Shown one piece after another: positions 1 to 64,000 of a DNA stretch of 64,000 nt. The DNA is from Archivesica marissinica (lineage: Eukaryota > Mollusca > Bivalvia > Venerida > Vesicomyidae). Location of the stretch: the NCBI GenBank assembly GCA_014843695.1, contig CM026402.1:14985374-15049373 (forward strand), written 5' to 3'. Made by a program: the position numbers and the translations under genes. Every line of letters begins with the position of its first letter. Positions within the stretch are counted from its first letter, which is position 1. The notes beneath the pieces were generated by a model. That model saw nothing but the letters and a program-made list of their open reading frames with translations, was not told the DNA's origin and did not search any database.

Positions 1-142
1 CAATCTGCATTAAGCAGCTAGTTTACAGATTCCCAATATGTTGTTTTGCTATACATTTGACCTCTATTAAGCAGCCACCTGTGCTAAGCAGCCACTTTCT
101 GTGATTCCCTTGACTGGCTGCTTAAGGCAGGTTTGATTGTGC
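1..142. mobile_element. TIR element (MITE family Q), left end outside window
   Basis: Non-autonomous DNA element recognised by comparison with copies at 3297-3438, 51608-52012 and 56219-56396. The shared interior has 'attaagcagc', 'ccaatatgttgtttt' and 'acatttgacctctatt'. The right end is a variant of ACAGGTTTGACTGT, the inverted complement of the left end CAGTCAAACCTGT seen in the other copies. The superfamily is not determined and no coding capacity is visible. Confidence 0.6.
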
Positions 143-170
143 ACAATAAAAACAAGTGGATTGAAATGAA

Positions 171-310
171 AGCTAAAAGGCCAGCCATTTCCGACTGATA
201 TGTGGAAACATCAGTAATCTCAACATCTGTACGTCCCGATTTCCTATCCTTACTGTCAGGCTGATAGGCAACCAGTGACCAGTATTCCACTGCCAGTTCA
301 CCAGTCAAGC
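171..310 (-). mobile_element. Diverged SINE-like fragment (family G)
   Basis: It shares blocks with the better copy at 11021-11221: 'ggccagccatttccgac', a 'caggctgataggcaacc' block and a following 'ccagtattcca' block. Here the tRNA-like head is lost or unrecognisable. The rest of 311-719 shows nothing I recognise; it is an intron or flank of the CRK gene. Confidence 0.4.
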
Positions 311-719
311 ATGGTATAGCAAAATTGAACTCTTGGTGAAGCTTGAACCTTTGACCTCACTGTGAATGCGAACGCCGTAACCATGGAGATAGTATGTGGT
401 GAACTGTATGCCAATATACTGTACCCGGATGAGTGGGAACAATCGTAACTAAAATGAAAAGCATGAACCCTTTTTGTGGGATATAAACATATACTGAACA
501 AAATATGTAACTTCTGCAAACTTTGCTTCAAAACAAACCAGTGTAATAATTGTTCTATATGCGTTCAAAGAGTGTTCCATGATGCATCATTTGGTGCAAA
601 CATTATGGCCATAGGTTAGCAGAAGCTGGGAGCAATTTTGACCAAATGTACAATGTAGTGTTTAAAAACAAAAATACCATTTAATATCTTGTATGACTAC
701 CACTTGAATTTACCACTGC

Positions 720-1434
720 ATCGCATCGCAGGTGCATATAATTGACCTGCAGTGCATCGCAGGTGCATATAATTGACCTGCAGTGCATCACAGGTGCATA
801 GAATTGACCTGCAGTGCATCACAGGTGCATAGAATTGACCTGCAGTGCATCACAGGTGCATACAATTGACCTGCAGTGCATCACAGGTGCATAGAATTGA
901 CCTGCAGTGCATCACAAGTGCAAAGAATTGACCTGCAGTGCATCGCAGGTGCATAGAATTGACCTGCAGTGCATCACAGGTGCATAGAATTGACCTGCAG
1001 TGCATCACAGGTGCATACAATTGACCTGCAGTGCATCACAGGTGCATAGAATTGACCTGCAGTGCATCACAAGTGCATAGAATTGACCTGCAGTGCATCG
1101 CAGGTGCATAGAATTGACCTGCAGTGCATCGCAGGTGCATAGAATTGACCTGCAGTGCATCACAGGTGCATAGAATTGACCTGCAGTGCATCACAGGTGC
1201 ATAGAATTGACGTGCAGTGCATCACAGGTGCATAGAATTGACCTGCAGTGTATCGCAGGTGCATAGAATTGACCTGCAGTGCATCACAGGTGCATAGAAT
1301 TGACCTGCAGTGCATCACAGGTGCATATAATTGACCTGCAGTGCATCGCAGGTGCATAGAATTGACCTGCAGTGCATCACAGGTGCATAGAATTGATCTG
1401 CAGTGCATCACAGGTGCATAGAATTGACCATAGA
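720..1434. repeat. 31-bp minisatellite, about 23 units
   Basis: Direct repeat of a 31-bp unit built from 'gtgcatcacaggtgcatag' followed by 'aattgacctgca'. Point variants include cgc/cac and atag/ataa/ataca. It lies upstream of the CRK exon at 2111, so probably in a CRK intron. Each unit contains 'cacag|gtgcat', which resembles a 5' splice site, but no exon is adjacent here. Confidence 0.95.
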
Positions 1435-1495
1435 GTGTTGATTTTTGCCTGTGGAATATTCCAGAATGAGCGTTTGACCATGATAGAACCATCAC

Positions 1496-2083
1496 TAGAT
1501 TCTAGACTGTATACTTCAGCAGCAACCTGTACTGACACAGTCTAGGCTGTATACCTTGGCAGCAACCTGTACTGACACAGTCTAGACTGTATACTTCAGC
1601 AGCAACCTGTACTGACACAGTCTAGACTGTATACTTCAGCAGCAACCTGTACTGACACAGTCTAGGCTGTATTCTTCAGCAGCAACCTGTACTGACACAG
1701 TCTAGGCTGTATACCTCAGCAGCAACCTGTACTGACACAGTCTAGGCTGTATACTTCAGCAGCAACCTGTACTGACACAGTCTAGACTGTATACTTCAGC
1801 AGCAACCTGTACTGACACAGTATAGGCTGTATACTTCAGCAGCAACCTGTACTGACACAGTCTAGACTGTATTCTTCAGCAGCAACCTGTACTGACACAG
1901 TCTAGGCTGTATTCTTCAGCAGCAACCTGTACTGACACAGTCTAGGCTGTATACTTCAGCAGCAACCTGTACTGACACAGTCTAGGCTGTATTCTTCAGC
2001 AGCAACCTGTACTGACACAGTCTAGACTGTATACTTCAGCAGCAATGTGTACTGACACAGTCTAGGCTGTATACTTCAGTAGT
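1496..2083. repeat. 40-bp minisatellite, about 14.5 units
   Basis: Exact 40-bp period; the unit contains 'tctagactgtatacttcagc' followed by 'agcaacctgtactgacacag'. It ends about 27 bases before the acceptor of the CRK exon at 2111, so it sits where the branch-point region of that intron would be. Units differ by single substitutions (tctagg/tctaga, atac/attc). Confidence 0.95.
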
Positions 2084-2110
2084 TAACTTTCTGCTCTTTA
2101 TGTATTTCAG

Positions 2111-2203
2111 CCATCATTAAAAATTCCCAAGTTACCAGCCATAGCTTTAGTGGTTCAAACAAGAATACCAAGTCTTTATGACAAGACACAACTACGCTTG
2201 AAT
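2111..2203 (+). CDS. crk: CRK penultimate coding exon
   Basis: Acceptor 'tgtatttcag' and donor 'gtaagt'. It is 93 nt, phase 0 at both ends, 31 codons. It encodes the linker and first part of the C-terminal SH3 domain, including 'ALVVQTRIPSLYDKTQLRLN'. The YDKT segment is typical of the CRK SH3C domain. Confidence 0.9.
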
Positions 2204-2274
2204 GTAAGTATGCTTTTAAGCTTATTACCAGTATTAATTCCCGATTAATACTGCGCTCCACCACTGCTGAGTAT

Positions 2275-2756
2275 GTAAACATTACAAACGATGTACCAAT
2301 TAAACATTACAAATGATGTACCAATTAAACATTACAAACAATGTACCAATTAAACATTACAAACATTACAAACGATGTACCAATTAAACATTACAAACGA
2401 TGTACCAATTAAACATTACAAATGATGTACCAATTAAACATTATAAACAATGTACCAATTAAACATTACAAATGATGTACCAATTAAACATTACAAACGA
2501 TGTATCAATTAAACATTACAAACGATGTATCAATTAAACATTACAAACGATGTATCAATTAAACATTACAAACGATGTATCAATTAAACATTACAAACGA
2601 TTACCAATTAAACATTACAAACGATGTATCAATTAAACATTACAAACGATTACCAATTAAACATTACAAACGATGTATCAATTAAACATTACAAACGATT
2701 ACCAATTAAACATTACAAGCGATTACCAATTAAACATTACAAGCGATGTACCAATT
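2275..2756. repeat. 25-bp minisatellite in CRK intron
   Basis: AT-rich unit of 24-25 bp, 'aaacattacaaacgatgtac' plus 'caatt', about 19 copies. Later units lose the 'gt' and alternate with full units. It begins about 70 bp after the CRK donor at 2204. Confidence 0.95.
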
Positions 2757-2965
2757 TCAGAAAATATATATAATTTACTACTAATGGAGACCAGTGACTG
2801 GATTTGGTATTATTTACCTCCAAAATAGCTCTAAAATGATCAACTTGTGTCATCAAACAGTGGCCTTTACTTAGACAATGCATGTTTTTATTGGATATGC
2901 AATTTACCACAAATTACAACTAAATTCAAAAAGCTGAATGCTATGGAATGCAGTGTTCATGGCAT

Positions 2966-3241
2966 TTTTTTAACGTTTATTTATCGTCGCTACCGGTTGC
3001 CCATATGAGCGATGCCTCCTGAAGAGATTAGTCAATTAATGCATTGATACAGACAGAGACCCATTCCAGAGTCTCCTCTGGTTCTTTATGTGCACGGTGT
3101 AAAGCGCACCGACACAAGACCTCGGTTTAAAGTCCCATCTGAAAGACTGTTAATTTTATTAGCGTCAGACGGGGGATTGAACCTGCGCTCCCTGGATTAC
3201 CAGTCCAACGTGTTGACCACTGAACTACAGATCCGTCTGTG
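2966..3241 (-). mobile_element. tRNA-derived SINE (family A), complete, with target-site duplication
   Basis: Read on the minus strand, it starts with a tRNA-like head containing 'gtagttcagtggtcaac' and 'ggttcaatcccc' (B-box-like). A body with 'gtgcacataaagaacc' follows, then a 3' end of the 'gcgacgataaata' type. It is flanked by a 14-bp direct repeat, 'agtgttcatggcat', at 2952-2965 and 3242-3255. The same family is at 18294-18578, 60089-60380 and, truncated, at 19043-19172. The body resembles the conserved core of molluscan MetaSINE-type elements, from memory. Confidence 0.85.
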
Positions 3242-3296
3242 AGTGTTCATGGCATAAGTTAAACCTTCCATATATAGTGCCAAGATTCTCATGCAC

Positions 3297-3438
3297 AGGC
3301 AAACCTGTGTTGGTGGTCACCTCCATTAAGCAGCCAACCTGCATTAAGTAGCCAGTTTCCAGATTCCCAATATGTTGTTTTATTATACATTTGACTTCTA
3401 TTAAGCAGCCACCTGTGCTTAAGACAGGTTTGACTGTA
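3297..3438. mobile_element. TIR element (MITE family Q), internally deleted
   Basis: Left end 'gcaaacctgtgttggtggtc' and right end 'gacaggtttgactgt' are inverted-repeat termini. The interior matches the copy at 56219-56396 but lacks the segment before the right terminus. It lies in the CRK intron. Confidence 0.7.
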
Positions 3439-3486
3439 TTGGGGAGAAATTTGATGATTGAACTGAATCATTGGCTCAGCATAAAA

Positions 3487-4152
3487 CTGTACATATACCA
3501 TACAGAATGCAGAAGGAACTGTTACTACGGAGAATGCAGTAAGCCAAATACCGAGATGGATCAGTCCATTACAAAACTGTACTAAGTACATATACCGTAC
3601 AGAAGGCAGATTGAACTGTTACTATGGAGAATGCAATAAGCCAAATACCGAGATGGATCAGTCCATTACAAAACTGTACTAAGTACATATACCGTACTGC
3701 AGGCTGATTGAACTGTTACTACGGAGAATGCAGTAAGCCAAATACCGAGATGGATCAGTCCATTACAAAACTGTACTAAGTACATATACCGTACAGAAGG
3801 CAGATTGAACTGTTACTATGGAGAATGCAATAAGCCAAATACCGAGATGGATCAGTCCATTACAAAACTGTACTAAGTACATATACCGTACTGCAGGCAG
3901 ATTGAACTGTTACTACGGAGAATGCAGTAAGCCAAATACCGAGATGGATCAGTCCATTACAAAACTGTACTAAGTACATATACCGTACAGAAGGCAGATT
4001 GAACTGTTACTATGGAGAATGCAATAAGCCAAATACCGAGATGGATCAGTCCATTAAAAACTGTATAAGTACATATACCGTACTGCAGGCAGATGGAACT
4101 GTTACTATGGAGAATGCAATAAGCCAAATACCGAGATGGATCAGTCCATTAT
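3487..4152. repeat. 97-bp tandem repeat, about 7 units
   Basis: Period 97 bp, judged from 'gttactacgg' at 3521 recurring at 3618 and 3715. The unit holds 'gagaatgcagtaagcc', 'accgagatggatcagtcc' and 'acatataccgtac'. Alternating variants ('acagaaggcag' and 'ctgcaggcag') suggest a two-unit higher-order pattern. It lies in the CRK intron. Confidence 0.9.
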
Positions 4153-4311
4153 CAGTGGATGAAGGGTTAATATGAAATCTCCCGTTCAGTTTTTTTTTAC
4201 TCACTTTCTACCGGAATGTGGCTTGCTTTCTCTCAGCAATGGAAAATTGCGTCATATATGACCAAAAAGGCGGGAAATGAGAGATGATATTCCTATTTAT
4301 CAGTTGATGGT

Positions 4312-4466
4312 ACGGTTTTCGCCAGATCGGTCATGTGGGTTTTCTCCGGGTACTCCGGTTTCCTCCCACACTAATGACCACATTTACGCTTTCATCTGCG
4401 CCAGCGTGAGTGATTAATATAAGTTGTTAAAGCTTGCTTCGCAATCGTTGTAAGATAAATAAAGTT
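4312..4466 (+). mobile_element. SINE family C, 5'-truncated
   Basis: Matches the 3' two-thirds of the fuller copy at 52421-52633: 'cgccagatcggtcatgtggg', 'ggtactccggtttcctccc', then 'gagtgattaatataagttg' and 'cttcgcaatcgttgtaa'. The tRNA head is missing. Confidence 0.7.
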
Positions 4467-4770
4467 TAAACTTTATTTATCAATTTAATACACTACAAGC
4501 AATAACATAACAATAGCTGTCTCTGACTTTGAACATTTTAAAATTTTGCCTTGTGCGACCTGATCAATGTGACGAGACACTTTACAACACTACAGTTGCC
4601 AGTACACTAAGCGCATAGTAAGCGTCTAAAACAACTTCAGACAAGCAGGAATGCGTTGTCTTGTTTTTAGACCAGCGGCTCAAGTGGAATTTTCAGCTGG
4701 ATTTTTGGCCGAGGGAATGGGTCCGATTAACGGACCCAAATTTGTCCAATGAAAAAAGTTGCTATGTTAA

Positions 4771-4905
<135 letters not shown>

Positions 4906-5079
4906 TAATAGTGTACTAGTGAAATTCAATTATGCAGATTTGTGTAAAATAATACCGTACTGGAATTGTAGCTGCCTCGTGAATTGGACTCGTGAAATTC
5001 ATTGAATCACAGAATATGCAAGTATTACATTATCGAATGAGTGAAGATCAATGGCATGGCATACTCAAGAACTCTGTGC

Positions 5080-5294
5080 TTAACCCCGTAACCTGCCGTA
5101 TCAATTGGACGGAAAGGGCAAACAACATATATCCAGATCAGCCGTGGCGTAACGCCACGTCTGATCAGGATCTATGTTGTTTGCTATTCAGTGTTTTAGC
5201 TCCACTATCCGAATAGCAAATGACATAGAGCCTGATCTGGGTCTTTGCGGTTTGCAAAAGCGACTTTAGTCGTGATTGGCAAGTTAAGGGTTAA
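5080..5294. mobile_element. piggyBac-like MITE (family P3)
   Basis: Bounded by TTAA at 5080-5083 and 5291-5294, with termini starting CCC and ending GGG as in piggyBac-type elements. It has a strong internal palindrome at about 5131-5172 (arms 'gatcagccgtggcgt' and 'acgccacgtctgatc'). It shares the 'atccagat...atcaggat' hairpin layout with family P1 but the bases differ. There is no transposase. Confidence 0.65.
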
Positions 5295-5502
5295 TATTGT
5301 CTACCAAGATTGTTCGAAAACAGTTTGATTTACATGGTTTAAAGCGGCATAAGATCGGAAAAAATTAATGTTTTGATATGCCACACAAAAGCGAAATAAG
5401 TAATGTTTTGATATGCTGCACAAAAGCGAAATAATTAATCTAATAAGCAAATGTTGTATACGACATTCGTTGAAATGAGAAATTGATATAAGCTGAAACA
5501 GA

Positions 5503-6465
5503 TTTATGGGTCTAGTGGTTATGGTCGTATACTTCACATCATTTGCCCCTCACCACTGTAGGTTCGATTTCCACTGGGGGTGTCGAGTTATTTCATGTGA
5601 GGAAGCTATCCAGCTGGATTGCAGTAGGTCGGTGGTTCTACCCGGGTGCCCGTCCGTGCCTGCACTGCTGCACGGAGGGGCATGCAGGGTCTTCCTCCAC
5701 CATCCGTGCCTGCACTGCTGCACGGATGGGCATGCAGGGTCTTCCTCCACCATCCGTGCCTGCACGGAGGGGCATGCAGGGTCTTCCTCCACCATCCGTG
5801 CCTGCACTGCTGCACGGAGGGGCATGCAGGGTCTTCCTCCACCATCCGTGCCTGCACTGCTGCACGGAGGGGCATGCAGGGTCTTCCTCCACCATCCGTG
5901 CCTGCACTGCTGCACGGAGGGGCATGCAGGGTCTTCCCACCATCCATGCCTGCATTGCTGCACGGAGGGGCATGCAGGGTCTTCCTCCACCATCCGTGCC
6001 TGCACTGCTGCACGGAGGGGCATGCAGGGTCTTCCTCCACCATCCGTGCCTGCACTGCTGCACGGAGGGGCATGCAGGGTCTTCCTCCACCATCCGTGCC
6101 TGCACTGCTGCACGGAGGGGCATGCAGGGTCTTCCTCCACCATCCGTGCCTGCACTGCTGCACGGAGGGGCATGCAGGGTCTTCCTCCACCATCCGTGCC
6201 TGCACTGCTGCACGGAGGGGCATGCAGGGTCTTCCTCCACCATCCGTGCCTGCACTGCTGCACGGAGGGGCATGCAGGGTCTTCCTCCACCATCCGTGCC
6301 TGCACTGCTGCACGGAGGGGCATGCAGGGTCTTCCTCCACCATCCGTGCCTGCACTGCTGCACGGAGGGGCATGCAGGGTCTTCCTCCACCAATAATAGC
6401 TGGAGAGTCGCCGTATCATCTAAACTGTTGATGCGACTTTAAACCCAAAAAATAAACAAATTGAA
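5503..6465 (+). mobile_element. SINE (family F) carrying an expanded internal minisatellite
   Basis: The tRNA-like head at 5505-5590 has 'tctagtggttatggtcg' and 'ggttcgatttcc'. The body 'catgtgaggaagctatcc' and 'ggtcggtggttctacccggg' follows. The 3' end, after the array, is 'agctggagagtcgccgtat' and 'atgcgactttaaaccc'. From memory this is a widespread molluscan SINE body. The segment between 'gtgcccg' and 'ctccacca' has grown into a 50-bp tandem array. Confidence 0.8.
5647..6396. repeat. 50-bp GC-rich minisatellite inside SINE F, about 15 units
   Basis: Exact 50-bp period; the unit contains 'ccgtgcctgcactgctgcac', 'ggaggggcatgcagggtctt' and 'cctccaccat'. It is open in several frames on both strands, which yields overlapping 250-300-codon frames with no biological support. 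It is much more GC-rich than its surroundings. One unit lacks 'tgctg' and a neighbour, and one has lost 'ctc', so unit lengths vary slightly. Confidence 0.95.
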
Positions 6466-6566
6466 TTCACTTGGGTATCCTCAATATGAGCAGATTAAAT
6501 GTTCGTGCACATTTACTGTTATATCTCACCCTTTGCACCTGTGCATGAATAATTTAAACCAGCGTT

Positions 6567-6783
6567 CAGGGTTCCCTCTGTCTGAATGTTTGTCTGAGCC
6601 ACTTCTGTAGCCAATTGAAAAACACTGGAGCCAATTTAAAAAACTTGAAGCCAACTAAGAGCCATATAGGTCACAAATAAATATTTGAAGCCATGCATTT
6701 GACAAAACATGTGCCCCAAAAGAAAAAAAGTTGCGCCAATATTTGTTTTTTGTCGCAATTGGCGACCGACAGCGGGAACCCTG
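6567..6783. mobile_element. TIR element (family R), non-autonomous
   Basis: Termini CAGGGTTCCC and GGGAACCCTG are perfect inverted repeats. The interior has repeated 'gagccaat' and 'gcgccaatatttg' motifs. A second copy is at 53390-53635. The CAGGG terminus fits hAT-like elements, but no clear 8-bp target duplication is visible. Nothing is coding. Confidence 0.65.
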
Positions 6784-6830
6784 AGTATCCAACCCCACCG
6801 AACAGTAGAATGCAATAATAAACACAAGTC

Positions 6831-7048
6831 GGAAGTCATGATAGCGCAGTGGATGCGAAAGGACCGGAGTTCAAGCCCCGCTGGAGCCGTTACGATTGTG
6901 CCCTTAGGTAAGGCATTTAAATTCCACACTGCCTCTTCTCTCTCCCTCGTGGCGATGGATTCCATCAGGAATGAGGTCTCGAGAGTGATTAATAAGTTGA
7001 AAGAATTTGCTTAGGCAATCGAGCTAAAATAAATTTGTATGAACTAAA
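6831..7048 (+). mobile_element. SINE family B
   Basis: tRNA-like head 'gaagtcatgatagcgcagtg' (A box) and 'gttcaagccccgctgg' (B box), body 'cccttaggtaaggcattt', 3' end 'gagctaaaataaatttgtat'. The A-to-B interval is shortened relative to 12129-12366. 7049-7557 holds only unrecognised AT-rich sequence, including a 62-codon open frame at 7166-7354 that matches nothing I know. Confidence 0.85.
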
Positions 7049-7557
7049 CACATGTCGCTGAATATCCTACTTAATTAAATTAACATATTTTTAAGAATAT
7101 TTGATTTTATGCCGCTTTAAAGATCCAGGACCTTCTCTTCCACCAGCGGCAAATGAGACAGATTCATGAAAGTGGCAAATGTAATGAGCGACAAAAAGTC
7201 ACGTACATTTAGGCGACCCAAATGTAATAATTTTGTCAAGACCAACAGTTTTGGGTTGAAAATAACAAAAGGTTTTCAAAACTCATGCGAGACCCTAGTT
7301 GACTCTTTAGATATTAGTGAAAGTGTAAAGGAATGGATTGAGAACTATTGGTGAATTGTCATCATGGAATATTCGTATTGATGAATGAAAAGCCTGGTAC
7401 ATGCACATTTTGCATGTACCACAAACGATTAAGGTAGTTTTTATAAACCTGATGTTATATTATTATGCAGTATATATTAAGCTAAAACCTCTGCTTTATA
7501 TTTTAGAGATGTAATTACGAGGATTGTTTGGAGATTTTTTGTATTTTTTCAGCTTTG

Positions 7558-8130
7558 TTGGTACGTAATGACTCTGTATGGTACTTAATGCCTCATGCTG
7601 GTACTTAGTGCCTCATGCTGGTACTTAGTGCTTCATGCTGGTACTTAGTGCCTCATGCTGGTACTTAGTGCTTCATGCTGGTACTTAGTGCCTCATGCTG
7701 GTACTTAGTGCCTCATGATGGTACTTAGTGCCTCATGCTGGTACTTAGTGCCTCATGCTGGTACTTAGTGCCTCATGATGGTACTTAGTGCCTCATGCTG
7801 GTACTTAGTGCCTCATGCTGGTACTTAGTGCCTCATGCTGGTACTTAATTCCTCATGCTTGTACTTAGTGCCTCATGCTGGTACTTAGTGCCTCATGCTG
7901 GTACTTAATGCCTCATGATGGTACTTAGTGCCTCATGCTGGTGATTAATGCCACATGCTGGTGATTAATGCCACATGCTGGTACTTAATTCCTCATGGTG
8001 GTACTTAATGCCTCAGGCTGGTACTTAGTGCCTCATACTGGTACTTAGTGCCTCATACTGGTGATTAATGACACATGCTGGTATCATGGTGGTACTTGGT
8101 GACATGCTGGTTTTGTAATGACACATACTG
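7558..8130. repeat. 20-bp minisatellite, about 28 units
   Basis: Unit 'gtgcctcatgctggtactta', exact 20-bp period for most of its length, degenerating after 7940 ('gtgattaatgccacatgctg'). It is unrelated in sequence to the 20-bp array at 22010. 8131-8611 shows no recognised feature. Confidence 0.95.
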
Positions 8131-8611
8131 GTAGTTAATGATGTGCTAGATGGATACAGAAGGCACAGTTCGCTTTCAAATTTAATGCTATTGTTATTGA
8201 TAGCGGATTTCTTACATTTTGAGGAGCATCACTTGTGGAAACCTTATTTCTTTAGTGTGCAATTGATTCTGCTTAAAGCAAATGTGTGTAAAGAATGAAA
8301 TGAAACTTTAGAGCATGTGCTTGACCCTTTTGATGTTACTGAATGAAGGGGGAACCTTCAAGCTGGATGTTAGAAATACATTGTCGTATATATAATTAAT
8401 GTCCAGAGGGTATTGATTGCGAGTGTTTAGTTTTGCCTTATTTCCAATTATACAATTATACAAATATAGAAATAATTACAGATAGTAATATTTTATTTTT
8501 AAAATTCATTTATACCGTTACACAATTTAAAAAAATGCAAACTGAATTTCCACGAAATAAATCCCATCATGAAATTCTGCCACTATGTTTATATATATGT
8601 GAGCGAATTCC

Positions 8612-10107
8612 GTGAATTTGGTGTAAATCATGGTGGTGTGAATTGATTCTGTGACGTTGCTTTGGTGTAATTCATGCCGGTGTGAATGGATTCTGTGGTG
8701 TTGCTTTGGTGTAAATGTAATTCATGCCGGTGTGAATGGATTCTGTGACGTTGCTTTGGTGTAAATGTAATTCATGCCAGTGTGAATGGATTCTGTGACA
8801 TTGTTTTGGTGTAAATGTAAATCATGCCGGTGTGAATGGATTCTGTGACGTTGCTTTGGTGTAATTCATGCCGGTGTGAATGGATTCTGTGGCGTTGCTT
8901 TGGTGTAAATGTAAATCATGCCGGTGTGAATGGATTCTGTGACGTTGCTTTGGTGTAATTCATGCCGGTGTGAATGGATTCTGTGACGTTGCTTTGGTGT
9001 AATTGCTCTTTGGTGTAATTCATGCCGGTGTGAATGGATTCTGTGACGTTGCTTTGGTGTAAATGTAAATCATACCGGTGTGAATGGATTCTGTGACGTT
9101 GCTTTGGTGTAATTCATGCCGGTGTGAATGGATTCTGTGATGTTGCTTTGGTGTAATTCATGCCAGTGTGAATGGATTCTGTGATGTTGCTTTGGTGTAA
9201 TTCCGGTGTGAATGGATTCTGTGACGTTGCTTTGGTGTAAATGTAAATCATGCCAGTGTGAATGGATTCTGTGACTTTGCTTTGGTGTAAATGTAATTCA
9301 TGCCGGTGTGAATGGATTCTGTGGCATTGCTTTGGTGTAATTCATGCCGGTGTGAATGGATTCTGTGACGTTGCTTTGGTGTAATTCATACCGGTGTGAA
9401 TGGATTCTGTGACGTTGCTTTGGTGTAAATGTAAATCATGCCAGTGTGAATGGATTCTGTGATGTTGCTTTGGTGTAATTCATGTCGGTGTGAATGGATT
9501 CTGTGACGTTGCTTTGGTGTAAATGTAATTCATGCCGGTGTGAATGGATTTTGTGACGTTTTGGTGTAAATGTAAATCACGCCGGTGTGACTGGATTCTG
9601 TGACGTTGTTTTGGTGTAAATGTAATTCATGCCGGTATGAATGGATTCTGTGACGTTGCTTTGGTGTAATTCATGCCGGTGTGAATGGATTCTGTGACGT
9701 TGCTTTGGTGTAAATGTAATTCATGCCGGTATGAATGGATTCCGTGACGTTGTTTTGGTGTAAATGTAAATCATGCCAGTGTGAATGGATTCTGTGACGT
9801 TGCTTTGGTGTAATTCATGCCGGTGTGAATGGATTCTGTGACGTTGCTTTGGTGTAATTCATGCCGGTGTGAATGGATTCTGTGACGTTGTTTTGGTGTA
9901 ATTCATGCAGGTATGAATGGATTCTGTGACGTTGTTTTGGTGTAAATGTAAATCATGCCAGTGTCAATGGATTCTGTGACGTTGCTTTGGTGTAATTCAT
10001 GCCGGTGTGAATGGATTCTGTGACGTTGCTTTGGTGTAATTCATGCCGGTGTGAATGGATTCTGTGGCGTTGCTTTGGTGTAATTCAGGTCGGTGTGAAT
10101 GGAAATC
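8612..10107. repeat. 44/50-bp minisatellite, about 31 units
   Basis: The unit has 'ggtgtgaatggattctgtga' and 'cgttgctttggtgtaattca'. Two lengths alternate irregularly: 44 bp, and about 50 bp where 'aaatgt' is added after 'ggtgt'. The mixture indicates unequal exchange between unit types. Confidence 0.95.
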
Positions 10108-10153
10108 AAATAGTAGTTGGTGCTGTTGTTTTAATAATGCCGTCTGTTAAACA

Positions 10154-10363
10154 AGCTTCAGATGCGAATGGCCCAGAGTTCGAGCCCCACTGGAGCCGTT
10201 ACGATTGTGCCCTTAGGCAAGGCATTTAAAATTCCACGTTGCCTCTTCTCCCTCCCTCGTGGCGATGGATTCCATCAGGAATGAGGTCTCGAGAGTGATT
10301 AATATAAGTTGAAAAAACTTGTTTCGCAATCGAGCTAAAATAAATTTGTATAAACTAAACTAT
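10154..10363 (+). mobile_element. SINE family B, 5'-truncated
   Basis: Begins within the tRNA head at 'cttcagatgcgaatgg', keeps the B box 'gttcgagccccactgg' and the body, and ends 'gagctaaaataaatttgtat'. It lies directly beyond the 44/50-bp array. Confidence 0.8.
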
Positions 10364-10525
10364 TAAACAAGCTGCATGCAAAGTTCCATCAGCAAAGATA
10401 AATACTTACATAGGATATTAACATTTTATCATTTACTATTGTTTTGTTTACTTTATTCACATGGGGATTTCACGTACTATATTTGTAAAGATTTGGAAAA
10501 TTTGAGATGAAATGTTACATTGCTT

Positions 10526-10672
10526 TCAGTTGGATGTGTAGAGTTTTCTACCGGCTAGATAGATGGCTACGTTGCCTTCAGTTGTATGTGTGGAGTTTTC
10601 TACTGGCTAGATAGATGGCTACGTTGCTTCAGTTGTATGTGTAGAGTTTTCGACCGGCTAGATAGATGGCTA
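10526..10672. repeat. About 51-bp tandem repeat, 3 units
   Basis: Three copies of a unit with 'ttcagttgtatgtgtagagt', 'tttctaccggctagatagat' and 'ggctacgtt'. 10673-11020 is unrecognised unique sequence. Confidence 0.85.
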
Positions 10673-11020
10673 CGGTATTGCTAAATGTTGGATATGTGAT
10701 GGATGACAAGGTGTTCAAACTGTTACGAATGCTATATCTGATATACAATGTACTTGTTTCGTTTGTTTTGTGTTTAACAATTATGCAAATGGTCAGTACT
10801 CATACTATATAGTTATGTTAACAAATAGTATTTATGTATGTTCTTATTTGTCTGGTTTGCACCAGGCCTTAGAGTTGAAAAGCGTGTCCACAATCTGAAC
10901 TGAATCTACTCCAAATACAGAACAGCCGATCATACAATGTTCGGCCTGGATCAAAGGCAGCAAGGCCAAAGGTTTCTAGGTAGAACATGTTTGTTTATTA
11001 TAGTGTCACCCCTATTTAAA

Positions 11021-11221
11021 GGGCCAACCATTTCTGACTTATGAGACACCTCTTTTTACATCAGTATTTCCCGAATCCTATGCTTGTATGCCAGGCTGGT
11101 AGGCAAGCGGTAACCATTATTTAACTAACCGGCCATATCAGAACGAACCCCTGTCGAGATTCGGATCTTCGACCTCCCCCTCCATAGGCAGACTCCTTAA
11201 CCACTAGGCCACGGAGAAGGT
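11021..11221 (-). mobile_element. tRNA-derived SINE (family G)
   Basis: On the minus strand it starts 'ccttctccgtggcctagtgg' (A-box-like), then a B-box-like segment 'gaatctcgacaggg', then a body that includes 'gcttgcctaccagcctggc'. A diverged relative is at 171-310. Confidence 0.6.
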
Positions 11222-11389
11222 AGATGTAAACATTTTACCTTGATTTGGGCCTTTGTTAAATGTTAATACAGCATTAGCAATTATGCGATCATGTAGCACA
11301 GAAACTTGTGTGTATATACACCAAGAGCCTTAGTTAATCTGTGATTGGCTGCACGTAAACGCAGTCTGACCAATCATTTGACCCGCTCC

Positions 11390-11630
11390 TTAACCCTTTC
11401 AACACCACAGACCTCTAAATAGGCTTACAAAAAGTGTAGATCCAGATGAGCCGGCTCGTGACGAGCCGTCTCATCAGGATCTGCACTTTTTGCCAGTGAT
11501 ATGACTATTTTTAGACATAATTACCCATTTTGATAAATGAACTTGTCCAAATGTGATTTTCTGATTCATTTATTGGTTTATGAATATCATGGACCAGTCC
11601 ATGTGAGTTACTTGGTGTTGAAAGGGTTAA
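11390..11630 (+). mobile_element. piggyBac-like MITE (family P1)
   Basis: TTAA at 11390-11393 and 11627-11630. Termini CCCTTTCAACACCA and TGGTGTTGAAAGGG are inverted repeats (second copy with one mismatch). TTAA target sites and CCCTTT termini are piggyBac hallmarks. The central palindrome 'atgagccggctcgt' / 'acgagccgtctcat' lies in a larger hairpin flanked by 'agtgtagatcc' and 'ggatctgcact'. Other copies: 12665-12908, 16037-16280, 20671-20923, 54553-55666. Confidence 0.8.
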
Positions 11631-11695
11631 GCTGTGTGACTAGGACTGTAAAACTATGTATGATAATGAACTATTCCTTGTATTGGCAAGTACGC

Positions 11696-11942
11696 TTAAC
11701 CCTTTCCCTCATAGAATCACCTCTTGACGCCATTACCAATACAATATACATCGACAATGTAGTAGCCAAACCAATGTTCATAATAAAGGTCAGATGCTCG
11801 TGTAGTCCCAGTAATACCTATGGAGGTGGGATAGATATGGCAACTACCAGTACTTATCCACTGCACGATAGCTAAATGGCTGTCGTTTTGTATGGAGATA
11901 TAATAGTAAATTAACCTAAATCTCTATGAAGGAAAGGGTTAA
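11696..11942. mobile_element. piggyBac-like MITE (family P2)
   Basis: TTAA at 11696-11699 and 11939-11942. Termini CCCTTTCCCTCATAGA and TCTATGAAGGAAAGGG are inverted repeats. The interior is unrelated to P1. It lies 65 bp from the P1 copy at 11390-11630. A 112-codon frame at 11537-11875 crosses both elements and is not a gene. Confidence 0.75.
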
Positions 11943-12128
11943 TCTATGGTTGGTGGTGAATACAGTATTACTTTCCTGTAATAAATGTGCATCATAAATG
12001 TTGATTAATCACATTCAAGTCGTATTTCTTGTACAAACTGATTGCCACAATTTCTAATAAGGTTGTTATCGTGTAAGTGTACTTGTAAAACGATTATTAC
12101 CCGAGTAAGTGACTCTGTAAAGAACTTG

Positions 12129-12366
12129 TGGAAGTCGTGATAGCGCAGTGGATGCACGTTCGCTTCAGGTGCGAAAGGTCCGGAGTTCGAGCCCCGCTGG
12201 AGCCGTTACGATTGTGCCCTTAGGCAAGGCATTTAAATTCCACGTTGCCTCTTCTCTCTCCCTCGTGGCGATGGATTCCATCAGGAATGAGGTCTCGAGA
12301 GTGATTAATATAAGTTGAAATAACTTGTTTCGCAATCGAGCTAAAATAAATTTGTATAAACTAAAG
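12129..12366 (+). mobile_element. SINE family B, best full-length copy
   Basis: Head 'tggaagtcgtgatagcgcag' (A box TAGCGCAGTGG), 'gttcgagccccgctgg' (B box), body 'cgattgtgcccttaggcaag' and 'ggtctcgagagtgattaata', 3' end 'cgagctaaaataaatttgta'. It serves as the reference for the copies at 6831, 10154, 14841, 52013, 58949 and 60577. 12367-12664 contains only a short remnant (12537-12590) of the TIR family seen at 59381-59678. Confidence 0.88.
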
Positions 12367-12664
12367 AACTGCAATGAATGAAAGACATTTCAAATGTACT
12401 CGGGAGGATTTTATGACTATCCTAGTCTTGGTTTAGATACCGATAAATGCCGTTCTGCTTTGTCCACGACCACTCGCATTCTAGGCACGTGATCGTAATT
12501 TAGGTAAGTTCTAAAAATAGCGCACTGTATGCAAATATTAAGGAACCAAACGCGCGCTTTCTCATTTCTCCCAAAATTTCTGACGTATGATGAACTTTGA
12601 TATTAGCATGATTTATTAACATAAATAACTGAACACTTGCATACAGGAATATGACTTATTAATA

Positions 12665-12908
12665 TTAACCCTTTCAACACTATAGACCTCTAAATAGGCT
12701 TACAAAAAGTGTAGATTCCGATGAGCTGGCTAGTTATCACGAACCGTCTCGTCAGGATCTGCACCTTATGCCAGTAATATTATTATTTTTAGACAAAATT
12801 ACCCATTTTGATAAATGAACTGGCCCAATTGTAATTTTCTTATTAATTTATTGGTCTAAAAATATCATGCGCCGGTCCATGTCAGTTACTTGGTGTTGAA
12901 TGGGTTAA
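12665..12908 (+). mobile_element. piggyBac-like MITE (family P1)
   Basis: TTAA at both ends (12665-12668, 12905-12908), termini 'ccctttcaacact' and 'ggtgttgaatggg'. The internal palindrome is partly decayed ('gagctggctagttatcacga'). Same orientation as 11390-11630. Confidence 0.8.
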
Positions 12909-13263
12909 AACGTTACTTGTTAAGATTATGATTATGTAAAGTTTATTTTGATACTTGTGCATGGTTGTTTCAGGCTGTTTCTGATTGTGCAAACCTGTGT
13001 GTTTGTGTAGAGTCTTCCATTATGTATATGTCCAATTGTGTGTCAAATGTACATAAACTCAAAAGTCAAGGAAATGTGATATTTCTTTGAATTAGATATT
13101 TGTATTTGCAAGCGTTTTACATAGAACATTTTCTGGGTGCCAATATATGCATTTATAACTTATGAGAATGCTGTAGCAAGTTCTTTGTTACTCGATTTTA
13201 TTCAATCTTGGTCACAAATGTACATTTTGATCACTATTTTTACAATCGTACCCTTTAGCATTA

Positions 13264-13560
13264 ACCGTACATACTCGCCTATAAGACAAGATTTTTGCCA
13301 CCAGATTATTTGTCTTAAAGTGGCTTCCCATCTTATAAGTGAGTGCTAAAATAAACAAATTTATATGTTATAAATGGTATTCATAATTCTCTTTTCGAAA
13401 AAAATGCACTTGAAATTTCTTGCACTTGCACTGACCAAACCTGCAATTTATACTTGTGTCTTGTGTCCATTTTATCAACCCGGCTTATATATAAGTGCAT
13501 GCCAAAACCCACAGATTTCAGGACCAAAGTAGTGGGTCATCTTATAGGAGTATGGACGGT
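13264..13560. mobile_element. TIR DNA element (family S), 297 bp with 5-bp target duplication
   Basis: Left end ACCGTACATACTCGCCTATA and right end TATAGGAGTATGGACGGT are imperfect inverted repeats. Flanked by CATTA at 13259-13263 and 13561-13565. Non-coding. A 5-bp duplication is unusual among common superfamilies (Transib makes 5-bp ones), but the termini do not let me assign it. Confidence 0.65.
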
Positions 13561-13705
13561 CATTATGTGAAATTGCAATATAAATGCAGCTGTAGTGTCC
13601 TCCGTAGCACCAGTGTTTCATACTGTGTTTATGTGACTACAGGGTGTCCAAATGAGCACGTTTAATAGAGTGAACGTAACGGCCATTGTTAGTGAACGTA
13701 ACATA

Positions 13706-14400
13706 CAGTCAGTCGCAAAAGTTAGCATACATGAATATAATCGTAAATAATTTGATTATCAAAAACCTTCCAAGTTTGGCAGGTATATAAAAGGACGCAA
13801 GTGTGACAAGCTCGTAAATCATGTATCATGAATATTCAGTAAGATAATGAATTGGGCATGACACTACACAAATCAGAATCTCAATAGCGCATATGGATGC
13901 CATTGGCTGCTAGATATGCCACACATCACCGTCGCATAGAGTCGTCTCGTGGTTCTAACCATCGTTTCGACCAATTAGAAGCGACGTCTCAGCTGTGACG
14001 TTCTGTCATCGTGTCAGCACACAGGGTACTGCCGCTTCTAGTGAGATCTTTCACAGCGCCAGTCTGTTGATACTTTATTTCCAAACAATGTATCGTCGTT
14101 CTCGTGCAGTTAAAATGTGCGACAACGGCATCTTAAGCTCTTCGGCACACAGCATCCCGATTGGCTCGCAATGCTGATTTTCAGTTAAGCGTTCCAAATC
14201 ATGTATTAATAATGAACGCTTAACGAAACATTAATATCGGAATACACGTGCATCGAGGCGATACGGATCAATTCCTATCATCCAAAATTCTTGTACACAT
14301 GCCGGAGTATGTGTAAACATACAATTTACCAAATCGTGAAATCTACAAAGGCACCAAAGATATGGGCATCTAAAACGATGTATTCTTTCGTGACTGACTG
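13706..14400 (-). pseudogene. Tc1/mariner element with decayed transposase fragment
   Basis: Termini CAGTCAGTCGCAAAAG (13706) and its inverse ending in TGACTGACTG (14400) are flanked by TA at 13704-13705 and 14401-14402, the Tc1/mariner target site. On the minus strand, between about 14180 and 13900, short segments in different frames resemble the DNA-binding region of Tc1-like transposases ('YQQTGAVKDLTRSG' and nearby). They are broken by frameshifts and stops. The element is about 695 bp, much shorter than an intact Tc1 (about 1.6 kb), and is a dead internal-deletion copy. 14401-14840 shows nothing else recognised. Confidence 0.65.
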
Positions 14401-14840
14401 TAATACGGTATATAGATTATAAGATAAGAATATGACCATGTATGAATGATTAGGTTTGCCATCCTCAATGTTGGTATGTTTGTGTCTAATATCAAACTTT
14501 GTTTTTATTTCTGTGCATTCTCAGTAGGACATTCAATGAATTGTTTCAATGCTACCTCGAGAACTCCCATATTCAACACAGTTTCCAGTTAAAAATATAT
14601 AACAGATCAAGATTTATTGGTTTCCGTGTATTGCGGTATGCTTCACTGACTGAACACTGAATGCTATGTTTAACCATGAGTGACGGTCGCTAGCCGCAAA
14701 TGAAGATGGATAGATTTCTATGTTCACGCGTGAAATATAATTAACTTAAGTAAACCTATTTTTATTTTTTTATGTTGGAACTGATTTTCATAATAGATAA
14801 CGATGTTAAACATTGTTATAGGTCAGGCAGAGTGAGTCTG

Positions 14841-15078
14841 TGGAAGTCGTGATAGCAGTGGTAGCATGTTCTCTGATGGTGCGAAAGATCCGGAGTTCGA
14901 GCCCCACTGGAGCCGTTATGATTGTGTCCTTAGGCAAGGCAATTAAATTCCATGTTGCCTCTTCTCTCTCCCTTGTGACGATGGATTCCATCAATAATGA
15001 GGTCTCGAGAGTGATTTATATAAGTTGTAAGAACTTGTTTCACAATCTAGCTAAAGTAAATTTGTATTAAATAAACTA
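14841..15078 (+). mobile_element. SINE family B
   Basis: Head 'tggaagtcgtgatagcagtg', B box 'gttcgagccccactgg', 3' end 'ctaaagtaaatttgtatta'. More diverged than 12129-12366, so an older copy. Confidence 0.82.
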
Positions 15079-15290
15079 GAGTGTAAAATTGTTTCTGAGA
15101 AACACAAGCATAAAAGTAATATTCCACCGCTTCTAACCAATGAGACAACATGTTTCATTTCACTCATAAATTTCTGTATTTTACCGAAAAGCATAAAATA
15201 GAGCATAATATTTTTTCTAAACCCGTGTAGAATATATAGTAGAACTATTGTTAAAAGTGTAATGTGTTGTTAATATTAAATTAATCTATT

Positions 15291-15412
15291 ACGGGTCTCC
15301 GTGGTTTGATTCTCATTGGGTTTGTAAAAGCTATCCAACTGGCTTGCAGAAGGTTGATTGTTCTACCCGGTGTCTGAAATACTGTGCGACAATAAAAGCT
15401 GGAGAGTACTAC
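15291..15412 (+). mobile_element. SINE family F, short diverged copy
   Basis: Shares 'aagctatccaactggcttgc', 'agaaggttgattgttctacc' and 'ataaaagctggagagt' with the SINE body at 5503-6465. The internal segment is unexpanded, so this copy shows the state before array growth. Confidence 0.6.
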
Positions 15413-15510
15413 AAACTAACTTGTTTCATTGACCAACAGTGCAACCATTATGAATTTAAATCAAAATACACCAAATTTAGACATTGCAAATGCAGCATAG
15501 TCGCTGATTT

Positions 15511-15722
15511 GTATGCCACTGAAACCTATCATCACTGATGGTCATGGGTTGGAGACCCACTCAGACCATGTCTCTTTATACGAAAAAGTTGGCAGTTTGT
15601 TATGGAGGTTGGTGCACAAAATATTTGTTAACCGATGGAGCCTGCCCAGGAAAGGTGTTGTTAGGTATACTGCCCGTCGCTCATATGGGCAAACGTTAGC
15701 GACGATAAATAAACTTGAAAAT
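15511..15722 (+). mobile_element. SINE family D, 5'-truncated, variant 3' end
   Basis: Starts in the tRNA-like head at 'tgtatgccactgaaacctat'; body 'acgaaaaagttggcagtttg' and 'cctgcccaggaaaggtgttg'. The 3' end 'gcgacgataaataaacttga' is of the SINE A type rather than the usual family D tail, suggesting a chimeric or older subfamily. 15723-16036 is unrecognised. Confidence 0.65.
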
Positions 15723-16036
15723 TATTGAGGCCACTACTACCTTACCAATGCATGATTATAAGATGATTGGATCACTTGTGTCTTGCTGCATCTTGGTGCC
15801 ACCAGGTGTGAACATTTTTGTTTCATATTTCTTTTCTTTTTTTCATTGTAAAATGAGATGTGAAGCCAACATGTTCGTTCCTGTTTCGCACCATATACCA
15901 TCAAGTGTTTCTGAGCTTTAATGCCCAACTTGACCACAACAGCAACACTCCAGTGTAACTTGGCTTCTGGAACCTTTTCAGACACCTTATAGTTGACGCT
16001 TGTTAGTCCGGATATCTATTCATCCCAGTGTCCGTC

Positions 16037-16280
16037 TTAACCCATTCAACACCAAGTAACTGACATGGACTGGTCCATGATATTTTTAGACCAATAAATT
16101 AATAACAAAATTACATTTGGATCAGTTCATTTATCAAAATGGGTAATTTTGTTTCTAAAAATAGTTATATTACTTGAAAAAAGTGCAGATCCTGATGAGA
16201 CGGCTCATTACGAGCCGGCTCATCTGGATCTACACGTTTTTGTAAGCCAATTTAGAGGTCTGTGGTGTTGAAAGGGTTAA
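16037..16280 (-). mobile_element. piggyBac-like MITE (family P1)
   Basis: TTAA at 16037-16040 and 16277-16280, inverted relative to the copy at 11390. Termini 'cccattcaacaccaag' and 'gtggtgttgaaaggg'. The hairpin 'gagacggctcattacgagcc' is retained. Its unoccupied central sequence 'tttctaaaaatagtt' gives the empty-site reference for the hAT insertion at 54671. Confidence 0.82.
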
Positions 16281-17794
16281 AGAGAAACATAAGAATTAAG
16301 AAATCTCTTCAATGTGTTCCATTGCCACGTACAACTTTTGTTTGCTAAGTGGTAACTCTTTCATTTGAGAACAAAGGACAGGCAAGTGTGTAAAGACCCT
16401 GCACACGACTGGCAAACTGTGGCCATGAGGTGGAGGTGGTATTTAGCATGGGTTGGGCTTTACCACCACATACACCAAGTGTATCATAGTCTATCGCCAC
16501 AGTAATAACTTGCAAAATACTGGACACTATTTCAGAAAAATAAGATAGTACTCTATGGTATACGTAAATTATGTTTTACAAAGAAGTCTTGTTTTGTAGT
16601 AAAAATTATTATTTATTATAACCCCACAAGACAGTTAGAACTAAAAATCTACAGATTTTGGGATCATAGGCTTTATGCAGTACCCTGAATCGGGTCAGGT
16701 TCCAATAATCAACCTGAGATACCGGTAGAACAAGAGTTTTCTTCATTTCATTACGTGTTATTCCACATCTTATTGTGAATTAACCAGTAATACATGCAGA
16801 GGATATTTGTGTTCATTAGTGTAAGATAGGAATTTATTTCATCAAGTGATCACCGAAATTTGTATGTCTAACTCTACTTGTAGAAGAATAGAAGAATTAA
16901 AATCCTATCTTGCACTATTAAGCACAACATTTCTTTTTCTTTTATGATTTCCAATGATATTAACTAACATAATAATATGTAATCAGATTTTATTCATTTT
17001 AACTGTCCCTGCTGGGAGCCTCATATCACTACAATACACAACTGCACAATCACATTTGTTAGCGCGAACGTTCCCAATAAAAAATGGTTCTGGTATAATT
17101 TTCAAGTTTGCTCTCGATATTAAAAATGACCAAGACAAAACAATTTCATTAGAACATATTACTTTATCAATATACTTAACTGTTTTTGATTGTCAGAAAA
17201 TATTAATTTTAACTGCTGCTGAGCATTTCACTACAATACACAACCACACAACCACTTGTTTGTATGAACGTTTGCTCTCAATATTAAAAATGACAAGGCA
17301 AAACAATTTCATTAGAACATATTACACATACTTTATCATTATAATTAACTGTTTTTGATTGTCAGGAAATAGCTTAAAATACATCCAACTGTAGAGGATT
17401 ACGAAACACAAGCAGTTTCAGAGTACAGTACATGTAAATGCCATTGGAAAGCGTAAGAGAACAAATATTCTTTTATATATATATATATATTATCCCATAT
17501 TTTTTCCCCAATTTTCAAATGTTGGCATTGCTGTCATTAATGAGTGTATTATATTATGCACTGTTTTTTGTGTTTCATATTTAGCATTGTACATGTAATG
17601 TAACTGTTTAGCTCAGTGTTACATAGATTTTAAGTTAGTTGTAACAAGACAGTTGTAAAATAACACAGCACATAGGATGATCAAACGAAATAAAGAAATA
17701 TTACTATACTTGTGTTGTTGTTGTTGTTGTTGTTGTTAAATTATCATAAATTATCAAATCATGGACGATGAGTTGATGACACATAAATGTTCAA
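16281..17794. other. AT-rich region without a recognised gene; local duplication and microsatellites
   Basis: The only structure seen is a direct duplication of roughly 200 bp around 16990-17365, with 'atattaaaaatgac', 'acaatttcattagaacatat' and 'aactgtttttgattgtcag' each occurring twice. There is also an (AT)n tract near 17479-17490 and a (GTT)n tract at 17714-17737. A 134-codon open frame at 16954-17358 covers the duplication and resembles no protein I know. Confidence 0.6.
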
Positions 17795-18009
17795 TCACTG
17801 ATGGTCACGGGTTCGAGCCCCGCTCAGGCCGTGTCTCATTTATATGAAAAAGTTGGCAGTTTCTTACGGAGGTTGGTGCACCCAAGTACTAGTTAACCGC
17901 TGGAGCCTGCCCAGGAAAGGTGTTGTTAAGTAAACTGCCTGCCGGCGATATAGCCCAAAATGGTGCTGATGCAGACGTAAAACCCGAAATATAATAATAT
18001 AACATAACT
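17795..18009 (+). mobile_element. SINE family D, 5'-truncated
   Basis: B box 'gggttcgagccccgctcagg', body 'atgaaaaagttggcagtttc' and 'cctgcccaggaaaggtgttg', 3' end 'aatggtgctgatgcagacgt' and 'aaaacccgaaatataat'. It is immediately followed by the 75-bp array. Confidence 0.75.
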
Positions 18010-18010
18010 G

Positions 18011-18245
18011 TTCAATAAACCTGACATAATGTCATTGACTGCAGTGAATATCTATATGTTAACATTGCTGTCATTAAACACGGGTCACAATAAACCTGAC
18101 ATAATGTCATTGACTGCAGTGAATATCTATATGTTAACATTGCTGTCATTAAACACGGGTCACAATAAACCTGACATAATGTCATTGACTGCAGTGAATA
18201 TCTATATGTTAACATTGCTGTCATTAAACACGGGTCACAAAAACC
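18011..18245. repeat. 75-bp tandem repeat, 3 units
   Basis: Period 75 bp ('cctgacataatgtcattgac' at 18020, 18095 and 18170). A fourth fragment, 'ctgacataatgtcactgact', lies at 18580-18608 beyond the inserted SINE A, so the SINE probably landed in or beside the array. Confidence 0.9.
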
Positions 18246-18293
18246 TGAGAGAACTCTGCACACTTATAGGTAAGTAAGGCCAGAAACGCATCA

Positions 18294-18578
18294 GACGGAT
18301 CTGTAGTCCAGTGGTAACACGCAGGACTGGTAATCCAGGGATCGCAGGTTTGAACCCCCATCTGACCCTAATAAAATTAACAGTCTTTCAGTTGGGACTT
18401 TAAGCTGAGGTCTCGTGCCGGTGCTGTACACCGTGCACGTAAAAGAACCAGAGGAGACTCTGGAATGGGTCTCTGTATCATTGCACTAGCCTCCAAAAAT
18501 CTAAAATGACTAATCTCTTCAGGAGGTATCACTCATATGGACAATCGGTAGCGACGATAAATAAATGTAAAACACACA
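18294..18578 (+). mobile_element. tRNA-derived SINE (family A)
   Basis: Head 'ggatctgtagtccagtggta' and 'aggtttgaacccccatctga'; body 'gtgcacgtaaaagaaccaga', then 'gactctggaatgggtctctg'; 3' end 'agcgacgataaataaatgta'. 18609-19042 holds no other recognised element. Confidence 0.85.
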
Positions 18579-19042
18579 CTGACATAATGTCACTGACTGC
18601 AGTGAATATAGAACATGAAAATAGAAACATAATTAAAACAAGAGATACTGGATGGCATAGTGACTTCTGAACCGACCATATATTTATTCAACTCTTGTAG
18701 CCTAATCTATGGCCGGGCTGAGCATTCAAATAGTATTACCAACTTGCACAAAATAAACACCTTAGTTTATGAAACATCCGCGCTAACAAAACATCTTAGT
18801 AAGCTCGCCCACATGGTTCGCCAGCTGCGAGGGTAAATAAGATCATTCATCATCATTGACTGCAGCAAAAATATTACCAAACTAAAATCCAGTAACATAG
18901 TTTGTGTTGGTCAACTGCAGCATAAGTCGTACAGCATAAATTCTTTACGAATGTTTGCATGCAATAAATTACGGATATTTATCTGTTTTGCAGCGGAAAT
19001 ATCCATTGATACCGCTTATCTATAATATCGTGTGTGTGTGTG

Positions 19043-19172
19043 TGTTACGTTTATTATCATCGCTACCAGTTTCCCATGAGCGACTACTCCTGAAGATATT
19101 AGTCATTTTTATTTTGGAGGATAGTGCAATGATACAGAGTCTGCTTGTGCTATTTTACGTGCACGGTGTATG
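19043..19172 (-). mobile_element. SINE family A, truncated
   Basis: Reverse-oriented 3' part: 'gtttattatcatcgctacca', 'gagcgactactcctgaagat' and 'ttacgtgcacggtgta'. It runs straight into the SINE E fragment at 19173, so one inserted into or recombined with the other. Confidence 0.65.
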
Positions 19173-20530
19173 TATGTATGTTCCATTAATGTCAAACCAC
19201 TTGCGGGGACCTAGACGTGTTTTCCTGGATAGGCTTATGTAACCTAAGCGGTTTACCAGTGCTAAGCACTGTGTAAGGTGCCTTACTCAATGACACTACA
19301 TACTATCTATCTTCCTATTAGTCAAACCCCTGATGGGGACCTTAGACTTTGACGCGCGTCAACTGACAAGAATGTTAGTAAGAGATGAAATAAAAGATGA
19401 TAAAAAGAATGATGTTAGGTTGGTTAAAAACAGGTTAAGAACAGGGCAGGTTTATTTAGGGAGAAACATGTTCAATCCGACTTGCAGCCAGACTGAACTG
19501 TGGGCCAGACAAGGTGACAATATCTGGGGGCAAAGCATTCCAGTGGACAATGGTTCTTGGAAAGAAGGAATATTTATGGTAGTCAGTCACTGTTTGGATC
19601 TGTCGGAATGCTTGGGAATGGGATGTTCTGGAAGATCTTGTATTTGGGGTAAGGTAGTTTTCAGCTTGAATGGCAACTTGGTTATGGAGGATGTTGTGGA
19701 ACATAACCAATCTTTGGTCGATGCGACGAAGGTCAAGGCGTCTCCAATTTAGGGAGTTCAACATTTCTGTGACACTGGACGTTCGGCCGTAGTCTTGTTT
19801 GGCCCAGCGGGCAGCTCTGCGCTGTACAGACTCAAGCTGGTCTATGAGAACTGCCGTATACGGTGACCAAATCGTGGAGCTATACTCAAGCTGGGGCCTT
19901 ACCAGTGTCTTGTATGCTGTTGATTTTAACCTTTCTGAGTGTACTTTGATGTTTCGTCTTAGAAAACCCAATGTTTGACTTGCTTTTTTGCTGATGTTGT
20001 CTATGTGTTTGTTAAAGTTTAAATCACTTGATATTGTTACTCCCAGGTATTTTGCTGAAGAAACAGTTTCTAAGAAGGTATTATGCAGACGATATTTCGT
20101 GGATATGACTAGTTTGCGTTTGGTGATCTGAATAACCTGGCACTTTGATGGATTGAATTTCATTTCCCATTTGGATTCCCATTGTTCAAGCTGGTGTAAG
20201 TCTTGCTGTAGTAGGCTGGAATGAGAAGAAACAGTCAGAGAAAGATAAAGAGCTGTGTCATCGGCGAAGAGGCGGACTTTAGAGTGTTTGACAAAATCTG
20301 GGAGGTCATTGATGTATATGTATACGTGGCCTAACCGAGTATCAAACCCGGTGCAGGCCGTTGTATAATGTTGTTAAAACTTGTGGCCATTTGTATTTTC
20401 ATGCTATGTGTTGTATCTTTACATGTATGACATATGTACTATTGATTTGCAATAAAATATGGCTAAATGAAAACCAGGGACCCTTCTGTTCCAAATCCGA
20501 AGCTCTACCACTGGACCACGGACTCACCAA
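19173..20530 (-). mobile_element. SINE family E, interrupted by two insertions
   Basis: The three parts align in order with the intact copy at 61376-61583: 19173-19305 ('aatgtcaaaccacttgcggg' to 'gacactacata'), about 20325-20352 ('cgtggcctaaccgagtatca') and about 20478-20530 ('ttccaaatccgaagctctac'). The gaps hold a LINE fragment (about 19306-20327) and an unidentified 125-bp piece (about 20353-20477). The unidentified piece contains 'aatgttgttaaaacttgtgg', which recurs inverted near 52835-52860. Confidence 0.6.
19306..20327 (-). mobile_element. 5'-truncated non-LTR retrotransposon (jockey/CR1-like reverse transcriptase, C-terminal part)
   Basis: On the minus strand an open frame runs from about 20320 to 19456. 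It starts within the reverse transcriptase: 'YINDLPDF' then the catalytic box 'FADDTALYLS' (F-A-D-D at 20268-20257). The thumb-like segments 'KYLGVTISSDLNFNKHI', 'RPQLEYSSTIWSPY' and 'IDQLESVQRRAARW' and the terminal 'FFPRTIVHWNALPPDIV' follow. This order is typical of the 3' half of jockey/CR1-type ORF2. The endonuclease, the N-terminal RT part and ORF1 are absent, so it is immobile. The frame is intact for about 290 codons, suggesting a fairly young insertion. Confidence 0.85.
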
Positions 20531-20670
20531 CACTAGATTTTTTATAAGTCTCGTCCGAAAGACTATGATCCAAGTCATATGTAAATGTATGTATCTACTT
20601 TTATATAAATACTGTATATGTATGTAATATTACCTTTCAATTCATCGAGACACTGAATACATGAAGACCA

Positions 20671-20923
20671 TTAACCCATTCAACCCCAAGTAGCTGACAT
20701 GGACTTTTGCATCATATTTTTAGACCAATAAATTAATAAGAAAATTACCTTTGGACCAGACCAGTTCATTTATCAAAATGGGTAATTTTATTTAAAAATA
20801 GTAATAATTATTACTGGCAAAAAGTGCAGATCATGATGAGATAGCTCATGACGAGCCAGCTCATCTGGATCTACACTTTTGTAAGTATATTTAGAGGCCT
20901 GTATGTAGTGTTGAAAGGGTTAA
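20671..20923 (-). mobile_element. piggyBac-like MITE (family P1)
   Basis: TTAA at 20671-20674 and 20920-20923; termini 'cccattcaaccccaag' and 'tagtgttgaaaggg'. The hairpin 'tgagatagctcatgacgagc' is retained but diverged. Confidence 0.78.
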
Positions 20924-21065
20924 GCTTGGAAGCTATTTGTTTCGTGGATAGTGCTACCTTTCACTGCGAGGAGACTGAACAATGCAAGAGAAGTCAGCAA
21001 GCAATTCAAAGGTAACTGGAAGATTTGTTTGTGTGTGCACTAGTATTCGTGTGTATGCTTAAATA

Positions 21066-21560
21066 AGACTAAGGCAAGCGGCCAGATTCATCACTGGCGT
21101 CTACCATTCCCGAGAAGAAGGCTGCATCACAAACATGCTGCAGACACTGGAGCTCAAGAGCCTACAGTCCAGAAGGAAGGCCAAAAGACTGACGTTCCTG
21201 TACAAAGTGGTCACGGGGAAGGTGCCAGCTTTACCTTGTCACGACATACTCACACCCATAAGGGCTAAGCGAAACGTAAAAATACGTAAATTCACTGACT
21301 GTACTACTACAAACATTCTAGAAAATCAAATTACAAATAATTCAAAGTGCTTCAAAACTTTCATTTGTAAAAAAGAGCAGTATAAACAATCATTCTTCCC
21401 TAAAACAGTACTAGACTGGAATAAACTAAGTGACAATGTTGTGTGTGCAGAGACAATAGGCGGTTTCATGACAGCTCTAAATCCGCTCTACTAGACTCTC
21501 TCCCGTTGCACCTTATGCCGTAACTGGCCCGGCAACGTAGATATCCAGATCCAGATCCAG
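21066..21560 (+). mobile_element. LINE 3' fragment with (atccag)n tail
   Basis: Open from about 21066 to the stop at 21492-21494. It encodes the ORF2 C-terminus of a second, different non-LTR element: 'RQAARFITGVYHSREEG', 'LELKSLQSRRKAKRLTFLYK' and 'QSFFPKTVLDWNKLSDNV'. It ends in a short tandem tail 'atccagatccagatccag' at about 21541-21559, as in CR1/L2-like LINEs with microsatellite 3' ends. All RT catalytic motifs are missing. 21561-21888 has no recognised feature. Confidence 0.8.
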
Positions 21561-21888
21561 ACTACCCCGTACGCCCCTACTAATAGAAATGCAGGGGCGT
21601 TTAATGATACGTTATTGCGATTATAACGCTATGTAAATTACACGACAACAAATATGTCCGTACCGTTGTTCATCGTCAAATATTATCTACAAAAACACTC
21701 CAAATTTGTTTCATTCCTGGCTTGTCTCTTGATTATAACAATTCTATTTTACAGGTTTGCATATTTAAATCGTATTAACTATTTATGTATATAGCGCCGC
21801 TCCTTGTTGACATCGAAAGTGATTCGTGCTCAAATTGTTTTGTACATGTCAGCCTGGTACAAACTGGTGACGGTACAGCTTGTGGTGT

Positions 21889-21990
21889 CGGACTGTCCGT
21901 GGTAGAGAGTCCGATTTGGAATCGAAGGTTCGATACTCGGTTAGGGCACGTATGTAGTGTTCTTGAGCAAACCATCTTGCACACATTGCT
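21889..21990 (+). mobile_element. SINE family E, 3'-truncated, abutting the giant array
   Basis: Head 'ctgtccgtggtagagagtcc', 'gatttggaatcgaaggttcg' and 'gcacgtatgtagtgtt' match the reverse complement of 61376-61583 as far as 'acacattgctt'. Sequence then turns into 'gcaatccgtgctatgcacc', the first recognisable unit of the 20-bp array. Confidence 0.65.
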
Positions 21991-22009
21991 TGCAATCCGT
22001 GCTATGCAC

Positions 22010-25000
22010 CTTATATCTGTGTGTCCATCATATAGTGATGACATACACCGTGTGTCCATGCTATACACTGTGTTTCCATGCTATACACTGTGTGTCCATG
22101 CTATACACTGTGTGTCCATGCTATGCACCATGTATCCGTGCTATACACTGTGTGCCCATGCTATGCACTGTGTGTCCATGCTATACACCCTGTGTCCATG
22201 CTATACACTGTGTGTCCATGCTATGCACCCTGTGTCCATGCTATACACCCTGTGTCCATGCTATACACTGTGTGTCAATGCTATACACCCTGTGTCCATG
22301 CTATACACTATGTCCATGCTATACACCCTGTGTCCATGCTATACACTGTGTGCCCATGCTATGCACCGTGTGTCAATGCTATACACCCTGTGTCCAAGCT
22401 ATACACTGTGTGTCCATGCTATACACCCTGTGTCCATGCTATACACTGTGTGTCCATGCTATTCACTGTGTGTCATGCTATACACCGTGTATCCATGCTA
22501 TACACCCTGTGTCCATGCTATACACTGTGTGTCCATGCTATGCACCGTGTGTCATGCAATACACTGTGTGCCCATGCTATGCACTGTGTGTCCATGCTAT
22601 GCACTGTGTGTCCATGCTATACACTGTGTGTCCATGCTATACACTGTGGGTCATGCTATACACTGTGTGTCCATGCTATACACTGTGTGTCCATGCTATA
22701 CACTGTGTGTCCATGCTATACACTGTGTTTCCATGCTATACACTGTGTGTCCATGCTATACACCGTGTGTCCATGCTATGCACCGTGTGTCATGCTATAC
22801 ACTGTGTGTCCATGCTATGCACCCTGTTTCCATGCTATACACCCTGTGTCCATGCTATACACTGTGTGTCCATGCTATACACCCTGTGTCCATGCTATAC
22901 ACTGTGTGTCCATGCTATACACCCTGTGTCCATGCTATACACTGTGTGCCCATGCTATGCACCGTATGTCCATGCTATACACCCTGTGTCCAGGCTATAC
23001 ACTGTGTGTCCATGCTAAACACTGTGTACCCATGCTATACACTGTGTGTCCATGCTATACACCGTGGACCTATACACCGTGTGTCCATGCTATGCACCGT
23101 GTGTTATGCTATACACTGTGTGTCCATGCTATGCACTGTGTGTCCATGCTATACACCGTGTATCCGCGCTATACACTGTGTGCCCATGCTATGCACCGTG
23201 TGTCCATGCTATACACCGTGTGTCCATGCTATGCACCGTGTATCTGCGCTATACACTGTGTGCCCATGCAATGCACCGAGTGTCCAGGCTATACACCCTG
23301 TGTCCATGCTATACACTGTGTGTCCATGCTATTCACTGTGTGTCATGCTATTCACCGTGTATCCATGCTATACACCCTGTGTCCATGCTATACACTGTGT
23401 GTCCATGCTATGCACCGTGTGTCATGCAATACACTGTGTGCCCATGCTATGCACTGTGTGTCCATGCTATGCACTGTGTGTCCATGCTATACACTGTGTG
23501 TCCATGTTATACACTGTGTGTCCATGCTATGCACTGTGTGTCCATGCTATGCACCATGTGTCATGCTATGCACTGTGTGTCCATGCTATACACTGTGTGT
23601 CCATGCTATACACTGTGTGTCCATGCTATGCACTGTGTTTCCATGCTATACACTGTGTGCCCATGCTATGCACCCTGTGTCCAGGCTATACACCGTGTGT
23701 CCATGCTATGCACCGTGTATCTGCGCTATACACTGTGTGCCCATGCAATGCACCGAGTGTCCATGCTATACACCCTGTGTCCATGCTATACACTGTGTGT
23801 CCATGCTATTCACTGTGTGTCATGCTATACACCGTGTATCCATGCTATACACCCTGTGTCCATGCTATACACTGTGTGTCCATGCTATGCACCGTGTGTC
23901 ATGCAATACACTGTGTGCCCATGCTATGCACTGTGTGTCCATGCTATGCACTGTGTGTCCATGCTATACACTGTGTGTCCATGTTATACACTGTGTGTCC
24001 ATGCTATGCACTGTGTGTCCATGCTATGCACTGTGTTTCCATGCTATACACCGTGTGTCCATGCTATATACTGTGTTTCCATGCTATACACTGTGGGTCA
24101 TGCTATACACTGTGTGTCCATGCTATACACTGTGTGTCCATGCTATACACTGTGTGTCCATGCTATACACTGTGTGTCCATGCTATACACTGTGTGTCCA
24201 TGCTATACACTGTGTGTCCATGCTATGCACTGTGTGTCCATGCTATACACTGTGTGTCCATGCTATGCACCCTGTGTCCATGCTATACACCGTGTGTCCA
24301 TGCTATGCACCGTGTATCTGCGCTATACACTGTGTGCCCATGCTATGCACCGTGTGTCCATGCTATACACCCTGTGTCCATGCTATACACTGTGTGTCCA
24401 TGCTATTCACTGTGTGTCATGCTATACACCGTGTATCCATGCTATACACCCTGTGTCCATGCTATACACTGTGTGTCCATGCTATACACTGTGTGTCCAT
24501 GCTATACACTGTGTGTCCATGCTATACACTGTGTTTCCATGCTATACACTGTGTGTCCATGCTATACACTGTGTGTCCATGCTATGCACCGTGTGTCATG
24601 CTATACACTGTGTGTCCATGCTATGCACCCTGTTTCCATGCTATACACCCTGTGTCCATGCTATACACTGTGTGTCCATGCTATACACCCTGTGTCCATG
24701 CTATACACTGTGTGTCCATGCTATGCACCCTGTGTCCATGCTATACACCGTGTGCCCATGCTATGCACCGTGTGTCCATGCTATACACCCTGTGTCCAGG
24801 CTATACACTGTGTGTCCATGCTATACACTGTGTACCCATGCTATACACTGTGTGTCCATGCTATACACCGTGGACCTATACACCGTGTGTCCATGCTATG
24901 CACCGTGTGTCATGCTATACACTGTGTGTCCATGCTATGCACTGTGTGTCCATGCTATGCACCGTGTATCCGCGCTATACACTGTGTGCCCATGCTATGC

Positions 25001-28000
25001 ACCGTGTGTCCATGCTATACACCCTGTGTCCATGCTATACACTGTGTGTCCATGCTATTCACTGTGTGTCATGCTATACACTGTGTATCCATGCTATACA
25101 CCCTGTGTCCATGCTATACACCGTGTGTCCATGCTATGTACTGTGTGTCCATGCTATGCACTGTGTGTCCATGCTATACACTGTGTGTCCATGCTATACA
25201 CTGTGTGTCCATGCTATACACTGTGTGTCCATGCTATACACTGTGTGTCCATGCTATACACTGTGTGTCCATGCTATACACTGTGTGTCCATGCTATACA
25301 CTGTGTGTCCATGCTATGCACTGTGTGTCCATGCTATACACTGTGTGTCCATGCTATACACTGTGTGTCCATGCTATACACTGTGTGTCCATGCTATACA
25401 CTGTGTGTCCATGCTATACACTGTGTGTCCATGCTATACACTGTGTGTCCATGCTATACACTGTGTGTCCATGCTATACACTGTGTGTCCATGCTATACA
25501 CTGTGTGTCCATGCTATACACTGTGTGTCCATGCTATACACTGTGTGTCCATGCTATACACTGTGTGTCCATGCTATACACTGTGTGTCCATGCTATACA
25601 CTGTGTGTCCATGCTATACACTGTGTGTCCATGCTATACACTGTGTGTCCATGCTATACACTGTGTGTCCATGCTATACACTGTGTGTCCATGCTATACA
25701 CTGTGTGTCCATGCTATGCACTGTGTGTCCATGCTATACACTGTGTGCCCATGCTATGCACCCTGTGTGCATGCTATACACCGTGTGTCCATGCTATGCA
25801 CCGTGTATCTGCGCTATACACTGTGTGCCCATGCAATGCACCGAGTGTCCATGCTATACACCCTGTGTCCATGCTATACACTGTGTGTCCATGCTATTCA
25901 CTGTGTGTCATGCTATACACCGTGTATCCATGCTATACACCCTGTGTCCATGCTATACACTGTGTGTCCATGCTATGCACCGTGTGTCATGCAATACACT
26001 GTGTGCCCATGCTATGCACTGTGTGTCCATGCTATGCACTGTGTGTCCATGCTATACACTGTGTGTCCATGTTATACACTGTGTGTCCATGCTATACACT
26101 GTGTGTCCATGCTATGCACTGTGTGTCCATGCTATGCACTGTGTTTCCATGCTATACACCGTGTGTCCATGCTATATACTGTGTTTCCATGCTATACACT
26201 GTGGGTCATGCTATACACTGTGTGTCCATGCTATACACTGTGTACCCATGCTATACACTGTGTGTCCATGCTATACACCGTGGACCTATACACCGTGTGT
26301 CCATGCTATGCACCGTGTGTCATGCTATACACTGTGTGTCCATGCTATGCACTGTGTGTCCATGCTATGCACCGTGTATCCACGCTATACACTGTGTGCC
26401 CATGCTATGCACCGTGTGTCCATGCTATACACCCTGTGTCCATGCTATACACTGTGTGTCCATGCTATTCACTGTGTGTCATGCTATACACTGTGTATCC
26501 ATGCTATACACCCTGTGTCCATGCTATGCACCGTGTGTCCATGCTATATACTGTGTTTCCATGCTATACACTGTGTGTCCATGCTATACACTGTGTTTCC
26601 ATGCTATACACTGTGTGTCCATGCTATACACTGTGTGTCCATGCTATGCACCGTGTGTCATGCTATACACTGTGTGTCCATGCTATGCACCCTGTTTCCA
26701 TGCTATACACCCTGTGTCCATGCTATACACTGTGTGTCCATGCTATACACCCTGTGTCCATGCTATACACTGTGTGTCCATGCTATGCACCCTGTGTCCA
26801 TGCTATACACCGTGTGCCCATGCTATGCACCGTGTGTCCATGCTATACACCCTGTGTCCAGGCTATACACTGTGTGTCCATGCTATACACTGTGTACCCA
26901 TGCTATACACTGTGTGTCCATGCTATACACCGTGGACCTATACACCGTGTGTCCATGCTATGCACCGTGTGTCATGCTATACACTGTGTGTCCATGCTAT
27001 GCACTGTGTGTCCATACTATGCACCGTGTATCCGCGCTATACACTGTGTGCCCATGCTATGCACCATGTGTCCATGCTATACACCCTGTGTCCATGCTAT
27101 ACACTGTGTGTCCATGCTATTCACTGTGTGTCATGCTATGCACTGTGTATCCATGCTATACACCCTGTGTCCATGCTATACACCGTGTGTCCATGCTATG
27201 TACTGTTTGTCCATGCTATGCACTGTGTGTCCATGCTATACACTGTGTGTCCATGTTATACACTGTGTGTCCATGCTATACACTGTGTGTCCATGCTATA
27301 CACTGTGTGTCCATGCTATACACTGTGTGTCCATGCTATACACTGTGTGTCCATGCTATACACTGTGTGTCCATGCTATGCACTGTGTTTCCATGGTATA
27401 CACTGTGTGCCCATGCTATGCACCCTGTGTGCAGGCTATACACCGTGTGTCCATGCTATACACCGTGTATCTGCGCTATACACTGTGTGCCCATGCAATG
27501 CACCGAGTGTCCATGCTATACACCCTGTGTCCATGCTATACACTGTGTGTCCATGCTATTCACTGTGTGTCATGCTATACACCGTGTATCCATGCTATAC
27601 ACCCTGTGTCCATGCTATACACTGTGTGTCCATGCTATGCACCGTGTGTCATGCAATACACTGTGTGCCCATGCTATGCACTGTGTGTCCATGCTATGCA
27701 CTGTGTGTCCATGCTATACACTGTGTGTCCATGTTATACACTGTGTGTCCATGCTATGCACTGTGTGTCCATGCTATGCACTGTGTTTCCATGCTATACA
27801 CCGTGTGTCCATGCTATATACTGTGTTTCCATGCTATACACTGGGTCATGCTATACACTGTGTGTCCATGCTATACACTGTGTGTCCATGCTATACACTG
27901 TGTGTCCATGCTATACACTGTGTTTCCATGCTATACACTGTGTGTCCATGCTATACACCGTGTGTCCATGCTATGCACTGTGTGTCCATGCTATGCACTG

Positions 28001-31000
28001 TGTTTCCATGCTATACACCGTGTGTCCATGCTATACACTGTGTTTCCATGCTATACACTGTGTGTCATGCTATACACTGTGTGTCCATGCTATACACTGT
28101 GTGTCCATGCTATACACTGTGTGTCCATGCTATACACTGTGTTTCCATGCTATACACTGTGTGTCCATGCTATACACTGTGTGTCCATGCTATGCACCGT
28201 GTGTCATGCTATACACTGTGTGTCCATGCTATGCACCCTGTTTCCATGCTATACACCCTGTGTCCATGCTATGCACCGTGTGTCATGCTATACACTGTGT
28301 GTCCATGCTATGCACTGTGTGTCCATGCTATGCACCGTGTATCCGCGCTATACACTGTGTGCCCATGCTATGCACCGTGTGTCCATGCTATACACCCTGT
28401 GTCCATGCTATACACTGTGTGTCCATGCTATTCACTGTGTGTCATGCTATACACTGTGTGTCCATGCTATACACCCTGTGTCCATGCTATACACCGTGTG
28501 TCCATGCTATGCACTGTGTGTCCATGCTATACACTGTGTGTCCATGCTATGCACCGTGTGTCCATGCTATACACCGTGTGTCCATGCTATGCACCGTGTA
28601 TCCGCGCTATACACTGTGTGCCCATGCTATGCACCGTGTGTCCATGCTATACACCCTGTGTCCATGCTATACACTGTGTGTCCATGCTATTCACTGTGTG
28701 TCATGCTATACACCGTGTATCCATGCTATACACCCTGTGTCCATGCTATACACTGTGTGTCCATGCTATGCACCGTGTGTCATGCTATACACTGTGTGCC
28801 CATGCTATGCACTGTGTGTCCATGCTATGCACTGTGTGTCCATGCTATACACTGTGTGTCCATGCTATACACTGTGTGTCCATGCTATGCACTGTGTGTC
28901 CATGCTATGCACCATGTGTCATGCTATGCACTGTGTGTCCATGCTATACACTGTGTGTCCATGCTATACACTGTGTGTCCATGCTATGCACTGTGTTTCC
29001 ATGCTATACACTGTGTGTCCATGCTATGCACCCTGTGTCCAGGCTATACACCGTGTGTCCATGCTATGCACCGTGTATCTGCGCTATACACTGTGTGCCC
29101 ATGCTATGCACCGTGTGTCCATGCTATACACCCTGTGTCCATGCTATACACTGTGTGTCCATGCTATTCACTGTGTGTCATGCTATACACCGTGTATCCA
29201 TGCTATACACCCTGTGTCCATGCTATACACTGTGTGTCCATGCTATGCACCGTGTGTCATGCAATACACTGTGTGCCCATGCTATGCACTGTGTGTCCAT
29301 GCTATACACTGTGTGTCCATGTTATACACTGTGTGTCCATGCTATACACTGTGTGTCCATGCTATGCACTGTGTGTCCATGCTATGCACTGTGTTTCCAT
29401 GCTATACACTGTGTCCATGCTATATACTGTGTTTCCATGCTATACACTGTGGGTCATGCTATACACTGTGTGTCCATGCTATACACTGTGTGTCCATGCT
29501 ATACACTGTGTGTCCATGCTATACACTGTGTGTCCATGCTATACACTGTGTGTCCATGCTATACACTGTGTGTCCATGCTATACACTGTGTGTCCATGCT
29601 ATACACTGTGTGCCCATGCTATGCACCCTGTGTGCATGCTATACACCGTGTGTCCATGCTATGCACCGTGTATCTGCGCTATACACTGTGTGCCCATGCT
29701 ATGCACCGTGTGTCCATGCTATACACCCTGTGTCCATGCTATACACTGTGTGTCCATGCTATTCACTGTGTGTCATGCTATACACCGTGTATCCATGCTA
29801 TACACCCTGTGTCCATGCTATACACTGTGTGTCCATGCTATGCACCGTGTGTCATGCAATACACTGTGTGCCCATGCTATGCACTGTGTGTCCATGCTAT
29901 GCACTGTGTGTCCATGCTATACACTGTGTGTCCATGTTATACACTGTGTGTCCATGCTATACACTGTGTGTCCATGCTATGCACTGTGTGTCCATGCTAT
30001 GCACTGTGTTTCCATGCTATACACCGTGTGTCCATGCTATACACTGTGTTTCCATGCTATACACTGTGTGTCATGCTATACACTGTGTGTCCATGCTATA
30101 CACTGTGTGTCCATGCTATACACTGTGTGTCCATGCTATACACTGTGGCCTATACACCGTGTGTCCATGCTATGCACCGTGTGTCATGCTATACACTGTG
30201 TGTCCATGCTATGCACTGTGTGTCCATGCTATGCACCGTGTATCCACGCTATACACTGTGTGCCCATGCTATGCACCGTGTGTCCATGCTATACACCCTG
30301 TGTCCATGCTATACACTGTGTGTCCATGCTATTCACTGTGTGTCATGCTATACACTGTGTGTCCATGCTATACACCCTGTGTCCATGCTATACACCGTGT
30401 GTCCATGCTATACACTGTGTGTCCATGCTATACACTGTGTGTCCATGCTATACACTGTGTTCCATGCTATACACCGTGTGTCCATGCTATACACTGTGTG
30501 TCCATGCTATACACTGTGTGTCCATGCTATACACTGTGTGTCCATGCTATACACCGTGTGTCCATGCTATACACTGTGTGTCCATGCTATACACTGTGTG
30601 TCCATGCTATACACTGTGTGTCCATGCTATACACTGTGTGTCCATGCTATACACTGTGTGTCCATGCTATACACTGTGTGTCCATGCTATGCACTGTGTG
30701 TCCATGCTATACACTGTGTGTCCATGCTATACACTGTGTGTCCATGCTATACACTGTGTGTCCATGCTATGCACTGTGTGTCCATGCTATACACTGTGTG
30801 TCCATGCTATACACTGTGTGTCCATGCTATACACTGTGTGTCCATGCTATGCACCATGTGTCATGCTATGCACTGTGTGTCCATGCTATACACTGTGTGT
30901 CCATGCTATACACTGTGTGTCCATGCTATGCACTGTGTTTCCATGCTATACACTGTGTGCCCATGCTATGCACCCTGTGTCCAGGCTATACACCGTGTGT

Positions 31001-34000
31001 CCATGCTATGCACCGTGTATCTGCGCTATACACTGTGTGCCCATGCAATGCACCGAGTGTCCATGCTATACACCCTGTGTCCATGCTATACACTGTGTGT
31101 CCATGCTATTCACTGTGTGTCATGCTATACACCGTGTATCCATGCTATACACCCTGTGTCCATGCTATACACTGTGTGTCCATGCTATGCACCGTGTGTC
31201 ATGCAATACACTGTGTGCCCATGCTATGCACTGTGTGTCCATGCTATACACTGTGTGTCCATGCTATACACTGTGTGTCCATGCTATACACTGTGTGTCC
31301 ATGCTATGCACTGTGTGTCCATGCTATGCACTGTGTTTCCATGCTATACACTGTGTCCATGCTATATACTGTGTTTCCATGCTATACACTGTGTGTCATG
31401 CTATACACTGTGTGTCCATGCTATACACTGTGTGTCCATGCTATACACTGTGTGTCCATGCTATACACTGTGTGTCCATGCTATACACTGTGTGTCCATG
31501 CTATACACTGTGTGTCCATGCTATACACTGTGTGTCCATGCTATACACTGTGTGTCCATGCTATGCACCGTGTGTCCATGCTATACACTGTGTGTCCATG
31601 CTATCACCCTGTGTCCATGCTATACACCTGTGTCCATGCTATACACTGTGTGTCCATGCTATACACCGTGTGTCCATGCTATCACTGTGTGTCCATGCTA
31701 TACACCGTGTGTCCATGCTATACACCCTGTGTCCATGCTATACACTGTGTCCATGCTAGCACCGTGTGTCCATGCTATACACTGTGTGTCCATGCTATAC
31801 ACTGTGTGTCCATGCTATACACCGTGTGTCCATGCTATACACTGTGTGTCCATGCTATACACCGTGTGTCCATGCTATACACTGTGTGTCCATGCTATAC
31901 ACTGTGTGTCCATGCTATTCACTGTGTGTCATGCTATACACCGTGTGTCATGCTATACACTGTGTGTCCATGCTATACACTGTGTGCCCATGCTATGCAC
32001 CCTGTGTCCATGCTATACACTGTGTGTCCATGCTATGCACTGTGTGTCCATGCTATACACCCTGTGTCCATGCTATACACTGTGTGTCCATGCTATACAC
32101 CCTGTGTCCATGCTATACACTGTGTGCCCATGCTATGCACCATGTGTCCATGCTATACACCCTGTGTCCATGCTATACACTGTGTGTCCATGCTATACAC
32201 TGTGTGCCCATGCTATACACTGTGTGTCCATGCTATACACTGTGTGTCCATGCTATACACTGTGTGTCCATGCTATACACCGTGGACCTATACACCGTGT
32301 GTCCATGCTATACACCGTGTGTCATGCTATACACTGTGTGTCCATGCTATACACTGTGTATCCATGCTATGCACCGTTTATCCGCGCTATACACTGTGTG
32401 CCCATGCTATGCACTGTGTTTCCATGCTATACACCGTATGTCCATGCTATACACTGTGTGTCCATGCTATACACCGTGTGTCCATGCAATACACTGTGTG
32501 TCCATGCTATGCACTGTGTTTCCATGCTATACACTGTGTGTCCATGCTATACACTGTGTGTCCATGCTATACACTGTGTGTCCATGCTATGCACTGTGTG
32601 TCCATGCTATACACTGTGTGTCCATGCTATACACTGTGTGTCCATGCTATGCACTGTGTGTCCATGCTATGCACTGTGTGCCCATGCTATACACTGTGTG
32701 TCCATGCTATACACTGTGTGTTCATGCTATACACTGTGTGTCCATGCAATACACTGTGTGTCCATGCTATACACCCTGTGTCCATGTTATACACTGTGTG
32801 TCCATGCTATACACCCTGTGTCCATGCTATACACTGTGTGTCCATGCTATACACTGTGTGTCCATGCTATGCACTGTGTGTCCATGCTATACACTGTGTG
32901 TCCATGCTATACACTGTGTGTCCATGCTATGCACTGTGTGTCCATGCTATACACTGTGTGTCCATGCTATACACTGTGTGTCCATGCTATACACCGTATG
33001 TCCATGCTATTCACTGTGTGTCCATGCTATTCACCCTGTGTCCATGCTATACACTCTGTGTCCATGCTATACACTGTGTGTTCATGCTATTCACCGTGTG
33101 TCCATGCTATACACTGTGTGTCCATGCTATACACTGTGTGTCCATGCAATACACTGTGTGTCCATGCTATGCACTGTGTTTCTATGCTATACACTGTGTG
33201 TCCATGCTATACACTGTGTGTCCATGCTATGCACTGTGTCCATGCTATGCACAGTGTGTCCATGCTATACACTGTGTGTCCATGCTATACACTGTGTGTC
33301 CATGCTATGCACTGTGTGTCCATGCTATACACTGTGTGTCCATGCTATACACCCTGTGTCCATGCTATACACTGTGTGTCCATGCTATACACCATGTGTC
33401 CATACTATTCACTGTGTGTCCATGCTATTCACCCTGTGTCCATGCTATACACTGTGTCCATGCTATGCACTGTGTTTCCATGTTATACACTGTGTGTCCA
33501 TGATATACACTGTGTGTCCATGCTATACACTGTGTGTCCATGCTATACACTGTGTGTCCATGCTATGCACTGTGTGTCCATGCTATACACCGTGTGTCCA
33601 TGCTATACACTGTGTGTCCATGCTATACACTGTGTGCCCATGCTATACACTGTGTGTCCATGCTATACACCGTGTGTCATGCTATACACCGTGTGTCATG
33701 CTATACACTGTGTGTCCATGCTATACACTGTGTGCCCATGCTATGCACCGTGTGTCCATGCTATACACCCTGTGTCCATGCTAAGCACTGTGTGTCCATG
33801 CTATGCACCCTGTGTCCATGCTATTCACCCTGTGTCCATGCTATGCACTGTGTGTCCATGCTATACACCCTGTGTCCATACTATACACTGTGTTTCCATA
33901 CTATACACCATGTGTCCATGCTATACACTGTGTGCCCATGCTATGCACCATGTGTCCATGCTATACACCCTGTGTCCATGCTATACACTGTGTGTCCATG

Positions 34001-36655
34001 CTATACACTGTGTGCCCATGCTATACACTGTGTGTCCATGCTATACACCGTATGTCCATGCTATTCACTGTGTCCATGCTATTCACCCTGTGTCCATGCT
34101 ATACACTCTGTGTCCATGCTATACACTGTGTGTCCATGCTATACACCGTGTGTCCATGCTATACACTGTGTGTCCATGCTATACATCATTTGTCCATGCT
34201 ATACACTGTGTGTCCATGCTATACACTGTGTGTCCATGCAATACACTGTGTGTCCATGCTATGCACTGTGTTTCTATGCTATACACTGTGTGTCCATGCT
34301 ATACACTGTGTGTCCATGCTATACACTGTGTGTCCATGCTATGCACAGTGTGTCCATGCTATACACTGTGTGTCCATGCTATACACTGTGTGTCCATGCT
34401 ATACACTGTGTGTCCATGCTATGCACTGTGTGTCCATGCTATACACTGTGTGTCCATGCTATACACCCTGTGTCCATGCTATACACTGTGTGTCCATGCT
34501 ATACACCATGTGTCCATGCTATTCACTGTGTGTCCATGCTATTCACCCTGTGTCCATGCTATGCACTGTGTGTCCATGCTATGCACTGTGTTTCCATGTT
34601 ATACACTGTGTGTCCATGATATACACTGTGTTTCCATGCTATACACTGTGTGTCCATGCTATACACTGTTTGTCCATGCTAGGCACTGTGTGTCCATGCT
34701 ATACACCGTGTGTCCATGCTATACACTGTGTGTCCATTCTATATACTGTGTGCCCATGCTATACACTGTGTGTCCATGCTATACACCGTGTGTCATGCTA
34801 TACACTGTGTGTCATGCTATACACTGTGTGTCCATGCTATACACTGTGTGCCCATGCTATGCACCGTGTATCCATGCTATACACCCTGTGTCCATGCTAA
34901 GCACTGTGTGTCCATGCTATGCTCCCTGTGTCCATGCTATACACCCTGTGTCCATGCTATGCACTGTGTGTCCATGCTATGCACCCTGTGTCCATGCTAT
35001 ACACTGTGTTTCCATACTATACACCCTGTGTCCATGCTATACACTGTGTGCCCATGCTATGCACCATGTGTCCATGCTATACACCCTGTGTCCATGCTAT
35101 ACACTGTGTGTCCATGCTATACACTGTGTGCCCATGCTATACACTGTGTGTCCATGCTATACACCGTGGACCTATACACCGTGTGTCCATGCTATACACC
35201 GTGTGTCATGCTATACACTGTGTGTCCATGCTATACACTGTGTATCCATGCTATGCACCGTGTATCCGCGCTATATACTGTGTGCCCATGCTATGCACCG
35301 TGTGTCCATGCTATACACCCTGTGTCCATGCTATACACTGTGTGTCCATGCTATACACTGTGTGTCATGCTCTACACCGTGTGTCCATGCTATACACCCT
35401 GTGTCCATGCTATACACCATGTGTCCATGCTATACACTGTGTGTCCATGCTATACACTGTGTGTCATGCTATACACTGTGTGTCCATGCTATGCACTGTG
35501 TGTCCATGCTATGCACTGTGTGTCCATGCTATACACTGTGTGTCCATGTTATACATTGTGTGTCCATGCTATACACCGTGTGTCCATGCTATGCACTGTG
35601 TGTCCATGCTATGCACTGTGTTTCCATGCTATACACCGTATGTCCATGATATACACTGTGTGTCCATGCTATACACTGTGTGTCCATGCAATACACTGTG
35701 TGTCCATGCTATGCACTGTGTTTCCATGCTATACACTCTGTGTCCATGTTATACACTGTGTGTCCATGCTATACACTTTGTGTCCATGCTATGCACTGTG
35801 TGTCCATGCTATGCACTGTGTGTCCATGCTATACACTGTGTCCATGCTATGCACTGTGTGTCCATGCTATGCACTGTGTGTCCATGCTATACACTGTGTA
35901 TCCATGCTATACACTGTGTGTCCATGCAATACACTGTGTGTCCATGCTATACACCCTGTGTCCATGTTATACACTGTGTGTCCATGCTATGCACCCTGTG
36001 TCCATGCTATCCACTGTGTGTCCATGCTATACACTATGTGTCCATGCAATACACTGTGTGTCCATGCTATGCACTGTGTTTCCATGCTATACACTGTGTG
36101 TCCATGCTATACACTGTGTGTCCATGCTATACACTGTGTGTCCATGCTATGCACTGTGTGTCCATGCTATACACTGTGTGTCCATGCTATACACCGTGTG
36201 TCCATGCTATACACTGTGTGTCCATGCTATACACCGTGTGTCCATGCTATACACTGTGTGTCCATGCTATACACTGTGTGTCCATGCTATACACCGTGTG
36301 TCCATGCTATACACTGTGTGTCCATGCTATACACCGTGTGTCCATGCTATTCACTGTTGTCCATGCTATACACTGTGTGTCCATGCTATACACTGTGTGT
36401 CCATGCTATACACTGTGTGTCCATGCTATACACCATGTGTCCCTGCTATACACTGTGTGTCCATGCTATGCACCGTGTGTCCATATTATACACTGTGTGT
36501 CCATGCTATACACCGTGTGTCCATGCTATGCACCCTGTATCCGTGTTATACACCTTGTATTCATGCTATTCACCATGTATTTGTGCTATTCACCATGTAT
36601 TTGTGCTAGGCACCGTGTATTTGTGCTAGGCACCGTGTATTTGTGCTAGGCACTG
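22010..36655. repeat. Giant 20-bp satellite array, about 730 units
   Basis: Unit 'ctatacactgtgtgtccatg' with common variants (accctg, accgtg, gtgtgcc, atgcac, gtgtttcc, attcac) and 19-bp units lacking one c ('gtgtgtcatg'). Stretches such as 25140-25720 are almost pure. Elsewhere marker variants ('tatccgcgc', 'tatctgcgc', 'gtggacctatacaccgtg') recur in the same neighbour order, showing block duplication of several hundred to about 2000 bp. The last units, 36540-36655, degenerate ('tatttgtgctaggcaccgtg'). The unit has no stop codon in any + frame, so single-base deletions do not close reading frames; the frames of up to 4523 codons are artefacts. It lies upstream of the first SNX14 exon found. 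Confidence 0.97.
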
Positions 36656-36881
36656 TAACCTCTTCTGCATCTTGCATTATCCTACAAAAATAAAATGACT
36701 AACATAGCCATGATTAACCAGGCGGCGATGATTGGTTATGATTGGTTATGATTGGTTAGCCTGTGTTCAACGATCAATAAACGTATCCAGCTGTAGCTTG
36801 CCTAGTTAGAACACTAGGTCACTGGTTCTTTCCCAATGTGACACGGGTCTGTGGACAACAAGAGATTCAGGGTATTGGACA

Positions 36882-37800
36882 GCCCTGTTTATTGGTCCAT
36901 GTCAATACATTGTATATCACCAACCTGATACTCCAGTCCTGTATATTGGTCCATGTCGATACATTGTATATCACCAACCTGAGACTCCAGCCCTGTTTAT
37001 TGGTCCATGTCGATACATTGTATATCACCCAACCTGAGACTCCAGTCCTGTATATTTGTCCATGTCGATACATTGTATATCACCAACCTGAGACTCCAGC
37101 CCTGTATATTGGTCCATGTCGATACATTGTATATCACCAACTTGATACTCCAGCCCTGTATATTGGTCCATGTCGATACATTGTATATCACCAACCTGAG
37201 ACTCCAGCCCTGTATATTGATCCATGTCGATACATTGTATATCACCAACCTGAGACTCCAGCCCTGTTTATTGGTCCATGTCGATACATTGTATATCACC
37301 CAACCTGAGACTCCAGTCCTGTATATTTGTCCATGTCGATACATTGTATATCACCAACCTGAGACTCCAGCCCTGTATATTGGTCCATGTCGATACATTG
37401 TATATCACCAACCTGATACTCCAGCCCTGTATATTGGTCCATGTCGATACATTGTATATCACCAACCTGAGACTCCAGCCCTGTATATTGATCCATGTCG
37501 ATACATTGTATATCACCAACCTGATACTCCAGCCCTGTATATTGGTCCATGTCGATACATTGTATATCACCCAACCTGAGACTCCAGTCCTGTATATTGG
37601 TCCATGTCGATACATTGTATATCACCCAACCTGATACTCCAGTCCTGTATATTTGTCCATGTCGATACATTGTATATCACCCAACCTGAGAATCCAGTCC
37701 TGTATATTGGTCCATGTCGATACATTGTATATCACCAACCTGAGACTCCAGTCCTGTATATTGGTCCATGTCGATACATTGTATATCACCAACCTGAGAC
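36882..37800. repeat. 54-bp minisatellite with 271-bp higher-order period
   Basis: The unit contains 'ccctgtatattggtccatgt', 'cgatacattgtatatcacca' and 'acctgagactcca', about 17 copies. One unit in five carries an extra c ('atcacccaacctg'), and identical five-unit blocks begin at 37007 and 37278. It ends about 110 bp before the SNX14 acceptor at 37912. 36656-36881 is unique sequence with a short 'gattggttat' triplication. Confidence 0.93.
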
Positions 37801-37842
37801 CATTTTCGCCATTCTTTTCTGATCTTGATCATTTTGTTGTTT

Positions 37843-37912
37843 GTTTTCACTTTTCAGGTATATTCTTGTGACGTTGTTGGTGTGATTCTGTTGTTGTTTT
37901 TTCACTTTTCAG
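37843..37912 (+). other. 55-bp tandem duplication of an SNX14 3' splice site and exon start
   Basis: 'ttttcacttttcag' plus 'gtatattcttgtgacgttgt' occurs at 37844 and again at 37899, offset 55 bp. In the first copy the exon-like stretch (from 37858), read in the gene's phase, meets TGA at 37883-37885, so only the second copy (exon at 37913) continues the frame. Confidence 0.8.
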
Positions 37913-37981
37913 GTATATTCTTGTGACGTTGTTGGTGTGGTCATTTGTGTTTGGAGTTACCATCTCGTATTGTTTCATCAG
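37913..37981 (+). CDS. SNX14: SNX14 exon: transmembrane segment
   Basis: 69 nt. Acceptor 'cacttttcag', donor 'cag|gtatag'. One base finishes the previous codon, 22 codons follow, and two bases (AG) pass to the next exon. It encodes 'YILVTLLVWSFVFGVTISYC', a hydrophobic helix matching the second N-terminal hydrophobic stretch of SNX14. The donor is the first of a long run of near-identical copies in the array at 37976-42045. Confidence 0.8.
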
Positions 37982-40900
37982 GTATAGTATTCATCGTGTG
38001 TATATTAATACTTACTGTGCATGGTTACATCAGGTATAGTGTATATTAATACTTACTGTGTATGGTTACATCAGGTATAGTGTATATTAATACTTACTGT
38101 GCATGGTTACATCAGGTATAGTGTATATTAATACTTACTGTGTATGGTTACATCAGGTATAGTGTATATTAATACTTACTGTGTATGGTTACATCAGGTA
38201 TAGTGTATATTAATACTTACTGTGCCTGGTTACATCAGGTGTAGTATTCATCATGTGTATATTAATACTTACTGTGCATGGTTACATCAGGTATAGTATT
38301 CATCGTGTGTATATTAATACTTACTGTGCATGGTTACATCAGGTGTAGTATTCATCATGTGTATATTAATACTTACTGTGCATGGTTACATCAGGTGTAG
38401 TGTATATTAATACTTACTGTGCATGGTTACATCAGGTGTAGTATTCATCGTGTGTATATTAATACTTACTGTGCATGGTTACATCAGGTATGGTATTCAT
38501 CATGTGTATATTAATACTTACTGTGCATGGTTACATCAGGTATGGTATTCATCATGTGTATATTAATACTTACTGTGCATGGTTACATCAGGTGTAGTAT
38601 TCATTGTGTGTATATTAATACTTACTGTGCATGGTTACATCTGGTGTGGTATTCATCGTGTGTATATTAATACTTACTGTGCATGGTTACATCAGGTATA
38701 GTGTATATTAATACTTACTGTGCATGGTTACATCAGGTGTAGTATTCATTGTGTGTATATTAATACTTACTGTGCATGGTTACATCAGGTGTAGTATTCA
38801 TTGTGTGTATATTAATACTTACTGTGCATGGTTACATCAGGTATAGTGTATATTAATACTTACTGTGCATGGTTACATCAGGTGTAGTGTATATTAATAC
38901 TTAACGTGCATGGTTACATCAGGTATAGTGTATATTAATACTTACTGTGCATGGTTACATCAGGTGTAGTATTCATTGTGTGTATATTAATACTTAACGT
39001 GCATGGTTACATCAGGTATAGTGTATATTAATACTTACTGTGCATGGTTACATCAGGTGTAGTATTCATTGTGTATATTAATACTTAATGTGCATGGTTA
39101 CATCAGGTATAGTGTATATTAATACTTACTGTGCATGGTTACATCAGGTGTAGATTCATCATGTGATATTAATACTTACTGTGCATGGTTACATCAGGTG
39201 TAGTGTATATTAATACTTACTGTGCATGGTTACATCAGGTGTAGTGTATATTAATACTTACTGTGTATGGTTACATCAGGTATAGTGTATATTAATACTT
39301 ACTGTGCATGGTTACATCAGGTGTAGTGTATATTAATACTTACTGTGCATGGTTACATCAGGTGTAGTATTCATTGTGTGTATATTAATACTTACTGTGC
39401 ATGGTTACATCTGGTGTGGTGTTATTTTTTGTGTGGTTCATCGGTTGTGTATATTAATACTTACTGTGCATGGTTACATCAGGTATAGTGTATATTAATA
39501 CTTACTGTGCATGGTTACATCAGGTGTAGTATTCATTGTGTGTATATTAATACTTACTGTGCATGGTTACATCAGGTGTAGTATTCATTGTGTGTATATT
39601 AATACTTACTGTGCATGGTTACATCAGGTATAGTGTATATAATACTTACTGTGCATGGTTACATCAGGTGTAGTGTATATTAATACTTAACGTGCATGGT
39701 TACATCAGGTATAGTGTATATTAATACTTACTGTGCATGGTTACATCAGTGTAGTATTCATTGTGTGTATATTAATACTTACTGTGTATGGTTACATCAG
39801 GTATAGTGTATATTAATACTTACTGTGTATGGTTACATCAGGTATAGTGTATATTAATACTTACTGTGTATGGTTACATCAGGTATAGTGTATATTAATA
39901 CTTACTGTGTATGGTTACATCAGGTATAGTGTATATTAATACTTACTGTGTATGGTTACATCAGGTATAGTGTATATTAATACTTACTGTGTATGGTTAC
40001 ATCAGGTATAGTGTATATTAATACTTACTGTGTATGGTTACATCAGGTATAGTGTATATTAATACTTACTGTGTATGGTTACATCAGGTATAGTGTATAT
40101 TAATACTTACTGTGTATGGTTACATCAGGTATAGTGTATATTAATACTTACTGTGTATGGTTACATCAGGTATAGTGTATATTAATACTTACTGTGTATG
40201 GTTACATCAGGTATAGTGTATATTAATACTTACTGTGTATGGTTACATCAGGTATAGTGTATATTAATACTTACTGTGTATGGTTACATCAGGTGTAGTA
40301 TTCATTGTGTGTATATTAATACTTAACGTGCATGGTTACATCAGGTATAGTATTCATCGTGTGTATATTAATACTTACTGTGCATGGTTACATCAGGTGT
40401 AGTATTCATCATGTGTATATTAATACTTACTGTGTATGGTTACATCAGGTATAGTGTATATTAATACTTAATGTGCATGGTTACATCAGGTATAGTGTAT
40501 ATTAATACTTACTGTGCATGGTTACATCAGGTGTAGTATTCATCATGTGTATATTAATACTTACTGTGCATGGTTACATCAGGTATAGTGTATATTAATA
40601 CTTACTGTGCATGGTTACATCAGGTATAGTGTATATTAATACTTACTGTGCATGGTTACATCAGGTATAGTGTATATTAATACTTACTGTGCATGGTTAC
40701 ATCAGGTATAGTGTATATTAATACTTACTGTGCCTGGTTACATCAGGTGTAGTATTCATCATGTGTATATTAATACTTACTGTGCATGGTTACATCAGGT
40801 GTAGTATTCATTGTGTGTATATTAATACTTACTGTGCATGGTTACATCAGGTATAGTAATCATTGTGTGTATATTAATACTTACTGTGCATGGTTACATC

Positions 40901-42045
40901 AGGTGTAGTATTCATCATGTGTATATTAATACTTAACGTGCATGGTTACATCAGGTATAGTGTATATTAATACTTAATGTGCATGGTTACATCAGGTATA
41001 GTGTATATTAATACTTAATGTGCATGGTTACATCAGGTATGGTATTCATCATGCGTATATTAATACTTACTGTGCATGGTTACATCTGGTGTAGTATTCA
41101 TCATGTGTATATTAATACTTAACGTGCATGGTTACATCAGGTATAGTGTATATTAATACTTAATGTGCATGGTTACATCAGGTATAGTGTATATTAATAC
41201 TTAACGTGCATGGTTACATCAGGTATAGTGTATATTAATACTTACTGTGCATGGTTACATCAGGTGTAGTATTCATCATGTGTATATTAATACTTAACGT
41301 GCATGGTTACATCAGGTATAGTGTATATTAATACTTACTGTGCATGGTTACATCATGTATAGTGTATATTAATACTTACTGTGCATGGTTACATCTGGTG
41401 TAGTATTCATCATGTGTATATTAATACTTACTGTGTATGGTTACATCAGGTATAGTGTATATTAATACTTACTGTGCATGGTTACATCAGGTATAGTGTA
41501 TATTAATGCTTACTGTGCATGGTTACATCAGGTATAGTGTATATTAATACTTACTGTGCATGGTTACATCAGGTATAGTATTCATTGTGTGTATATTAAT
41601 ACTTACTGTGCATGGTTACATCAGGTGTAGTATTCATTGTGTGTATATTAATACTTAATGTGCATGGTTACATCAGGTGTGGTATTCATCGTGTGTATAT
41701 TAATACTTACTGTGCATGGTTACATCAGGTGTAGTATTCATTGTGTGTATATTAATACTTACTGTGCATGGTTACATCAGGTATAGTGTATATTAATACT
41801 TACTGTGCATGGTTACATCAGGTGTAGTGTATATTAATACTTACTGTGCATGGTTACATCAGGTGTAGTATTCATTGTGTGTATATTAATACTTACTGTG
41901 CATGGTTACATCAGGTGTAGTGTATATTAATACTTACTGTGCATGGTTACATCAGGTATAGTGTATATTAATACTTACTGTGCATGGTTACATCAGGTAT
42001 AGTGTATATTAATACTTACTGTGCATGGTTACATCAGGTATGGTA
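37976..42045. repeat. 41/50-bp minisatellite built on an SNX14 5' splice site, about 90 units
   Basis: The unit contains 'ggttacatcaggtatagtgt' and 'atattaatacttactgtgca' (41 bp), or a longer form of about 50 bp with 'gtagtattcatcgtgtgt'. Each unit repeats 'catcag|gtatag', the same bases as the authentic exon-intron junction at 37981/37982. It fills most of the 4.9-kb intron. Around 39418-39450 the repeat is broken by a T/G-rich segment. Confidence 0.95.
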
Positions 42046-42054
42046 TTCAGTATT

Positions 42055-42540
42055 CAGAGCAAAGCACCTTGTTGCAAAACTTGAATCTCTCTCTTGTGGC
42101 AAAAGTTCTACGTTGTAAAATGCATTGCGAAACTTGGATCTCTCTCTCGTGGCAAAAGTTCTACGTTGTAAAATGTATTGCGAAACTTGGATCTCTCTCT
42201 CGTGGCAAAAGTTCTACGTTGTAAAATGTATTGCGAAACTTGGATATCTCTGCCGTTGCAAAAGTTCTATGTTGTAAAATGTATTGCAAAACTTGGATCT
42301 CTCTCTCGTGGCAAAAGTTCTACGTTGTAAAATGTATTGCGAAACTTGGATATCTCTGCTGTTGCAAAAGTTCTATGTTGTAAAATGTATTGCAAAACTT
42401 GGATATCTCTGCCGTTGCAAAAGTTCTATGTTGTAAAATGTATTGCAAAACTTGGATATCTCTGCTGTTGCAAAAGTTCTATGTTGTAAAATGTATTGCA
42501 AAACTTGGATTTCTCTGTCGTTGCAAAAGTTCATCGTTGA
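42055..42540. repeat. 53-bp minisatellite, about 9 units
   Basis: The unit contains 'ctctcgtggcaaaagttcta', 'cgttgtaaaatgtattgcga' and 'aacttggat'. Two subtypes (ctctcgtgg and ctgccgttg) alternate in the second half. It lies in the same SNX14 intron, next to the donor-derived array. Confidence 0.9.
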
Positions 42541-42853
42541 CATGACGATTTATTTTACAATGAAAAAAGAAGCGAACAATTCGGAATCAAGAAATTTGTT
42601 TGTTTTAAAGGGAATTCCAATTTTAGATGGGTTCCGGTTTTGAGGGGTTTCACTGTATAAAGTCATTAACTATATATGTCCTGTAGTCCTATAGTATGTC
42701 TATATAGTAAGTCCTGGTATAATGTTCAATATACATGTTGTATGCTGCTTTATAGATGTTGCTAAATCACACAAAATGTCTGTCAAACATGATACTGAAC
42801 TGGAAAATTATTAATGTTTAAAATATTAAATTCACATATATTTTGTGTTTCAG

Positions 42854-42911
42854 TCGAGATCTATTACTGCCTAACTTGCTACCATTGTTCCAGATTGGAA
42901 GAGGCAAAAAG
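42854..42911 (+). CDS. SNX14: SNX14 exon: juxtamembrane segment
   Basis: 58 nt. Acceptor 'ttttgtgtttcag', donor 'gtacct'. One base completes a serine codon, then 'RDLLLPNLLPLFQIGRGKK'. It aligns with the 'LLPN' segment just after the SNX14 transmembrane helix. Short but phase-consistent on both sides. Confidence 0.75.
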
Positions 42912-43150
42912 GTACCTATTTCTATTTCAACAGAGATTGAATAAAATTGAATGATATAGGGGTTTTTTCTAGAGCAGATTGGCATGGTGCTCCGCCTTGC
43001 CCTTATTAAACCCTGCCTCTTTTCTGACCCACCCTGCCCTTTTTTCAAATCTAGAATAAACCATATGATAGCAAGCTTCTTAGAACCTGTTGAGAAGCAA
43101 TGTTCAGCAGAGAAACTAATTGAACATATTAACAAAATCAATCCATTACA

Positions 43151-43345
43151 GCCCGCCTCCGTGGTCGAGTGGTTAAGGTCGCTGACTTGTATACCACTGT
43201 AACCTATCATCACTGATGGTTACGGGTTCGAGCCCCACTCAGGCCGTGTCTCATTTATATGAAAAAGTTGGCAGTTTCTTACGGAAGTTGGTGCACCCAA
43301 GTACTGGTTAACCGCTGGAGCCTGCCCAGGAAAGGTGTTGTTAGG
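43151..43345 (+). mobile_element. SINE family D, 3' end replaced by a minisatellite
   Basis: Full tRNA-like head 'gcctccgtggtcgagtggtt' and 'gggttcgagccccactcagg', body to 'ggaaaggtgttgttagg'. The usual 3' end ('aaactgcccgtcggcgat', as at 54190-54458) is missing, and the 34-bp array starts at exactly this point. Confidence 0.82.
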
Positions 43346-46300
43346 GGTCATTGTCGTGGTTTACTGTGAAAGGGTCATTGATATATGTAGTGGTTTACTG
43401 TGAAGAGGTCATTGATATATGTAGTGGTTTACTGTGAAGAGGTCATTGATATATGCAATGGTCTACTGTGAAAGGGTCATTGATATATGTAATGGTCTAC
43501 TGTGAAGGGGTCATTGATATATGTAATGGTCTACTGTGAAGGGGTCATTAACATATGTAATGGTTTACTGTGAATGGGTCATTAATATATGTAATGGTTT
43601 ACTGTGAATGGGTCATTGATATATGTAATGGTTTACTGTGAAGGGGTCATTGATATATGTAATGTTTTACTGTGAAGGGTTCATTGATATATGTAGTGGT
43701 TTACTGTGAAGGGGTCATTAATATATGTAATGGTTTACTGTGAAGGGGTCATTGATATATATAATGGTCTACTGTGAAGGGGTCATTGATATATGTAACG
43801 GTTTACTGTGAAGGGGTCATTAATATATGTAATGGTTTACTGTGAATGGGTCATTGATATATGTAGTGGTTTACTGTGAAGGGTTCATTGATATATGTAG
43901 TGATTTACTGTGAAGGGGTCATTAACATATGTAATGGTTTACTGTGAATGGGTCATTAATATATGTAATGGTTTACTGTGAATGGGTCATTGATATATGT
44001 AATGGTTTACTGTGAAGGGGTCATTGATATATGTAATGTTTTACTGTGAAGGGGTCATTGATATATGTAGTGGTTTACTGTGAAGGGTTCATTGATATAT
44101 GTAGTGATTTACTGTGAAGGGGTCATTAATATATGTAATGGTTTACTGTGAAGTGGTCATTGATATATATAATGGTCTACTGTGAAGGGATCATTGATAT
44201 ATGTAATGGTTTACTGTGAAGGGTTCATTGATATATGTAATAGTTTACTGTGAAGAGGTCATTGATATATAATGGTCTACTGTGAAGGGATCATTGATAT
44301 ATGTAATGGTTTACTGTGAAGGGTTCATTGATATATGTAATAGTTTACTGTGAAGGGGTCATTGATATATGTAATGTTTTACTGTGAAGGGTTCATTGAT
44401 ATATGTAGTGGTTTACTGTGAAGGGGTCATTGATATATGTAATGGTTTACTGTGAAGGGGTCATTGATATATGTAATGGTTTACTGTGAAGGGGTCATTA
44501 ATATATGTAATGGTTTACTGTGAATGGGTCATTGATATATGTAGTGGTTTACTGTGAAGGGTTCATTGATATATGTAGTGATTTACTGTGAAGGGGTCAT
44601 TAATATATGTAATGGTTTACTGTGAAGTGGTCATTGATATATATAATGGTCTACTGTGAAGGGATCATTGATATATGTAATGGTTTACTGTGAAGGGTTC
44701 ATTGATATATGTAATAGTTTACTGTGAAGAGGTCATTGATATATGTAATGGTTTACTGTGAAAGGTTCATTGATATATGTAATGGTTTACTGTGAAGGGT
44801 TCATTGATATATGTAATAGTTTACTGTGAAGGGTTCATTGATATATGTAGTGGTTTACTGTGAAGGGTTCATTGATATATGTAGTGATTTACTGTGAAGG
44901 GGTCATTAATATATGTAATGGTTTACTGTGAAGTGGTCATTGATATATATAATGGTCTACTGTGAAGGGATCATTGATATATGTAATGGTTTACTGTGAA
45001 GGGGTCATTAATATATGTAATGGTTTACTGTGAAGGGGTCATTGATATATATAATGGTTTACTGTGAAGGGTTCATTGATATATGTAATAGTTTACTGTG
45101 AAGAGGTCATTGATATATGTAATGGTTTACTGTGAAAGGTTCATTGATATATGTAATGGTTTACTGTGAAGGGTTCATTGATATATGTAATAGTTTACTG
45201 TGAAGGGTTCATTGATATATGTAATAGTTTACTGTGAAGGGTTCATTGATATATGTAGTTGTTTACTGTAAAGGGGTCATTGATATATGTAATAGTTTAC
45301 TGTGAAGGGTTCATTGATATATGTAATAGTTTACTGTGAAGGGTTCATTGATATATGTAATAGTTTACTGTGAAGGGTTCATTGATATATGTAATAGTTT
45401 ACTGTGAAAGGTTCATTGATATATGTAATGGTTTACTGTGAAGAGGTCATTGATATATGTAATGGTTTACTGTGAAGGGTTCATTGATATATGTAATAGT
45501 TTACTGTGAAGGGTTCATTGATATATGTAGTTGTTTACTGTAAAGGGGTCATTGATATATAATGGTATACTGTGAAGGGGTCATTGAGATATGTAGTTGT
45601 TTACTGTAAAGGGGTCATTGATATATGTAATAGTTTACTGTGAAGGGTTCATTGATATATGTAGTTGTTTACTGTAAAGGGGTCATTGATATATAATGGT
45701 CTACTGTGAAGGGGTCATTGAGATATGTAGTGGTCTACTGTGAAGGGTTCATTGATATATTTAATAGTTTACTGTGAAGGGGTCATTGAGATATGTAGTT
45801 GTTTACTGTGAAGGGTTCATTGATATATGTAGTTGTTTACTGTGAAGGGGTCATTGATATATAATGGTATACTGTGAAGGGGTCATTGAGATATGTAGTT
45901 GTTTACTGTGAAGGGTTCATTGATATATGTAGTGGTCTACTGTGAAGGGTTCATTGATATATAATGGTCTACTGTGAATGGGTCATTGATATATGTAGTT
46001 GTTTAGTGTGAAGGGGTCATTGATATATGTAATGGTTTACTATGAAGGGTTCATTGATATATGTAATGGTTTACTGTGAAGGGGTCATTGATATATGTAA
46101 TGGTCTACTGTGAAGGGGTCATTTATATATATAATGGTTTACCGTGAAGGGGTCATTGAGATATATAATTGTCTACTGTGAAGGGATCATTGATATATGT
46201 AATAGTTTACTGTGAAGGCGTCATTGATATATAATGGTCTACTGTGAAGGGGTCATTGATATATGTAATGGTTTACTATGAAGGGTTCATTGATATATGT

Positions 46301-46870
46301 AATGGTTTACTGTGAAGGGGTCATTGATATATGTAATGGTCTACTGTGAAGGGGTCATTGATATATATAATGGTTTACCGTGAAGGGGTCATTGAGATAT
46401 GTAATGGTCTACTGTGAAGGGATCATTGATATATGTAATGGTTTACTGTGAAGGGATCATTGATATATGTAATGGTTTACTATGAAGGGTTCATTGATAT
46501 ATGTAATGGTTTACTGTGAAGGGGTCATTGCTATATGTAATGGTCTACTGTGAAGGGGTCATTGATATATATAATGGTTTACCGTGAAGGGGTCATTGAG
46601 ATATGTAATGGTCTACTGTGAAGGGATCATTGATATATGTAATGGTTTACTGTGAAGGGATCATTGATATATGTAATGGTCTACTGTGAATGGGTCATTG
46701 ATATATGTAATGGTCTACTGTGAAGGGGTCATTGATATATGTAATGGTTTACTGTGAAGGGGTCATTGATATATGTAATGGTCTACTGTGAAGGGGTCAT
46801 TGATATATGTAATGGTTTACTGTGAAGGGGTCAATGATATAAGTAATGGTCTACTGTGAAGGGATCATTG
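43346..46870. repeat. 34-bp minisatellite, about 104 units
   Basis: The unit contains 'ggtcattgatatatgtaatg' and 'gtttactgtgaagg'. Variants: gagata, taatata, tagtt, ggttca, and a form lacking 'gt'. Blocks of several units recur (43900-44220 resembles 44560-44720 and 44880-45000), so block duplication has occurred. It fills most of the SNX14 intron 42912-47308. Confidence 0.95.
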
Positions 46871-47175
46871 AGATATGTAGCATAACCCAGGACAATACTG
46901 CAGTATAACCCAGGACAATACTGAGGAAAAACCTGGGACAATACTGCAGTATAACCCAGGACAATACTGAGGAAAAACCTGGGACAATACTGCAGTATAA
47001 CCCGGGACAATACTGAGGAAAAACCTGGGACAATACTGTGCAGTATAACCCAGGACATTACTACAGTATAGCCCGGGATAATACTGAGGCTTAACCCGGG
47101 ACATTAATTACTACAGTATAACCTGGGTTAATACTGAGGCATAACCTCGGAAATTACTACAGTATAGCCCGTTAT
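46871..47175. repeat. About 46-bp composite minisatellite (two 23-bp half units)
   Basis: Half units 'cagtataacccaggacaata' and 'gaggaaaaacctgggacaat' alternate, then degenerate to 'cagtatagcccgggata'. It adjoins the 34-bp array without a gap. Confidence 0.85.
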
Positions 47176-47308
47176 ATTAGCGCCTTGTATCTATTGGCCT
47201 GTTCCGAACTTACCGGGGACCAAGGTCCAAGAAGCTTGAGACTGAGTTTGAGATTGGAGACAGTTTTATACCCTTTAAGTCAGGTTTAGAAGTTACTCTT
47301 AATTACAG

Positions 47309-47391
47309 AATGATGCCGATATTGATGACGAGTTCACATTGATGAAGACCATTTGCACAGTGTGTGGACAAAGACGTTGTCCCAGACACAG
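47309..47391 (+). CDS. SNX14: SNX14 exon: cysteine-rich linker
   Basis: 83 nt. Acceptor 'aattacag', donor 'cacag|gtatat'. 27 codons plus two bases. It encodes an acidic stretch then 'CTVCGQRRCPRHR', matching the conserved CxxC...C.RHR segment between the membrane anchor and PXA domain of SNX14. The codon for the last R is split across the intron (AG|A). Confidence 0.88.
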
Positions 47392-48228
47392 GTATATGTA
47401 CACTATATCATTTATTATCCCTGGGCTGGTATATGTACACTATATCATTTATTATCCAGGTATATGTACACTATATCATTTATTATCCCGGTATATGTAC
47501 ACTATATCATTTATTATCCCGGTATATGTACACTATATCATTTATTATCCAGGTATATGTACACTATATCATTTATTATCCTGGTATATGTACACTATAT
47601 AATTTATTATCCTGGTATATGTACACTATATCATTTATTATCCCGGTATATGTACACTATATCATTTATTATCCCGGTATATGTACACTATATCATTTAT
47701 TATCCTGGTATATGTACACTATATCATTTATTATCCCGGTATATGTACACTATATCATTTATTATCCAGGTATATGTACACTATATCATTTATTATCCAG
47801 GTATATGTACACTATATCATTTATTATCCAGGTATATATACACTATATCATTTATTATCCTGGTATATATACACTATATCATTCATTATCCTGGTATATA
47901 AACACTATATCATTTATTATCCAGGTATATGTACACTATATCATTTATTATCCAGGTATATATACACTATATCATTATTATCCAGGTATATGTACACTAT
48001 CATTTATTATCCAGGTATATATACACTATATCATTATTATTCTGGTATATGTACACTATATCATTTATTATCCCGATATATGTACACTATATCATTTATT
48101 ATCCAGGTATATGTACACTATATCATTTATTATCCAGGTATATGTACACTATATCATTTATTATCCCGGTATATGTACACTATGTTATTTATTATCCTCG
48201 TATATGTACATTACATCATTTATTATCC
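47392..48228. repeat. 31-bp minisatellite starting at an SNX14 splice donor, about 27 units
   Basis: The unit contains 'ggtatatgtacactatatca' and 'tttattatcca'. The first unit begins exactly at the donor: exon 'cacag' then 'gtatatgtacac'. Later units carry 'ccag|gtatat', 'cccg|gtatat' or 'cctg|gtatat'. Units missing one base around 47970-48040 shift the frame. Confidence 0.95.
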
Positions 48229-48354
48229 CACACCACTGCATGGTTGGCAAGGGGATTAAAAATAGTTTCCGTCTGATGCATAAAAATGTGTGCAACTCGT
48301 ACAGTTGTTAAGTTCTTACCCGATCCTTTTGCATGCTGATATCCTATCATCAGT

Positions 48355-48391
48355 GGCGTCCGATGTCCAGTGGTAGGGCGTCGGATTTGGA
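48355..48391 (+). mobile_element. SINE family E head only
   Basis: 'ggcgtccgatgtccagtggt' followed by 'agggcgtcggatttgga' matches the tRNA-like start of SINE E (reverse complement of 61583-61545). It is cut off where the 36-bp array begins. Confidence 0.65.
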
Positions 48392-50368
48392 CTCGGTGCT
48401 TCTATGTGGGAATGGATAATGGCGTCATGAGGTGCTTCTATGTGGGAATGGATAATGGCATCAAGAGGTGTTTCTATGTGGGAATGGATAATGGCATCAA
48501 GAGGTGTTTCTATGTGGGAATGGATAATGGTGTGGAGAGGTGCTTCTATGTGGGAATGGACAATGGTGTGGAGTGGTGCTTCTATGTGGGAATGGATAAT
48601 GGTGTTGTGAGGTGTTTCTATGTGGGAATGGATAATGGTGTGGAGAGGTGCTTCTATGTGGGAATGGACAATGGTGTGGAGAGGTACTTCTATGTGGGAA
48701 TGGATAATGGTGTGGAGAGGTGCTTCTATGTGGGAATGGACAATGGTGTGGAGTGGTGCTTCTATGTGGGAATGGATAATGGTGTGGAGAGACGATTCTA
48801 TGTGGGAATGGATAATGGTGTGGAGAGGTGCTTCTATGTGGGAATGGATAATGGTGTGGAGAGGTGTTTCTATGTGGGAATGGATAATGGTGTGGAGAGG
48901 TGATTCTATGTGGGAATGGATAATGGTGTGGAGAGGTGCTTCTATGTGGGAATGGATAATGGTGTGGAGAGGTTTCTATGTGGGAATGGATAATGGTGTG
49001 GAGAGGTGCTTCTATGTGGGAATGGATAATGGTGTGGAGAGGTGTTTCTATGTGGGAATGGATAATGGTGTGGAGAGGTGTTCTATGTGGGAATGGATAA
49101 TGGTGTGGAGAGGTGCTTCTATGTGGGAATGGATAATGGTGTGGAGAGGTGCTTCTATGTGGGAATGGATAATGGTGTGGAGAGGTGCTTCTATGTGGGA
49201 ATGGATAATGGTGTGGAGAGGTGCTTCTATGTGGGAATGGATAATGGTGTGGAGAGGTGCTTCTATGTGGGAATGGATAATGGTGTGGAGAGGTGCTTCT
49301 ATGTGGGAATGGATAATGGTGTGGAGAGGTGCTTCTATGTGGGAATGGATAATGGTGTGGAGAGGTGCTTCTATGTGGGAATGGATAATGGTGTGGAGAG
49401 GTGCTTCTATGTGGGAATGGATAATGGTGTGGAGAGGTGCTTCTATGTGGGAATGGATAATGGTGTGGAGAGGTGCTTCTATGTGGGAATGGATAATGGT
49501 GTGGAGAGGTGCTTCTATGTGGGAATGGATAATGGTGTGGAGAGGTGCTTCTATGTGGGAATGGATAATGGTGTGGAGAGGTGCTTCTATGTGGGAATGG
49601 ATAATGGTGTGGAGAGGTGCTTCTATGTGGGAATGGATAATGGTGTGGAGAGGTGCTTCTATGTGGGAATGGATAATGGTGTGGAGAGGTGCTTCTATGT
49701 GGGAATGGATAATGGTGTGGAGAGGTGCTTCTATGTGGGAATGGATAATGGTGTTGAGAGGTGCTTCTATGTGGGAATGGATAATGGTGTGGAGAGGTGC
49801 TTCTATGTGGGAATGGATAATGGTGTGGAGAGGTGCTTCTATGTGGGAATGGATAATGGTGTGGAGAGGTGCTTCTATGTGGGAATGGATAATGGTGTGG
49901 AGAGGTGCTTCTATGTGGGAATGGATAATGGTGTGGAGAGGTGCTTCTATGTGGGAATGGATAATGGTGTTGAGAGGTGCTTCTATGTGGGAATGGATAA
50001 TGGTGTGGAGAGGTACTTCTATGTGGGAATGGATAATGGTGTGGAGAGGTGCTTCTATGTGGGAATGGATAATGGTGTGGAGAGGTGCTTCTATGTGGGA
50101 ATGGATAATGGTGTGGAGAGGTGCTTCTATGTGGGAATGGATAATGGTGTTGAGAGGTACTTCTATGTGGGAATGGATAATGGTGTTGAGAGGTACTTCT
50201 ATGTGGGAATGGATAATGGTGTTGAGAGGTGCTTCTATGTGGGAATGGATAATGGTGTGGAGAGGTACTTCTATGTGGGAATGGATAATGGTGTGGAGAG
50301 GTGCTTCTATGTGGGAATGGATAATGGTGTGGAGAGGTGCTTCTATGTGGGAATGGATAGGTGCTTTT
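48392..50368. repeat. 36-bp minisatellite, about 55 units
   Basis: The unit contains 'tatgtgggaatggataatgg' and 'tgtggagaggtgcttc', 36 bp, a multiple of three, so the + frames read a 12-residue repeat ('CFYVGMDNGVER') for hundreds of codons. 49090-49740 is almost free of variation, while the edges vary. One unit near 48970 is shortened. It lies in the SNX14 intron before the exon at 50438 and has no splice support as coding. Confidence 0.96.
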
Positions 50369-50437
50369 GTGTTACGTGGCAATGGGTATCAACTATAATG
50401 TCATCTCTGTTGTACAGCTGTTCTTGATTTATTTCAG

Positions 50438-50516
50438 ACCAGAGTTAAACATTCTAGCATTCCAGCCTTGGACATGCCTGGAGGTACGTCAGTCCGTTGA
50501 CCTTGCTTGTGAAGAA
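50438..50516 (+). CDS. SNX14: SNX14 exon: start of PXA domain
   Basis: 79 nt. Acceptor 'gatttatttcag', donor 'gaagaa|gtacgt'. It encodes 'PELNILAFQPWTCLEV' then 'RQSVDLACEE'. The QPW motif and spacing to the next exon align without gaps with human SNX14. An internal GTACGT at 50483 would end the exon 33 nt early; the alignment favours the later donor. Confidence 0.85.
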
Positions 50517-50649
50517 GTACGTATACAAGGAAGCATATCTGTGCTGAGAATCTTGGGCAATAAATGGAATTCCAAGAACTAAACTAGTCTTGTTGAATTC
50601 CAGCATGTTAAAGTCGGCCATACATGATGTTGAACTTCATTATTGTTAT

Positions 50650-50995
50650 TTCTGAAGCCACACAATTTACCTAGTTCTGAAGCCACACAATTTACCTAGT
50701 TCTGAAGCCACACAATTTACCTAGTTCTGAAGCCACACAATTTACCTAGTTCTGAAGCCACACAATTTACCTAGTTCTGAAGCCACACAATTTACCTAGT
50801 TCTGAAGCCACACAATTTACCTAGTTCTGAAGCCACACAATTTACCTAGTTCTGAAGCCACACAATTTACCTAGTTCTGAAGCCACACAATTTACCTAGT
50901 TCTGAAGCCACACAATTTACCTAGTTCTGAAGCCGCACAATTTACCTTGTTCTGAAGCCACACAATTTACCTTGTTCTGAAGCCACACATCACAC
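50650..50995. repeat. 25-bp minisatellite, about 13.5 units
   Basis: Near-perfect repeat of 'ttctgaagccacacaattta' plus 'cctag', with variants only in the last units. Young, by its uniformity. It lies in the SNX14 intron 50517-52200. A poly-G tract follows at about 51100-51121. Confidence 0.95.
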
Positions 50996-51152
50996 GATAT
51001 TGTTCTTACTTTTCTCACTGAACGTGATTCAAAATAATGTTGAGAAACTACCAGTATAAATGTGATTATACCATATCGTTATTTTACATTTCCGCCTGGG
51101 GGTGGGGGGGGGGGGTGGGGGGTAAACGAAATTCAAAATGAGATTCATGTAT

Positions 51153-51442
51153 ATGGGATGGCAACGAATATTCGCTCGAACTAAGAAAAAAATTATATTG
51201 TCCTCAAAAATGCCAGCCGCTCAGTCACATGTTTGTAACTGCTTGAATCGCTCTGAGAATAAGAAAACTGCTAGGTGTAATCTATGTAAATTGGATTTAA
51301 CATATTCGGGTACAATATCAATCTGAATAATCATTTGAAGAAGATGACGTTGATGCGATATAAGAGTTTGAATAATATTGAGTTTTTGACAGAATTCTAT
51401 CGAATATTCGAATAGTATAATCGCTATTCGTTGCCATCCCTA
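51153..51442 (+). mobile_element. Non-autonomous hAT element with a BED zinc-finger remnant
   Basis: Terminal inverted repeats 'gggatggcaacgaata' (51155) and 'attcgttgccatccc' (ending 51440). Inside, a short open segment reads 'ENKKTARCNLCKLDLTYSG', like the zinc-binding start of a BED finger (CxxC, then YSG/T) as found at the N-terminus of hAT/ZBED transposases. There is no catalytic domain. Related to 54671-55502. Confidence 0.7.
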
Positions 51443-51607
51443 CAAAATCTATAAAAATATTGTCGCCTTTAGATATGTTGTTTACTATGACAATATTTAC
51501 AAGAGATTTACTTATATATTAACTTCAAAAGGGAGGATCCACAGGTAGGTGGGAGAGAAATTGACATCATTTATTTCTTCAGCAACTTGAAAAGTTCTTT
51601 CAACTTG

Positions 51608-52012
51608 CAGTCAAACCTGTATTAGTGGTCACCTCCATTCAGCAACAACCTGTATTAGTGGTCACCTCCATTCAGCAACCAACCTGTATTAGTGGTCACC
51701 TCCATTCAGCAACAACCTGTATTAGTGGTCACCTCCATTCAGCAACCAACCTGTATTAGTGGTCACCTCCATTCAGCAACAACCTGTATTAGTGGTCACC
51801 TCCATTCAGCAACCAACCTGTATTAGTGGTCACCTCCATTCAGCAACAACCTGTATTAGTGGTCACCTCCATTCAGCAACCAACCTGTATTAAGCAGCCA
51901 GTTTCCAGATTCCAAATCAGCTGTTTTCTTATACATTTGACCTCTGTTAAGCAGCCACATGTGCTACGCAGCCGACTCCCTTGGCTGGCTGCTTACGACA
52001 GGTGTGACTTAT
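51608..52012. mobile_element. TIR element (MITE family Q) with an internal minisatellite (51611-51890)
   Basis: Left terminus 'cagtcaaacctgtattagtg', right terminus 'gacaggtgtgact'. The segment 'cctgtattagtggtcacctc' plus 'cattcagcaac' next to the left terminus is repeated about 8.5 times with alternating 33- and 34-bp units ('caacaacc' / 'caaccaacc'). The copy at 56219-56396 has this segment once. Confidence 0.75.
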
Positions 52013-52096
52013 ACCTCTCGAGACCTCATTCCTGATGGAATCCATCGCCATGAAGGAGAGAGAAGAGGCAACGTGGAATATAAATGCCTTGCCTAT
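52013..52096 (-). mobile_element. SINE family B fragment
   Basis: Reverse complement of the body: 'ctctcgagacctcattcctg', 'atggaatccatcgccatgaa' and 'aagaggcaacgtggaatata'. It lies between MITE Q and the exon at 52201. Confidence 0.7.
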
Positions 52097-52200
52097 CCTA
52101 GCTCATGTATTACCTCACTATCCATTGTACACATATGTGCCATATTTTTTATGTGTATTTGAATTAGTTGAAACCATTTATTTATATTTTGTGATTTCAG

Positions 52201-52244
52201 TTCCTTACCATTGTGTTGAATGAGTTTGTGTACACGTGGTATAA
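52201..52244 (+). CDS. SNX14: SNX14 exon: PXA domain
   Basis: 44 nt. Acceptor 'ttttgtgatttcag', donor 'gtaagt'. It encodes 'FLTIVLNEFVYTWY' with two bases of a following lysine codon. The 'NEFVYTWY' segment is characteristic of PXA domains. Confidence 0.88.
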
Positions 52245-52337
52245 GTAAGTATTCTGGGAGTTGTTCTTAAATGGTTGATGATCTAGTTACTTGCTACGTT
52301 CAGAGCAGCACATGAGGTCTTTCATCAACAGCAATAA

Positions 52338-53100
52338 CTTGGAAGGTCACTCTGCGACCGTAGCTCTTGGCTTTACTTCATACCTTATATAACACTAAGT
52401 AACTCACAAACAAGCAAACAATGCTGTCCGATTAGCGCAGTGGTTAGCTCGCTCGCTTCTCACCAATGCAACCCAGGTTCGATCCTCGGATGGGGATGTA
52501 TGTGAGATGGTACGATGGTCGTCAGATCGGACAGGTGGGTTTTCTCCAGGTACTCCGGTTTCCTCCCTTTCATACGAGCCAACGAGAGTGATTAATATAA
52601 GTTGTTAAAACTTGCTTCGCAATCGTTGTAAAAGAAATATTGTTTAAAAAAACTACTGCTGTACTTTCTGGTATTTGTAAAGTTGTAGCTGCACATATTT
52701 GATTGCATTCATTCTGTATATACAATGTACAAAACAAAACAAATGAACACACTTGTATAATTATGCATAGTATATACGATTTATGTCATTGTTGTGCGCA
52801 AGAATTGTCAATAAATGTTGAGGCAAATGGGTTTGGCCACAAGTTTTAACAACATTAGTTGCCTGCCCTCCCCACAATACTAGATTGTAACAACCAAACT
52901 GACTGAATATATGAGTTGTGCAAATATTGAAAGTGATGACTACTAATATAAAGGGAAAATGAAGAAGACAATTAGCAAAATATAGATAACAATAATTTAG
53001 AACCCCAAAAAAAACCCCAACTAACTTGAAGGTCACTCTGCGACCGTAGCTCTTGGCTTGACTTCACACCTTATACAACAACAACAAGCAAACAATGCAG
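52338..53100. repeat. Local direct duplication (52338-52425 and 53029-53100) flanking SINE C
   Basis: 'ggaaggtcactctgcgaccg', 'tagctcttggct' and 'acaagcaaacaatgc' occur in both arms, with small indels. SINE C begins directly after the first arm; the second arm runs into a fragment of MITE Q (53096-53147). Confidence 0.7.
52421..52633 (+). mobile_element. tRNA-derived SINE (family C)
   Basis: A box 'ttagcgcagtggttagctcg', B box 'ggttcgatcctcggatgg', body 'cgtcagatcggacaggtggg' and 'ggtactccggtttcctccc'. The 3' end 'gagtgattaatataagttg' and 'cttcgcaatcgttgtaaaag' resembles that of SINE B, so B and C may share a tail taken from the same partner LINE. Confidence 0.8.
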
Positions 53101-53265
53101 CCAATTTCTATGATTACCTTGGCTGGCTGCGACAGGTTTGCCTGTATGTAAACAATAATTACATCAACAAATTAATTAATTTCTTGAAATTATTGTAGAT
53201 TGTTAATCAATTATTTTAATTGCTTCGTATTTGACGTACTGATGTAACAGAAGATTATGTTTCAG

Positions 53266-53353
53266 GAATGTGAGTAAGGATGAGGAATTTGTGGATGAAC
53301 TGAGGACGTCCATCAGATTTCTGTTCTCGGTTTTGTTACGAAGGATTAAGAAA
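53266..53353 (+). CDS. SNX14: SNX14 exon: PXA domain
   Basis: 88 nt. Acceptor 'gattatgtttcag', donor 'gtaagt'. The first base completes a lysine codon, then 29 codons including 'NVSKDEEFVDELRTSIRF' and 'SVLLRRIKK'. A strong match to the core of the SNX14 PXA domain. Confidence 0.9.
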
Positions 53354-53389
53354 GTAAGTGAGTTATGCCGAATATCGAAGTCGCTCTAA

Positions 53390-53635
53390 CAGGGTTCCCT
53401 CTGTCTGAATGTTTGTCTGCGCCACTTCTGTCGCCAATTGAAAAACACTGGAGCCAATTTAAAAAACTTGGAGCCAACTAAGAGCCATATAGTTCACAAA
53501 TAAATATTTGAAGCCATGTATTTGAAATACATGTACCAAAAAAAAAATGTTGCAACAAATATTTTCGCCAATTCACAAAGTTTAGCGCCAATATTTGTTT
53601 TTTGGCACCATTGGCGACCGACAGCGGGAACCCTG
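53390..53635. mobile_element. TIR element (family R)
   Basis: Termini CAGGGTTCCC and GGGAACCCTG as at 6567-6783, with the same 'gagccaat' interior. It starts only 36 bp after the SNX14 donor at 53354. Confidence 0.65.
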
Positions 53636-53789
53636 CTTTAATATGATGAGCATATTCACCATTAGTTTATACAAATTTCGATTTGCTTGATTGCGCAAAT
53701 AGGTTCTTACAACTATTATATGGAGTATGGACTACTTGCTCTGGAGGCTTAATTCCTTAATCACATTGAGGCAGTGGGGAACATCCAGT

Positions 53790-54003
53790 ACATACAGTAG
53801 GGGGGCACATCTGTGTGACAGACTTACAGTGGTGGTGGGGTGGACACATCGGACACATCTATGTTACAGTGGTGGTGCGGATGATACATGTGTTGCATTG
53901 GGTGGTGAGCAACATCTTAGTTGCAGTGGGGGGGGGGGGGGAACACTGTGGTTGCAGTGGGGGGGACCTGTGTTGCAGTGGGGGGGAGAACATCTGTGTT
54001 AGA
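53790..54003. repeat. Degenerate G-rich repeat with long G runs
   Basis: Irregular units of 'acatctgtgttgcagtgg' followed by G runs of 4 to 14, including 14 consecutive G near 53928-53941. Strong G-quadruplex potential on the + (transcribed-sense) strand, inside the SNX14 intron 53354-55682. Confidence 0.75.
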
Positions 54004-54189
54004 CTAAGTATTAATCACCTTCAATGTTAGTTCTGGTTCCCATAGTGATCACTATATCATAGCACAATGTGTGACAGACCTACTTACCATCTCAGTTCAC
54101 AGGCACCTCTTCTAAAAAATAAAATATGTTATTCCATAGCTTTATAATACATTTACATGTAAACAAGACCAGTGATGTGCACTGCACCT

Positions 54190-54458
54190 GTCCGCCTCCG
54201 TGGTCGTGTGGTTAAGGTCGCTGACTTGTATACCACTGTAACCTATCATCACTGATGGTCACGGGTTTGAGCCCCGCTCAGACCGTGTCTCATTTATATG
54301 AAAAAGTTGGCAGTTTCTTACGGAGGTTGGTGCACCCAAGTACTGGTTAACCGCTGAAGCCTGCCCAGGAAAGGTGTTGTTAGGTAAACTGCCCGTCGGC
54401 GATATAGCCCTAAATGGTGCTGATGCAGGCGTAAAACCCGAATCATAACATAACATAA
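54190..54458 (+). mobile_element. tRNA-derived SINE (family D), complete
   Basis: Head 'ccgcctccgtggtcgtgtgg' and 'gggtttgagccccgctcaga', body 'atgaaaaagttggcagtttc', 3' end 'ctgcccgtcggcgatatagc' and 'gatgcaggcgtaaaaccc'. The reference copy for family D. Confidence 0.85.
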
Positions 54459-54552
54459 TTGTAGAGAGAATCCAAGCTTCTGATTGAATCCACATGTCTT
54501 TATAGTGTGTATAATCATTTGTTGTTATATTATTATGACAAATAAATTATAA

Positions 54553-55666
54553 TTAATATAATTCAACACCAAGTAACTGACATGGACTGGTACATGATAT
54601 TTTTAGACCAATAAATTAATAAGAAAATTATACTTGGGCCAGTTCATTTATCAAAATTTTGTTTAAAAATTAGGTATGGCAACGAATAGCAATTTAACTG
54701 TTCGAATATTCGGTCAGTAAGGTATTCAAATATTCGGATATTTGGTATAGTTCTATTAAAAACTCAAAATCACTCAAAAACTCTTATAATAAATGCCAAA
54801 TTAATCTTCTTCCTGTAAGGACATGCAAATATGACGACGATTCATTCAGTTATTGTTATCGGCCACTGTACATTTATGGGCATTTTCACAAATGAAGCCG
54901 ATGTCACTTGAAATGCTTTCCGTTGAAGTGTGTTTGTTTTTCAAATGATTATTCAGATTGATGTCGTACCCGAATCTGTTAAATCCAATTTGCACATAGC
55001 AGTTTTCTTATTCTCTGCGCGATTGTAGTCTTTCCAAATGTATGACTGTGTGGGCGGCATTTTTTTGAGGACAACATTATAAAGATCGTATTTTATAATA
55101 TTATAGTACTTTTGGGTAGTAATTATAAATTTAAGAAACACTGGGTGGATGTTGCAGCTTGTCTGTAATATTTAAAGGAATTTTCTCGTCTAAACAGTTT
55201 TGACATCATAATTAAACACCTTAGCACCTACTGTAATTATCCAATTACATGGCAGAGTGTCAATTAACACTTGCCATGGATGCGACCACAACATTGTTTA
55301 TTCAAACATCCTGGGGCAATTTCTGTATTGGAAGGTTTTATGATGGCCTCAGAAAGAAAGCAACGTATCGGATTTATGACAGTTTATATCATTTTTGCAA
55401 ATATTATATATTGTTCCCGAATAATCGAATAATGGAATAGTATTCGGATATTCGGACGTTTGAGTGAATATTCGAATAGTCGAATGTTCGTTGCCATCCC
55501 TACTAAAAATAGTAATATTACTGGCAAAGAAGTGCAGATCCTGATGAGATGGCTCGTCATGAGTGAGCCAGCTATCAACGAGCCGGCTATCATGAGCGAG
55601 CCGGCTCATCTGGATCTTACACTTCTTGTAAGCATATTTAGCAGTCTGTAGTGTTGAAAGGGTTAA
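54553..55666 (-). mobile_element. piggyBac-like MITE (family P1) split by a hAT insertion
   Basis: TTAA at 54553-54556 and 55663-55666. Left part 'attcaacaccaagtaactga' and right part 'tgtagtgttgaaaggg' match 16037-16280. The interruption lies where that copy reads 'tttctaaaaatagtt'. The hairpin region is enlarged by an extra 'gagccagctatcaacgagcc' duplication. Confidence 0.8.
54671..55502 (-). mobile_element. hAT element with BED-finger remnant, nested in MITE P1
   Basis: Termini 'taggtatggcaacgaatag' and 'gttcgttgccatcccta'. It is flanked by 8-bp duplications 'ttaaaaat' (54663-54670) and 'ctaaaaat' (55503-55510), the hAT size. On the minus strand around 54960-55060 a broken BED-like finger is visible ('RAENKKTAMCKLDL'; one zinc-ligand cysteine of the pair is lost compared with the copy at 51153). 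Length 832 bp, no transposase core, AT-rich with many 'gaatattcg' motifs near both ends. Confidence 0.82.
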
Positions 55667-55682
55667 ACAAACTGATTTACAG

Positions 55683-55767
55683 GTTGATGTGCCCGGTATG
55701 GTGGCTCAGCGACTTAGCAGGGCTGGTCTTCAACACTTGCATGCTGTCCTGCAGGCAAAGTCTACAG
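55683..55767 (+). CDS. SNX14: SNX14 exon: PXA domain
   Basis: 85 nt. Acceptor 'ctgatttacag', donor 'gtgagt'. It encodes 'VDVPGMVAQRLSRAGLQHLH' and 'AVLQAKST', matching the human VDIPS...LLKA..KH segment; one base passes to the next exon. Confidence 0.85.
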
Positions 55768-56218
55768 GTGAGTTTATCTACACTAAGATTAATGCTTTCA
55801 ACCGTCTATGGACTCTTGTTGTAGGAGTGTGAGGGCTATTAACCCTATATTACTGTATATATTACCTATATGGACTATTCTACCATCAAAAATGGAATCT
55901 TCTGAGGGTGTGAGGGTTAAACAAGTCCAGACATATTGTCTGGGTTAGAGAGTTGACCTGATTTTCAGAATCTACAAAGACGATTTGTCTGGATTCAAAT
56001 GTTTTTCTTTAAAGGTAATTGAAATGGACTGCAAGTGGTACTGATGGTGCAAGTGGGGCTTTGTTTGCAGCAGCGGCCAGTATATACATGATATACGGAG
56101 ATAGACTAGCTTCTAGCGGGGTCAAGCCTCACTTACAGTGACTTCGTATGGGCAGACCTTCATAATCTCGAACACACCATTAACATCTTCTGTATCTACT
56201 GTTGATGGTTAATGTACA

Positions 56219-56396
56219 ATCAAACCTGTGTTTGTGGTCACCTCCATTAAGCATCCAACCAGTATTCAGCAGCCAGTTTCCAGATTACCAATATGTTGTT
56301 TTATTATACATTTGACCTCTATTAAGCAGTCACCTGTGCTGTGCAGCCATTTTCTGTAATTCCATTATCTGGCTGCTTAAGACAGGTTTGACTGTT
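56219..56396. mobile_element. TIR element (MITE family Q), intact length
   Basis: Termini 'caatcaaacctgtgtttgtg' and 'gacaggtttgactgt'; interior 'attaagcatccaaccag', 'ccaatatgttgttttatta' and 'tctggctgcttaa'. The best full copy of the family. The end is followed by a partial duplication of its tail (56415-56460). Confidence 0.7.
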
Positions 56397-56529
56397 TGTA
56401 ATATTAAGTTTAATAGAGTCATTATTTGACTGCTTAAGACAGGTTTGTTTGACTGTATGTAATATTAAGTTTAATAGAGTCATTATTTGTAGTAACAATT
56501 ATTATAACACCTATGTTTATTCACTATAG

Positions 56530-56686
56530 CTACTGATGGCGCTGATATTCAAGAAGTGACACTAAGCTACCTCGGCTCGAATCTCCACTATGCCATGCAC
56601 AGCCGCAAGGCTGAGCAGGAATATATACGTAGATTGGTGGAGAAACTGTTTCCATACATCCTCAGACCACAGGCTTTAGAGTCAAA
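56530..56686 (+). CDS. SNX14: SNX14 exon: PXA domain, largest exon here
   Basis: 157 nt. Acceptor 'ttcactatag', donor 'aaa|gtaggt'. Two bases complete an alanine codon, then 51 codons including 'YLGSNLHYAMHSRKAEQEYI' and 'RRLVEKLFPYILRP'. The 'LFPYIL' motif is a PXA hallmark. 56687-57284 in the following intron shows no recognised element. Confidence 0.9.
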
Positions 56687-57284
56687 GTAGGTTTGATGTA
56701 CACAGGTAACGTTAAAGGTTAAAGAGGTTATCATTATAATGGCAAATTGCCAATTTATTATATGACCCTCGTTATAAAATTACTTAAACAGTAACGTTAA
56801 GTACACATTTTCTATTCCGTTCCAAAAATATTTGTTACATCGCAGCTATATGCAGAGTTAGCTCGCATCTAAAATAGGCACTGTTGGAAATCGAGTCAAT
56901 TTAGAACACTAACATGAGCTGTTAGACCAATGCCCTAAAATGGAATGAAGTGTGTGTGACGATATGTACGAATTAATTACAGTCGTATTTGAGGTCTGTT
57001 TAATATTTAATTACGCCTAACATGCTGTGTAAAAGCGAGAAAAGTAGTCCGGCTACAGATATGATATGGATTGTTAAGACGTCTGGTGTGATACAAGGTC
57101 TTGTATCCCACTGACGAATACAACATGTATTTTGTGGTGGATTTATCATGTGTTTATAATAAATTATATGATGACTAAGATTGTGTAGTCTCTTCAAGAA
57201 CAAGGTTAAACCAAGTGATCACAAGACCATTAAGATATTCTTACAAATCAGCCAATTCACTGCATCTGTTGTTTAGGATATACA

Positions 57285-57732
57285 TCAAGCAAACAGTTGC
57301 TAGGTTACAGTGTGTATATTATATTGACATGGAAATATAAACAAACAGTTGCTAGGTTACAGTGTGTATATTATATTGACATGGAAATATAAACAAATGG
57401 TTGTTAGGTTACAGTGTGTCAAATGGTTGCTAGGTTACAGTGTGTACATTATATTGACATGGAAATATAAACAAATGGTTGCTAGGTTAGTGTGTCAAAT
57501 GGTTGCTAGGTTACAGTGTGTACATTATACTGATATGGAAATATAGACAAACAGTTGCTAGGTGACAGTGTGTCAAATGATTGCTAGGTTACAGTGTGTA
57601 CATTATATTGACATGGAAATATAACCAAATGGTTGCTAGGTTACAGTGTGTACATTATATTGACATGGAAATATAAACAAACGGTTGCTAGGTTACAGTG
57701 TGTACATTATATTGACATGGAAATATAAACGC
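57285..57732. repeat. About 52-bp minisatellite, 8-9 units, some shortened
   Basis: The unit contains 'ggttgctaggttacagtgtg', 'tacattatattgacatggaa' and 'atataaacaaa'. Short forms stop after 'gtgtcaaat'. It ends about 45 bp before the acceptor of the exon at 57777. Confidence 0.9.
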
Positions 57733-57776
57733 CAAAGGATGTTCACCTGTAATATTGTTGTTTGTGTGTATTGCAG

Positions 57777-57852
57777 ATCAATGTGTGCATTGCTTCGAGA
57801 GATTTTAGCAGCTTCCGTGATCATGCCGGCGATGGATGCTATAGCCAATCCT
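57777..57852 (+). CDS. SNX14: SNX14 exon: end of PXA domain
   Basis: 76 nt. Acceptor 'gtgtgtattgcag', donor 'gtatgt'. It completes a lysine codon, then 'SMCALLREILAASVIMPAMD' and 'AIANP'. 'LLREIL' is the most conserved PXA helix motif. 57853-58829 (intron) shows no recognised element. Confidence 0.9.
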
Positions 57853-58829
57853 GTATGTATTTCATTGTGTAAAATATAACGCAAAACATCATATTTGGCA
57901 CAACAGTGTCTAGTTGTTAACAGATTGTCAGCACGCACATATTGTCTTTCAGCTCTTATAAATCTGTCAAATTGACACCCATATATTTTTATAATATATG
58001 TATACAACACTTAACATTATATGCATGGTCTACAGCACAGCGGTTTAATCCTTTTATTCCCACTTGCTGTTGTCCAGTAGTACTCTTATTCCCACTTCAT
58101 AGGTAAATGACCATTCCAAATTGTTGGCGAATGCACAAGTTCAAATTGAGTTTGTCCGCAACAAACGCGGTGGACAAAGTCTTGTTATTGGTGGTTACAG
58201 GTTCATAGTATGTATATATATAGTTGCTGTCTGTCTGCGTGTCTGTCCATCCGTTTGATTGTATTTGATCTTAAACACTCATAAACACACTGCAACACAA
58301 ATCCTCTTATTCCCACACCCATTTTTACCTAATTTTATATAAGTGGGAACAATAGGACTACACCAGCACAGGCACCAGACCCATTTTTGGCCTATGGTCA
58401 TATAGTAAGTAATGTTTACTAAAGGCAACCAACGAAATTGAAACATGCATGCAGAAACATCGACGAGAAACTAAGTACAAACGACCAGATCACTGATATG
58501 CCCTTGTGGTCCCGACCGGAAGACCTTATTCTATCAACAAATACTTTTTATTTCATGGAGATCGGTCAAATAACACCACAATGGCACATTGTTTCATCGT
58601 GAACAGCAGGAAATGAAAATGTTTGTTTGTGTCTTGTGCCTGTGGTCTACAGTTAAGAAAGCAGACATTTATTGTGTTAATGGCTGTGTTAGTTGCCCAG
58701 AATCATTTATGCCGTGACAACTTTAAGCAAAATTATATAGTGAGGCTGTGTTGAGGGGCATAATATTATGTTGTACAATGTTGACAGTTTTCTTGTTTAT
58801 TTCATTTAGATTGTTTTGTTCTATTACAG

Positions 58830-58874
58830 GATATGGTGAACGACATATTACTAGTTATTCTTGATGAAATGCCT
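58830..58874 (+). CDS. SNX14: SNX14 exon: PXA C-terminal extension
   Basis: 45 nt, phase 0 at both ends. Acceptor 'ttctattacag', donor 'gtaagt'. It encodes 'DMVNDILLVILDEMP', matching 'DTVNHLLIIFID' of human SNX14. Confidence 0.85.
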
Positions 58875-58948
58875 GTAAGTTTATTACCAAACATTTATAA
58901 GTGGAATCAGAATAGACTTGTGTTGACTGTATGAAGTTATTCTAAAGT

Positions 58949-59178
58949 GGAAGTCATGATAGCGCAGTGGATGCATGTTTACTTCAGGTGTGAAAGGTTC
59001 GAGCCCCGCTGGAGCCGTTACGATTGTGCCCTTAGGCAAGGCATTTAAATTCCACGTTGCCTCTTCTCTCTCTCTCATGGCAATGGATTCCATCAGGAAT
59101 GAGGTCTCGAGAGTGATTAATATAAATTGTAAGAATTTGTTTTGCAATTGAGCTAAAATAAATTTGTATAAACTATTC
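58949..59178 (+). mobile_element. SINE family B
   Basis: Head 'tggaagtcatgatagcgcag', B box 'gttcgagccccgctgg', body 'gtgcccttaggcaaggcatt', 3' end 'ttgagctaaaataaatttgt'. It has a small deletion before the B box. It is flanked by 'gttattctaaag' and 'aactattctaaag', so a target duplication containing 'ttctaaag' is likely. Confidence 0.85.
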
Positions 59179-59380
59179 TAAAGTTTAAATACTGTTCAAA
59201 GTGCCCAATGCAAGTGGTTAATTTTCTGTATTTCATTCGTATAATGTAAAATTTGCTTAAAATTATTATGAAATTTCTTATAATGGTGTCATTTCCTTTT
59301 CTGTCTATTTTATTAAAACAGATATTTTTTAATTGGAACTTGACACAAAACTGGATTTATATTTTTCTACATAATAAGCA

Positions 59381-59678
59381 CAGGGTTCATTCTAGGTCAG
59401 AATTTTTGGGAGAAGTGAGAAAGCACGTGATCGCTTCCTTAAATGGTGTTCCTTAATATACTTCTGCAAAATAGGGTTAAAATGCACAGTACAACCATTA
59501 AATACAACATTTGAATAGGAGTGCTTTATAATGGGCCAGTGAATCTTACTAGACAAAATTTTGTTTGAAAATCGTAAAAACCAACAAATTTATTAGGGAG
59601 AAGTGGGGCCCCCAGAGGGCGAAGTCAGGGTCCCTACGGCGACAATTTCGCCCACATCGCCCTCTAGAATGATCCCTG
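59381..59678. mobile_element. TIR DNA element (family T), 298 bp
   Basis: Termini CAGGGTTCATTCTAG and CTAGAATGATCCCTG (one mismatch) flanked by AAGCA at 59376-59380 and 59679-59683. Related copy at 60489-60971; short remnant at 12537-12590. 59679-60088 is otherwise unrecognised. Confidence 0.7.
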
Positions 59679-60088
59679 AAGCATTACATTATGATATACA
59701 TGTATAATAGCACCAGTCTGTAGTCATATAATAATTAATATATTTCAAGTAATATTGTAGCATTTATTTTTTATAAGACATACAGCTATTGGTTCTTCTG
59801 ATACCTAGACCTTTAATATGATGCAGATGATAAACTGTTCCAGGACATCATTAACAAGAATTGCAACACCTTCACTATTGTGTTTTGTTGCACTGAAATA
59901 TGCATCACCTTTCCACTCTCATTTCCAATGATTCTATCTCTCTATTTCCCTGACCCTGCCCCGTCTCAAAAGCAAACAATGCATACTATATGACCAAAGC
60001 TGCAATAATCCAGTTATAAATTTTCTGGTCATCATTTTATAATGTCAATCTATTATGCAATTGCAGTATTGAAAGGATCAGATCAACG

Positions 60089-60380
60089 CAGATGGATCTG
60101 TAGTCCAGTGGTAACATGCTGGACTGGTAATCCAGGGATCGCAGGTTCACTCCCCTGTCTGACCCTAATAAGATTAACAGTCTTTCAGATTGGACGTTAA
60201 GCTGAGGTCTCGTGTCAGTGCTTTACACCGTGCACGTAAAAGAACCAGAGGAGACTCTGGAATGGGTCTCTGTCTGTGTCATTGCACTACCCTTCAAAAG
60301 TCTAAAATGACTAATCTCTTCAGGAGGCATCGCTTATATGGGCAACCAGTAGCAACGATAAATAGACGTAAAACACACAC
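60089..60380 (+). mobile_element. tRNA-derived SINE (family A)
   Basis: Head 'gatggatctgtagtccagtg' and 'gggatcgcaggttcac', body 'gtgcacgtaaaagaaccaga', 3' end 'agcaacgataaatagacgta'. A 109-codon frame at 60190-60519 crosses it and is not a gene. Confidence 0.85.
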
Positions 60381-60488
60381 AGATCAGATGAACTCTTGGA
60401 AACAATCTTCAATCTCAATTATCCAACTCAGCACAATTAATGATCAAAGTCATCAGTCATTCTCATGTTGTTGGAGAAACATGTCACT

Positions 60489-60971
60489 CTGGACTCATTC
60501 TAGAGGGCGACTTGGGTGAATATTTTTTGATTTTCATACAAAATGTTGTCCAGTAAGATACACTGGCCCTTTCTTTAGTTTATACAATTTTATTTGAGCT
60601 CGATTGCGAAACAAGTTCTTATAACTTATATTAATCACTCTCGAGACCTCATTCCTGATGGAATCCATCGCCACAAGGGAGAGAGAAGAGGCATGTGGAA
60701 TTTAAATGCCTTGCCTAAGGGCACAATCGTAATGGCTCCAACGGGGCTCGAACTCCGGGCCTTTCGCACATGAAGCGAACCCGCAACCACTGAGCTATCA
60801 CGACTTCCACAGATTTAGAAAGCACTCCTATTCAAACATTGTATTTAATGGTCATACTGTGTATGTTAACCCTATTGTGTTGATATTTTATTAAATAACA
60901 CTATTTAATGTTGTAATCGCACGCTTTCTCACTTCTCCCAAAATCCTCTGACCTAGAATGAGCCCAGAGCC
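60489..60971. mobile_element. TIR DNA element (family T), inverted and interrupted by SINE B
   Basis: Ends 'ctggactcattctagagggc' and 'tgacctagaatgagcccag' are family T termini in reverse orientation. 'aagcactcctattcaaa' and 'tttctcacttctcccaaaat' match the interior of 59381-59678. SINE B occupies 60577-60810. Confidence 0.65.
60577..60810 (-). mobile_element. SINE family B, nested in a TIR element
   Basis: Reverse complement of 12129-12366: 'gagctcgattgcgaaacaag', 'ggaatccatcgccacaaggg' and 'tatcacgacttccac'. Inserted in the family T element at 60489-60971. Confidence 0.85.
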
Positions 60972-61233
60972 AGAGGTTATAAAACTTTTCTCAGATCTCA
61001 AACTCCCTCAAATGATCTGATTGGTTGATTCTGAGTGTTACTGCCAGCTGAACCAACCAGACACTTGAGACTGAGTTTTGAGATTGGAGAACAGTTTTAT
61101 AACCTCAGGCACTGGTTATAGCTTGTGTGACTGTAGTGTTCAAGAATAAGCAACTGAAAATCCGTCCACTGAAATCAGTTGTAGCATGCTATCGTGAATA
61201 GTGATGAATGCATTGAGCATTGTATTGTTGCAG

Positions 61234-61347
61234 TCACCTCTTCCTGCAGAACCACCTTCACCAATGGTAGCATTCCTGGCAAACTTCAGTAATCAGATCC
61301 CGGGATCCCTTAGTGATCCCGAACAAACAGCAAAAATCAGTAAATCG
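61234..61347 (+). CDS. SNX14: SNX14 exon: linker between PXA and RGS domains
   Basis: 114 nt, phase 0 at both ends. Acceptor 'ttgtattgttgcag', donor 'gtaagt'. It encodes 'SPLPAEPPSPMVAFLANFSN' and 'SLSDPEQTAKISKS'. 'PPSPMVAFLANF' matches 'PASPLVPFLQKF' of human SNX14. Confidence 0.85.
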
Positions 61348-61375
61348 GTAAGTATGCAGTTTTACTATCTAGCTT

Positions 61376-61583
61376 TGTATGTTCCATTAATGTCAAACCC
61401 CTTGCGGGAACCTAGACATGTTTTCCTGGGCAGGCTTAGCCAACCTAAGTGGTTAACCAGTACTAAGCAATGTGTGTGAGGTGCCTTGCTCACTGACACT
61501 ACATACGTGGCCTGACCGAGTATCGAACCCGGGACCGTTCGATTCCAAATCCGACGCTCTACCACTGGACCACGGACGCCACT
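61376..61583 (-). mobile_element. tRNA-derived SINE (family E), reference copy
   Basis: On the minus strand: head 'ggcgtccgtggtccagtggt' and B box 'gggttcgatactcggtcagg', body to 'aggtttgacattaatgg' type 3' sequence. It starts only 29 bp after the SNX14 donor at 61348. A short purine-rich tract (61669-61703) follows. Confidence 0.8.
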
Positions 61584-61986
61584 TGCATGCTTTGGATCAT
61601 GGTCAGTGTTTCTAATTTTACCTCATTTATTTACTCTTAATCAGTGTTTCAGCCATATCTTTTATCCAAGAGAGAGGGGGAGGGGAGAGGAGGAGAGGAG
61701 AGAGCATTTGGTCGAGTCACCAATCTTTCCCCTAATATAGTAGAAAGGTCTAACCCGTTTGCTTCAGGTGTGCGAGGCCCGGAATTTGCGCCAAGCTGTA
61801 GCCGTTATGATAGTGTCAATTTGGAAGACACATAAATTCCACATTGCCTCTATCATTTTGGATTGGTTACATCCGGATTGAGCGTGTCCCACAAACGAAA
61901 GGTACGATTGTTTGCCACTATGTTGTAAATATAGAAACAATGTTGATAAAGAAGTACTGTTTCATCATGAGCATTTATGCTTGCAG

Positions 61987-62107
61987 AGTCTACGTTTCGT
62001 ATTGGGCGATGTTATGGATCCTGAAAAGCCCTCTATGTTATACCCATTCATGCAGTTCTTGAAGAGTGAAGCGGCTGTGAACGTCCTACAGTTCGCTCTG
62101 GCATGTG
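61987..62107 (+). CDS. SNX14: SNX14 exon: start of RGS domain
   Basis: 121 nt. Acceptor 'catttatgcttgcag', donor 'gcatgtg|gtatgt'. 40 codons plus one base. It encodes 'SLRFVLGDVMDPEKPSMLYP' then 'FMQFLKSEAAVNVLQFALAC', matching the RGS start of SNX14 ('FMNFLKQEGAVHVLQF'). Its last 25 bases and donor are the template of the array that follows. Confidence 0.85.
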
Positions 62108-64000
62108 GTATGTTCATCCTACTTAATGTCCTACAGTTCGCTCTGGCATGTGGTATGTTCATCCTACTTAATGTCCTACAGTTCGCTCTGGCATGTTGTA
62201 TGTTCATCCTACTTAATGTCCTACAGTTCGCTCTGGCATGTTGTATGTTCATCCTACTTAATGTCCTACAGTTGCTCGGCATGTGGTATGTCATCTACTT
62301 AACGCCTACAGTTCGCTCTGGCATGTGGTATGTTCACCTACTTAACGTCCTACAGTTCGCTCTGGCATGTGGTATGTTCATCCTACTGTTGTTGGTGTGG
62401 TTTTTTTAATGTCTACAGTTCGCTCTGGCATGTGGAGTTCATCCTACTTAATGTCTACAGTCGCTCTGGCTGTTGTATGTTCATCACTTAACGTCTACAG
62501 TTCGCTCTGGCATGTAGTATGTGCATCCTACTTAACGTCCTACAGTTTGCTCTGGCATGTGGTATGTTCATCCTACTTAACGTCCTACAGTTCGCTCTGG
62601 CATGTGGTATGTTCATCCTACTTAATGTCCTACAGTTTGCTCTGGCATGTGGTATGTTCATCCTACTTAACGTCCTACAGTTCGCTCTGGCATGTGGTAT
62701 GTTCATCCTACTTAACGTCCTACAGTTTGCTCTGGCATGTGGTATGTTCATCCTACTTAACGTCCTACAGTTCGCTCTGGCATGTGGTATGTTCATCCTA
62801 CTTAACGTCCTACAGTTCGCTCTGGCATGTTCATCCTACTTAATGTCCTACAGTTCGCTCTGGCATGTGGTATGTTCATCCTACTTAACGTCCTACAGTT
62901 CGCTCTGGCATGTGGTATGTTCATCCTACTTAACGTCCTACAGTTCGCTCTGGCATGTGGTATGTTCATCCTACTTAATGTCCTACAGTTCGCTCTGGCA
63001 TGTGGTATGTTCATCCTACTTAACGTCCTACAGTTCGCTCTGGCATGTGGTATGTTCATCCTACTTAACGTCCTACAGTTCGCTCTGGCATGTGGTATGT
63101 TCATCCTACTTAATGTCCTACAGTTCGCTCTGGCATGTGGTATGTTCATCCTACTTAACGTCCTACAGTTCGCTCTGGCATGTGGTATGTTCATCCTACT
63201 TAACGTCCTACAGTTCGCTCTGGCATGTGGTATGTTCATCCTACTTAATGTCCTACAGTTCGCTCTGGCATGTGGTATGTTCATCCTACTTAATGTCCTA
63301 CAGTTCGCTCTGGCATGTTGTATGTTCATCCTACTTAACGTCCTACAGTTCGCTCTGGCATGTAGTATGTTCATCCTACTTAACGTCCTACAGTTTGCTC
63401 TGGCATGTGGTATGTTCATCCTACTTAACGTCCTACAGTTTGCTCTGGCATGTGGTATGTTCATCCTACTTAATGTCCTACAGTTTGCTCTGGCATGTGG
63501 TATGTTCATCCTACTTAACGTCCTACAGTTCGCTCTGGCATGTGGTATGTTCATCCTACTTAACGTCCTACAGTTCGCTATGGCATGTGGTATGTTCATC
63601 CTACTTAACGTCCTACAGTTCGCTCTGGCATGTGGTATGTTCATCCTACTTAACGTCCTACAGTTCGCTCTGGCATGTTCATCCTACTTAACGTCCTACA
63701 GTTCGCTCTGGCATGTGGTATGTTCATCCTACTTAACGTCCTACAGTTCGCTCTGGCATGTGGTATGTTCATCCTACTTAACGTCCTACAGTTCGCTCTG
63801 GCATGTGGTATGTTCATCCTACTTAACGTCCTACAGTTCGCTCTGGCATGTGGTATGTTCATCCTACTTAACGTCCTACAGTTCGCTCTGGCATGTGGTA
63901 TGTTCATCCTACTTAACGTCCTACAGTTCGCTCTGGCATGTGGTATGTTCATCCTACTTAACGTCCTACAGTTCGCTCTGGCATGTTCATCCTACTTAAC
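62083..64000. repeat. 45-bp minisatellite derived from an SNX14 exon end and splice donor, about 42 units, runs off window
   Basis: The unit is 25 exon bases ('gtcctacagttcgctctggc' + 'atgtg') plus 20 intron bases ('gtatgttcatcctacttaac'). 62265-62520 is irregular, with many small deletions and a T/G-rich insertion at about 62388-62408; beyond that units are nearly identical. In the exon's frame the unit is open and reads 'LNVLQFALACGMFIL'. The array must sit in the intron before the next RGS exon. Confidence 0.95.

What the first reader, a model, noticed from the sequence alone, without database searches (positions are those of the whole stretch)
37976..64000. Three SNX14 introns open with minisatellites whose unit contains the 5' splice site
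At 37981/37982, 47391/47392 and 62107/62108 the array starts at or across the exon-intron junction, and each unit copies the donor (catcag|gtatag; cag|gtatat; atgtg|gtatgt). Three independent arrays with unrelated units in one gene is hard to explain by chance placement. All three donors are of the GTAT type, whereas most other donors here are GTAAG/GTAC/GTGAG (57853 is GTATGT without an array). This suggests a recurrent process that nucleates tandem duplication at splice donors, giving introns with tens of decoy donors. Possible effects: buffering of donor mutations, U1 titration, or variable exon ends.
Basis: partly seen in the sequence, partly recalled or inferred. Interest (0 to 1): 0.85.

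Follow-up and report, generated by a model that had tools for sequence, protein, structure and literature searches.

The report
Clam minisatellites copying exon-intron boundaries
In this repeat-packed clam genome, several tandem-repeat arrays grew out of the edges of exons and so hold dozens of extra splice sites; this is a known oddity of amphioxus genes, seen here in a mollusc, and it is not special to splice donors.

Summary
The three arrays are real. They begin at the donors of SNX14 exons 2, 4 and 13 (37982, 47392, 62108); each unit carries the donor (89, 27 and 106 donor-like sites). The units at exons 2 and 13 also copy about 15 and 30 nt of coding sequence. The window comes from a clam-like heterodont bivalve (1.54-Gb assembly).

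The interpretation needs changing. Exon 2's acceptor is duplicated too. More of SNX14 plus part of a second gene, ATP11B, add three donor-spanning and three acceptor-spanning arrays: 10 of 68 junctions (6 donors, 4 acceptors). ATP11B's arrayed donors are GTAAGT, so the GTAT rule fails. Over half the window is tandem array; random seeding alone predicts 1.4 junction-spanning arrays in the window (4 seen, P 0.042) and 2.5 outside it (6 seen, P 0.034). The excess is modest.

The feature matches amphioxus "mirages" (Adh3, globins, PGBD5, TnC); my searches found no mollusc report. Best explanation: ordinary minisatellite birth that included a junction, tolerated because splicing probably uses the outermost copy. 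Junction-directed nucleation stays possible. No transcripts of this species were available.

The parts
37831..37939 (+). Tandem duplication (55-bp unit, 2 copies) spanning the acceptor of SNX14 exon 2; both copies keep TTTTCAG and the first 27 nt of the exon
37913..37981 (+). SNX14 exon 2, with boundary duplications on both sides
   Evidence: open frame and orthologue alignment
37967..42041 (+). Array A1 (units of 41 and 52 nt, 89 donor-like sites) starting across the donor of exon 2 at 37982
   Evidence: TRF itself starts it at 37998
47309..47391 (+). SNX14 exon 4
47389..48228 (+). Array A2 (31-bp unit, 27 sites) starting at the donor of exon 4 at 47392; shares only CAG with the exon
61987..62107 (+). 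SNX14 exon 13; its last 30 nt recur in array A3
62080..64000 (+). Array A3 (45-bp unit) spanning the donor of exon 13 at 62108; continues to position 67404, then an assembly gap; the same array reappears upstream of exon 14 on contig C13
21654..21754 (+). SNX14 exon 1 (start codon 21654, donor GTTTGC, no array at the donor)

Best explanation
These are exon-intron boundary minisatellites of the kind called 'mirages' in amphioxus. Shown: this stretch of a clam-like genome is saturated with minisatellites, and some arrays include a splice junction together with 3 to about 44 nt of exon, at donors and acceptors alike, while the outermost copy belongs to the intact exon. Inferred: a short tandem duplication arose by ordinary slippage or repair at a place that happened to include a junction and then expanded by unequal exchange. 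Arrays that grew inside an exon would alter the protein and are lost; those whose outermost copy keeps the exon intact survive. Splicing is probably undisturbed because the exons are short and the introns mostly long, so that exon definition pairs the two sites closest around the exon and the decoys remain intronic. The arrays are most likely an unstable, neutral by-product without a function of their own.
For: Array density: 55% of the window, 23% and 39% of the flanks. Ten junction-spanning arrays in two genes, six at donors and four at acceptors. Random seeding alone predicts 3.83 of them. Reading across the outermost copies gives proteins that align to orthologues without insertions at the arrayed junctions (SNX14; ATP11B). 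ATP11B arrays have different copy numbers in the two gene copies of the assembly (14.2/20.4, 48.0/53.0, 5.5/4.5), as expected of unstable minisatellites. In amphioxus such structures were reported not to disturb regular splicing (passages of PMC3087553 and PMC3902484).
Against: Observed numbers exceed the random-seeding expectation about 2.5-fold (10 against 3.83, P 0.004; outside the window 6 against 2.47, P 0.034), which leaves room for a junction-specific process. No transcript of this species was seen, so use of the outermost sites is inferred from orthologues. Decoy donors are hardly decayed (for example 89 of 89, 106 of 106 and 48 of 48 sites keep GT), which a functional reading would also predict.
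Confidence: 0.68

Rival explanations
1. A junction-directed process raises the birth rate of tandem duplications at exon-intron boundaries, at donors and acceptors alike (for example breakage at the change of base composition, or at structures formed during transcription).
For: About 2.5-fold excess over random seeding: 10 against 3.83, P 0.004; outside the window 6 against 2.47, P 0.034, or 6 against 1.72, P 0.006 if only arrays of three or more copies are counted.
Against: Small numbers from two genes; the null is rough (unit length taken as seed length, no selection, array A3 counted twice). In the window alone P is 0.042 for four and 0.155 for three. No mechanism was tested.
Confidence: 0.25
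2. The decoy sites are useful: they buffer donor mutations, titrate U1, or give variable exon ends.
For: Most decoy donors keep GT. In the exon 13 array the first three decoys are in frame and would add 15 residues each without a stop; the ATP11B exon G unit is 48 nt and reads open over many units.
Against: Sister arrays at acceptors have lost AG in 3 of 6 (SNX14 exon 16) and 4 of 6 sites (ATP11B exon C), and 15 of 27 exon 4 units have lost AG|GT. The arrays at exons 2 and 4 would shift the frame. Orthologous proteins in the alignments show no such insertions.
Confidence: 0.05
3. Assembly artefact or wrong exon boundaries.
For: The assembly is imperfect here: SNX14 is split between contigs C17 and C13 at array A3, and an ATP11B segment occurs on both C17 and C4. 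Irregular units occur near 62270-62480.
Against: Open frame across the joined exons and close alignment to orthologues. The same 45-bp array flanks both broken ends of intron 13. The three ATP11B arrays are present in both copies.
Confidence: 0.02

Closest known systems
'Mirages' of amphioxus genes: globins BflGb6 and BflGb9 (PMC3087553, passages read), PGBD5 (PMC3902484, passages read), Adh3 (Canestro et al. 2002, not held, known through these two papers) and troponin C (cited in PMC3902484)
   Same: Minisatellite-like tandem duplications of exon-intron boundaries; at donors or acceptors; many units keep the splice signal; unit lengths of tens to about 160 nt; copy number differs between haplotypes.
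   Different: Here a bivalve mollusc, larger arrays (up to about 100 or more copies; the amphioxus globin and PGBD5 cases in those passages have 2 to 7), and splicing not yet tested.
Ordinary intronic minisatellites
   Same: Same genome, same unit lengths and array sizes; most arrays of the window are of this kind.
   Different: They do not include a splice junction or coding sequence.
Intron gain by tandem duplication of AG|GT proto-splice sites (Rogers 1989 and later work, cited in PMC3087553)
   Same: Units that run from GT to AG could in principle act as introns; in array A1, 84 of 89 sites keep AG|GT.
   Different: No new intron was shown; the exons here match those of orthologues, and intron positions in other species were not compared.

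Membership tests
Mirages (boundary minisatellites) | Tandem repeat array with minisatellite-size units | tested here: met
   units of 31 to 79 nt, 2 to 119.5 copies
Mirages (boundary minisatellites) | The unit spans an exon-intron boundary and copies exon sequence | tested here: met
   8 of 10 arrays copy about 10 to 44 exon nt; SNX14 exon 4 shares only 3 nt and exon 18 only 5 nt, so those two are weak
Mirages (boundary minisatellites) | Donor and acceptor boundaries can both be duplicated | tested here: met
   6 donors and 4 acceptors
Mirages (boundary minisatellites) | Length instability between haplotypes | tested here: inconclusive
   copy numbers differ between the C17 and C4 copies of ATP11B, but whether these are haplotypes or paralogues is not settled
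Mirages (boundary minisatellites) | Regular splicing is not disturbed | not testable with these tools
   no transcripts of the species; orthologous proteins agree with use of the outermost sites
Mirages (boundary minisatellites) | Somatic instability (reported for Adh3) | not testable with these tools
   needs tissue samples
   4 of 10 at acceptors
   3 of 6 arrayed donors are GTAT; the others are GTAGGT, GTAAGT, GTAAGT

The most novel reading that the evidence does not exclude
In this clam lineage exon-intron boundaries, donor and acceptor alike, give birth to tandem arrays two to three times more often than the rest of the gene, so that about one junction in seven carries between two and more than a hundred copies of its own splice site, and exon ends take part in the concerted evolution of their array (ATP11B exon G differs at two synonymous sites between its two copies, and both variants also occur in array units). 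The genome would be a large natural test of how splicing ignores identical decoys, and a source of in-frame exon lengthening.
Probability: 0.27. Interest if true: 0.72.

Novelty: new member of a known kind. Interest (0 to 1): 0.45.

Why it matters
In the papers I could find, boundary minisatellites are a curiosity of amphioxus with a suggested role in making new introns. Their presence in a bivalve, at 10 of 68 junctions of two genes and with up to about 100 copies, would mean that the phenomenon is wider and stronger than reported. It offers a direct test of splice-site choice: long series of identical sites of which probably only the outermost is used. There is a practical side: such an array splits SNX14 between two contigs in this assembly and can mislead gene prediction.

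Tried and rejected
Amphioxus as the source of the window was my first guess from the mirage literature; rejected because SNX14 matches bivalves best. Identification by SINE patterns in viral and prokaryote contigs found nothing. A reverse-transcriptase search (120 of 3464 hits listed) gave few named hits, the best Pinctada at 54%.

GTAT rule and donor-only nucleation: rejected. The simple proximity test is kept as a secondary result only, because it conditions on present array lengths. U1 pairing energies (U1 5' end recalled) are -5.3 to -9.4 kcal/mol at the three arrayed donors and -3.5 to -12.2 at the other ten: not informative.

A sample of dynein heavy-chain exons was planned, but that genome search did not complete. 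Twelve further ATP11B stretches on C4 were asked for and never answered either. The sample stays at two genes. A crk-like gene upstream in the window (named by eye and recall, no search run) has three junctions (2111, 2204, 4789), none inside an array; it is not in the statistics. SNX14 beyond exon 26 was not covered.

First gene models had exon 5 too short (ending at 50483), which left an 11-residue gap in the queries; corrected. One script failed and was mended. In the null model array A3 is counted twice and two merged units (117 and 167 nt) are longer than the real unit, which raises the expectation slightly. A1 is counted as junction-spanning on the unit comparison, although TRF starts it 16 nt inside the intron; without it the window has three spanning arrays (P 0.155).
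Full report
WHAT WAS CHECKED. The window holds 13 exons of SNX14 on the + strand: 21654-21754, 37913-37981, 42854-42911, 47309-47391, 50438-50516, 52201-52244, 53266-53353, 55683-55767, 56530-56686, 57777-57852, 58830-58874, 61234-61347 and 61987-62107 (end of exon 5 corrected). They form one open frame and carry a PXA domain (Pfam PF02194, E 3.9e-36). In the protein search with this sequence all 50 hits were listed, and the best named ones are bivalves: Mercenaria 76%, Mya 72%, Mactra 75%, Dreissena 70%. ATP11B (below) is 92% and 91% identical to Mercenaria and Ruditapes over 53 residues and 86% to both over 322. The window is therefore from a heterodont bivalve near the venerid clams; the species is not known to me. 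The assembly has 1.54 Gb in 2808 contigs.

THE THREE ARRAYS. They are present as described. At the donor of exon 2 there are 89 donor-like sites, spaced mostly 41 or 52 nt, GT intact in 89 and AG|GT in 84. At exon 4 there are 27 sites spaced mostly 31 nt, GT in 26 and AG|GT in 12. At exon 13, once the array is followed past the window to 67404, there are 106 sites, GT in all 106. The exon 13 unit matches the last 30 exon nt at 29 (coding for NVLQFALAC); the exon 2 unit matches the last 15 at 13; the exon 4 unit shares only CAG.

THE REST OF THE GENE. A genome search with the Mercenaria protein gave 16 matches, and residues from 372 on lie on contig C13. The piece upstream of exon 14 begins in the same 45-bp array that follows exon 13 on C17, so the gene is split in the assembly at this array. 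Thirteen more exons (14-26) were modelled from eight of the 16 loci and two further stretches; what follows exon 26 was not covered. They show a spanning array at the acceptor of exon 16 (79 nt, 6.2 copies), at the acceptor of exon 18 (49 nt, 16.1 copies) and at the donor of exon 25 (exon-bearing copies 45, 69 and 117 nt apart; the last 29 exon nt recur exactly; donor GTAGGT). Another array starts 17 nt after the donor of exon 26.

A SECOND GENE. In the stretch fetched downstream, behind assembly gaps, lie nine exons of the flippase ATP11B on the minus strand, between about 90.7 and 111.7 kb in window numbering. Three of 17 junctions carry a spanning array: the donor of exon D (31 nt, 14.2 copies), the donor of exon G (48 nt, 48 copies; the unit copies about 44 exon nt coding for LYNYVIPISLYVTV and the donor TAG|GTAAGT) and the acceptor of exon C (55 nt, 5.5 copies by TRF, AG lost in 4 of 6 sites). 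Two more arrays lie near but outside junctions (21 nt before the acceptor of exon F, 28 nt after the donor of exon H). A second copy of the gene lies on contig C4. Three stretches of it hold the same three arrays with other copy numbers: 20.4 against 14.2 at D, 53.0 against 48.0 at G, 4.5 against 5.5 at C. Whether C17 and C4 are haplotypes or paralogues is not settled; an adjoining stretch is 90% identical over 1057 columns. Exon G differs at two synonymous sites between the copies; the C17 exon variant occurs in 16 of 43 array units on C17 and the C4 exon variant in 3 of 46 units on C4. This fits exchange between exon end and array but does not prove it.

IS IT MORE THAN CHANCE? Arrays cover 55% of the window, 23% of 80 kb upstream and 39% of 120 kb downstream. 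I collapsed each array to one unit and dropped the units at random, leaving out places wholly inside exons. Window: 19 arrays, 25 junctions, expected 1.38, observed 4, P 0.042 (three or more: 0.155). SNX14 exons 1-26: 40 arrays, 51 junctions, expected 2.75, observed 7, P 0.018. SNX14 and ATP11B: 55 arrays, 68 junctions, expected 3.83, observed 10, P 0.004. Outside the window only: 36 arrays, 43 junctions, expected 2.47, observed 6, P 0.034; counting only arrays of three or more copies, 30 arrays, expected 1.72, P 0.006. ATP11B alone: expected 1.11, observed 3, P 0.09. An excess of about 2.5-fold is suggested, but two genes and a rough null keep it weak. Donors 6 of 34 and acceptors 4 of 34 do not differ (P 0.73). 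The GTAT link is 3 of 3 in the window (P 0.014), 3 of 4 in SNX14 (P 0.047) and 3 of 6 over both genes (P 0.086).

HOW IT PROBABLY WORKS. The outermost copy belongs to the intact exon in each of the ten cases, and the protein read across it aligns with relatives without an insertion at the arrayed junctions (the 11-residue gap comes from my short exon 5). The exons with both ends mapped are 41 to 220 nt long and the SNX14 introns of the window 0.6 to 16 kb. Exon definition (established knowledge, not tested here) would pair the nearest sites across such exons and ignore copies in the intron, on either side. The arrays then need no function. If decoys were used, the exon 13 array would add 15 residues per unit in frame for the first three units, the 48-nt unit of ATP11B exon G would add 16, and the arrays at exons 2 and 4 would shift the frame.

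WHAT IS KNOWN. Amphioxus 'mirages' are the same kind of thing: minisatellite-like tandem duplications of exon-intron boundaries at either end of exons, with AG/GT signals in many units, different copy numbers between haplotypes, and regular splicing according to the Adh3 data and globin RT-PCR. I read passages on this in PMC3087553 and PMC3902484; the original Adh3 paper is not held. I searched the library for the phenomenon in nine searches and saw no report of it in molluscs; the listings were partial (15 of 16; 12 of 103). I also looked at passages of a Lucina haemoglobin paper (PMC4732748), the hard clam genome paper (PMC7831173) and an earthworm metallothionein paper with intronic minisatellites (PMC12783039); those passages describe no array that spans a splice site. 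The library holds only openly licensed papers, so absence from print is not shown.

VERDICT. Observation confirmed and extended; restriction to donors and to GTAT not supported; best filed as a new member of a known kind in a new phylum. The open and interesting point is whether junctions seed arrays more often than other intron positions.

Noticed in passing
22043-36653: A 14.6-kb minisatellite of a 20-bp unit (about 732 copies) fills most of SNX14 intron 1.
   Followed up: no
62080 to 67404 on contig C17, and L032 (contig C13): SNX14 is split between two contigs of the assembly at array A3: exons 1-13 on C17, exons 14-26 on C13.
   Followed up: partly
Contig C17 behind the window (L008-L019) and contig C4 near 54.93-55.02 Mb: ATP11B exons occur on both contigs, and C4 itself shows a second set of exons for residues 450-636: unmerged haplotypes, misjoins or duplications.
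   Followed up: partly
37858: The upper copy of the duplicated exon 2 acceptor reads TTTTCAG|GTATAT, an acceptor directly followed by a donor-like sequence; it could in principle act as a recursive splice site.
   Followed up: no
37982-42041: The A1 unit contains ATACTTAC, the reverse complement of a perfect donor GTAAGTAT, so the antisense strand also carries donor-like sites.
   Followed up: no
39416-39445 and 62385-62412: Single irregular units with similar GTGTGGT-and-T-run inserts in two otherwise unrelated arrays; could be sequencing error or real.
   Followed up: no
19459-20373 (-) and 21063-21491 (+): Two partial non-LTR-type reverse transcriptase reading frames; the first has named hits to Pinctada (54%) and to a lucinid-symbiont assembly (52%).
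   Followed up: partly
60094-60166 (+); copies near 43151, 54193, 58943, 12124: A tRNA-like stretch (Rfam RF00005, ARAGORN tRNA-Thr) and recurring tRNA-derived SINE-like repeats (SINE nature judged by eye).
   Followed up: no
2111-2203 and 4789-4905 (+): Last two exons of a crk-like gene, named by eye and recall; an array ends 31 nt before the first of them.
   Followed up: no
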